Shown: positions 1-35,383 of the stretch, in pieces
Numbering within the stretch: position 1 is the first letter of the stretch
Layout: the number at the start of each line of letters is the position of its first letter
NCBI GenBank assembly: GCA_025358885.1
Contig: JANYHW010000126.1
Coordinates: forward strand, 1 to 35,383
Reading direction: 5' to 3'
Length of the DNA stretch: 35,383 nucleotides
From: Cytophagales bacterium
Lineage (GTDB): Bacteria > Bacteroidota > Bacteroidia > Cytophagales > Cyclobacteriaceae
Notes under the pieces: model-generated
Database searches by the model: none
What the model saw: the letters and a program-made list of their open reading frames with translations, nothing else
Told to the model about the DNA's origin: nothing
Position numbers and translations under genes: made by a program

Positions 1-944
1 TGAATACGGTTATACTTGTCGGCGGATTCTGTTTGCCAAACAAGCGAATCCGAACACGAATCCCGAAGGTGTCGATCACCAAATTGATTGATGGAGTCTC
101 TCAAAAGCGGGTACCATCGCATGCTGTGTCGTGATGAATCGACCATCACAAATTTTGATCGTGGATTTGCCTTCATAAATAAATCCATATAAGGCAATTG
201 AATGTCCTTCCTGAATATCTCGTCCTTCCCCGCATTGACAATAAAAAAAGGTTTGTTGGAGAGGTTGTTGATGTAAGTAGGCCGCACATTCAATTGTTGC
301 AACGCAGCCAGGGATCCTATGAATGGTGTGATGCAGGACCAGGGAGTGGGATCACAGTTTGCAATAAAAAAAGATCCTATTCCTCCATCCGAAATTCCAG
401 ACAACCGCACATTTCGTTCATCGACATTGTAGTGATCCTTCACCCAGTTCACCAGGGTATTCACGTTTTGCACCTGGACATCACTCCACCACCGCGCCAG
501 CGACCAGCCTGAGGGATAGACTTGAATAACCTGGGAAGTCTTATATCCAACATTGAGGGTGTCAACAAATTGATACACAAAGTCGGGGTTCGTATTCGAC
601 ACGCCTCCATGCAACAAGACACGAAGGGGATATTTTTTGTCTGGCGAATAATCGTAGGGAACAAAAACAAGGCAATTGGGTGGCAAAAGTTCCCCTTGCT
701 GTGGAATCGTAAAAAAACCTTTCCTGACTGCTGAATGATATGGTCTTCCTTGTGCGATCCGGGTATAAACTTCTTGGAAGGTGCACTTTGTATTCAGAAC
801 AGACTTGATGGCTTTTTCCTTTTCACGTGGTGTGGCAGCATCCCAATAGGCGCTCATGGCTTTATCCAGGCTGCCGGGCTGAGCGACCACACATTGAATG
901 CTGATGATGGATAATAAGAGAAGCAGGACGGTAAGTAACCTCAT
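1..944 (-). CDS. Secreted alpha/beta-hydrolase (esterase-like), 3' end outside the window
   Basis: The frame starts with ATG at 944 and stays open for 314 codons to the left edge, so the C-terminus is missing. Residues 1-21 form a signal peptide, with likely cleavage after Val-Val-Ala before Gln-Pro; this resembles a signal peptidase I site more than a lipobox. An HGG segment at 112-114 fits an oxyanion loop, and G-I-S-D-G-G around Ser185 is a nucleophile elbow of the GxSxG type. Asp241 (in AGKDE) and His273 complete a plausible catalytic triad. The layout resembles the PHB-depolymerase or feruloyl-esterase-like branch of alpha/beta-hydrolases; the substrate cannot be told. It is the last of a run of minus-strand genes, separated from the lipoprotein gene upstream by a gap holding a tandem 7-mer. 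Fold: fairly sure. Exact enzyme: unknown. Confidence 0.8.
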   Translation of the reverse strand, partial: MRLLTVLLLLLSIISIQCVVAQPGSLDKAMSAYWDAATPREKEKAIKSVLNTKCTFQEVYTRIAQGRPYHSAVRKGFFTIPQQGELLPPNCLVFVPYDYSPDKKYPLRVLLHGGVSNTNPDFVYQFVDTLNVGYKTSQVIQVYPSGWSLARWWSDVQVQNVNTLVNWVKDHYNVDERNVRLSGISDGGIGSFFIANCDPTPWSCITPFIGSLAALQQLNVRPTYINNLSNKPFFIVNAGKDEIFRKDIQLPYMDLFMKANPRSKFVMVDSSRHSMRWYPLLRDSINQFGDRHLRDSCSDSLVWQTESADKYNRI

Positions 945-976
945 GACTTTGGGAATTCAAACCGACCGATGCCTTA

Positions 977-990
977 GAATGTCGAATGTC
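977..990. repeat. Tandem 7-mer in the gap after the lipoprotein gene
   Basis: The word gaatgtc occurs twice in tandem (977-983 and 984-990) in the 51-base gap between the lipoprotein stop and the hydrolase start. The unit length equals that of the other word arrays. Confidence 0.4.
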
Positions 991-995
991 AAACC

Positions 996-1370
996 TTATG
1001 GCAACGTGCTAAACATTACGGTATTGCTGTAGTATATCTTGGAAAAGTCTTCATTGGCAGCAAAGCCACGGTAATAATAAATGGTGGAAGCAGTAAGGTT
1101 ATCCAACTTAATGCTGAATTTGCGCGGCTCACTGGCTGAACCCAAAACAATTTTATTCTTGGAGGCAACGATCGAGAGATCAGACTGGGTGTCCCACAAA
1201 AATCCAAAGTTGACGGGACGCACAGGGCCAATCGCTTTTATCTCTGCTCCCATCACCACGCTGGTTGCCCCGATCTGTTGTGCGTCATCCGTCACCAGTT
1301 CAGGGGAACTTGCCTCATTGTTTTGGCATCCCAGGATAAATAAAATCAGAATGATGCACCAATTCTTCAT
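996..1370 (-). CDS. Small lipoprotein with fibronectin type III-like domain
   Basis: This 124-residue protein begins with Lys-Asn and a hydrophobic stretch ending in a lipobox (L-G-C), so it should be lipidated and anchored in a membrane facing the periplasm or surface. The rest looks like one fibronectin-III-type beta sandwich: it has the L-x-x-S-T-x-Y-Y-Y-R-G-F-A pattern and ends in Y-S-N-T-V-x-F-S-T, typical of such domains in Bacteroidota surface proteins. A GTG two codons upstream (1376) is possible, but the ATG at 1370 gives the usual Met-Lys signal. A TAnnTTTG-like box (1376-1383) sits directly in front of this ATG, which would make the mRNA nearly leaderless. The stop of the DUF502 gene lies 17 nt upstream. 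Function unknown. Confidence 0.8.
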   Translation of the reverse strand: MKNWCIILILFILGCQNNEASSPELVTDDAQQIGATSVVMGAEIKAIGPVRPVNFGFLWDTQSDLSIVASKNKIVLGSASEPRKFSIKLDNLTASTIYYYRGFAANEDFSKIYYSNTVMFSTLP

Positions 1371-1387
1371 GGTCACAAAGATACGGA

Positions 1388-1951
1388 TCAGGCCTCTCTA
1401 AATCCTGAAATTCCCCCGGAAACAATAAACTTCATAGCGACCGAGCCGGAGATATCCAGTGGCTTTACATTCTCCCTGGAAACGAGGAAATGATCACCGG
1501 CAAAGGCGTAGGACTGCGGGAAATAAACGACCACCATGTCATTCAGCCCAATTTCAGAAAGGTCTGATTGCGTAATAAATCCGATCCGGTGAATGGTATT
1601 TTCCTTATTGATGGTGACCAGCACCGGTTTATTGAACTTTCTTTTGTCCCCGACAAATGCTGCCAGTAAATCCTTTACGGAAGAATAAATCAACTTCACC
1701 AGGGGAATTCTGTTGATCACCTGATCAAACCAATGGGTTGCGGTTTGAAAAGCAAAATTAGTGGTGAAATATCCAAAGACGGTGATGGCAGTCAGAATGA
1801 TCACAAATCCTACTCCGGGATATGGCAAGTCCAGGCGGGTGTCCAGCCATTGAAACGCCTGAATAATAAAATATGCAGTAGCCACCAACGGCACGATGAA
1901 GAGCGTCCCATTGAAGAAATAGCGAACAATCTTACCAATGAGTTTTTTCAT
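1388..1951 (-). CDS. DUF502 family membrane protein
   Basis: The 187-residue protein has two N-terminal transmembrane segments (about residues 13-32 and 45-65) followed by a soluble domain. The pattern G-T-L-F-I-V-P-L-V-A-T-A-Y near the start, then a central R-I-P-L-V-K-L-I-Y and a late F-V-S-G-G-I-S segment are those of the DUF502 family, a widespread integral membrane family of unknown role. Length is close to the family norm of about 200. The gene follows nqrE by 63 bases, but a strong terminator lies in between, so it is probably not transcribed with nqr. It continues into the small lipoprotein gene. Family assignment is good; function is not known. Confidence 0.85.
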   Translation of the reverse strand: MKKLIGKIVRYFFNGTLFIVPLVATAYFIIQAFQWLDTRLDLPYPGVGFVIILTAITVFGYFTTNFAFQTATHWFDQVINRIPLVKLIYSSVKDLLAAFVGDKRKFNKPVLVTINKENTIHRIGFITQSDLSEIGLNDMVVVYFPQSYAFAGDHFLVSRENVKPLDISGSVAMKFIVSGGISGFREA

Positions 1952-1967
1952 GTTTGAAACAAATTAA

Positions 1968-1994
1968 GAAAGGCTTCCTAAAAGGAAGCCTTTC
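1968..1994 (-). terminator. Rho-independent terminator closing the nqrABCDE operon
   Basis: A perfect 12-bp stem (1968-1979 with 1983-1994) with a 3-nt loop lies 21 bases after the nqrE stop. On the minus strand it is followed by a T-rich stretch. It sits between nqrE and the DUF502 gene and is the clearest sign that the nqr transcript ends without nqrF. Confidence 0.85.
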
Positions 1995-2014
1995 CTCATA
2001 AGTTGGTTTTCTGC

Positions 2015-2629
2015 TTAAAGGGTGAAGCCCATGAAACTGAGAAAGCCAAGTGACATGAGGCCTACCAATATAAAGGTGATTCCCAGTCCACGCAACGGCG
2101 CCGGTACGTTGGAATATTTCATTTTCTCACGCACACCGGCCAGGGCTACAATGGCCAGCATCCACCCGATTCCGGAACCCAATCCAAATACAGTTGCCTC
2201 CGCCAGGTTGTAAGGTCTGCCAACCATGAATAATGCCGCACCCAATACCGAGCAATTCACCGCTATCAAGGGAAGGAAAATCCCCAGGGTACCGTACAAT
2301 GCAGGTGAAAATTTTTCCACCGCCATTTCTGTTAACTGGGTGATAGCCGCAATAACCGAGATAAAGACTATAAACTGGAGGAAGCTGATGTCGATATTGG
2401 CATAGTCTTCTCCAAGCCAGGCAAGTGATCCTGCCGTGAGCACGTAATTCTGAATGAGCCAGTTAATCGGCACTGTTATCCCGATCACAAAGATCACGGC
2501 AATACCCAGGCCAAAAGCTGTTTTCACTTTCTTAGAAATGGCAAGGAAGGAGCACATTCCCAGAAAGTATGCGAAAATCATGTTGTCGATAAAAATCGAC
2601 CTGATTCCAATATTAATCAAGTTGTCCAT
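2015..2629 (-). CDS. nqrE: Na+-translocating NADH:quinone reductase subunit E
   Basis: NqrE is a membrane subunit of the Na+-NQR complex, which couples NADH oxidation and quinone reduction to sodium export across the inner membrane. The 204-residue protein has six predicted transmembrane helices and the family's internal pattern, for example [13 protein letters not shown] near residues 16-28 and the A-V-N-C-S-V-L-G segment. These cysteines belong to half-membrane motifs that bind an iron centre between NqrD and NqrE. The ATG at 2629 is preferred over the in-frame TTG two codons earlier, because other NqrE proteins start at this point. It follows nqrD by 9 bases. It is the last nqr gene here; nqrF does not follow. 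Confidence 0.97.
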
Positions 2630-2638
2630 AACCAAAAA

Positions 2639-3310
2639 TTAATGTGACTCCCGATAACCATTCAACGTACGCTGTACCCAGATAATAGAACCAAGCAATA
2701 TGCAGGCCCCGGCCGGCAACAGCAACAAGCCGTTTCCCTGATAGGGAATGCCCATAGACGCAAATACCTTGAATCCAAAAAGGGAACCTGCTCCGAAAAG
2801 CTCACGAACAAAGGCCAGGATCATCAGGATCATTCCGTATCCCAATCCATTGCCCATCCCATCAAGGAAGGAAGGCCAGGGCTTATTGGCCATGGCAAAG
2901 GCTTCCAGCCGGCCCATCACAATGCAATTGGTAATGATCAAGCCGACAAAGACCGAAAGTTGTTTGGACACATCATACACATAGGCTTTCAATATCTGGT
3001 CAACCATAATTACCCACAATGAAACGATGGCCAGCTGAACGATAATCCGGATACGGGAAGGTATGGTGTTGCGCAAGGCGGAGATGGCCACGTTGGAGCA
3101 CGCTGTCACAATGGTAAGACCCAGCGACATGACGAATGCGGGCTTCATCTGTGTAGTTACGGCCAGCGCGGAGCAGACTCCGAGTATCTGTACCGTTACA
3201 GGGTTATCAATATCCAATGGATTGGATATCAACTTGCGGTTCTTCTTGGAAAAGAGCGGCTCAGCCTTCTTCTCTACAACTTCTTCGACCACGGCTGCTT
3301 CTGTACTCAT
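2639..3310 (-). CDS. nqrD: Na+-translocating NADH:quinone reductase subunit D
   Basis: NqrD is the membrane partner of NqrE in Na+-NQR; together they shape the intramembrane iron site and part of the Na+ path. The 223-residue protein has a short hydrophilic N-terminus and then six hydrophobic segments. Diagnostic stretches are [17 protein letters not shown] and [12 protein letters not shown], each with the conserved cysteine. It is slightly longer than the proteobacterial protein (about 210) because of an acidic N-terminal extension. Its ATG overlaps the nqrC stop (ATGA), implying translational coupling. Confidence 0.97.
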
Positions 3311-4032
3311 AAAGATGATGTTTTGTTAGCGTCAGTGTTCTTCTTCAAATACTTTTCATAACAGGCAAGGTAATCCTTCAACATGTTGTTCACTCCCTTG
3401 CCGGTCAATGTGGCACCCGACATGCCATCCACTTTGTGCGGACTGTCTGCATAATCGTGCCCCTCACCTTTCTGGATGGTGATCGATACCAGGTTGCCAT
3501 TATCAAAGATGGACTTGCCCTTATAGCGTTCCTGGATTTCTTCCGATTCAATTCTTGCACCGAGCCCAGGGGTCTCTCCTGCGTGTTGAAACTTAACACC
3601 TTGTACGGTATTGAAGTCAGATTTCACGGCGACAAAGCCCCAGATATTGTTCCACAAACCATAACCATAAACAGGCATTACGGCATATTCCACTTTGTTG
3701 GAATCATTCCGGAACTCATACACCGGAAGCAGCCTGTCCTTCGGTGCCTTCTTGTATTGCACCGCGACCACGACATCTTCCGGTTTCAGTCCGTCCTTAA
3801 CATTACCATCAAAATCGATTACAAAACCATTGACCTTCTTTGCATAGATTTCATTGATGTTGTCCTCCTTGTTGAGGGTCAGCACAGAAGAAAGAATATT
3901 TTGCTTCTGCTCCATGGCAATGTTTGCATCCTGCTTTTCTTTCAGGCTCGTGGAAGCGAAGGCAAGCAGACCGCCGCACACTACGGTAATGGCGGCGGAG
4001 TATAAAATGATGTAGGTATTAGACTGTCGCAC
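3307..4032 (-). CDS. nqrC: Na+-translocating NADH:quinone reductase subunit C (covalent FMN)
   Basis: NqrC carries a covalently bound FMN on the periplasmic side of Na+-NQR. The 241-residue protein has one N-terminal membrane helix (about 7-27) and an FMN-binding domain ending in S-G-A-T-L-T at 205-210. Thr208 is the expected phosphoester attachment site, made by the ApbE flavin transferase, which is not encoded in this window. The start is GTG at 4032: no ATG occurs until residue 40, inside the conserved region. The gene overlaps the end of nqrB by 14 nt and its own stop overlaps the nqrD start, so it is tightly coupled on both sides. Confidence 0.97.
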
Positions 4033-5212
4033 GTTGTATTCTCCTTTTTTTGTTTGCAGATACTACAAAATAATCAATCAGCGGGGCGAAAACGTTCATC
4101 AACAAGATCGCCAGCATGATACCTTCCGGATAGGCGGGGTTATACACCCGCACAAGTACCGTAAACACTCCGATGAGGAATCCATAGAACCATTTTCCTG
4201 TTTCTGTCTGTGCCGCCGTCACGGGATCAGTAGCCATAAACACCGCCCCAAAAGCCAGTCCGCCGATAACCAGATGGTAGTGTGCTGGCATCTGAGAAAA
4301 TGGTGATGTGCCTACTGCGTTCAGAAAGAGTCCCATTCCGAAGGCTCCGGCAAAAACACTTACAATGATTTTCCAACTGCCGACACCTGAAATCACGAGG
4401 ATGGCCGCGCCAATGAGACACATTAACGTGGAGGTTTCCCCGATACAACCAGGCATCACACCTAAGAACATATTCCAAAAATTATAAATTCCATCTGCCC
4501 ATCCTGCACCAAAAGAATTCAGGTCGTTGACCACATTTCCCGTTGATTGGGCGGCGAGAGCAAGGGGTGTGGCCCCGGAGTACCCGGAAACCATCTTTGC
4601 CCCATCGCCCAAATAAGTCCAAACCTCACCCGAAATCTGGGATGGATAAGCAAAGTATAGAAACGCACGGGCGGTAAGCGCAACGTTCAATACATTCATT
4701 CCGGTGCCTCCAAATGCTTCCTTCCCAATGACCACAGCAAAAGCCGTAGCAATGGCTACCTGCCAAAGGGGAATGCTCGCCGGCATTACCAGGGGGATCA
4801 GCATGCCTGTAACAAGGAACCCCTCATTCACCGGGTGTCTTCTAAGGGTGGCGAAAACAAACTCGATCCCCAAGCCGACAGCATAGGACACAACGATGAT
4901 AGGAACAGTTCTGACCAGCCCAATCCAGAATTTCTCACCAAAGGTTCCCGTTTGTCCAAGGGCGACAAAGTGTTGCTGACCTACATTCCACATGCCGAAA
5001 ATCAAACACGGCAGCATGGCGATAACAACCGTCATCATGAGTCTCTTCAAATCGACCGCATCGCGGACTTGCACACCCTTCACTTCGGTCGTGGTGTTGG
5101 GAGAAAACAAAAAGGTATCAAACGCCTCATAGGCAAAATAATACTTCTCCAATTTTCCGCCCTTCTCAAAATTATGCCTGACTGAATCAAGCTGTTTTCT
5201 CAAAAAATTCAT
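4019..5212 (-). CDS. nqrB: Na+-translocating NADH:quinone reductase subunit B (covalent FMN)
   Basis: NqrB is the main membrane subunit of Na+-NQR, carrying covalent FMN and riboflavin and thought to hold the Na+ channel and quinone site. The 397-residue protein is multi-pass. The flavin attachment motif S-G-A-T-P-L-A sits at 212-218, with Thr215 the expected FMN-linked residue. Other family hallmarks are E-A-F-G-G-T-G-M-N-V-L-N-V-A-L-T-A-R around 165-182 and A-T-D-P-V-T-A-A near the C-terminus. Length matches the family (about 400-415). It follows nqrA by 8 bases and overlaps nqrC. Confidence 0.97.
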   Translation of the reverse strand: MNFLRKQLDSVRHNFEKGGKLEKYYFAYEAFDTFLFSPNTTTEVKGVQVRDAVDLKRLMMTVVIAMLPCLIFGMWNVGQQHFVALGQTGTFGEKFWIGLVRTVPIIVVSYAVGLGIEFVFATLRRHPVNEGFLVTGMLIPLVMPASIPLWQVAIATAFAVVIGKEAFGGTGMNVLNVALTARAFLYFAYPSQISGEVWTYLGDGAKMVSGYSGATPLALAAQSTGNVVNDLNSFGAGWADGIYNFWNMFLGVMPGCIGETSTLMCLIGAAILVISGVGSWKIIVSVFAGAFGMGLFLNAVGTSPFSQMPAHYHLVIGGLAFGAVFMATDPVTAAQTETGKWFYGFLIGVFTVLVRVYNPAYPEGIMLAILLMNVFAPLIDYFVVSANKKRRIQRATV

Positions 5213-5220
5213 ATACGCTC

Positions 5221-6585
5221 TTAACTCGTTCTGATCAAGTCTAAACCTTCGCGGAGTATCTCCTGCACATTGTGCTTGGACACATCTACAAATTCACAAA
5301 GGGCGAGGTCCTCTTCGATGACCTCATAAATTCCAAGTGCCTCCATCTCATCAATATCCTCCGCTAAAATACTTTTGATCAAATGAGTCGGGAGAATGTC
5401 CATGGGGACTACCTTTTCAAAGACGCCCGTTTCCACAAAGGCGCGTGGCTCTCCGTGTGTATTGGTGTCCAGTTTGAATTCCTTGTACGGCGTGAGAAAG
5501 GAGAATAACCCCCACGCGCGATGCATACTCAATTTGTTGGCCCCCGGGGTGATCCAACCAATAAATTCATGGTGATTGCCTTCGGGCAATATGGTCAGTT
5601 GCTGATCGTAAAATCCAAGATGGCCGTCTGCACCTATGTTGGTTCCCGTAAGGGCGTTTCCCGAAATGAACCTTACATTCTCGCTGAGAAGATTGTTGGC
5701 CACAAGCTTTTTGATGGATGCGCCGGTTACTGACTTGTAGTATTGTGGTGTTTTCACTTCGGACCCCACGACAGCAACAACCCGGGAGGCATCATAAATT
5801 CCGTTGGCGAATAGTTTCCCGATTTGAATTACCCCGAATGGGTTTATCGTCCAAACAATATCTCCTTTGTTGATTGGATCAAGATGGTGAATTTGAACAC
5901 CGGTGCACCCTACCGGATGAGGACCAGAAAATTTGTTTACCTCAGCTCCCTTCACCTGGGAGAATACTGTTGATATCTCACTGGTGGTATGGGTATTCAC
6001 ATTGACCACACCGGACGTAAGCTTCCTGAGCACATCTACACCTACCTGGAAAAACTGGTCTTGTCCACGAAATAAAATACTATAATCAGGGGCCAGTGGA
6101 CTGGTGTCGAAGGCCGATATGTGGATGGCCTTGGGAACCATGGCAGGATCCGCAATGATGCCAAATGGTCTTTGAATGAAATTGAGCCACACGCCGGAAG
6201 CCAGTAACTGACCCTTGATCTCATCGACGGAGAGGTTGGCGATTTCGGACACCGTGTACTTTCTGAAATTCTCATGGTCGCTCTTCTTGTCGGCCAGGAT
6301 TTTCACTTCCAGTAGTTTCCGTTTCTCTCCCCGCTTAATTTCCACGACCTCCCCGCTGACGGGAGCAGTAAATACTATTTTTTCAAACTTTTTATCATGA
6401 AACAGCGCCGTTCCGGCCTTCACCGTGTCTCCCTCTTTTACCATGACCTTCGGCATGTACACGCCATGAAAATCGGTTGGTTTTATGGAGACCGTTTCGG
6501 GAGGTTCTACCTCGGCTATTTTTGGAGATGCTTTCCCCGCCAGATTGATTGTAAATCCTTTCTTGAGACGAATAAATTTGCCCAT
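5221..6585 (-). CDS. nqrA: Na+-translocating NADH:quinone reductase subunit A
   Basis: NqrA is the cytoplasmic-side, cofactor-poor subunit of Na+-NQR that contacts ubiquinone or menaquinone analogues. The 454-residue protein starts with the usual K-F-I-R-L-K-K-G-F and G-K-A motif and contains H-T-T-S-E-I around 205 and the G-P-H-P-V-G-C segment near 227. An in-frame TTG at 6600 exists, but the ATG at 6585 is the standard start. It is the first gene of nqrABCDE and is preceded by a well-formed Bacteroidota promoter at 6621-6649. Confidence 0.96.
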   Translation of the reverse strand: MGKFIRLKKGFTINLAGKASPKIAEVEPPETVSIKPTDFHGVYMPKVMVKEGDTVKAGTALFHDKKFEKIVFTAPVSGEVVEIKRGEKRKLLEVKILADKKSDHENFRKYTVSEIANLSVDEIKGQLLASGVWLNFIQRPFGIIADPAMVPKAIHISAFDTSPLAPDYSILFRGQDQFFQVGVDVLRKLTSGVVNVNTHTTSEISTVFSQVKGAEVNKFSGPHPVGCTGVQIHHLDPINKGDIVWTINPFGVIQIGKLFANGIYDASRVVAVVGSEVKTPQYYKSVTGASIKKLVANNLLSENVRFISGNALTGTNIGADGHLGFYDQQLTILPEGNHHEFIGWITPGANKLSMHRAWGLFSFLTPYKEFKLDTNTHGEPRAFVETGVFEKVVPMDILPTHLIKSILAEDIDEMEALGIYEVIEEDLALCEFVDVSKHNVQEILREGLDLIRTS

Positions 6586-6620
6586 GGATGTAAGTGGCAA
6601 CGATGAAAATTAGGCCGGGG

Positions 6621-6649
6621 CAAAATTAGCAATTATCCTTGCCCGGCAA
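6621..6649 (-). promoter_or_regulatory. Promoter of the nqr operon
   Basis: On the minus strand TAATTTTG (6621-6628) matches the Bacteroidota -7 consensus TAnnTTTG, and TTG (6647-6649) sits 18 nt upstream as the -33 element. The implied transcript starts about 29 nt before the nqrA ATG. Confidence 0.65.
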
Positions 6650-6698
6650 GCGGTTTTAGGGCATTTGTTGGATGTTTTTACTTTAACGGAATGCTCCC

Positions 6699-7385
6699 TT
6701 ATTTTTTTTTGGTAAGCATTTTACCGACAGCCAGCCGGACCACTTCATCCACCTCTTCATCAATGGTTATGGCGGTAGTATCTATTTCGGTGGCGCCTGC
6801 CGCTTTTCGCAATGGACTCTCCTGGCGGGTGCTGTCAATTTCATCGCGCTTCAAAAGATTTCCCACGATCGTGTCGATATCTATCATCTCGTCCCTGTCC
6901 AATAACTCTTTTTGGCGTCGGAATGCCCGAACCAGGATGTCGGCTGTGAGGAATACCTTAAGCTCTGCCTCTGGAAACACCACGGTCCCGATATCGCGGC
7001 CATCCATCACTATTGATCTTTCCTTCCCCATTCGACGTTGCTGATCCACCATGGCATGTCTTACCACAGCCAGGGTACTTACCTGGCTGACGAACTCAGA
7101 TACGCGCATGTCACGAATTTCCTTTTCCACATTAAGGTTGTTCAGGAACGTCTCCGTTTTTCCTTTTGCATTAACCTTGAAAGATATTTTTATTTCATCC
7201 AGCGCCAATTGTATTTCCTTCGGATTGGTCAGGGAGATGTGGTGGTCCAGAAAGTAAAGTGTCACTGCCCGGTACATGGCGCCGGAATCGATGTATCGAT
7301 AGCCCAATATTTTCGCCACTTCCTTTGCCGTAGTACTTTTGCCACAAGCCGAGAATCCATCAATGGCAATAATGATCTTCTTCAT
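6699..7385 (-). CDS. cmk: Cytidylate kinase
   Basis: Cmk phosphorylates CMP and dCMP with ATP to CDP and dCDP in the cytoplasm. The 228-residue protein has the P-loop G-F-S-A-C-G-K-S-T at 10-18, Y-I-D-S-G-A-M-Y-R-A substrate-binding motif following it, and D-G-R-D-I-G-T in the middle. Length is normal for the family. Its ATG lies one base after the stop of the tiny lipoprotein gene, so the two are probably translated together. No terminator is obvious between cmk and the nqr promoter downstream. Confidence 0.96.
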   Translation of the reverse strand: MKKIIIAIDGFSACGKSTTAKEVAKILGYRYIDSGAMYRAVTLYFLDHHISLTNPKEIQLALDEIKISFKVNAKGKTETFLNNLNVEKEIRDMRVSEFVSQVSTLAVVRHAMVDQQRRMGKERSIVMDGRDIGTVVFPEAELKVFLTADILVRAFRRQKELLDRDEMIDIDTIVGNLLKRDEIDSTRQESPLRKAAGATEIDTTAITIDEEVDEVVRLAVGKMLTKKK

Positions 7386-7386
7386 G

Positions 7387-7524
7387 TCAGCAATCTTTCA
7401 TCGGACATGGAATCGGCTTTCCGGGCTTTAGCTTCTTGTGGGCATGGTTATTCGATGCGCATGACACCACCAGGGCAACGCCCACAAGAATAATTGCAGA
7501 TCGGATGTATTTATTAAAGATCAT
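7387..7524 (-). CDS. Tiny (45 aa) predicted lipoprotein upstream of cmk
   Basis: The frame starts with ATG at 7524 and stops with TGA at 7389-7387, one base before the cmk ATG. The product has a basic N-terminus, a hydrophobic stretch and a lipobox ending V-V-S-C near residue 24; the mature part would be only about 22 residues. It is rich in His and Lys and ends in a short Cys-Pro-Met-Lys-Asp-Cys tail, so it could bind metal, but that is inference. A -7-like box at 7539-7546 sits just upstream, making this the first gene of the cmk transcript. I do not recognise a named family. The signal, lipobox, tight coupling and promoter make a real gene likely. Confidence 0.65.
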   Translation of the reverse strand: MIFNKYIRSAIILVGVALVVSCASNNHAHKKLKPGKPIPCPMKDC

Positions 7525-7538
7525 GGTGTGTTCGATTT

Positions 7539-7546
7539 CAAAAATA
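7539..7546 (-). promoter_or_regulatory. -7 promoter box upstream of the tiny lipoprotein and cmk
   Basis: TATTTTTG on the minus strand matches TAnnTTTG and ends 15 nt before the ATG at 7524. No convincing TTG was found at the -33 spacing, so this is a half-supported promoter. Confidence 0.4.
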
Positions 7547-7606
7547 GGACATTTGGAAGGGCTAAGGCTGCTTCCTTATTAATTTCTTTGGTCTGTAGTT
7601 TCCTGG

Positions 7607-8296
7607 TTAAGTCTCTGTCTTGCCATGATGGTTCATCCGGAACCCGATCTTTTCTCCCGCCCCAAGTTCTTGCGTCTTCTCCAATTTCTGATGGAGGGTA
7701 ATGAATTTAACCTGCGGATAAGGAGGAGCCATCAAATCATTCTCAATCGCCAGGGTCAAGGCAAGTTTAACCAGAATATTCAAGTCAGGCTCGGTAATGG
7801 CCTGCGGGGAGATATTGCTTAACACACGGCCGAGCTTTCCTTCACCCTCCACTATATATCTTCCTTCATGATTGATCAGCAACCTCGCCAGCAGGTAGCC
7901 CGGGTCATTGATCCGGTTAAACTTTATTGAATCCGACATGAAGTTATAAATCATGATCTGACCAAAGTACCTGTTGATTTCATTCTCTTTGATATAAACT
8001 TCTTTCATAACCTCACTATCTTCTTCGAAGGTGACGATGTTGGTGTGAAGCACAAAAATGAGCAGGTCGCCCGCCAATTTGACCTGGAACTCGTGGTCAT
8101 TGATTTTTTTGAAGTCCACCGTTACATCGTGGTCGCTGGGTTTGGACTTTTTCTTCAGTTCACCCGCCACCCTCTTGGATTCCTTCGACAGGGATTCAAA
8201 GGAGGAAATGAGCTTCTTGTAGGTAATCTGTTTCGCGGTGGATTTGTTTTCCAACATGCGCTGGATTCTGTCCAGCGGGTCTTGCTCACTTTCCAT
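7607..8296 (-). CDS. Conserved hypothetical cytoplasmic protein
   Basis: The 229-residue protein has no signal peptide or membrane segment. Residues 1-65 are helical and charged, with a lysine-rich run, and look like a short coiled coil. The middle (about 70-170) alternates beta-like segments such as F-Q-V-K-L-A-G-D-L-L-I-F-V-L-H-T-N, and the C-terminus is again charged. I do not recognise a named domain. The ATG at 8296 is the only good start. It is transcribed away from the coiled-coil gene at 8349, the two starts being 52 bases apart, so they share a divergent promoter region. Function unknown. Confidence 0.75.
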   Translation of the reverse strand: MESEQDPLDRIQRMLENKSTAKQITYKKLISSFESLSKESKRVAGELKKKSKPSDHDVTVDFKKINDHEFQVKLAGDLLIFVLHTNIVTFEEDSEVMKEVYIKENEINRYFGQIMIYNFMSDSIKFNRINDPGYLLARLLINHEGRYIVEGEGKLGRVLSNISPQAITEPDLNILVKLALTLAIENDLMAPPYPQVKFITLHQKLEKTQELGAGEKIGFRMNHHGKTET

Positions 8297-8348
8297 GGCT
8301 ATTTAGTTTAAAGTCTGTAATTTAGGGAATCAATAACAATCCAAAAGC

Positions 8349-8630
8349 ATGGAACCCAATCAGGAAGGAAAGGCCGAAAAATTCTTTAAGGATTTTGGCA
8401 AAAAACTAGATGTTTTCTTGGCAGAGGCCAAAGACGCCGGTTCACGGGCGGAGGTCGATCTCAGGAAGAAATATGAAGAACTTAAAGTCTCAGCCGAAAA
8501 GTTGAAGGCAGACACCCAAAACAAGGAACGGTGGAAAGAGGTTGAGATGAGCCTGAAAAAGGCGGCCGAAGAATTAGAGAAAGCGGCGAAGGCGGCGTTC
8601 AGGAAACCCAAACAAGAAGGACAACAATAG
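8349..8630 (+). CDS. Small charged coiled-coil protein
   Basis: The 93-residue protein is almost entirely Lys, Glu, Ala and Leu, with hydrophobic residues spaced as in a long amphipathic helix from about 15 to 85; it should form a coiled coil. There is no signal peptide or membrane segment, so it is probably cytoplasmic. Its composition recalls small Bacteroidota helical proteins of unknown role, and histone-like or stress-induced helical proteins, but no motif fixes a function. It is the only plus-strand gene in the left 26 kb and faces the MATE gene tail to tail; a 7-nt-period array fills the convergent gap. Confidence 0.75.
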   Translation: MEPNQEGKAEKFFKDFGKKLDVFLAEAKDAGSRAEVDLRKKYEELKVSAEKLKADTQNKERWKEVEMSLKKAAEELEKAAKAAFRKPKQEGQQ

Positions 8631-8637
8631 GAATTTT

Positions 8638-8693
8638 GGCATTAGGTCTCGGGGCCTGCCGGAACCAATGCCATATTCCTAATGCCCGATGCC
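8638..8693. repeat. 7-nt-period word array in a convergent gap
   Basis: Eight consecutive 7-mers tile this gap. The last four include caatgcc, taatgcc and cgatgcc, while the first (ggcatta) is the reverse complement of taatgcc. The outer words form a perfect 9-bp inverted repeat, 8638-8646 with 8678-8686. It lies between the convergent coiled-coil and MATE genes, where it could act as a bidirectional terminator-like hairpin. Confidence 0.55.
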
Positions 8694-8698
8694 TGGAG

Positions 8699-10105
8699 CT
8701 AGATTTTCACGGTCTTCCATGTTCCTCTTCGAAATATTAGTATTGCTACAACCGCGATGACAGACTCCGCGATGGCAATTGCCCAGAAAGAACCAGAGGC
8801 GCCCATCTCCAATTTTATTGCCAGCATATAGGCGAGCGGAATTTGAAAGAGCCAATAACCAAATAAGTTGATCACAGTCGGCGTGCGCGAATCCCCTGCC
8901 CCATTGAAAGCCTGCACGATGACCATGCCATATCCAAAAAAGACGTAACCGAACGCCACGATGCGCAGGCATTGTGTTCCATAACGAATCACCTCCGGAT
9001 CTGAAGAAAAGAACTGCATGATCGGCTCGGACACAAAGTAGAACACGATCGAAATCAATCCCAGGAAGATCATGTTCAGGAAACCTGCAGTCCATACTGA
9101 CTTCTCCGCACGTTCTGGTTGCCTGGCGCCAAGGTTTTGACCCACGAGTGTCGCGGCCGCATTGGCCATGCCCCATGAAGGCAATATCGTGAAGATGATC
9201 ACGCGAATGGCAATCTGGTAACCGGCAAAGGCCGCAGTGCCAAAATTCACAATGATTCGCGCCAGGAAGAGCCAGCTTGCCGTCGATATCAGAAATTGTC
9301 CAACGTTTCCGGAGGATACTTTGATAAGGCGCACAATGATATCCCAATCGATAATAATATTTTCTTTGTGAATCCTGATGATACCTTTTTCACCGGAGAG
9401 GAAATATAATTGATAAAGTACTCCTGCTGTGCGTCCAATGTTGGTGGCAATGGCAGCACCTTCAACTCCAATGGGTTGAATGGGTCCCCATCCAAAAATC
9501 AGGATTGGATCAAGTATCATGTTAAGGATGTTAGCAATCCAGAGCGACCGCATGGCGATGGCCGCATTGCCGGCACCGCGAAAAATTGCATTGATCAGGA
9601 AGAGTGATACGATAGTAAAATTTCCTCCCAACATCCACAGCGTATATCCGGAGCCGACGGCGATCACCCCTTCCGATGCCCCCATGAGTCCCAGGATATC
9701 CTTGTAGAATAGAATTCCGACGAGACTAATAAGCACCGAAAGCACGAGGCCAATGTAGAGGGCATTCACCGCTGCCACCGCCGCACCCGGTGCGTCTTTC
9801 TCACCAATTCTCCTGGCAACCATAGCAGTGGCTGCCATGCCAAGACCCATGGCCATGGAATAGACTATGGCTATGATGGATTCTGTAAGGCCTACAGCGG
9901 TTACAGCATTGTTATCACTCAGCCGGCTAATAAAGAAAATATCGACAACCGCGAGCAGTGATTCCATGGCCATCTCGAGGATCATGGGAATGGAAAGGAG
10001 AAAGATGGCACGGTTGATGCTGCCCTCAGTGAAATTTTGTTCTTCGCCATTGATGGCTTGTTTGAACAAAGTAAATACAGAAATTTTTTTTGTGGAATCG
10101 TTCAT
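8699..10105 (-). CDS. MATE family efflux transporter
   Basis: This is a 468-residue inner-membrane transporter of the multidrug and toxic compound extrusion family, using a Na+ or H+ gradient to export cationic or drug-like compounds. About twelve hydrophobic segments are visible in two halves, starting after a 27-residue cytoplasmic N-terminus. Family signs are I-P-M-I-L-E-M-A-M-E-S-L near residue 35, repeated at the start of the second half as V-S-S-G-N-V-G-Q-F, plus N-D-P-type and G-A-G-D-S-R-T-P motifs near 375. Length matches the family (450-480). It stands alone: the gap upstream is 478 bases long and structured, and the gene downstream is convergent. Substrate cannot be told. Confidence 0.93.
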   Translation of the reverse strand: MNDSTKKISVFTLFKQAINGEEQNFTEGSINRAIFLLSIPMILEMAMESLLAVVDIFFISRLSDNNAVTAVGLTESIIAIVYSMAMGLGMAATAMVARRIGEKDAPGAAVAAVNALYIGLVLSVLISLVGILFYKDILGLMGASEGVIAVGSGYTLWMLGGNFTIVSLFLINAIFRGAGNAAIAMRSLWIANILNMILDPILIFGWGPIQPIGVEGAAIATNIGRTAGVLYQLYFLSGEKGIIRIHKENIIIDWDIIVRLIKVSSGNVGQFLISTASWLFLARIIVNFGTAAFAGYQIAIRVIIFTILPSWGMANAAATLVGQNLGARQPERAEKSVWTAGFLNMIFLGLISIVFYFVSEPIMQFFSSDPEVIRYGTQCLRIVAFGYVFFGYGMVIVQAFNGAGDSRTPTVINLFGYWLFQIPLAYMLAIKLEMGASGSFWAIAIAESVIAVVAILIFRRGTWKTVKI

Positions 10106-10432
10106 GACTCGCCTGTGATAAATTGTAGAAGATGATTCGGCTCCCCCTGATCTGGGGAGAAGGTTGGAATTTGACGCAAGGTCAAATTAGCTGGGCGTGT
10201 TCATAGGCGAATGGTCCTGATTGAATCAGGACATACGGTAAAGATGAACAAAAGTTTGAACATCAGAAAAGGTCTAAGAAGTAATTCCGATGAAGTTGGA
10301 CCGGCTGCGCTTGAGAACCCTGCACGAAACGGTACACTCATGATATTATGGGTAGCCTGACGTTGGGACTCTTCACTTCATGGGCCTGAAAGAATTCGAA
10401 TTGATTCTTTTGACAAACTAGGGAAAAACAAA

Positions 10433-10454
10433 GAGGAGCCAAACCGAGCTCCTC
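10433..10454 (-). terminator. Terminator downstream of the first GloVer gene
   Basis: A 7-bp stem (10433-10439 with 10448-10454) around an 8-nt loop is followed on the minus strand by a T-rich run. It lies about 130 bases after the giant gene's stop. The plus strand also has a short T run after it, so it may work both ways. Confidence 0.6.
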
Positions 10455-10463
10455 CTGTTCTTT

Positions 10464-10491
10464 TAAAGACTAAACCTATAACCTGTAACTG
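10464..10491. repeat. 7-nt-period word array 3' of the first GloVer gene
   Basis: Four consecutive 7-mers read taaagac, taaacct, ataacct and gtaactg on the plus strand. They are similar but not identical and keep the exact 7-nt register seen in the other arrays of this window. Confidence 0.4.
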
Positions 10492-10533
10492 ACTTATTCG
10501 CAGGGCAAAGTACAGGGAAAGAAACTAGTGGGG

Positions 10534-10553
10534 AATACTCCTTTTGTGGTATT
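10534..10553 (-). promoter_or_regulatory. Shared ATACCAC motif, copy 1
   Basis: On the minus strand ATACCACAAAAGG matches 12 of 13 bases of a second copy at 15756-15779. An inverted repeat of 5 bp (10534-10538 with 10549-10553) encloses it. It lies about 30 bases 3' of the first GloVer gene. Role unknown. Confidence 0.35.
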
Positions 10554-10583
10554 TCTTTGTTATCCGAGCCGGGGTCTGGGCCG

Positions 10584-13500
10584 CTATTCTTTTACAAACT
10601 GATACGAATAGGCTTTTTGATTCTGGAATACTTTAACCACGTAGTTACCCCGGGCATAGTGTCTGACATCAAGTATAAGTTCCGCTCCTCCCAGGCTGGT
10701 CCTTTTTTCCATTGACTTTCCATTCAAATCATAAACTATGATTTCAACCAGGGAACCTTTTTCCAAATTCTTCAATCCAACAACGATTTCATCCTTGGCT
10801 GGGTTCGGGTAGAGAGATATGCTTTCAACTGCAGGATAGATTGACAGGTCACCGGTTATTGTCTGAACGGTAAAGGTAATTGGGTTGGTTGCCGTCTGAC
10901 CGTTAATGGTGACTGTGATCAGACCGGTTGTGGCTCCCGGTGGAACTGCTGTAATGATACCTGTTGCAGTACTTGCACTTAGGGTTGCTGCAACTCCATT
11001 GAATTTCACCACATTATTGGCAGGCGTTGGATCAAACCCAGTACCTGTAATATTAACCACTGTCCCCACCGATCCCAGAATGGGTGTGAACCCCGTGATA
11101 GAAATTACAGTAAAGCTAGTCAGGCTTGTCCCGATCTGTCCATTAACGTTAACCTTGATGGGGCCGGTGGTTGACGAAGGAGGAACCTTGGTTACAATGG
11201 TAGTTGGTGTAATACTGAGGATTGTCGCAAAAATTCCGTTAAGTGTTATGATGGTATTGACTGGGTCAAAATTTGTCCCGGTAATTGTAACGGTTGTTCC
11301 CACCGCACCAATAATCGGATTGAAACTTGCTATCATCGGCGCGGGTGTGAAATTTGTCGCACTAACGCCGGCCAATCCATTGGTAGTTATGGTAATTGGC
11401 CCCGTAGAAGCGAAAGGCGGGACAGTGGTTATTATCCTGGTTGATGTAGAGGAGGTGGCGGCAGAGACTGTTCCGTTAAATGATACCACATTGTTGGACA
11501 CAATTGGATCAAAGCTGGTACCATCGATTGTCACTACCGTGCCTGCAATTCCAAAAACCGGGTTGAAACCTGTCAGCGTAGGTCCAGGTATGAAATTAGC
11601 AGGGCTTAAGACAGTTCGTCCATTGACGGTTACTGAGATTGGACCTATAGTAGCAAGTGGTGGTACCGTAACCGTCAGGCTTGACACGGTAGAAGCCGTT
11701 ACGACTGCTTCTGTTCCATTGAATTTTACACTGTTATATCCCGGGATGGGATCAAAGTTAGTGCCAGTTAGAGTAATCGTTGATCCCACGGCACCCTTGC
11801 TTGGATTAATACTCAGCAAGGTGGGTGGAAATGAAATGAGGTTTCTGAATACCGATACCGTGCCTCCACCAAGATTACTTGTAACGATATCTAGTTTTTG
11901 ATCATTATCCACATCGGCAAGCGTGACGCTTGAAGGTATGTTAAGGTGGTCAGGGCTGCTGTTGCTAAAATCAACTTTTGGCGCAAATGAGTTGGTGTTA
12001 ATGGATCCAACCACTGTTGTATTTCTAAAAACAGATATGGTATTGCTGCCATTATTTGTCACAACAATCTCAGGCTTTCCATCCCCGTTGAGGTCACCAA
12101 TGACAACACCGGTCGAATTTCCTCCGGTAGCAAAGTCCACTTTCGGAGCAAATGAACTGGTTGTCAAAACGCCGGGAGTACTGATATTTCTAAAGATTGA
12201 AATTGTTTGATCGTTTGAATTCACCAGGACCAGCTCAGGTTTGTTATCCCCATCAAGATCACCAATGACCGGCCTGGTTGCCCCTTGTCCGGACGTAAAA
12301 TCAAGCTGAGAATCAAATGAAGTGGCTGATAGCCCACCAGCGATACTGATGTTGCGAAAAACAGAAAAGAGCATATTGGGTGTGTAGCGGGCTACCACCA
12401 AGTCAGGTTTATTATCCCCATCGAGATCCCCAATGGCTATTTTTCCACCATCAAAATTTGTTGATATGGATACCGCTGGCGCCAGCGTACCTGAAGATAT
12501 GATTCCAAGTGTGCAAGTATTCTTAAAAAGAGAAAGGGTATTACCAAAATCTGAGGTCACAATATCAAACCGTCCATCTGAGTCAAGGTCGCCAATGGCA
12601 ATACCTTCAGGATTCGTTCCGGTAGTAAACTCAACATATGAAGCAATTGAATTTGATGTGAATGTGCCTGGGGAAGCATTGTTCTTGAAGACTGAAATCT
12701 TATTGTTGACCACAATAGCGCTCACCAAGTCTGGTTTGGCATCACCATCAAGATCAGCGATGGCAAAATCATTTGGTCCGGAACTTGTAGAAAACCCTAC
12801 GGCCGGATTGAAAGAACTACCGGATAAAGGTACGGGTGTCGTTGCATTTCGCAATATTGATACGTTGTTCCGGAAGAAACTGGATGTGGCTAGATCGGAT
12901 CTTCCATCTCCATCCATGTCCGAAACCACTATTGTTCCTGAGAGAGGCTCCGTGAGCAATTCAACTATTGGTGCAAATGAATTCGCAGCAATTATTCCAT
13001 CGCTGAGAAATGTGGTGACAAATGGGCTACTTGAAGAGCAATTGAGTCCGGTAACGTTTACCGAAATTGGTTGGTAGTTCGCACCCGGAGGCACACGCAC
13101 CGTTAGTTGACTCTGCGATGCAGTCAGCACCGTCCCTTTGACGGCACCAAAGAAGACAATGTTATTTGATGGCAATGGATCAAAAAAGTTTCCATTAATG
13201 GTGACAATAGTGCCAATTGGGCCGCTGGCCGGAGTAAATCCTGAAATGGACGGTGCCGGTTGGGAAACCATCAGCGTTTGTTCCTGATAGTCACTTGCAT
13301 AATTTGCATTACCAGGTTGGCTCACACGAAGCACAGTGATTCCATGACTTACCAGAGTTACCTGATTGCCCGCGACGGTTGCCACCGAAGGGTTACTGCT
13401 CGTAAACGTAATTGGCAGTCCGGAACTTGCTGATGCGCTTATGGTAAACGTCGGATCGCCAAACGTCTTATTCGGCAAAGGGAGGAAAGTAACGCTTTGA

Positions 13501-15080
13501 TTTTGTTTTTGAATGGCTAACAACCCTCCAAATGATGATGCCCCGGTTCCGGCAAATGGATAGTTGGAAGACTGGAGATATGATGATCCATCCTTGGCCA
13601 AGCTTAATTCGAATCCGTTAGTGGAGGAATATAACTTACCATCCGGCAATTCGATCAGGTCTCCTGTAGGTCCGAATTCAAAGGAATTAGCCGAATAAAT
13701 AGTGGCAAATGCTGAACCATCTAAATTAAGGCTGAAGATAGTTCCGGCGTTGCCACTTCCTCCTCGATACCAGGTTGCACCATACAATTTGCCATCCGAC
13801 GACTGCATCAGGCCATTCTGAGACAGGTCATTCCCAATGTGCTTGTCGTCAAAGTCATATAGTTTCTCGAACCCTGAACCATCCTTATCCATCCTGAAAA
13901 TCGTCCCAAAGCCGTTGGCACCCTGGCCGTTCGTTACTCCATAGATCAAACCGTCGGAGGCCTCGATGATGCTACAGGGCTTTGTCCCTGTGGTTGCGCC
14001 GCTTGGATGAAAATCATACACAACCGTGAAGCTCGTTCCATTCGTATTCATTTTGAATACAGATCCATCAAATGGGTCACCGTCATTGCCGGAAGTCAAA
14101 CCATAAAAGAACCCATCAGATCCCAAAAGCAAGCCTCCGATAGGAGGATACGAGAGGCTTTTCACAATGGCGAATCCTGTGCCATCCAGTTTTATCTTAT
14201 ACACTATGCCGTTTTGTAATGAAGAGTAATAATACGGCCTCCGTGCAACTCCATAGAGAAATCCATCGGGCATTTCAAGCAAGTGGCCAGTAAGAATATA
14301 CCGGCCACTGATGCCGTCAAAGTCGTAAAGTTTGGTGTAGCCAGTGCCATCCTTTTTGATCTTATAAAATATCCCGAAGCCATTGGTCCCACCACTGACT
14401 GCCGTTCCATACAGGTCGCCATCCGATCCCAGGATTGGCTTGGCATCAGGGTCGGCCCCTTCCTGAGGAAAATCTTTTAGTTTCGTCGCAACGCCACCGG
14501 GGGTTATAGAGTAAATGCCTCCATTGCCGCTGGCATCACCATGTGGCTGGGTGAAGATAAAATTTCCGCTGACAGTTTCTATAAGGCTTGCGGGGTTGAA
14601 ATCACTAGTAGGCATCAGCAAACCACTACCCGTGTATAAAGTAGTAAGTCCCGTCCCGTTGGTTGCGACTCGGGAGACGCTTCCTGTTCCACCTCCACTT
14701 GTGGCGGCAAAATACAGATTTCCATCTGAACCCAACAAGAGGTTCCCGCCCGTAGTGCCCAAGATGGTATAACCGGTTCCATCAGGTCTTACTTTAAATA
14801 GGCTTCCATTTGACGGAGAGTAACCAAATAAGTCGCCATTGGCCATTTGAACTAAGTTACTGCCCCCAATTCCGAAATTGGCGAACTGTTTAATCTTGGT
14901 GTAGTTGGTTCCATCTTTGTGAATGCTGAACACGCCTCCTGGGCCTGCACTTCCCGAAATCCCATATAATGCTCCGTCAATCCCTTCTATGAGATTTCCC
15001 TCAGGATCAGCATCGGTTATACCATCAAAGTCCCATACTACCTGAAATCCGGTTCCGTCGGTATTGATCTTGAATATCAA
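10584..15080 (-). CDS. Giant T9SS surface protein, C-terminal fragment after an in-frame stop (GloVer, TIG, FG-GAP)
   Basis: The fragment of 1,498 codons continues, in the same frame, the signal-peptide fragment at 15084-15674; only the TGA at 15084-15086 and one codon separate them. Its own first codon is a TTG inside a repeat, so it is not a natural start. In order it holds about ten more GloVer tandem repeats (I-F-K-I-x-x-D-G-T-G-F type), a bacterial Ig-like domain, one IPT/TIG domain, seven FG-GAP/VCBS repeats (D-x-D-G-D-x-x-x-D calcium-loop type), four more IPT/TIG domains, and a T9SS type A sorting domain (S-L-Y-P-N-P-A-K-D near the start of the last 80 residues). The whole protein would be exported and anchored at the surface. 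A 1-codon repair gives 1,696 residues. Confidence 0.9.
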   Translation of the reverse strand: MIFKINTDGTGFQVVWDFDGITDADPEGNLIEGIDGALYGISGSAGPGGVFSIHKDGTNYTKIKQFANFGIGGSNLVQMANGDLFGYSPSNGSLFKVRPDGTGYTILGTTGGNLLLGSDGNLYFAATSGGGTGSVSRVATNGTGLTTLYTGSGLLMPTSDFNPASLIETVSGNFIFTQPHGDASGNGGIYSITPGGVATKLKDFPQEGADPDAKPILGSDGDLYGTAVSGGTNGFGIFYKIKKDGTGYTKLYDFDGISGRYILTGHLLEMPDGFLYGVARRPYYYSSLQNGIVYKIKLDGTGFAIVKSLSYPPIGGLLLGSDGFFYGLTSGNDGDPFDGSVFKMNTNGTSFTVVYDFHPSGATTGTKPCSIIEASDGLIYGVTNGQGANGFGTIFRMDKDGSGFEKLYDFDDKHIGNDLSQNGLMQSSDGKLYGATWYRGGSGNAGTIFSLNLDGSAFATIYSANSFEFGPTGDLIELPDGKLYSSTNGFELSLAKDGSSYLQSSNYPFAGTGASSFGGLLAIQKQNQSVTFLPLPNKTFGDPTFTISASASSGLPITFTSSNPSVATVAGNQVTLVSHGITVLRVSQPGNANYASDYQEQTLMVSQPAPSISGFTPASGPIGTIVTINGNFFDPLPSNNIVFFGAVKGTVLTASQSQLTVRVPPGANYQPISVNVTGLNCSSSSPFVTTFLSDGIIAANSFAPIVELLTEPLSGTIVVSDMDGDGRSDLATSSFFRNNVSILRNATTPVPLSGSSFNPAVGFSTSSGPNDFAIADLDGDAKPDLVSAIVVNNKISVFKNNASPGTFTSNSIASYVEFTTGTNPEGIAIGDLDSDGRFDIVTSDFGNTLSLFKNTCTLGIISSGTLAPAVSISTNFDGGKIAIGDLDGDNKPDLVVARYTPNMLFSVFRNISIAGGLSATSFDSQLDFTSGQGATRPVIGDLDGDNKPELVLVNSNDQTISIFRNISTPGVLTTSSFAPKVDFATGGNSTGVVIGDLNGDGKPEIVVTNNGSNTISVFRNTTVVGSINTNSFAPKVDFSNSSPDHLNIPSSVTLADVDNDQKLDIVTSNLGGGTVSVFRNLISFPPTLLSINPSKGAVGSTITLTGTNFDPIPGYNSVKFNGTEAVVTASTVSSLTVTVPPLATIGPISVTVNGRTVLSPANFIPGPTLTGFNPVFGIAGTVVTIDGTSFDPIVSNNVVSFNGTVSAATSSTSTRIITTVPPFASTGPITITTNGLAGVSATNFTPAPMIASFNPIIGAVGTTVTITGTNFDPVNTIITLNGIFATILSITPTTIVTKVPPSSTTGPIKVNVNGQIGTSLTSFTVISITGFTPILGSVGTVVNITGTGFDPTPANNVVKFNGVAATLSASTATGIITAVPPGATTGLITVTINGQTATNPITFTVQTITGDLSIYPAVESISLYPNPAKDEIVVGLKNLEKGSLVEIIVYDLNGKSMEKRTSLGGAELILDVRHYARGNYVVKVFQNQKAYSYQFVKE

Positions 15081-15083
15081 CCC

Positions 15084-15086
15084 TCA
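15084..15086 (-). other. In-frame TGA interrupting the first GloVer gene
   Basis: The codons on both sides encode one continuous GloVer repeat (G-G-V-N-L, stop, G-L-I-F-K-I), so a single base substitution or base-call error explains the break. Other genes here, such as nqrC and the tiny lipoprotein, end in TGA, so the codon is a true stop in this organism. Confidence 0.85.
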
Positions 15087-15674
15087 TAGATTCACTCCAC
15101 CCCCGGATGTCATACCATAAAGCATTCCATCCGAAGCTTGGAGCAAACCACCCTTTGGATTTCCCCCCTCAAGGCCGTTGCGATTAAAGTCATGGAGTTT
15201 TGCAAAGCCAGATCCATTGGAATTGATCTTGAATATATTGCCGTAACCACCGGCACCGTATGTACTGGTTGTCCCATATAAGAGTCCATCATTTCCCTGG
15301 ATCAAGTTCCCGGTCGGAATACCCCCAGTTGTATTGCTAAAGTCAAATAGTTTCGTGTAGCCGGTCCCGTCACTATTCATTTGATAAATTACACCGAGGT
15401 CATTTGCCCCACCTCGTGAAGTCATTCCGTATAATTTTCCGTTTGTTGCCTGGACTACAGGGCCCACAGGTATGGAACCTTCCGCATTGGCTGTGAAAAC
15501 TTTGGCATTCAAAAAATCGGACCCGTCTGAATTCAAACTAAACACAGAACCATATCCCGAATTCTGTGACTGGGTCGTACTGACTCCCCATAAACGAAAT
15601 TGAGGATTCTGGGAAAAACTCGGAATGGATGTTATGGCGAAGAATAAGGCAATGAGCAGTTTTCTAAGCGTCAT
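15084..15674 (-). CDS. Giant T9SS surface protein, N-terminal fragment (signal peptide, GloVer repeats)
   Basis: The ATG at 15674 begins a signal peptide of about 22 residues ending S-F-S-Q; an in-frame TTG 20 codons upstream lies across the promoter and is rejected. The mature part starts with Q-F-R-L-W-G, like the second paralogue, and carries three GloVer tandem repeats before a TGA at codon 197. The repeat consensus continues on the other side of that TGA with no shift in register: the stop replaces the residue that is Leu in the matching repeat of the paralogue. A complete promoter lies at 15706-15735. As read, the cell would make only a 196-residue secreted stub lacking the sorting domain. 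Confidence 0.85.
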   Translation of the reverse strand: MTLRKLLIALFFAITSIPSFSQNPQFRLWGVSTTQSQNSGYGSVFSLNSDGSDFLNAKVFTANAEGSIPVGPVVQATNGKLYGMTSRGGANDLGVIYQMNSDGTGYTKLFDFSNTTGGIPTGNLIQGNDGLLYGTTSTYGAGGYGNIFKINSNGSGFAKLHDFNRNGLEGGNPKGGLLQASDGMLYGMTSGGGVNL

Positions 15675-15705
15675 ACTTTGTACAATTGAAACTATAGGAT
15701 TGAAG

Positions 15706-15735
15706 CAAATGTAAAATTTTCGATACAGTCCCAAA
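15706..15735 (-). promoter_or_regulatory. Promoter of the first GloVer gene
   Basis: TACATTTG (15706-15713) matches the -7 consensus exactly and TTTG (15732-15735) lies 18 nt upstream. The implied start is about 25 nt before the ATG at 15674. The same -7 word precedes the second paralogue. Confidence 0.65.
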
Positions 15736-15755
15736 TCAAACTGTATATGCTTAAT

Positions 15756-15779
15756 GGATACACCCCTTTAGTGGTATCC
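15756..15779 (-). promoter_or_regulatory. Shared ATACCAC motif, copy 2, upstream of the GloVer promoter
   Basis: On the minus strand ATACCACTAAAGG is enclosed by a 6-bp inverted repeat (15756-15761 with 15774-15779). It starts about 20 bases upstream of the -33 element of the first GloVer gene, a position usual for an activator site, and also lies 44 bases 3' of the second GloVer gene. Nearby G-rich direct repeats (about 15780-15800) resemble it. Confidence 0.4.
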
Positions 15780-15822
15780 CCCAGGATATTACCCCCCAAA
15801 GGAATCCAGACAGATTTAAGTG

Positions 15823-17445
15823 CTACTCCCTGATGAAACGCGCAACATAAGTCTTATCACGGTGAACAACTTTTACGATGTATGAACCTGTCGGATAGTG
15901 AGCCACCGAAAAACTGATTTCACCGGATCCAAATGTCATTTGGTCCAGGAGTTTTCCGTTGATGTCATAGACAGTCATCTCTGCTTGCTTATTACGATCA
16001 CCGCCCTGCAATTTAACAAACACAATATTTCTTACCGGGTTGGGGTAAATGATCAAGCCAGGTGACGCCTGAGGAGAAATATCTCCGGTAATGACCAGGG
16101 CTAAATCTGCAGACGATTCACTAGTACAGTTGTCCACTGTGGTCTTGACAGAATAAACACCTGTTTCGGTTGCCGTGAAGGAAATGTTTATTGCATTGGC
16201 AATCGCTACACCATTTTTATACCATTGATTGCCAGAGGTAGCGCTGGAAGTTAGCACTGGGTTATTCAAACTGCCGGTTTGTGTTACGACTGGTTTCGCG
16301 GGAGTAACACAAATAGTTTGACTGCCTGATACTGGGTTAATGCTCAGGTTGCCAGGCTGGTACGCGGTGATCGTAACTTTGCCGGCTGTTAACGGAGTGG
16401 CAGTACTTCCCGAGATGGCGAGCACCAAAGGTGCAGAGCTGGTGAATGTCGGGGAAAGGGACGAAGAGGCAGTTGCTGATAGCTGAAATGGTGCATCTCC
16501 CACACGCTTGTCCGAGACCGGGCTGAATGAAAGGGTCTGTGGACTTGTAGGCACAAAAGCTACTTGCATTGTGTAAGGAGCAGAACCACTTTCGGTGGTA
16601 AAGTCGAAGACCTTGGTGAACCCGGTCCCGGTTGAGTTTACTTTGAACATGACTCCATTTGCGTAGGTCCCTCCACCGTATGTCATCCCATATATGTCCC
16701 CTGAGGGCGCAATTTTTAATTTCCCAAAATTAGGCCCGTAGCCATTGGACAGGCTGAAATCAAATAACTTGGAAAAGCCGGAGCCGTCCGTTTTGATTTT
16801 AAACAGGACGCCATCTCCCAGTGAAGATGGCCCATTTGTTCCACCGAAAGGTGTTACACCAATCAGATCTCCATCAGCCAATTGAGTTAATCCACCACTG
16901 GGATAGCTTCCGGTTAAGGTGCCGCTAAAGTCCATAAGTTTGACAAACTGGGTACCATCTGCCTTAATCTTGTAGATAGTTCCCAGGTTATTGGTTCCAC
17001 CCGTACCACACATACCATATAAATTTCCATCTGATGCGAGTAGTAATTCCTGGGGATAGCCGCCTGTTGTGGTTCCATTGAATTCGAACAAAACGGTATA
17101 AGCTGTTCCATTGGGATTAATCTTAAAAATCAAGCCATTTTGAAACGACCCTCCATTTTGGCAACTTCCGAGCAATTCGCCGGTGGGAAGTTGAATAAGC
17201 GTACCTGCTGGTCCATCGCCATGGACAAAATCAAATCCGTATTTGATCAGAGTAAATCCTGTTCCATCAAGTTTTATTTTATATATAACACTTCCGAAGC
17301 TCCCTCCGTTTGTTACACCATAGAGATCGCCATCCTGCGCTTGCAGCAGGCCGCCACTGGGGTCTGCTCCATGGCTACCATCAAAATCATGCAGAATGGC
17401 GAACCCGGTACCATCGGATTTTATTTTATAAATGGTTCCCAGTCC
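15823..17445 (-). CDS. Second giant T9SS GloVer protein, C-terminal fragment after a frameshift
   Basis: The frame is open from the TAG at 15823 back to the frameshift at 17444-17446. The first start-like codon inside it is a TTG at 17175, within a repeat, so it has no natural start of its own. It encodes six GloVer repeats, two of which lie upstream of 17175, then an Ig-like domain of the S-F-S-P-V-S-D-K-R-V-G-D-A-P-F type. Next come a second Ig-like segment with a Cys pair and W-Y-K-N-G-V, and a T9SS type A sorting domain starting at I-I-Y-P-N-P-V-R. It lacks the TIG and FG-GAP block of the first paralogue. Repairing one base gives a single protein of about 984 residues. Confidence 0.85.
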   Translation of the reverse strand, partial: GLGTIYKIKSDGTGFAILHDFDGSHGADPSGGLLQAQDGDLYGVTNGGSFGSVIYKIKLDGTGFTLIKYGFDFVHGDGPAGTLIQLPTGELLGSCQNGGSFQNGLIFKINPNGTAYTVLFEFNGTTTGGYPQELLLASDGNLYGMCGTGGTNNLGTIYKIKADGTQFVKLMDFSGTLTGSYPSGGLTQLADGDLIGVTPFGGTNGPSSLGDGVLFKIKTDGSGFSKLFDFSLSNGYGPNFGKLKIAPSGDIYGMTYGGGTYANGVMFKVNSTGTGFTKVFDFTTESGSAPYTMQVAFVPTSPQTLSFSPVSDKRVGDAPFQLSATASSSLSPTFTSSAPLVLAISGSTATPLTAGKVTITAYQPGNLSINPVSGSQTICVTPAKPVVTQTGSLNNPVLTSSATSGNQWYKNGVAIANAINISFTATETGVYSVKTTVDNCTSESSADLALVITGDISPQASPGLIIYPNPVRNIVFVKLQGGDRNKQAEMTVYDINGKLLDQMTFGSGEISFSVAHYPTGSYIVKVVHRDKTYVARFIRE

Positions 17446-18778
17446 CGGTAAGCCCGCCGGCCGCAGATACGCTATAGAGGTCTCCGTTAGATGCGTGTAT
17501 CAAATCGTATTGGGGCAATGAAACCGCGATTGGGTAGTCAAACATTTTTGTATAGGTACCATCCGGTTTGAACCTGAAAATGGATCCGTTATTACTTGTT
17601 CCTCCGTTATTCGTTGTGCCATAGTAATTTCCATCGGCTGCCCTTATGAAGCCAGATGGAGAACCTAGGCCATTGAAGGACATCAATGCCGAATAGGCAG
17701 ACCCATCGGTCTTTAGAGTGAAAATGCTGCTGGAGTTCATTCCAATCAAATCGCCTCCTGCTGTAAAGACCAAACCTGACCTGGATTGACCTCCCTCAAG
17801 ATTGAGGAAATCTTTAAGTATCGTGAATCCGGAACCATTCGGATTTATTTTGTACACAATTCCAAGGTGCGTCGCTCCGCCTCCTCCGGTCAATCCATAT
17901 AATACACCATTCGCATCTTGAATCAGACTCCCCGTCGGGAATTGACCGTTCGGACCAGTAAAATCAAACAACTTTGTAAACCCTGTTCCATCGGTATTTA
18001 TTCGATAGAGTATACCTCCATCATTCACCGAACCACCCAAAGTGGTACCATAAAGGCTGCCATCCGCTCCAATGAGAAGATTACCAGCAGGGCTCCGTGC
18101 AACGGTGCCGAAACTGAATAATAGTGTATAGCCGGTGCCATCCGCTCTCACTTTGAAAATTGAACCATTATCACCAGTGCTTCCTTGAGTTTCGGTACCA
18201 TATAAATATCCATCAGCACCCTGGATCAATCCGCACTGAGGCTTTCCACTTAAGTCGAGTAGCTTGTCAAATCCACTGCCGTCCATCTTCAATTTGTATA
18301 ATATCCCTCCATTAAAGTTCCCCCCACCGCTAGTCATCCCTATCAGGTCACCCGAACTGACTTGAACCAGTCCGCCCCAAGGGTCACTTCCATTGGTTCC
18401 AAATTCATGAATAACGGTAAATCCGGTTCCATCAGCCTTGATCTTATATACATTGCCGAAATCTCCGGGTCCACCCCTGGTGTTTGTTCCATACAAGTAT
18501 CCATCAGTACCCTGGATCACTCCACTCCAGGGTGTAGATCCATTGCTGTTGCCACTAAATGCTTTGGGAATAAGGAGGTTGCTACCATCCGGTAGAACAC
18601 TAAAAATGGTACCAGTGCCACCTGCACCATCTGCGATGGTCGTGCCCCAGATCCTGAAGTTATTTTGCGCGTAACCCTGAAAAGAGATGATGAATCCGAT
18701 TACCAGAAAGCCAATGGCTAATCGACTTAATTTTCTCGCAGGCTTGAAATCATATTTCAGGTTGTTTGACGCTATCAT
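17426..18778 (-). CDS. Second giant T9SS GloVer protein, N-terminal fragment (signal peptide, eight repeats)
   Basis: The ATG at 18778 begins a signal peptide with a basic start and a hydrophobic core, ending around G-Y-A-Q, followed by N-N-F-R-I-W-G, the same mature start motif as the paralogue. Eight GloVer repeats follow. The frame then runs off its repeat consensus at G-G-L-T-G and stops after five out-of-frame residues at 17426-17428. The correct continuation (L-G-T-I-Y-K-I) is found in the next frame. A perfect -7 box lies at 18816-18823. As read, only a 450-residue secreted fragment without sorting domain would be made. Confidence 0.87.
   Translation of the reverse strand: MIASNNLKYDFKPARKLSRLAIGFLVIGFIISFQGYAQNNFRIWGTTIADGAGGTGTIFSVLPDGSNLLIPKAFSGNSNGSTPWSGVIQGTDGYLYGTNTRGGPGDFGNVYKIKADGTGFTVIHEFGTNGSDPWGGLVQVSSGDLIGMTSGGGNFNGGILYKLKMDGSGFDKLLDLSGKPQCGLIQGADGYLYGTETQGSTGDNGSIFKVRADGTGYTLLFSFGTVARSPAGNLLIGADGSLYGTTLGGSVNDGGILYRINTDGTGFTKLFDFTGPNGQFPTGSLIQDANGVLYGLTGGGGATHLGIVYKINPNGSGFTILKDFLNLEGGQSRSGLVFTAGGDLIGMNSSSIFTLKTDGSAYSALMSFNGLGSPSGFIRAADGNYYGTTNNGGTSNNGSIFRFKPDGTYTKMFDYPIAVSLPQYDLIHASNGDLYSVSAAGGLTGTGNHL
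17444..17446 (-). other. Frameshift in the second GloVer gene
   Basis: Minus-strand GGG at this point has one G too many: removing one base turns T-G-T-G-N-H-L-stop into T-G-L-G-T-I-Y-K, which matches the repeat consensus and joins the downstream frame. It could be a true mutation or an assembly error in a short homopolymer. Confidence 0.8.
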
Positions 18779-18815
18779 AGATTCTGACCAAAAAAATTTG
18801 TGAATGATATGGGCA

Positions 18816-18823
18816 CAAATGTA
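18816..18823 (-). promoter_or_regulatory. -7 promoter box of the second GloVer gene
   Basis: TACATTTG, identical to the -7 box of the first paralogue, ends 37 nt before the ATG at 18778. No clear TTG is present at the -33 distance. Confidence 0.5.
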
Positions 18824-18978
18824 CTATTTTCCAGATAGGGTCATTTGAAAATTGAAGGCCAATATCCTCCACGGAAGTGAAATTACATTACATCAGGCCC
18901 AACTTTAAAATCCGCTCACCATATCGAAAATGATGGTTAGCCATAAGTTTGCCTGCAATAATAATCGAAACCTTACCT

Positions 18979-19040
18979 GATCGGGTAACGAATAGTCTTG
19001 TTGGAAGGAATTGAGTTTAATCTTTGGATATTACCCGATC
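18979..19040 (-). other. Long-loop inverted repeat at the tsf stop
   Basis: A perfect 10-bp inverted repeat (18979-18988 with 19031-19040) spans the stop codon of tsf, with a 42-nt loop. No T run follows, so it is not a standard terminator. The rest of the gap 18841-18978 shows nothing I can name. Confidence 0.3.
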
Positions 19041-19864
19041 GCCACGCGTTTGAATTCAGCAACAGTCAATCCTTTGGTAACGCTGTCTAAATATTGAGCA
19101 ACGGTCTTTGAACTGTCTTTCACAAACGCCTGTGGCAACAACGTGCTCTCCTTGAAGAACTTGTTCAACTTGCCTGCGGCTATTTTCTCCACCATGTTCT
19201 CCGGTTTGCCCTCGGCGAGAATTTGTGCCTTGGCAATTTCCAGCTCCTTGGCAATGATATCCGGCGAGATGCTCTTCTCATCCACAGCTACAGGATTCAT
19301 CGCGGCAATCTGCATGCCCACGTCTTTGCCTGCCTCTGTGACATCCTTACTATTCACACCCTTCAGTGAAACCAGGACGCCCAATTTACTGCCTGCATGA
19401 ACATACGGGATAATCGCTTCACCTTTCATGATCACATAAGAGCTTACCTGCAAACGCTCACCAATCTTACCCACCAGTTCTGTGATTTTGTCGTTCAGGC
19501 TCAGTCCCCCAGCGTTCTCCGCAAGCAATGCTTCAGTTGTTGCCGGCTTCTTTGAAAAGGCGATATCCAGAATTGTCTGTCCAAGTTTTCGAAAATCTTC
19601 TGTCTTAGCCACGAAATCCGTTTCACAATTCAATGCAATAAGGACGGCTTCTTTCTTGTCGTCGGAGACTTTTATGAAAACCGATCCCTCTTTTGCTTCT
19701 TTATCGGAACGGGAAGCAGAAACTTTCTGGCCTTTCTTTCTCAGGATCTCAATGGCTTTTTCAAAATCTCCATCCGCCTCGGTCAGGGCTTTCTTACAAT
19801 CCATCATACCGGCACCGGTCATGGTGCGCAGCTTATTTACATCTTGTGCTGTGATTGCTGACAT
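19031..19864 (-). CDS. tsf: Translation elongation factor Ts
   Basis: EF-Ts is the guanine nucleotide exchange factor that recycles EF-Tu from GDP to GTP form in the cytoplasm. The 277-residue protein has the N-terminal UBA-like domain with V-N-K-L-R-T-M-T-G-A-G-M-M-D-C-K-K-A-L at about 10-28, the core motif containing N-C-E-T-D-F-V-A-K around 78-86, and a late dimerisation-like region. Length matches Bacteroidota EF-Ts. It follows rpsB by 119 bases, which is the usual rpsB-tsf order; a 10-bp hairpin in that gap may reduce read-through. Confidence 0.97.
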   Translation of the reverse strand: MSAITAQDVNKLRTMTGAGMMDCKKALTEADGDFEKAIEILRKKGQKVSASRSDKEAKEGSVFIKVSDDKKEAVLIALNCETDFVAKTEDFRKLGQTILDIAFSKKPATTEALLAENAGGLSLNDKITELVGKIGERLQVSSYVIMKGEAIIPYVHAGSKLGVLVSLKGVNSKDVTEAGKDVGMQIAAMNPVAVDEKSISPDIIAKELEIAKAQILAEGKPENMVEKIAAGKLNKFFKESTLLPQAFVKDSSKTVAQYLDSVTKGLTVAEFKRVAIG

Positions 19865-19926
19865 ACTCTTTCAATTTAGAATTATGAATTAATAATTACG
19901 ACTCGATCAGGATGAGGTTAAAACGA

Positions 19927-19960
19927 TTCGTCCTGCCACCGATCAGGTAAGCAGGACGAA
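19927..19960 (-). terminator. Hairpin between rpsB and tsf (attenuator or terminator)
   Basis: A perfect 10-bp stem (19927-19936 with 19951-19960) has a 14-nt loop and is followed on the minus strand by a short run of four Ts. The position, between two genes often transcribed together, suggests partial termination or an RNA processing point rather than a full stop. Confidence 0.45.
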
Positions 19961-19983
19961 AATATACGTTTTGCTTATGTCGG

Positions 19984-20751
19984 TTACGCTTCCTGAACGG
20001 CTTCGTCCACTTTGCGTTTCTCGTCTTCCTCTTTCTTCATTCCAGCATCTTCCTTGTCCTTCTTTCTCTCCTGTAATGCTTCTTCAATGGCTTTACCAAC
20101 ATACCTGGTGATTACCGAGATTGACTTGAACGCATCGTCATTCGCGGGAATCGGAAAATCGATGTTGGAGGGATCTGAATTGGTATCCACCATGGCGAAC
20201 ACAGGGATATTCAGCTTCTGGGCTTCCGCCACCGCGATGTGCTCGCGCTTCACGTCGATGACAAACAAAGCGGCGGGCAAGCGATTCAGGTCGGCAATAC
20301 CACCTAACAACTTCTCCAACTTCGCCTTCTCGCGTGACACCATCAGGCGTTCGCGTTTCGCCAGGTTGGCAAACGCTTCATCCTTCATCAGCTTATCAAT
20401 CTGGGCAAGCTTCTTCAACGACTTGCGGATAGTGGCAAAATTGGTCAGCATTCCACCCAACCAGCGTTCTGTAACAAAAGGCATGTTCAGGCGTGTTGCT
20501 TCTTCCACGATGATGTCCTTTGCCTGCTTCTTTGTGGCCACAAGCATAATCTTGCGCCCGGAGCGAACAATATTCTTGATGGCAAATGTTGCTTCCTCAA
20601 GGGCCTTCAGGGTCTTGTTCAAATCAATGATGTGGATGCCATTGTTCTCCATGAAAATGTACTCCGACATTCTTGGGTTCCACTTGCGGGTAAGGTGTCC
20701 GAAGTGAACACCGGCTTCCATCAAATCCTGGGTTGTCATTTTATCTGCCAT
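19984..20751 (-). CDS. rpsB: 30S ribosomal protein S2
   Basis: S2 is a late-assembling 30S subunit protein. The 255-residue protein has the family motifs L-M-E-A-G-V-H-F-G-H near the start, R-W-L-G-G-M-L-T-N-F around 99-108 and the D-x-N-x-D-P-S-N-I-D-F-P-I-P-A-N-D-D segment near 195. The C-terminus is an extended run of Lys and Glu, common in Bacteroidota. The ATG at 20751 is preferred: the in-frame TTG at 20763 is only four codons upstream and closer to the rpsI stop. It follows rpsI by 16 bases. Confidence 0.97.
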   Translation of the reverse strand: MADKMTTQDLMEAGVHFGHLTRKWNPRMSEYIFMENNGIHIIDLNKTLKALEEATFAIKNIVRSGRKIMLVATKKQAKDIIVEEATRLNMPFVTERWLGGMLTNFATIRKSLKKLAQIDKLMKDEAFANLAKRERLMVSREKAKLEKLLGGIADLNRLPAALFVIDVKREHIAVAEAQKLNIPVFAMVDTNSDPSNIDFPIPANDDAFKSISVITRYVGKAIEEALQERKKDKEDAGMKKEEDEKRKVDEAVQEA

Positions 20752-20767
20752 GCTGCTGCTCAATCGA

Positions 20768-21154
20768 TTAACGTTTGCTGAATTGGAACTTCCTTCTTGC
20801 CTTTCTGCGGCCTGGCTTCTTGCGTTCTACCATACGGGAGTCGCGTGTAAGCAAACCTTCCTTTCTCAGGGGTGCACGGTTATCATTGTTGATGGTTATC
20901 AGTGCGCGGGCTATGCCCAGGCGGATGGCTTCCGCCTGTCCTTTGATTCCACCACCTTCGACGTTCACATTGACGTCGTACGCGCCATCGGCCTTGGCCA
21001 ATGTCAACGCCTGCTTCACTGTAATCTGAAGTATCTCGGATGTAAAGTAAGTTGCGAGTTCGCGGTCATTTATGGTGATCGTTCCTTTGCCGGGTTTTAC
21101 ATATACCCTGGCAATGGATGTCTTTCTGCGACCGATGGTGTTGATAATCTCCAT
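20768..21154 (-). CDS. rpsI: 30S ribosomal protein S9
   Basis: S9 (uS9) is a 30S head protein whose C-terminal tail reaches the P-site tRNA. The 128-residue protein begins with the standard I-G-R-R-K-T-S-I-A-R-V motif, has G-G-G-I-K-G-Q-A-E-A-I-R-L-G-I-A-R in the middle and ends in the invariant basic tail F-S-K-R. Length is normal. It follows rplM by 12 bases; the rplM-rpsI pair is conserved across bacteria. Confidence 0.98.
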   Translation of the reverse strand: MEIINTIGRRKTSIARVYVKPGKGTITINDRELATYFTSEILQITVKQALTLAKADGAYDVNVNVEGGGIKGQAEAIRLGIARALITINNDNRAPLRKEGLLTRDSRMVERKKPGRRKARRKFQFSKR

Positions 21155-21166
21155 GAAGTATGTTTA

Positions 21167-21610
21167 TCAGAATTTAATAGTCTTGGGTTGTTGTGCTTCA
21201 TGCGGGTGGGTAGTACCCACGTACACATGCAGGCTTCTAAAAAGTTCACTTCCAATCCTGTTCTTGGGAAGCATACCTCTGACCGCGTGTTCGATCAGGC
21301 GCTCAGGGTGTTTCTCTTTGATCATATTGGGTGTAGACTCTTTCTGCCCGCCATTATAACCAGAGTGTGTGAACAGAATACGGTCCGTCCATTTCTTGCC
21401 TGTCATCTTTACCTTTTCTGCATTGATGACAATCACATGGTCTCCGCAATCAACATGGGGAGAATAGCTGGGTTTGTGCTTGCCGCGAATTACCTTGGCA
21501 ATTTCGCTTGCCACACGGCCCAACACCTGGTCTTCTGCGTCCACCAATACCCAGTTCTTTTCAGCACTGGCTTTGTTGACATTTTTTGTCTTGAAACTGA
21601 TCGAATCCAC
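21167..21610 (-). CDS. rplM: 50S ribosomal protein L13
   Basis: L13 (uL13) is an early-assembling 50S protein. The 147-residue protein has the family core W-V-L-V-D-A-E-D-Q-V-L-G-R-V-A-S around 20-35, P-H-V-D-C-G-D-H-V-I-V-I-N-A near 50 and a V-R-G-M-L-P-K-N segment near 110. The start is GTG at 21610: it is followed by D-S-I-S-F-K-T, which matches the D-T-x-S-Y-K-T start of other Bacteroidota L13 proteins, and no ATG occurs until late in the protein. It is the first gene of the rplM-rpsI-rpsB-tsf operon. Confidence 0.97.
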   Translation of the reverse strand: MDSISFKTKNVNKASAEKNWVLVDAEDQVLGRVASEIAKVIRGKHKPSYSPHVDCGDHVIVINAEKVKMTGKKWTDRILFTHSGYNGGQKESTPNMIKEKHPERLIEHAVRGMLPKNRIGSELFRSLHVYVGTTHPHEAQQPKTIKF

Positions 21611-21663
21611 TTGAATAAACGGTTAAACTACTTTAATAACACAGCCCTCTTCAAAAAGGGACA

Positions 21664-21694
21664 CAAAAGTAGACCCAATAAATAGATTATGCAA
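21664..21694 (-). promoter_or_regulatory. Promoter of the rplM-rpsI-rpsB-tsf operon
   Basis: TACTTTTG (21664-21671) matches the -7 consensus and TTG (21692-21694) lies 20 nt upstream. The implied leader before the GTG start of rplM is about 45-50 nt. Confidence 0.6.
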
Positions 21695-21708
21695 GCTAGG
21701 CCCGGATT

Positions 21709-22425
21709 TTACCGGACGTTTGCGGAAAGTTGCTTTAATAGCGCTGTAAAGTCCTTAGGATAAGGAGCTTGCACCACTATCTGACGTCCATCCAATCCGG
21801 TGAATTCCAGTGAAAAAGCATGGAGGGCCATCCTTTTCATAAGGGACTGCTCCTCTGTATTCCTTTTGATCCTAAATCCGCGTTTAATGGACGAGACAAG
21901 AAAGGGTTTTCCGCCATATATCTCGTCGCCTGTGATGGGGGCGCCGACCGATGCCAGATGCACCCGAATTTGGTGCATCCTGCCTGTGACAGGCCTGCAT
22001 TCAATCAACGAGTGTTGGGTGAAAATCCGCAGGGTGGAAAAGGAGGTCTGTGCATCTTTTCCTTTTGGACTTATCCTTGCCGTACCGTCATTTTGCTTGA
22101 GGATTGCTTTATCTATGACCAGGTCGTGAAGGTCGTGCCTTCCATCGGCGACAGCATGATATACTTTGTTTACCTCGCGGTGCTCGAACTGCAGGCTGAG
22201 GTGGCGGTAAGCCTCCGGATGCCGTGCAATGGCAAGAACACCTGAAGTATCCTTGTCCAGCCGATGGCACACCTGGGGGTCGGGCTCAACGGCGCGGGCA
22301 AGGGCAAGGATATTGAGTGGCTCGACCCTGTCTTCCAATGTGGCAATGAAAGGTGGCTTATTGATGACAAGGTAGTCGTCGTTTTCAAAAAGTACGAGTT
22401 CTTTGAATGCAATGGAAGTTTTCAA
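21709..22425 (-). CDS. RluA-family RNA pseudouridine synthase
   Basis: The 238-residue protein isomerises uridine to pseudouridine in rRNA or tRNA. It has the RluA-type catalytic motif H-R-L-D-K-D-T-S-G at 54-62, with Asp57 the catalytic residue, the entry motif V-I-N-K-P-P near 20-25, and the late G-R-M-H-Q-I-R-V-H-L-A motif. There is no S4 domain, as in short RluA-like members. The start is TTG at 22425: an in-frame stop lies seven codons upstream and no ATG is available before the conserved region. Target uridine is not predictable. It lies just upstream of the ribosomal operon promoter and follows the sensor kinase gene across a 7-nt-period array. Confidence 0.93.
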   Translation of the reverse strand: MKTSIAFKELVLFENDDYLVINKPPFIATLEDRVEPLNILALARAVEPDPQVCHRLDKDTSGVLAIARHPEAYRHLSLQFEHREVNKVYHAVADGRHDLHDLVIDKAILKQNDGTARISPKGKDAQTSFSTLRIFTQHSLIECRPVTGRMHQIRVHLASVGAPITGDEIYGGKPFLVSSIKRGFRIKRNTEEQSLMKRMALHAFSLEFTGLDGRQIVVQAPYPKDFTALLKQLSANVR

Positions 22426-22435
22426 TCGGGATACA

Positions 22436-22484
22436 GGTGCTGGCTACAGGCTGCAAGTTACCCCTAACGGGTAACATGCAACGG
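22436..22484. repeat. 7-nt-period word array between the kinase and pseudouridine synthase genes
   Basis: Seven 7-mers in strict register fill this 66-base gap, including gctacag, gctgcaa and gttaccc and then ctaacgg, gtaacat and gcaacgg. Positions 22457-22463 and 22469-22475 form a perfect 7-bp hairpin with a 5-nt loop. Confidence 0.5.
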
Positions 22485-22491
22485 GCTCTTC

Positions 22492-23538
22492 TCAATCTTT
22501 TTCATCATCACCCTTCATCCTTGGCAGCTTAAAACTGAAGGATGAACCCTTGCCTACTGTACTCTCGACTTCGGCCCGTGAACCATGCCCTTCCAGGATA
22601 TGCTTGACGATGGCCAGCCCCAGGCCGGTACCTCCTTTTTCACGACTGCGACTCTTATCGACGCGATAGAAACGTTCAAAAATCCTGGAGAGATGCTGCT
22701 CTGGAATTCCTTCTCCGGTGTCCCTGACTGTTGTGGTGATGTTCTTCTTGGACACTTCGAAGTTGATCATGACGTCTCCTACCGGCGTATAGCTAATCGC
22801 ATTCGACACCAGGTTGGTCATGACCTGCGTAATCCGCTGCCAATCTGCATACACAAAGAGCTTGGGCGAGGGATCACTCAATTTAAGTTTGATATTTTTC
22901 TTTTGGGCTTTCTCCTCAAATTGCTCGATAACCTCCGCGCAAAGTTTATGCAGGTCCAGGGATTCGAATTTCATTTTAATATCCCCCGTTTCAATTTGCG
23001 AGAGCGTAAGCAGGTCTTGAACCAGGACATCCAGGCCGTCGAGGCTCTTGGCTGCCTTTTTTAAGAACCGGTTACGAACATGTTTATCGTTCACGGCTCC
23101 ATCAAGGAGGGTATGGACAAATCCCTGGGCGGCGAAGATGGGTGTCTTCAATTCGTGGGATACATCTGCAATAAACTCTTTGCGGAAAGCTTCGAGTTTC
23201 TTCAATTCGTCAATTTCCTTTTGCTTGAGCAGGACAAAGGAGAAAATCTCTTCATTTATGTTCTTCAGGGGATTGAGGGCACCTGATTTCTCGCGCCTGA
23301 TATTACCAAGCTCTTTCTTCCTCAGTTTCTCAAGCATTTTATAGATCTTATTTATCTCACGAAAAACGAGGAATTCCAACACCACATAGATGAGCAGGTA
23401 AGATCCTGAAAAACTGATGACCCCGGCAACAATGAGTCCATCGGATTTTACGGATTGTACCAGGGATAAAAAAAGCACCGTCACCAGGGCGATGAACACC
23501 GCCAGGAGCAGGGCCATCGTCCGGGCGCTGTAGACCAT
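22492..23538 (-). CDS. Sensor histidine kinase (PhoR-like)
   Basis: The 348-residue inner-membrane kinase should autophosphorylate and pass phosphate to the response regulator encoded directly upstream. Two transmembrane segments lie at about 8-28 and 36-57 with only a very short external loop, so it probably does not sense a periplasmic ligand directly. A cytoplasmic linker leads to the dimerisation domain with His128 in S-H-E-L-K-T-P, then the ATPase domain with N box (N-L-V-S-N-A-I-S-Y), D-T-G-E-G-I-P, F-E-R-F-Y-R-V-D and G-G-T-G-L-G-L motifs. Its start is 3 bases after the regulator's stop. The pairing resembles PhoB-PhoR, but the stimulus is unknown. Confidence 0.94.
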   Translation of the reverse strand: MVYSARTMALLLAVFIALVTVLFLSLVQSVKSDGLIVAGVISFSGSYLLIYVVLEFLVFREINKIYKMLEKLRKKELGNIRREKSGALNPLKNINEEIFSFVLLKQKEIDELKKLEAFRKEFIADVSHELKTPIFAAQGFVHTLLDGAVNDKHVRNRFLKKAAKSLDGLDVLVQDLLTLSQIETGDIKMKFESLDLHKLCAEVIEQFEEKAQKKNIKLKLSDPSPKLFVYADWQRITQVMTNLVSNAISYTPVGDVMINFEVSKKNITTTVRDTGEGIPEQHLSRIFERFYRVDKSRSREKGGTGLGLAIVKHILEGHGSRAEVESTVGKGSSFSFKLPRMKGDDEKD

Positions 23539-23541
23539 GCG

Positions 23542-24231
23542 TTAAATCAGATTGAATTTGTAACCGACCCCTTTGATGGTCGTAATGTAGTCATCTCCGA
23601 TCTTTTCTCTTACTTTCCGTATGTGTACATCGACGGTGCGGGCCAGCACATATACGTCGGAACCCCAGATATTTTGCAGCAGGTCGTCACGACTGAAGAC
23701 TTTGTTGGGGTTTTGGGCAAGGAAGAACAGCAGTTCGAATTCCTTTTTCGGCATATTGATTTCCTGTCCCTTTATTTTGATTGTATAGCTGGAGCGGTCT
23801 ATGAGCAGATCGCCAATAGAAATCTGGGATGATGAGGGTTTCCCTTTCGCCTCCCGCCGAAAAAGCGCATTGATCCGACTCATGAGTGCCCGGGGCTTGA
23901 TTGGTTTGGTGATGTAATCGTCGGCACCTACATCAAATGCTGCCACTTCGGAATACTCCTCCGAACGGGCTGTCAAAAATACAATGAAGGTGTTGACCAG
24001 GTCTGGCATGGCACGCATCAGCCGGCAGGCCTCCACACCATCCATATGTGGCATCATGATATCAAGCAATACCAATTCGGGTTTAAATTTCCTGGCGATT
24101 TCAACTGCCTGATGGCCATTGTTTGCCACCTTCACATCATAACCTTCTTTCTCGAGATTGTATTTGAGTAGTTCGAGTATGGGCTCCTCGTCATCAACTA
24201 CCAACACTTTGTACGCGGCTTTCTTACCCAT
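23542..24231 (-). CDS. OmpR/PhoB-family response regulator
   Basis: The protein has an N-terminal receiver domain with acidic pair V-D-D-E-E and phospho-acceptor Asp in L-L-D-I-M-M-P (residue 57 from this start), conserved T-A-R and K-P. A C-terminal winged-helix DNA-binding domain follows, ending T-I-K-G-V-G-Y-K-F. It should be phosphorylated by the kinase encoded immediately downstream. I place the start at ATG 24231 rather than at ATG 24252, because a -7-like box (24254-24261) abuts the earlier ATG and would start transcription inside that codon region. If the box is not used, the 236-residue version is possible. Confidence 0.93.
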   Translation of the reverse strand: MGKKAAYKVLVVDDEEPILELLKYNLEKEGYDVKVANNGHQAVEIARKFKPELVLLDIMMPHMDGVEACRLMRAMPDLVNTFIVFLTARSEEYSEVAAFDVGADDYITKPIKPRALMSRINALFRREAKGKPSSSQISIGDLLIDRSSYTIKIKGQEINMPKKEFELLFFLAQNPNKVFSRDDLLQNIWGSDVYVLARTVDVHIRKVREKIGDDYITTIKGVGYKFNLI

Positions 24232-24253
24232 GTAATTCTGTATTTTGGTCATT

Positions 24254-24261
24254 CAAAAGTA
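24254..24261 (-). promoter_or_regulatory. -7-like box in front of the response regulator
   Basis: TACTTTTG matches the -7 consensus and sits directly before the ATG at 24252. TTG words upstream are at poor spacing (13 or 24 nt), so the promoter is only half supported. Confidence 0.35.
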
Positions 24262-24325
24262 GGGCAATTCGATCCAATAAAAAATCAATGTTACCTTCTT
24301 AACAAATTCTTAATGTGTGGTTAAC

Positions 24326-25354
24326 TCAGCGCGAAGGGTGTTCCTTTTTGTACTGTTGAATCATGGAGCGGAGGTCGCGATGAAACTTGGTGATCCATTC
24401 ATCTTTCATGGTATCATGCTTTGATTCATAGGTTTTGAATGACATGAAGTAGGTGTTGTTGGGTAATTTTTTTGCAAATCGTTTTGATTTCCTCCTACCT
24501 TGGCTCAGGGAAAGTGTATCGATGTTGTCAACAATTAGTTGGATAAAAGCCCTCTTCTTTTCCTTCTTCAGAGAAACGGAATCCGCAACTGAGAATGTTG
24601 AATACAGACTGTCGAGCTTTTGTGCGGCCCGCAACATGTGCTGCGTTACTTTTCGGTAATCTGAATCTTCAAACGCAAACTCCCGATATTGTCTGGAGGT
24701 ATCGCCGAAAGTCCTGGCAATAAATTCCTCTGCTCCCCGATCCCCGATGAATGATGCTAGGTTCTCATTGAAGTCTGAACTGTCCTTGACATATATCGTG
24801 GCGTGCACCATTTCATGAATAATCAGACTTGCTAAATCACCGTCACCTCTCCGGAGCATGCCACTGAGAATCGGTTCGGTAAACCATCCCAGTGTGCTCC
24901 AGCCACTCGGGTTGCGAACGCTGACATCCCAATCATCCCCTTCAAGTTCCGTCTTGAGGTGGAGGGCTTTTTGCTGGTCAAAAAAGCCTTTGTACGGAAC
25001 AGAACCGATTACCGGGAATTCCCAACGCTTTTCTTTCAGGCGGAAAGGCTCACAGGCAGTAACCACCCACATCAATTCTTCACCGTGCTGATCATACAAG
25101 GTTTTATAGTTATCCGTATCGCTCAACCCAAGTGAATCGATCGCGTACTGCCGGGCCCTGGCTATCAAATTCAGTTTTGACTTCAGCGAATCCGGGAAAG
25201 CGGGGTTGCTTAGGAATTCTTCCACCGGCCTGGCACCCCAAATGATTTTTAACTGTCCCACCCCTTGACCGATGCCATAATAGATGAGTGACCAATAGTA
25301 GGCACAGAGGATGGTGAGCAACACCAGGATAATTCCGAATATTTTCTTCCCCAT
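24326..25354 (-). CDS. Putative zinc aminopeptidase (PF10023-type)
   Basis: The 342-residue protein has one N-terminal membrane anchor (about 5-24) with the rest probably in the periplasm. It has a zinc-peptidase motif H-E-M-V-H at 180-184 and a downstream N-E-N-L-A-S-F with Glu197 as likely third ligand, plus L-G-W-F-T-E-P-I-L-S just before the motif. This layout is that of the putative aminopeptidase family PF10023, whose substrate is not established. The gene starts 2 bases after the stop of the beta-barrel-like gene, so the two form an operon. Confidence 0.88.
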   Translation of the reverse strand: MGKKIFGIILVLLTILCAYYWSLIYYGIGQGVGQLKIIWGARPVEEFLSNPAFPDSLKSKLNLIARARQYAIDSLGLSDTDNYKTLYDQHGEELMWVVTACEPFRLKEKRWEFPVIGSVPYKGFFDQQKALHLKTELEGDDWDVSVRNPSGWSTLGWFTEPILSGMLRRGDGDLASLIIHEMVHATIYVKDSSDFNENLASFIGDRGAEEFIARTFGDTSRQYREFAFEDSDYRKVTQHMLRAAQKLDSLYSTFSVADSVSLKKEKKRAFIQLIVDNIDTLSLSQGRRKSKRFAKKLPNNTYFMSFKTYESKHDTMKDEWITKFHRDLRSMIQQYKKEHPSR

Positions 25355-25356
25355 CT

Positions 25357-26478
25357 TTACTTTTTTCTCCTCATCATAAAATAGCGATCCCGGTAATTAA
25401 TATAAAGACCGTAAGAGTACTGAAATGTCTTGAAAGACATGTCAAAGTAGGGCTCATAGCGAAGAGACAACGTAAGGTTTTGATCTACCCTGTAGTCGTA
25501 CAAAAATCTGAAAATCATCAATTGAGGTGATGGCTGAATTTTTGTCGGATCAAAAAAAGAAACGGATTGATAAATCTTTCCACCCTGGAATGCCATAAAC
25601 TCACGGCCCTGCCAATAACTAGCCATTACATTCAAACCAAAACTCGTGGACACTGATCCATTGACATATAGGCCGTCACCATCGATGTAGGCCTGGCGAG
25701 TAAGCGTGATGTCTTTATCGTATACATAGAAGCCATTAAGGGTTACCTGGTTCACTCTCCCGCTGATCGGCTGTGTCCAGTTCAGACCAACAGCCGTGTT
25801 AAACAAAGTTTGTATCGGAAGTCCGGCGACATCCAGCTGGCCGCCCTGATGACGGGAAACGACCTGCAAGGGAATACTTAATGCGCCACTACCGATTTTT
25901 AATACCCGCTTCTGTAAAGACAACCCGGCCACTAGTTGCTCCTGTTTGGGATCACGCCAGTACTGCATGTATTGCCAGTCGATCCAGGCATCCACAAAGA
26001 AATCTTCGCGGTTGAGTTGGAGCTGCGCCCCAGTCTCCAAGCGGTTGTTCAATACCCGTTCGAAATCATACAATGGTTCGATCAGTCGGTGGTTGAGGCT
26101 ACTTTCGAGATTGCCGAAGATGACCGAGTATTCTTTCTTTCTCCATTTGAAGGAGAAAATGGGGGCTGTGGTTGAAAACTTATTGTTGCCAAAATCCTTC
26201 TGAAAGTACCCCCCAGCGTCAATGCGAATATTTTTAGTAAGATTATAACTTAGAAAGGGCTGAAACTGATAGCCAAAAAGCGTATAGCCATCGATAATAG
26301 TGCCGGTATATTCATTGTTTTTGAAGAAGCCGAGGGTATTCATGCCTATCCAGAGTTTTCCGGAATCGGCTTCCTCAACCACCATCCTGTCCTCAAATAC
26401 CCTGTTATTGAGCTGGGCAGAGGCAGAAATTGTAAAAAAGGTCAGGAAAACGATGAGGGGAAACCGGCAAATTCTCAT
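25357..26478 (-). CDS. Predicted outer-membrane beta-barrel protein
   Basis: The 373-residue protein has a signal peptide (about 1-21, ending A-S-A-Q) and no hydrophobic helix afterwards. The mature part is rich in aromatic residues and in alternating strands such as L-T-L-S-L-R-Y-E-P-Y-F and S-Y-G-L-Y-I-N-Y, as in outer-membrane barrels of Bacteroidota. It ends in a short basic tail rather than the usual terminal aromatic residue. I do not recognise a named family and no TonB box or plug is visible. It is the first gene of a two-gene unit with the aminopeptidase-like gene. Confidence 0.7.
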   Translation of the reverse strand: MRICRFPLIVFLTFFTISASAQLNNRVFEDRMVVEEADSGKLWIGMNTLGFFKNNEYTGTIIDGYTLFGYQFQPFLSYNLTKNIRIDAGGYFQKDFGNNKFSTTAPIFSFKWRKKEYSVIFGNLESSLNHRLIEPLYDFERVLNNRLETGAQLQLNREDFFVDAWIDWQYMQYWRDPKQEQLVAGLSLQKRVLKIGSGALSIPLQVVSRHQGGQLDVAGLPIQTLFNTAVGLNWTQPISGRVNQVTLNGFYVYDKDITLTRQAYIDGDGLYVNGSVSTSFGLNVMASYWQGREFMAFQGGKIYQSVSFFDPTKIQPSPQLMIFRFLYDYRVDQNLTLSLRYEPYFDMSFKTFQYSYGLYINYRDRYFMMRRKK

Positions 26479-26497
26479 GAAAGTGCAAATTAAGACT

Positions 26498-26525
26498 GTT
26501 GCCCGTTAATCGTTAGTGCTAAGCA
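26498..26525. repeat. 7-nt-period word array between the barrel gene and recA
   Basis: The consecutive 7-mers gttgccc, gttaatc and gttagtg (26498-26518), followed by ctaagca, keep a strict 7-nt register. The array lies in the divergent gap upstream of recA. Confidence 0.35.
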
Positions 26526-26584
26526 AGTTAAAAAACATCAGGAAATCCTTTACACTAAAAATTTTAGTATTTATTGTTTTCTTA

Positions 26585-26592
26585 TTACTTTG
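26585..26592 (+). promoter_or_regulatory. Candidate -7 box of recA
   Basis: TTACTTTG is one base off the -7 consensus and lies about 48 nt before the recA start. The -33 region is only a T-rich run. No recognisable SOS box was seen. Confidence 0.3.
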
Positions 26593-26640
26593 CAGTAGTA
26601 ATTTCAATCCGAATAAAAACGTAATCAACTACACACACAT

Positions 26641-27696
26641 TTGAGCGAAAGTAAAAGCAACAACGGGGTCGACAACAAGGAGAAACTGAAGGCCCTTCAG
26701 CTGACCATCGATAAGTTGGAGAAGACTTACGGAAAGGGCACCGTGATGAAGCTAAACGATCAAAAAGTTATGGACGTGCCAGCGATTTCAACCGGATCAT
26801 TGGGGTTGGACATTGCCCTGGGTATCGGTGGCATTCCCCGCGGGCGGGTGACTGAGATTTACGGTCCTGAATCATCTGGTAAAACCACCCTGACGATGCA
26901 TATGATCGCTGAGGCCCAGAAGAAAGGCGGGCTTGCCGCATTCATTGATGCGGAGCATGCTTTCGACAAAGGTTACGCGGAAAAGCTTGGCATTGATACC
27001 GAGAATCTGTTGATCTCTCAGCCGGACAACGGTGAGCAGGCGCTGGAAATTGCAGAACACCTGATTCGCTCCGGTGCCATCGACATCATTGTGATCGACT
27101 CTGTAGCTGCCCTGGTACCCAAGGCCGAATTGGAAGGAGAAATGGGTGAAAGTAAAATGGGTTTGCAGGCACGACTGATGTCACAGGCGCTCAGAAAACT
27201 AACCGGCACCATCAGCAAGACGGGATGCGCGTGTGTGTTCATCAACCAGTTACGCGAAAAAATCGGCATCATGTTCGGAAACCCCGAAACAACCACTGGA
27301 GGTAATGCACTCAAGTTTTATGCTTCGGTACGGCTTGATATCCGCCGGATAGGTCAGATCAAAGAGTCACCGGAAGATATCACCGGTAACCGCGTTCGCG
27401 TGAAAGTCGTCAAGAACAAAGTGGCTCCTCCTTTTAAAGTGGTGGAGTTCGACATCATGTACGGGCGTGGCATTTCTAAATCAGGAGAAATTGTAGATAT
27501 CGGAGTAGAGTTGAACGTGATTCAGAAATCCGGTTCGTGGTTTGCCTACAACGGAAATAAACTTGGGCAGGGCAGGGATGCGGTGAAGCAACTCATCGAA
27601 GACAATCCCGAATTGATGGAAGACCTTGAGAAAAAAATCAAGGAGAAACTGGTAGCCGCAGAAGGTTCGAAAGTGCTTGAAGAGAAGGAAGCGTAA
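26641..27696 (+). CDS. recA: Recombinase RecA
   Basis: RecA polymerises on single-stranded DNA and drives homologous pairing, strand exchange and, where present, LexA cleavage. The 351-residue protein has the Walker A motif G-P-E-S-S-G-K-T-T at 75-83, the N-terminal [12 protein letters not shown]-x-Y-G-K-G segment, and the G-G[12 protein letters not shown] motif near 220. The start must be TTG at 26641: the next ATG is residue 36, inside the conserved N-terminal domain. The C-terminus is acidic and lysine rich, as usual. A strong terminator follows the stop. Confidence 0.98.
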
Positions 27697-27746
27697 GGGT
27701 GCTCATGGTTGTTGAATAGCAACCAGCCATGGCAACGATACAAAGT

Positions 27747-27777
27747 AAAGGTCACGTCTTCCAACGTGACCTTTTTT
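27747..27777 (+). terminator. Rho-independent terminator of recA
   Basis: A perfect 11-bp stem (27747-27757 with 27764-27774), a 6-nt loop and a run of six Ts form a textbook terminator 50 bases after recA. It is also A-rich on the left, so it can stop the convergent permease transcript. Confidence 0.9.
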
Positions 27778-27800
27778 AGTTTGTTATGGAGTAATGATGA

Positions 27801-29066
27801 TTATGTCGATCGAATAGCGATTACAGGATCCAGTCTTGCGGCAACCGCAGCGGGCACAATGCCGGCGATCAATCCGATTACAGAAGATACGCCCAGCCCA
27901 AGCACGATATTCTTCATACTCAGCGCTACATCCAGGCTTCCAAAGGGAATAAAAGTGAGCAGAAATACAAGGAAAATACCTGCAAGCCCACCAATCAAGC
28001 TCAGGAATATTGCCTCAAAAAGAAATTGAAAAAGAATGAAGTAGTTCTTCGCACCTAATGACTTTTGAAGCCCGATGATGCTGGTACGTTCCTTGACAGA
28101 GACAAACATAATGTTAGCTATGCCAAAACCTCCCACAAGGATAGAAAATCCTCCGATGATCCACCCTGCCACACCCACCACATCAAACAAACCACTAATT
28201 GCATTGGCAATGGCTTCAGGCCGGTTCAGCGCGAAACTGTCTCTTTGGGTTGGACGCAATCCTCTCCTTCCCCGTAACTGACCTTTCAATTCATTTTCGA
28301 GTTCGATGAGTCCGAGGTCATAATCATTTCCCTTGACAGCAATAGTTGACTGCAATTCATTCCACATTCCGGTACCCGTCTGAAAGAGTTTTCGAAATGA
28401 ATTATAAGGGATAATGACGGTGTAGTCATTACTCGGTGTGCCCAGAAAGCTTTGACCCTCCCGGCGCATCACCCCGATCACTTTATATTTCAGTCCCTTG
28501 ATTTTGACGTCCTCCCCAATCGGATCCCGGTCGTTCGGAAAAAGTGCAAGCGCGACTTCATGTCCGAGGAGAGCAACATTTCTTCCACCTTCAATTTCAT
28601 CGGCGGTAAAATACCGACCGTTATTCATATGTATCTCAAAAATATTATCATACCCTTCCCCGGCCCCACGCAGGCCAATTTGGCCGATGCTGTTGCTGCC
28701 TTTCTTGATAATCGAATTGCCTTTGGCAGCATAAATCGAAATTGCCGTCTTGTTGCGCAGGTTGGCATTCAGAAATTTGTACTCGCTCACGGAAGGATTG
28801 GGCCTTCTCCAGTATTCCCACCACTTATAAGGACCGTTTCCCTCAGGTGTAAAAGGCCATTTCCCAACATAAATCACGCCTGTACCCAGGAAATCAAAAC
28901 TTGATTTAATGTTTTTTTCCAGGGAATCTACCAGCGTAAAGACCGCGATAATGGCAAAAATACCGATGGTAACGCCCAAAAGGGACAGAATGGTCCGGAG
29001 AACATTGGATTTCAACGCCTTCCAGGCGAATGAAAAACTTTCAGCGATCAATCGGAGCACTAGCAT
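27801..29066 (-). CDS. MacB/FtsX-type ABC transporter permease (copy 2 of a tandem pair)
   Basis: The 421-residue inner-membrane protein has one N-terminal helix (about 23-47, after N-V-L-R-T-I-L-S-L-L-G), a large periplasmic domain (about 50-285), and three C-terminal helices ending in A-A-R-L-D-P-V-I-A-I-R. This is the MacB_PCD plus FtsX layout of mechanotransmission ABC exporters. No ATPase or HlyD-type adaptor lies nearby, so the partner must be encoded elsewhere. It is a close paralogue of the gene 73 bases upstream: the N-terminal 45 and C-terminal 130 residues are nearly identical, while the periplasmic domain differs at many positions. Substrate unknown. Confidence 0.9.
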   Translation of the reverse strand: MLVLRLIAESFSFAWKALKSNVLRTILSLLGVTIGIFAIIAVFTLVDSLEKNIKSSFDFLGTGVIYVGKWPFTPEGNGPYKWWEYWRRPNPSVSEYKFLNANLRNKTAISIYAAKGNSIIKKGSNSIGQIGLRGAGEGYDNIFEIHMNNGRYFTADEIEGGRNVALLGHEVALALFPNDRDPIGEDVKIKGLKYKVIGVMRREGQSFLGTPSNDYTVIIPYNSFRKLFQTGTGMWNELQSTIAVKGNDYDLGLIELENELKGQLRGRRGLRPTQRDSFALNRPEAIANAISGLFDVVGVAGWIIGGFSILVGGFGIANIMFVSVKERTSIIGLQKSLGAKNYFILFQFLFEAIFLSLIGGLAGIFLVFLLTFIPFGSLDVALSMKNIVLGLGVSSVIGLIAGIVPAAVAARLDPVIAIRST

Positions 29067-29138
29067 AAGACAAATCTAACGCGAAAGATGCGATTTCGGT
29101 TGTAAAAAATTGCCAGGCAGCTCGAATAGTTGACGGCC

Positions 29139-30407
29139 TTACCCCGTAGACCGGATGGCAATAACAGGATCAAGCCTGGCTGCAACAGCCGCCGGAACAA
29201 TCCCGGCAATAAGGCCTATTACGGAAGATACCCCCAAACCAAGAACAATATTCTTGAAGCTCAGGGCGACCTCAAGACTTCCGAACGGCAAGAACGTTAA
29301 AAGGAACACCAGGAAAATCCCTGCAAGTCCGCCAATCAAACTCAGGAATACAGCTTCAAACAAAAATTGAAAAAGGATGAAATAGTTTTTCGCCCCCAAC
29401 GATTTCTGTAAGCCAATAATGCTGGTTCGCTCCTTGACCGAAACAAACATGATGTTAGCAATGCCAAAGCCGCCAACCAAAATGGAGAATCCGCCGATGA
29501 TCCAGCCGGCCACGCCCACCACGTCAAAAAGCCCGCTGATCGCGTTGACGATGGCTTCGGGACGATTGAATGAGAAAGTATCCTTCATGGTAGGCCGCAA
29601 ACCCCTGCGCACCCTCAATAATCCCGTAATCTCATTTTCCAATTCAACAAGACCCAGATCAAATTCGCTGCCCTTCACTCCGATGGTCGACTCCAGCTCG
29701 TCCCAATGACCTGTTCCAGTTTGATAAAGCTTCCTGAATGAATTGTAAGGTATGATAACAGTATAGTCCACGCTCCCCATACCCAGAAAACTCTGTCCTT
29801 CCCTCTTGGTCACCCCGATCACTTTGTATTTCAAATCTTTGATCTTCACCATTTCACCGATGGGATTGCGATCGTTCGGAAACAGCGCCATGGCTACCTC
29901 ATAGCCCAGCACGGCGACTGGTCGGCCTCCATCGATTTCAGCGTTCGTCAAGTAGCGTCCATTGTTAATATTTACCTCGCGAATGTTTTCGTATCCCTCA
30001 TGAACGCCCCTTAGGCCGACCTGACCGATGCTGTTGTTGCCACACTTGATAATGGTATTTCCCTTAATAGAATAGATAGCCATAGCAGACTTATTCTTCA
30101 CGGTGGCATTCAGGAACTTGTACTCATTCATTGAGACGGTCGGTCTACGCCAATATTCCCACCACTTGTAAGGACCATTTCCTTCGGGTGCCCAGGGCCA
30201 CTTCTGGATATAGATCACTCCGGTTCCCAAAAAGTCAAAACTAGACTTGATGTTTTTTTCCAGCGAGTCAACAATTGTAAAGACGGCAATAATGGCAAAG
30301 ATTCCGATGGTTACCCCGAGAAGGGAAAGAATAGTCCGCAGGACATTTGATTTCAGCGCTTTCCATGCAAAAGAAAAGCTTTCGGCAATCAATCGTAGTA
30401 CTAGCAT
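29139..30407 (-). CDS. MacB/FtsX-type ABC transporter permease (copy 1 of a tandem pair)
   Basis: The 422-residue protein has the same layout as the gene at 27801-29066: one helix near the N-terminus, a MacB-like periplasmic domain and three C-terminal FtsX helices. Differences between copies are concentrated in the periplasmic part (for example Q-K-W-P-W-A against G-K-W-P-F-T), and a lone Cys occurs in the K-C-G-N-N-S stretch here. Many codons differ silently even where the residues agree, so the duplication is old and the membrane parts are kept by selection. The gene starts upstream of the queA promoter region, divergently. No ATPase gene is adjacent. Confidence 0.9.
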   Translation of the reverse strand: MLVLRLIAESFSFAWKALKSNVLRTILSLLGVTIGIFAIIAVFTIVDSLEKNIKSSFDFLGTGVIYIQKWPWAPEGNGPYKWWEYWRRPTVSMNEYKFLNATVKNKSAMAIYSIKGNTIIKCGNNSIGQVGLRGVHEGYENIREVNINNGRYLTNAEIDGGRPVAVLGYEVAMALFPNDRNPIGEMVKIKDLKYKVIGVTKREGQSFLGMGSVDYTVIIPYNSFRKLYQTGTGHWDELESTIGVKGSEFDLGLVELENEITGLLRVRRGLRPTMKDTFSFNRPEAIVNAISGLFDVVGVAGWIIGGFSILVGGFGIANIMFVSVKERTSIIGLQKSLGAKNYFILFQFLFEAVFLSLIGGLAGIFLVFLLTFLPFGSLEVALSFKNIVLGLGVSSVIGLIAGIVPAAVAARLDPVIAIRSTG

Positions 30408-30732
30408 AAGGCAGGTAAACGTGAAACGGGCTTCCCCGGTTTTGGAAATCGCCTTAAATCGTCTGCATCTGAATCAGGAAGATGGGTTTCGCCCGGGATG
30501 CAACTGGTCATCCCGGGAGCCTATCTGCCATAGGTTGCATTTCAAACCAGTTTTCCTATTTTTGCACCCTCATTAAAACAGGCCCTGCCGACAGAGGGGC
30601 CAAAGCCCGTAAGCTTATGAAATGTCCCCTTAGCCCCTTCGCCTTTCCTTGCTCTTCCGCGTCGGCTAACTCATTCCTTTGTTTCGGCGCCGCTCAATTC
30701 AAAGACATTCCTTCTACATAAATCTATACGAA
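30408..30732 (+). other. 325-base divergent gap and long queA leader
   Basis: A GC-rich 9-bp inverted repeat (30492-30500 with 30509-30517, 8-nt loop) lies upstream of the queA promoter and has no T run, so it may be an operator. After the promoter, a leader of about 160 nt contains a short hairpin (30581-30585 with 30597-30601), a distant 6-bp pairing (30587-30592 with 30661-30666) and a 34-codon reading frame at 30617-30721. The leader does not match a preQ1 riboswitch that I can recognise. Confidence 0.4.
30535..30564 (+). promoter_or_regulatory. Promoter of queA
   Basis: TTG (30535-30537) and TATTTTTG (30557-30564) are separated by 19 nt, fully matching the Bacteroidota pattern. Transcription would start near 30571. 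Confidence 0.7.
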
Positions 30733-31779
30733 ATGAAATTATCTGGTTTCAAGTTTGACCTTCCCAATAACCTGATTGCCCTGCACCCGGCCGAAAATCG
30801 CGACGAATCGCGCATGATGGTAGTGCACCGCGATACCGGTAAAATCGAGCATAAAGTCTTTAAGGATATTGTCAGTTATTTTGATTCAGGAGATGTATTT
30901 GTAGGAAATGATACCATGGTTTTTCCTGCAAGGCTTTACGGCCGCAAGGAAAAGACCGGTGCCAAAATTGAAGTCTTTCTACTTCGGGAGCTAAACAAAG
31001 AAATGCACCTTTGGGATGTGCTGGTTGACCCTGCCCGTAAAATCCGTGTAGGCAACAAATTGTACTTTGGGGACGGGGATCTCGTGGCCGAAGTAATCGA
31101 CAATACTACCTCACGAGGTCGTACCATTCGGTTTTTGTTCGATGGCGACTCGGAGGCCTTTGACAAGATTGTAGAGACGTTGGGTGAAACTCCCCTGCCG
31201 AAGTACATCAAGAGAAAAATTGAACCCTCTGATAAAGAGCGGTTCCAAACAATTTATGCTTCGAAGAAAGGCGCTGTCTCTGCCCCTACCGCGGGGTTGC
31301 ACTTCACGAAGCAGCTGATGAAGCGCATGCAACTTAAAGGTATTGACATGACCTATGTCACGTTGCATATTGGCCTGGGTACTTTCCGCGCAGTAGACGT
31401 GGAGGACCTCACCAAACATAAAATGGATTCTGAGAATTTTATTGTAGGCCCCGAAGCGGTAAGAATTGTTAACAACGCGCTGGATAACAAAAGCAAGATT
31501 TGCGCTATCGGCACAACCGCCATGCGTTCTTTGGAAACTGCTGTCTCAGCCAGCAACCGCCTGAAAGAGCGCGAGGGATGGACAGACAAGTTTATCTTCC
31601 CGCCTTATGACTTCAAGATTTGCAGCGCCCTCGTAACAAACTTTCACCAACCTGAGTCCACACTCCTGATGATGGCATGTGCTTTTGGGGGATATGAGCT
31701 TACCATGCAAGCCTACCAGGTAGCGAAGAAGGAGAAATATAAATTCCTGACCTACGGAGATGCTATGTTGATCGTGTAG
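30733..31779 (+). CDS. queA: tRNA preQ1(34) S-adenosylmethionine ribosyltransferase-isomerase
   Basis: QueA transfers and isomerises the ribosyl part of S-adenosylmethionine onto preQ1 in tRNA position 34, giving epoxyqueuosine. The 348-residue protein has the family motifs F-D-L-P-x-N-L-I-A near the start, G-D-V-F-V-G-N-D-T-x-V-F-P-A-R-L near 50-65, S-A-P-T-A-G-L-H-F in the middle and [10 protein letters not shown] near the C-terminus. The ATG at 30733 matches other QueA starts (M-K-L-S-x-F); an upstream ATG at 30679 adds 18 unrelated residues. Length is normal. It precedes ispD on the same strand. Confidence 0.96.
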
Positions 31780-31870
31780 ATGGTCTTTGTTCGGGGCCAC
31801 TACACTTTCCCCGCCGGCAGCAGTTCACCGCAGAAAGTATTTAACAATCTGCGTTGTCTGCTCGAAATGT

Positions 31871-31878
31871 TATTTTTG
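31871..31878 (+). promoter_or_regulatory. -7 promoter box upstream of ispD
   Basis: TATTTTTG matches the -7 consensus 51 nt before the ispD start. The nearest TTG is at a short 14-nt spacing, so this is half supported. ispD may also be read through from queA. Confidence 0.4.
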
Positions 31879-31929
31879 ATCAGTAATTGTTTCGAACATC
31901 CGACTAATTATATCCATTAACCAACTCCC

Positions 31930-32607
31930 TTGAATCTCCCTGAATACGCAATCATAGTTGCTGGAGGCAAAGGCACACGCATCAAAAGTGATTTGCCCAA
32001 ACAGTTTCTTGAATTGAATGGCACCCCTGTCTTGATTCATACCACTAATGCCTTCTTCCGTTATTCAAAAGACCTCACTATCATCCTGGTGATTCCGGAA
32101 GATGACTTCCCGACCTGGAATCAGATTGTGGAACGCCATCATTTCACGAAGCATATAATCTTGCAAAAAGGCGGGGAGACGAGGTTTCAATCCGTTCGCA
32201 ATGGACTTGACAAAATTGAGGGCGATGGTCTTGTTGCCATTCACGACGGTGTTCGTCCATTGATTAGTGCAGACATCATAGGTGCCTCCTTCAGGCTTGC
32301 TGCCGTCCATCAGACTGCCGTGGCTGCCGTTCGATTAAAAGAATCCATCCGAATGACCGACAAAGACACTACGCGTGCTGTTGATCGATCCCGCTTCCGA
32401 TTAATTCAAACTCCACAGACATTTGATGTGGCATTAATTAAGCGTGCGTACCAGATAAAAGAGGACCCAAGCCTCACCGACGATGCGAGTGTGGTCGAAA
32501 AAGCCGGATACAATATCTCGTTGTTCGAAGGAAGCTATGAGAACATCAAAATCACCACGGCAGAAGACTTCATTATTGCGGAAGCATTGTTAAAAAAGAA
32601 AAGCTAA
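31930..32607 (+). CDS. ispD: 2-C-methyl-D-erythritol 4-phosphate cytidylyltransferase
   Basis: IspD couples MEP to CTP to give CDP-methylerythritol, the third step of the MEP isoprenoid pathway. The 225-residue protein has the nucleotide-binding A-G-G-K-G-T-R-I at 11-18, followed by L-P-K-Q-F-L, I-H-D-G-V-R-P-L in the middle, Q-T-P-Q-T-F and T-D-D-A-S-V-V-E, all typical. The start is TTG at 31930, the only start-like codon before the motif. Other MEP genes are not in this window. Confidence 0.96.
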   Translation: MNLPEYAIIVAGGKGTRIKSDLPKQFLELNGTPVLIHTTNAFFRYSKDLTIILVIPEDDFPTWNQIVERHHFTKHIILQKGGETRFQSVRNGLDKIEGDGLVAIHDGVRPLISADIIGASFRLAAVHQTAVAAVRLKESIRMTDKDTTRAVDRSRFRLIQTPQTFDVALIKRAYQIKEDPSLTDDASVVEKAGYNISLFEGSYENIKITTAEDFIIAEALLKKKS

Positions 32608-32645
32608 CCCTTCGGTCAGCTTTGTGTGAATCTCATGAACCATGC

Positions 32646-32867
32646 TCAGTATTCGTCTTCATTAAAGAAAAAATCTTCCTTGGTTGGATAGTCGGGCCAA
32701 ATCTCTTCGATACTTTCATATGGCTGTCCGTCGTCTTCGAGTTCCTGAAGGTTCTCCACGACTTCCAGGGGGGCACCTGAACGAATAGAAAAGTCGATTA
32801 ATTCATCTTTGGTGGCGGGCCATGGCGCGTCCTCCAGATATGATGCCAATTCCAATGTCCAGTACAT
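32646..32867 (-). CDS. DUF2795-type small acidic protein
   Basis: The 73-residue protein is very acidic, with a conserved W-T-L-E-L-A-S-Y-L-E-D-A-P-W-P-A-T-K-D-E-L start and an end motif W-P-D-Y-P-T-K-E-D-F-F-F-N-E-D-E-Y. It is one of the best conserved small proteins of Bacteroidota and fits the DUF2795 family; its role is unknown. A complete promoter lies just upstream (32888-32917). It is convergent with ispD and divergent from ettA. Confidence 0.9.
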   Translation of the reverse strand: MYWTLELASYLEDAPWPATKDELIDFSIRSGAPLEVVENLQELEDDGQPYESIEEIWPDYPTKEDFFFNEDEY

Positions 32868-32887
32868 AGTCCGCGTTAAAATTTCCG

Positions 32888-32917
32888 CAAAAATAGAATT
32901 AAATACTCCATAGTCAA
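32888..32917 (-). promoter_or_regulatory. Promoter of the DUF2795 gene
   Basis: TATTTTTG (32888-32895) and TTG (32915-32917) are 19 nt apart on the minus strand. The -33 element falls inside the 7-nt word array that begins at 32907. Confidence 0.6.
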
Positions 32918-32997
32918 TAGTCAGGCCTCAATAGTTTCAAAACCCAAAAAGTGCCCTCTTTTTGGCTGCCAGGCATCAAGCAACTATGGACTATTGG
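32907..32997. repeat. 7-nt-period word array with an inverted half
   Basis: Four 7-mers, tccatag, tcaatag, tcaggcc and tcaatag (32907-32934), are followed about 50 bases later by ctatgga and ctattgg (32984-32997), the reverse complements of the same words. Between them is an 8-bp hairpin (32944-32951 with 32958-32965). The array lies between the divergent DUF2795 and ettA genes and overlaps the DUF2795 promoter. Confidence 0.6.
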
Positions 32998-33036
32998 CCA
33001 AAAAAGCCATATTTGCCACCTCTAACCAAAGATTTC

Positions 33037-34719
33037 ATGGCTGACGAAAAAATCATCTTTTCGATGACGGGTGTTAACAAAATCTACCCGCCTAACAAAC
33101 AAGTACTTAAGAACATATACCTCTCCTTTTTCTATGGTGCGAAGATTGGAGTCCTGGGTCTAAACGGTTCAGGAAAATCCTCTCTCTTACGAATCATCGC
33201 AGGCATCGACAAAGAATTCCAGGGCGAAGTCGTGTCGGATCAGACCTTTCGTGTGGGGCTATTGGAACAGGAGCCGTCGTTGGATAAAACAAAAACCGTC
33301 AAGGAGATAGTAGAAGAAGGTGTGAAAGAAATTTCCGACCTGCTCAAAGAATTTGAAGCCGTCAACGAAAAATTCGGAGATCCCGAAATCCTGGAGAATC
33401 CGGATAAGATGGAAAAGCTTATTGAGAAACAAGGGGCGTTGCAGGAAAAACTTGACGCGGTAGGTGCATGGGAACTTGACCATAAACTGGAGCGTGCGAT
33501 GGATGCCCTCCGCTGTCCACCCCCCGATGCAAAGGTGGAACACTTGTCGGGCGGAGAAAAAAGAAGAATTGCGTTGTGCCGCCTCTTGTTGCAGGAGCCT
33601 GATGTGTTGCTGTTGGATGAACCTACAAACCACCTCGATGCGGAGTCTGTGCAGTGGCTCGAGGAGCATCTCAGACAATACAAGGGAACCATCATCGCGG
33701 TGACCCACGACCGTTATTTCCTGGACAATGTTGCCGGCTGGATCCTTGAACTTGACCGCGGGGAAGGAATTCCATGGAAAGGAAATTACTCTTCGTGGCT
33801 CGACCAAAAGCAGAAGCGATTGAAGATGGAAGAGAAAACTGAATCGAAACGGCAGAAGGCACTGGAACGTGAGTTGGAGTGGGTGCGAATGAATCCAAAA
33901 GGCAGACATGCGAAGGGCAAGGCCCGTTTGGGTGCGTATGAAAAACTCATCGGACAGGAAGGTCGCGAGAAAGAAGAAAAGCTAGAAATGTATATACCTC
34001 CGGGACCACGCCTGGGCAACAAAGTGATCGAAGCTGCTGGCGTGTCGAAAGGATACAGTGACAAACTACTCTACGAGAATCTAACATTCTCATTACCGCC
34101 CGCAGGTATCGTTGGAATTATTGGCCCGAATGGTGCGGGTAAAACTACATTGTTCAAGATGATTACAGGGTCGGAGAAACCCGACGCTGGAACATTCTCA
34201 GTGGGTGAAACAGTGAAGATCGCGTACGTCGATCAGGAACACGACGATCTGAAACCGGAAGACACGGTGTTTCAGGCTATCACTGGCGGAAATGATCTTA
34301 TCCTCATCGGAGGGAAAGAAATTAACTCACGTGCCTATGTGAGCAAATTCAATTTCAGCGGAACTGACCAGCAGAAAAAAGTTAAGGAACTCTCCGGAGG
34401 TATGCGTAACCGCGCCCACCTTGCCATCGCGCTCAAGCAAGGTGGAAACCTTCTGCTTCTCGATGAACCTACCAACGACCTCGACATCAACACCCTTCGC
34501 GCGTTGGAAGAGGCACTGGAAAACTTCGGTGGTTGTGCCGTCATCATCTCTCACGACAGGTGGTTCCTTGACCGGGTCTGCACACACATCCTCGCCTTTG
34601 AAGGAGATTCTCAAGTGTTCTGGTATGAAGGCAGTTTCAGTGAATATGAAGAAAACAAGAAGAAGAGGTTGGGGGATGATCAGCCGCACAGGATCAAGTA
34701 TAAGAAACTGGTAAAATAA
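33037..34719 (+). CDS. ettA: Energy-dependent translational throttle protein EttA (ABC-F)
   Basis: EttA is a ribosome-bound ABC-F ATPase that gates the first elongation step according to energy state. The 560-residue protein has two ABC domains in one chain. The first has Walker A G-L-N-G-S-G-K-S-S at 41-49 and signature L-S-G-G-E-K-R-R with L-L-L-D-E-P-T-N-H-L-D; the second has G-P-N-G-A-G-K-T-T and L-S-G-G-M-R-N-R with L-L-L-D-E-P-T-N-D-L-D. A charged linker joins them. There are no membrane segments, as expected. The ATG at 33037 matches the family start M-A-D-E-K-I-I-F-S-M; the TTG at 32962 would add 25 residues from the repeat array and is rejected. Confidence 0.96.
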   Translation: MADEKIIFSMTGVNKIYPPNKQVLKNIYLSFFYGAKIGVLGLNGSGKSSLLRIIAGIDKEFQGEVVSDQTFRVGLLEQEPSLDKTKTVKEIVEEGVKEISDLLKEFEAVNEKFGDPEILENPDKMEKLIEKQGALQEKLDAVGAWELDHKLERAMDALRCPPPDAKVEHLSGGEKRRIALCRLLLQEPDVLLLDEPTNHLDAESVQWLEEHLRQYKGTIIAVTHDRYFLDNVAGWILELDRGEGIPWKGNYSSWLDQKQKRLKMEEKTESKRQKALERELEWVRMNPKGRHAKGKARLGAYEKLIGQEGREKEEKLEMYIPPGPRLGNKVIEAAGVSKGYSDKLLYENLTFSLPPAGIVGIIGPNGAGKTTLFKMITGSEKPDAGTFSVGETVKIAYVDQEHDDLKPEDTVFQAITGGNDLILIGGKEINSRAYVSKFNFSGTDQQKKVKELSGGMRNRAHLAIALKQGGNLLLLDEPTNDLDINTLRALEEALENFGGCAVIISHDRWFLDRVCTHILAFEGDSQVFWYEGSFSEYEENKKKRLGDDQPHRIKYKKLVK

Positions 34720-34779
34720 TTCGTGTTCGTTGTTCGTTCCTGGTTACTCGTAACGGACAGCCAACAACGATCAACGACT
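34718..34779. repeat. 7-nt-period word array with an inverted half, upstream of the DUF486 gene
   Basis: From the ettA stop, 7-mers run in register: aattcgt, gttcgtt, gttcgtt, cctggtt and actcgta (34718-34752). The remainder up to the next ATG reads, on the other strand, as similar words such as cgttgat and cgttgtt. The whole 60-base gap is made of this array. Confidence 0.55.
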
Positions 34780-35148
34780 ATGAAAGCACTCTATACAATT
34801 CTTTTTCTCATCGCCTCCAACTCCTTCATGACCCTCGCCTGGTACGGTCACCTCAAGTCAAAAGAAATGAGTTGGAGTCAAAACCTCGGGCTCTTCAGCA
34901 TCATCTTAATAAGTTGGGGAATCGCATTCTTTGAGTATGTCCTGCAGGTACCCGCCAACCGCATCGGATTCAAAGAATATGGTGGACCATTTTCACTTGT
35001 TCAACTCAAAGTGATACAAGAAGTGATTACCCTGACTGTCTTCGTGGTTTTCTCGATGCTGTTTTTCAAAAACGAAAGCCTCAAGTTGAACCACGCGATC
35101 GGGTTTGTGTTCCTGATGCTGGCGGTATATTTTATTTTTAAGAAATAG
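34780..35148 (+). CDS. DUF486 (DMT-like) membrane protein
   Basis: The 122-residue protein has four predicted membrane helices. The patterns N-S-F-M-T-L-A-W-Y-G-H-L-K near the start and F-E-Y-V-L-Q-V-P-A-N-R-I-G in the middle, then Q-L-K-V-I-Q-E-V-I-T-L, are those of DUF486 (PF04342), a family related to small drug/metabolite transporters; a transport role is not shown. The ATG at 34780 is chosen over an upstream ATG at 34723, whose extra residues are encoded by the repeat array. It follows ettA on the same strand. Confidence 0.92.
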   Translation: MKALYTILFLIASNSFMTLAWYGHLKSKEMSWSQNLGLFSIILISWGIAFFEYVLQVPANRIGFKEYGGPFSLVQLKVIQEVITLTVFVVFSMLFFKNESLKLNHAIGFVFLMLAVYFIFKK

Positions 35149-35225
35149 GAATCATTCATGGTGATTGAGCCGAAGATCACAGATCCCAACCAGAGCCTTA
35201 ATACATCACACAAACGCATTAACCA

Positions 35226-35383
35226 TTATAGTGTGGCCATATCGATATTTATACCGGGCTCGCGACGCCGGCTGCCATTGGCAAAAATGTCCTCGGCAGC
35301 CAATACACGGAATATTTCGGTCCGCGCGGCAGAAGCGTGCGCTTTTTCGCCTGGAAGATCTTTGTCGCCTCGAAGGGCCCTTA
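35226..35383 (-). CDS. Possible C-terminal end of a gene running past the right edge
   Basis: A minus-strand frame with a TAA at 35228-35226 is open for 51 codons to the window edge. It is rich in Ala, Arg and Glu and visibly more GC-rich than the rest of the window. Both plus-strand frames over much of this stretch are open too, so strand choice is uncertain. I recognise no motif. The DNA between 35149 and 35225 holds no gene that I can see. Confidence 0.3.
   Translation of the reverse strand, partial: RALRGDKDLPGEKAHASAARTEIFRVLAAEDIFANGSRRREPGINIDMATL

Follow-up and report, generated by a model that had tools for sequence, protein, structure and literature searches.

The gaps between genes of a Chryseolinea-like genus carry a real period of seven nucleotides, and in some of these gaps it takes the form of hairpins whose arms are built from related 7-nt words. 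In two of the three array gaps compared between relatives, the sequences show that hairpin and period tend to stay while the words change. The host of the window, i.e., of the whole stretch of 35,383 nucleotides analysed here, is a Chryseolinea-like member of the Cyclobacteriaceae (Bacteroidota).

Period seven in the gaps of the genus and of the window

In the pooled sample of six genomes of the genus (1140 gaps, 177 kb), strong self-matches at lags 7, 14 and 21 number 86, 66 and 40, against 9.0, 6.2 and 5.2 in shuffled sequence, and lags 8 and 16 rise only weakly above background. The gaps were set by a simple hexamer gene caller, with edges that are approximate and slightly variable between runs. 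The excess over shuffled gaps, which the preliminary description of this DNA had named as a check, is thus present in the genus; it is weaker in the own-genome sample (the window and portions of 40 contigs, 484 of 3841 kb in all) than in genomes G008 and G009, with observed and shuffled counts of 9 and 1.3 at lag 7, 7 and 1.5 at lag 14, and 6 and 0.3 at lag 12. Chance, or a selective reading of AT-rich gaps, is refuted as an account of the whole class by the pooled counts, which exceed those of dinucleotide shuffles and of the other lags, and by the E. coli control gaps, which are flat and show no period-7 excess. As a general explanation it is therefore very improbable, and it holds for the individual sites at 7583, 8299, 26498 and perhaps 10464. 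In the wider Bacteroidota (loci L055-L131), where the shuffle comparison covered most of the loci, the lag-7 identity in hairpin arms is only 0.33 and 0.32 in two sets, and a lag-7 segment scoring at least 10 occurs in 13/34 and 13/43 loci.

Within the window, lag-7 identity in the gaps is 0.289, against 0.24-0.28 at the other lags from 3 to 23. Three lag-7 segments reach a score of at least 10 (0.0 in shuffles), namely 34724-34777, one in a probable promoter region near 32903, and 19873-19898, the last being absent from the preliminary list; the best hairpin of its gap falls outside the segment (p = 0.032). At each site, the best lag-7 segment in the whole gap, and then the best hairpin, was compared with 500 dinucleotide shuffles. 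All nine previously listed stretches, two of them listed as weaker hints, were read in 7-nt blocks; since they had originally been chosen by eye, p-values near 0.03 carry little weight. Tiling and inverted halves are both borne out at 34718-34779 (lag-7 score 15, p = 0.002; hairpin score 11, p = 0.008) and 8638-8693 (lag 7 p = 0.008; hairpin p = 0.024), and the inverted halves also at 22436-22484, where the tiling is moderate (lag 7 p = 0.036; hairpin p = 0.002). The hairpins of these three arrays are comparatively weak. The site at 977-990 reduces to one exact duplicate (hairpin p = 0.128 in the shuffle test), and 10464-10491 is marginal and lacks a hairpin by the same test (p = 0.936). Lag 7 is at chance in 26498-26525 (p = 0.096, the top segment lying elsewhere in the same gap), 7583-7617 (p = 0.675) and 8299-8326 (p = 0.623). 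No Rfam family reaches its gathering score within the window.

The remaining stretch, 32907-32997, also departs from shuffles (lag 7 p = 0.004, hairpin p = 0.030), but it is ruled out as a heptad array by the conservation of its letters across 41 distinct orthologous upstream regions: CGCAAAAATA is exact in 34/41, CATAGTCAA in 20/41 (27/41 allowing one mismatch) and ATATTTG in 38/41. Since it keeps its letters in relatives, it is no drifting array, and the letters are constant because the region is regulatory. The promoter boxes of Bacteroidota are TTG at -33 and TAnnTTTG at -7. When this consensus is applied by eye, TTGAC-like and TATTTG-like blocks point each way in 32902-32995, which probably comprises two facing promoters. 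The start of the neighbouring ABC-F gene was placed at 33037, where the ATG is confirmed in the sequence, since the alignments of many homologues begin at residue 20-28 of the longer reading frame.

Table 1. Intergenic features and adjacent genes in the window
Feature	Coordinates	Strand	Details
Heptad array, whole gap from ABC-F stop codon to DMT_6 start	34720..34779	+	hairpin arms 34727-34743 and 34761-34777
Heptad array, convergent gap between small ORF and MATE gene	8638..8693	.	hairpin arms 8638-8646 and 8678-8686
Weak heptad array, histidine kinase / pseudouridine synthase gap	22436..22484	-	hairpin arms 22452-22463 and 22469-22480
7-mer GAATGTC in two exact copies and three further matching bases, close to a stop codon (TAA)	977..993	.	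lag 7 p = 0.006
Heptad segment AATTTAG AATTATG AATTAAT AATTA	19873..19898	.	lag-7 score 11, p = 0.002
Marginal lag-7 segment in a 478-nt gap	10473..10489	.	p = 0.028
Conserved divergent regulatory region, ABC-F / divergent small gene	32902..32995	.	alignment of 18 chosen loci; motif counts in 41 distinct regions
ABC-F ATPase gene	33037..34719	+	Pfam PF00005, PF12848; ATG at 33037, longer ORF from 32962
DMT_6 (DUF486) gene	34780..35148	+	Pfam PF04342
MATE family transporter gene	8699..10105	-	Pfam PF01554
Histidine kinase gene	22492..23538	-	Pfam PF00512, PF02518
Pseudouridine synthase gene	21709..22425	-	Pfam PF00849

Hairpin arms, word families and orthologous gaps

A heptad hairpin is found in 45 of the 1140 gaps, with one 7-nt word family on the first arm and its reverse complements on the second. 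Across the arms of 148 hairpins from the six genomes, identity is 0.417 at lag 7 and 0.455 at lag 14, against 0.23-0.29 at the other lags from 3 to 15. The period is plain in the arms of five relatives (0.37-0.53), and the 15 hairpins of score at least 12 in the own-genome sample have arms without it (0.214). Arm pairing in 28 hairpins amounts to 0.82 in the best register, which was for that reason taken as register 0, to 0.68-0.74 at shifts of 7, 14 and 21, and to 0.16-0.32 elsewhere; as the words are alike, every 7-nt register allows the arms to pair.

Each array had been credited with a vocabulary of its own. There is indeed no dominant word, and a restricted vocabulary was rejected, as exact tandem 7-mers form 35 classes among 41 loci; word families nevertheless recur, the words of 377 array pairs differing by at most one letter, against 165 ± 13 when letters are shuffled, a count that orthologous arrays inflate. 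Inside single genomes, like words are clearly in excess in G062 and G048, and weakly or not at all in the other four. Shared families, replaced words and the unrelated words that orthologous gaps can hold would all be explained if the arrays were dispersed elements, copied between loci by gene conversion or as a mobile hairpin. This explanation is nonetheless quite improbable, given the weak or absent excess in four of the six genomes and the behaviour of the 8638-8693 array, the only one searched in this way, which together with its flanks (8600-8760) matches only itself in its own genome.

Orthologous gaps were compared in one genome per species, counting hairpins of score at least 12 as strong and lag 7 as kept at a score of at least 7. 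Among the 26 distinct short ABC-F/DMT_6 gaps, the window's own included, a strong hairpin is present in 17 (0.1 expected) and the period in 16 (0.56 expected), and the words differ between relatives. Hairpins are far commoner here than in tandem gaps of 40-130 nt (43/384), a sign that selection or a hot spot may be at work. Lag 8 reaches a score of 7 in 6/26 of these gaps, so that the exact seven of the preliminary description is a rule and not a law. The MATE gap resembles this one in behaviour, more weakly: of 30 orthologous downstream regions, again with the own one, 13 have a strong hairpin, 10 the period and 6 both. The kinase gap at 22436 is not kept in relatives (strong hairpin in 0/24, lag 7 in 2/24). 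The proposed check on orthologous gaps thus gives a divided answer for the four sites compared, favourable at 34718 and 8638 and unfavourable at 22436 and at 32907, where the letters are fixed.

At one locus, L223 has perfect arms and in L206 the 3' arm alone has decayed, an alignment that reads as if the hairpin had been made at once and then left; the alignment of L221 with L204 is read as showing two paired changes. For L230/L232 and L203/L205, the ABC-F sequences are 0.93 identical and the gaps unrelated; sudden replacement of the whole gap is not claimed, because the DMT side is only 0.78-0.85 identical and leaves room for slow change. The syntenic comparison of G009 with G062 and with G048 covers only 8 adjacent gaps each, and 48 gaps of G062 and G048, at a median identity of 0.66, are too divergent for 7-nt steps to show.

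Origin of the arrays

Our tentative reading, to which we give slightly less than an even chance, is that these are STRR-like heptad hairpins that grow, and have their words replaced, in steps of 7 nt through slippage and fold-back copying. Replication would slip by units of 7 inside the hairpin, adding or dropping words, and one arm would be templated from the other, so that words would spread and be replaced inside the array. The polymerase would set the length of 7, a proposal already made by others for heptanucleotide repeats, and any benefit, e.g., a stable 3' end on the mRNA, would come second. Mrazek 2007, as cited in PMC4679880 and PMC4692102, found heptanucleotide repeats to be the commonest class and is linked there to the idea of a 7-nt polymerase contact.

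The unit length fits the slippage-like growth suggested earlier, but two tests speak against slippage in its simple form with point mutation. Simple stepwise slippage predicts identity falling with unit distance; such a trend was rejected, since it disappears once arrays with an internal hairpin are removed, and in the 20 arrays without one, identity is flat (0.778, 0.748, 0.757 and 0.750 with rising distance). Departures from the majority letter comprise 66 transitions and 119 transversions, against 225 and 228 in 28 alignable orthologous gap pairs (Fisher p = 0.0016), and this richness in transversions makes the words look unlike point-mutated copies. An improbable alternative is that the arrays are made as they stand: at some gene ends, a writer would set the 7-nt register, fill both arms with a few fixed letters and near-random ones between them, and rewrite them repeatedly; it could be an error-prone polymerase acting on a fold-back end with a step of 7, sometimes 8.

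Departures unlike mutation would also suit a 7-nt comb, in which a protein or RNA that binds the repeat would recognise anchor letters spaced 7 nt apart and nothing but these anchors would be conserved. Averaged over 22 arrays, the two best-kept of the seven columns reach 0.93 and 0.89 and the rest fall to 0.47, the sorting of columns inflating the top values, and in B. subtilis heptamers are bound by CspB at one protein per heptamer (cited in PMC4679880). The letters, however, vary from array to array, and the lag of 8 in ABC-F gaps does not agree with a fixed comb, which is a quite improbable reading; the earlier suggestion that 7-nt steps are read by a protein or RNA finds no direct support.

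Selected RNA hairpins are a more serious contender, although still unlikely. As 3'-end structures they would shield mRNA from 3' exonucleases, terminate transcription or keep neighbouring genes apart, the letters being free if the arms pair and the likeness of words a by-product; the same roles were proposed by the cyanobacterial authors (PMC2670836). The retention of hairpins at two gene pairs across the genus favours this explanation, as does their placement: heptad hairpins occur in 29/761 tandem, 11/153 convergent and 5/226 divergent gaps, and 14/33 tandem-gap arrays from three genomes begin at most 10 nt after the upstream stop codon (a raw count without control). The avoidance of divergent gaps is, however, not significant (40/914 vs 5/226, p = 0.18; for the period alone 62/914 vs 11/226, p = 0.36), and the likelihood assigned to RNA selection was lowered slightly because of this result. 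Stop trinucleotides favour the first arm (20 hairpins vs 5, with 4 ties, p = 0.004; found after looking and a lead only), which may represent a sense-strand bias that a pure DNA process would not give. The bias of G over C between arms is not significant (16 vs 8, p = 0.15).

Against RNA selection, no T-run lies behind 30 tandem heptad hairpins (2.17 T in 8 nt), which do not have the form of intrinsic terminators, and one array precedes what reads as a proper terminator (gap 89 of G062/G048). The 29 tandem heptad hairpins contain 14 G-U and 22 A-C pairs; with no wobble excess they give no sign of selection on an RNA stem, although G-U outnumbers A-C in convergent heptad hairpins (9 vs 6) and in other tandem hairpins (30 vs 22). 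Furthermore, relatives L205 and L238 have no hairpin in the same ABC-F/DMT_6 gap, and selection for pairing alone leaves period 7 unexplained. Two further ideas about stop codons were rejected: in an all-frame comb, stop trinucleotides occur in 75/105 consensus words against 72.5 shuffled, both strands counted, and, for nucleation of the array on the gene's own stop codon, they peak at offset 4 (42) and not 0 (31) modulo 7, convergent gaps being entered from both sides.

Relation to known heptad repeats

Compared by published descriptions, the arrays resemble the STRR hairpins of filamentous cyanobacteria, usually 7-bp repeats, e.g., between hupS and hupL, in their 7-nt unit, hairpin, intergenic position and presence in the same gap of several species (PMC2670836). 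The arrays consist of tandem 7-nt units, lie between genes and can fold as hairpins, all as in the cyanobacterial type. They differ in phylum, in having several word families and in words that differ inside an array, and word change at a fixed gap is documented here across a genus. Near-identical units, taken in the preliminary description as the mark of the cyanobacterial repeats, are not found, neighbouring words being 0.73 identical in 38 arrays of at least 28 nt. That contrast was drawn too sharply, as degenerate heptanucleotide hairpins are on record in cyanobacteria (PMC3488679, PMC2670836): the P6b stem of the Nostoc tRNA-Leu intron likewise consists of degenerate 7-nt repeats pairing into a hairpin of varying length (PMC3488679), in intron RNA, whereas the present arrays sit behind protein genes.

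GGGAATC-type heptamers of Xanthomonas and Nostoc are also intergenic and partly heterogeneous, and they recur at the same gene pairs while their length and sequence vary, but they are of a G-rich quadruplex type with one word family per group (PMC4692102). The TAACTGA direct repeats of Beggiatoaceae, cyanobacteria and five Bacteroidetes are, as here, intergenic heptamers, and some of them share their gap with other heptamer repeats; unlike the present arrays, they use one fixed word, run direct (one indirect) and in Beggiatoaceae lie mostly just before start codons (PMC4679880). None of the 73 listed consensus heptads matches the rotation class of that unit, AACTGAT. REP/BIME elements are short intergenic palindromes in many copies, as the arrays are, and differ in their conserved sequence and lack of a heptad register.

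By analogy, the arrays may be a variant, in Bacteroidota, of the known but unexplained hairpins of cyanobacteria, whose function is described as still not known in PMC2670836. A gap between two conserved genes keeps its hairpin and 7-nt step in most relatives examined while its letters change, a warning that sequence alignment can miss such elements. Their origin, whether by slippage, fold-back copying or RNA selection, becomes testable in a second phylum.

Period 7 in the intergenic gaps of the genus

The window is a complete contig (C163) of its own genome, G000, which comprises 246 contigs. Its proteins (Por secretion tail) indicate a Bacteroidota host, and a comparison of ABC-F proteins places it nearest, among named relatives, to Cyclobacteriaceae MAGs and Chryseolinea serpens. 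Gaps were defined from gene calls made with a simple hexamer model, and each was scored for self-match at every lag (match +1, mismatch -1). In the pooled genus sample (six genomes, 1140 gaps, 177,143 bases), segments matching themselves at a shift of 7 nt number 86, vs 9.0 in shuffled gaps; lag 14 gives 66 vs 6.2 and lag 21 gives 40 vs 5.2. The remaining lags between 3 and 23 yield 7-20 vs 4-14, with lags 8 and 16 the highest at 20. The excess of period 7 over shuffled gaps is thus present, and the exact 7-nt period of the preliminary description holds as the main step but not as the sole one. In the E. coli K-12 control (185 kb, 103 gaps), 4 segments are found at lag 7, the same as at lags 6 and 9. 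The heptad class in the gaps of the genus is therefore real, with 7 as its main step and other steps also occurring.

Within the window (23 gaps), three lag-7 segments score 10 or more, vs 0.0 in shuffles, one of them being part of the putative promoter region at 32907-32997. At a score of at least 9, the wider G000 sample contains 9 lag-7 segments vs 1.3 in shuffles, a weaker signal than in the relatives G009 (17 vs 0.8) and G008 (19 vs 2.7).

Sites of the window

Nine sites had been listed as 7-nt arrays or weaker hints of them, and each gap was compared with 500 shuffles of itself (see table). Several of them fall outside the heptad class; the hairpin scores of the window's arrays are 9 to 11.

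Listed sites and other features of the window
Position	Feature	Result
977-990	listed array	single exact duplicate
7583-7617	listed array	no better than chance
8299-8326	listed array	no better than chance
8638-8693	listed array, behind MATE	period and hairpin both stand
10464-10491	listed array	marginal
10584-15080	large protein, TIG and FG-GAP repeats	Por secretion (sorting) tail at C-terminus
19873-19898	unlisted heptad segment (AATTTAG AATTATG AATTAAT AATTA)	p=0.002
22436-22484	listed array, behind histidine kinase	hairpin stands; period weak
26498-26525	listed array	no better than chance
32868-33036	divergent regulatory region upstream of ABC-F	letters kept in many relatives; facing TTGAC-like and TATTTG-like blocks
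32907-32997	listed array, divergent gap	passes period test; different element, letters conserved in relatives
34718-34779	listed array, ABC-F/DMT_6 gap	period and hairpin both stand

Of the 41 distinct ABC-F upstream regions compared in relatives, 34 contain an exact CGCAAAAATA and 20 an exact CATAGTCAA (27 allowing one mismatch); ATATTTG is found in 38. When 18 of these regions, picked mainly for related words, are aligned, the conserved blocks occur in order. Read against the promoter consensus, 32907-32997 is probably a pair of facing promoters. With its letters kept, this gap upstream of ABC-F makes a good internal contrast to the ABC-F/DMT_6 gap.

Orthologous gaps in relatives

The neighbour is in place in 48 of 58 loci, whose ABC-F/DMT_6 gap was read. 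There are 33 distinct gaps: 26 of 25-200 nt (the window's included), three shorter and four longer. Among the 26, a hairpin scoring at least 12 is present in 17 (0.1 expected), a lag-7 segment of at least 7 in 16 (0.56 expected), and both together, with the hairpin at 10 or more, in 15. Lag-8 segments occur in 6, and lags 5, 6, 9 and 10 give 0-1 each. For ordinary tandem gaps of the genus (40-130 nt), the baseline is 43/384 for hairpins of at least 12 and 51/384 for lag 7. Compared with shuffles of its own gap, the hairpin reaches significance (p<0.05) in 21 of the 26, the exceptions being L193, L205, L211, L215 and L238; L205 and L238 contain no real hairpin. The words vary among genomes: GTTCGTT in the window, ATTGACA in G009, G048 and G062, AAGACAT in G002 and G059, GGCAGTA in G061 and GTTTCTG in G033. 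The C. serpens gap (L053) uses CGCAGAG/CGCAAAG. An 8-nt period is seen in L227, L208, L230, L234, L053 and L205, all except L205 with a strong hairpin. L213 and L214 are 98.6% identical in ABC-F, and their gaps measure 1270 vs 20 nt; since their DMT flanks are mismatched in place, the neighbour or start may be wrong in one.

Behind MATE, 13 of 30 loci (own included) carry a hairpin of at least 12 (0.06 expected), 10 a lag-7 segment (0.72 expected) and 6 both. Period 7 is missing from the hairpins of L291, L293, L298, L308, L309 and L310, some or all of which may simply be terminators. Behind the histidine kinase, hairpins are found in 0/24 loci and lag-7 segments in 2/24. The orthologous-gap test of the preliminary description, a change of words with retained register, thus succeeds at the ABC-F/DMT_6 and MATE gaps and fails at the histidine kinase gap. 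Behind the histidine kinase homologue of G022, from another family of the order, nine perfect AATTACG units stand in a run (L036).

Other repeats were seen in relatives. Very long heptad arrays occur in a Flavobacteriaceae MAG (L128) and Parapedobacter composti (L065), with lag-7 scores of 54 and 42; along the former the register is constant and the words seemingly shift stepwise. Long imperfect palindromes followed by AAACGTT recur in neighbouring gaps of L152 (near 1592 and 2208) and L178 (near 764 and 1811), and appear similar to integron attC sites. Palindromes based on AAACCTTGCAGGT at two separate G009 loci (L154 and L157) are possibly a dispersed palindrome without heptads.

Hairpin arms and origin of the arrays

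Hairpins scoring at least 12 number 148 in the six genomes. Their arms match themselves with an identity of 0.417 (lag 7) and 0.455 (lag 14), vs 0.23-0.29 for all remaining lags between 3 and 15. Lag-7 identity reaches 0.436 in G008, 0.368 in G009, 0.527 in G062, 0.532 in G048 and 0.422 in G061, vs 0.214 in G000, where the sample holds just 15 such hairpins; the window's own genome consequently shows the class less than its relatives do. In 28 long heptad hairpins (7-nt-periodic arms), pairing is 0.82 in the best register, 0.68-0.74 at slides of 7, 14 and 21, and 0.16-0.32 otherwise. This retained pairing indicates that a single word family, oppositely oriented, supplies both arms, which could slide along each other.

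Of the tandem gaps, 29/761 contain a heptad hairpin; the figures are 11/153 for convergent and 5/226 for divergent gaps, and the lower frequency in the last is not significant (p=0.18). In three genomes, 14 of 33 tandem-gap arrays start no more than 10 nt from the stop codon of the preceding gene (a count without control). The arrays lack a T-tract, and the one in gap 89 of G062/G048 precedes an apparent ordinary terminator.

The 7-nt unit, the sliding arms and the word turnover fit slippage inside the hairpin combined with fold-back copying. From gap sequences read by eye, the first arm is near-identical letter by letter in L223, L204 and L206, the second arm pairs perfectly in L223 but has decayed in L206, and the outer stem differs by two paired changes between L221 and L204. 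Simple slippage plus mutation is disfavoured, because word identity in hairpin-free arrays is flat with distance and word differences are rich in transversions (66 transitions to 119 transversions, vs 225 to 228 in ordinary gaps; p=0.0016). Mismatches in the 29 tandem hairpins (14 G-U, 22 A-C) do not point to selection for RNA pairing, at low power; the 11 convergent hairpins have 9 G-U to 6 A-C. Stop trinucleotides are biased toward the first arm (60 vs 31 in the 29 hairpins; 20 hairpins vs 5), which argues for a sense-strand role. Owing to this bias and to the evidence against simple slippage, slippage with fold-back copying is held tentatively, at slightly under even confidence.

Heptanucleotide repeats are described as the commonest category in most bacterial genomes, with 7 nt suggested to reflect polymerase contact (Mrazek 2007, cited in PMC4679880 and PMC4692102). 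TAACTGA repeats are reported from as far as five Bacteroidetes, in places adjoined by other heptamer repeats (PMC4679880). Filamentous cyanobacteria carry intergenic hairpins of usually 7-bp repeats, e.g., at hupS/hupL, described as of unknown function, with proposed roles in transcript stability, coupling and termination (PMC2670836). Nostoc repeats with a 7-nt step, such as ttgtcagttgtcagttgtca, are rated as lacking a hairpin (PMC2408588), and degenerate heptads base-pair in its tRNA-Leu intron (PMC3488679). Degenerate heptad hairpins in Bacteroidota did not come up among the listed papers on intergenic heptameric repeats in Bacteroidetes, weak evidence of absence as subscription titles lay mostly outside the search. 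The arrays are thus genuine in this genus and belong to a known kind, and at two orthologous gaps the words turn over while the register is kept.
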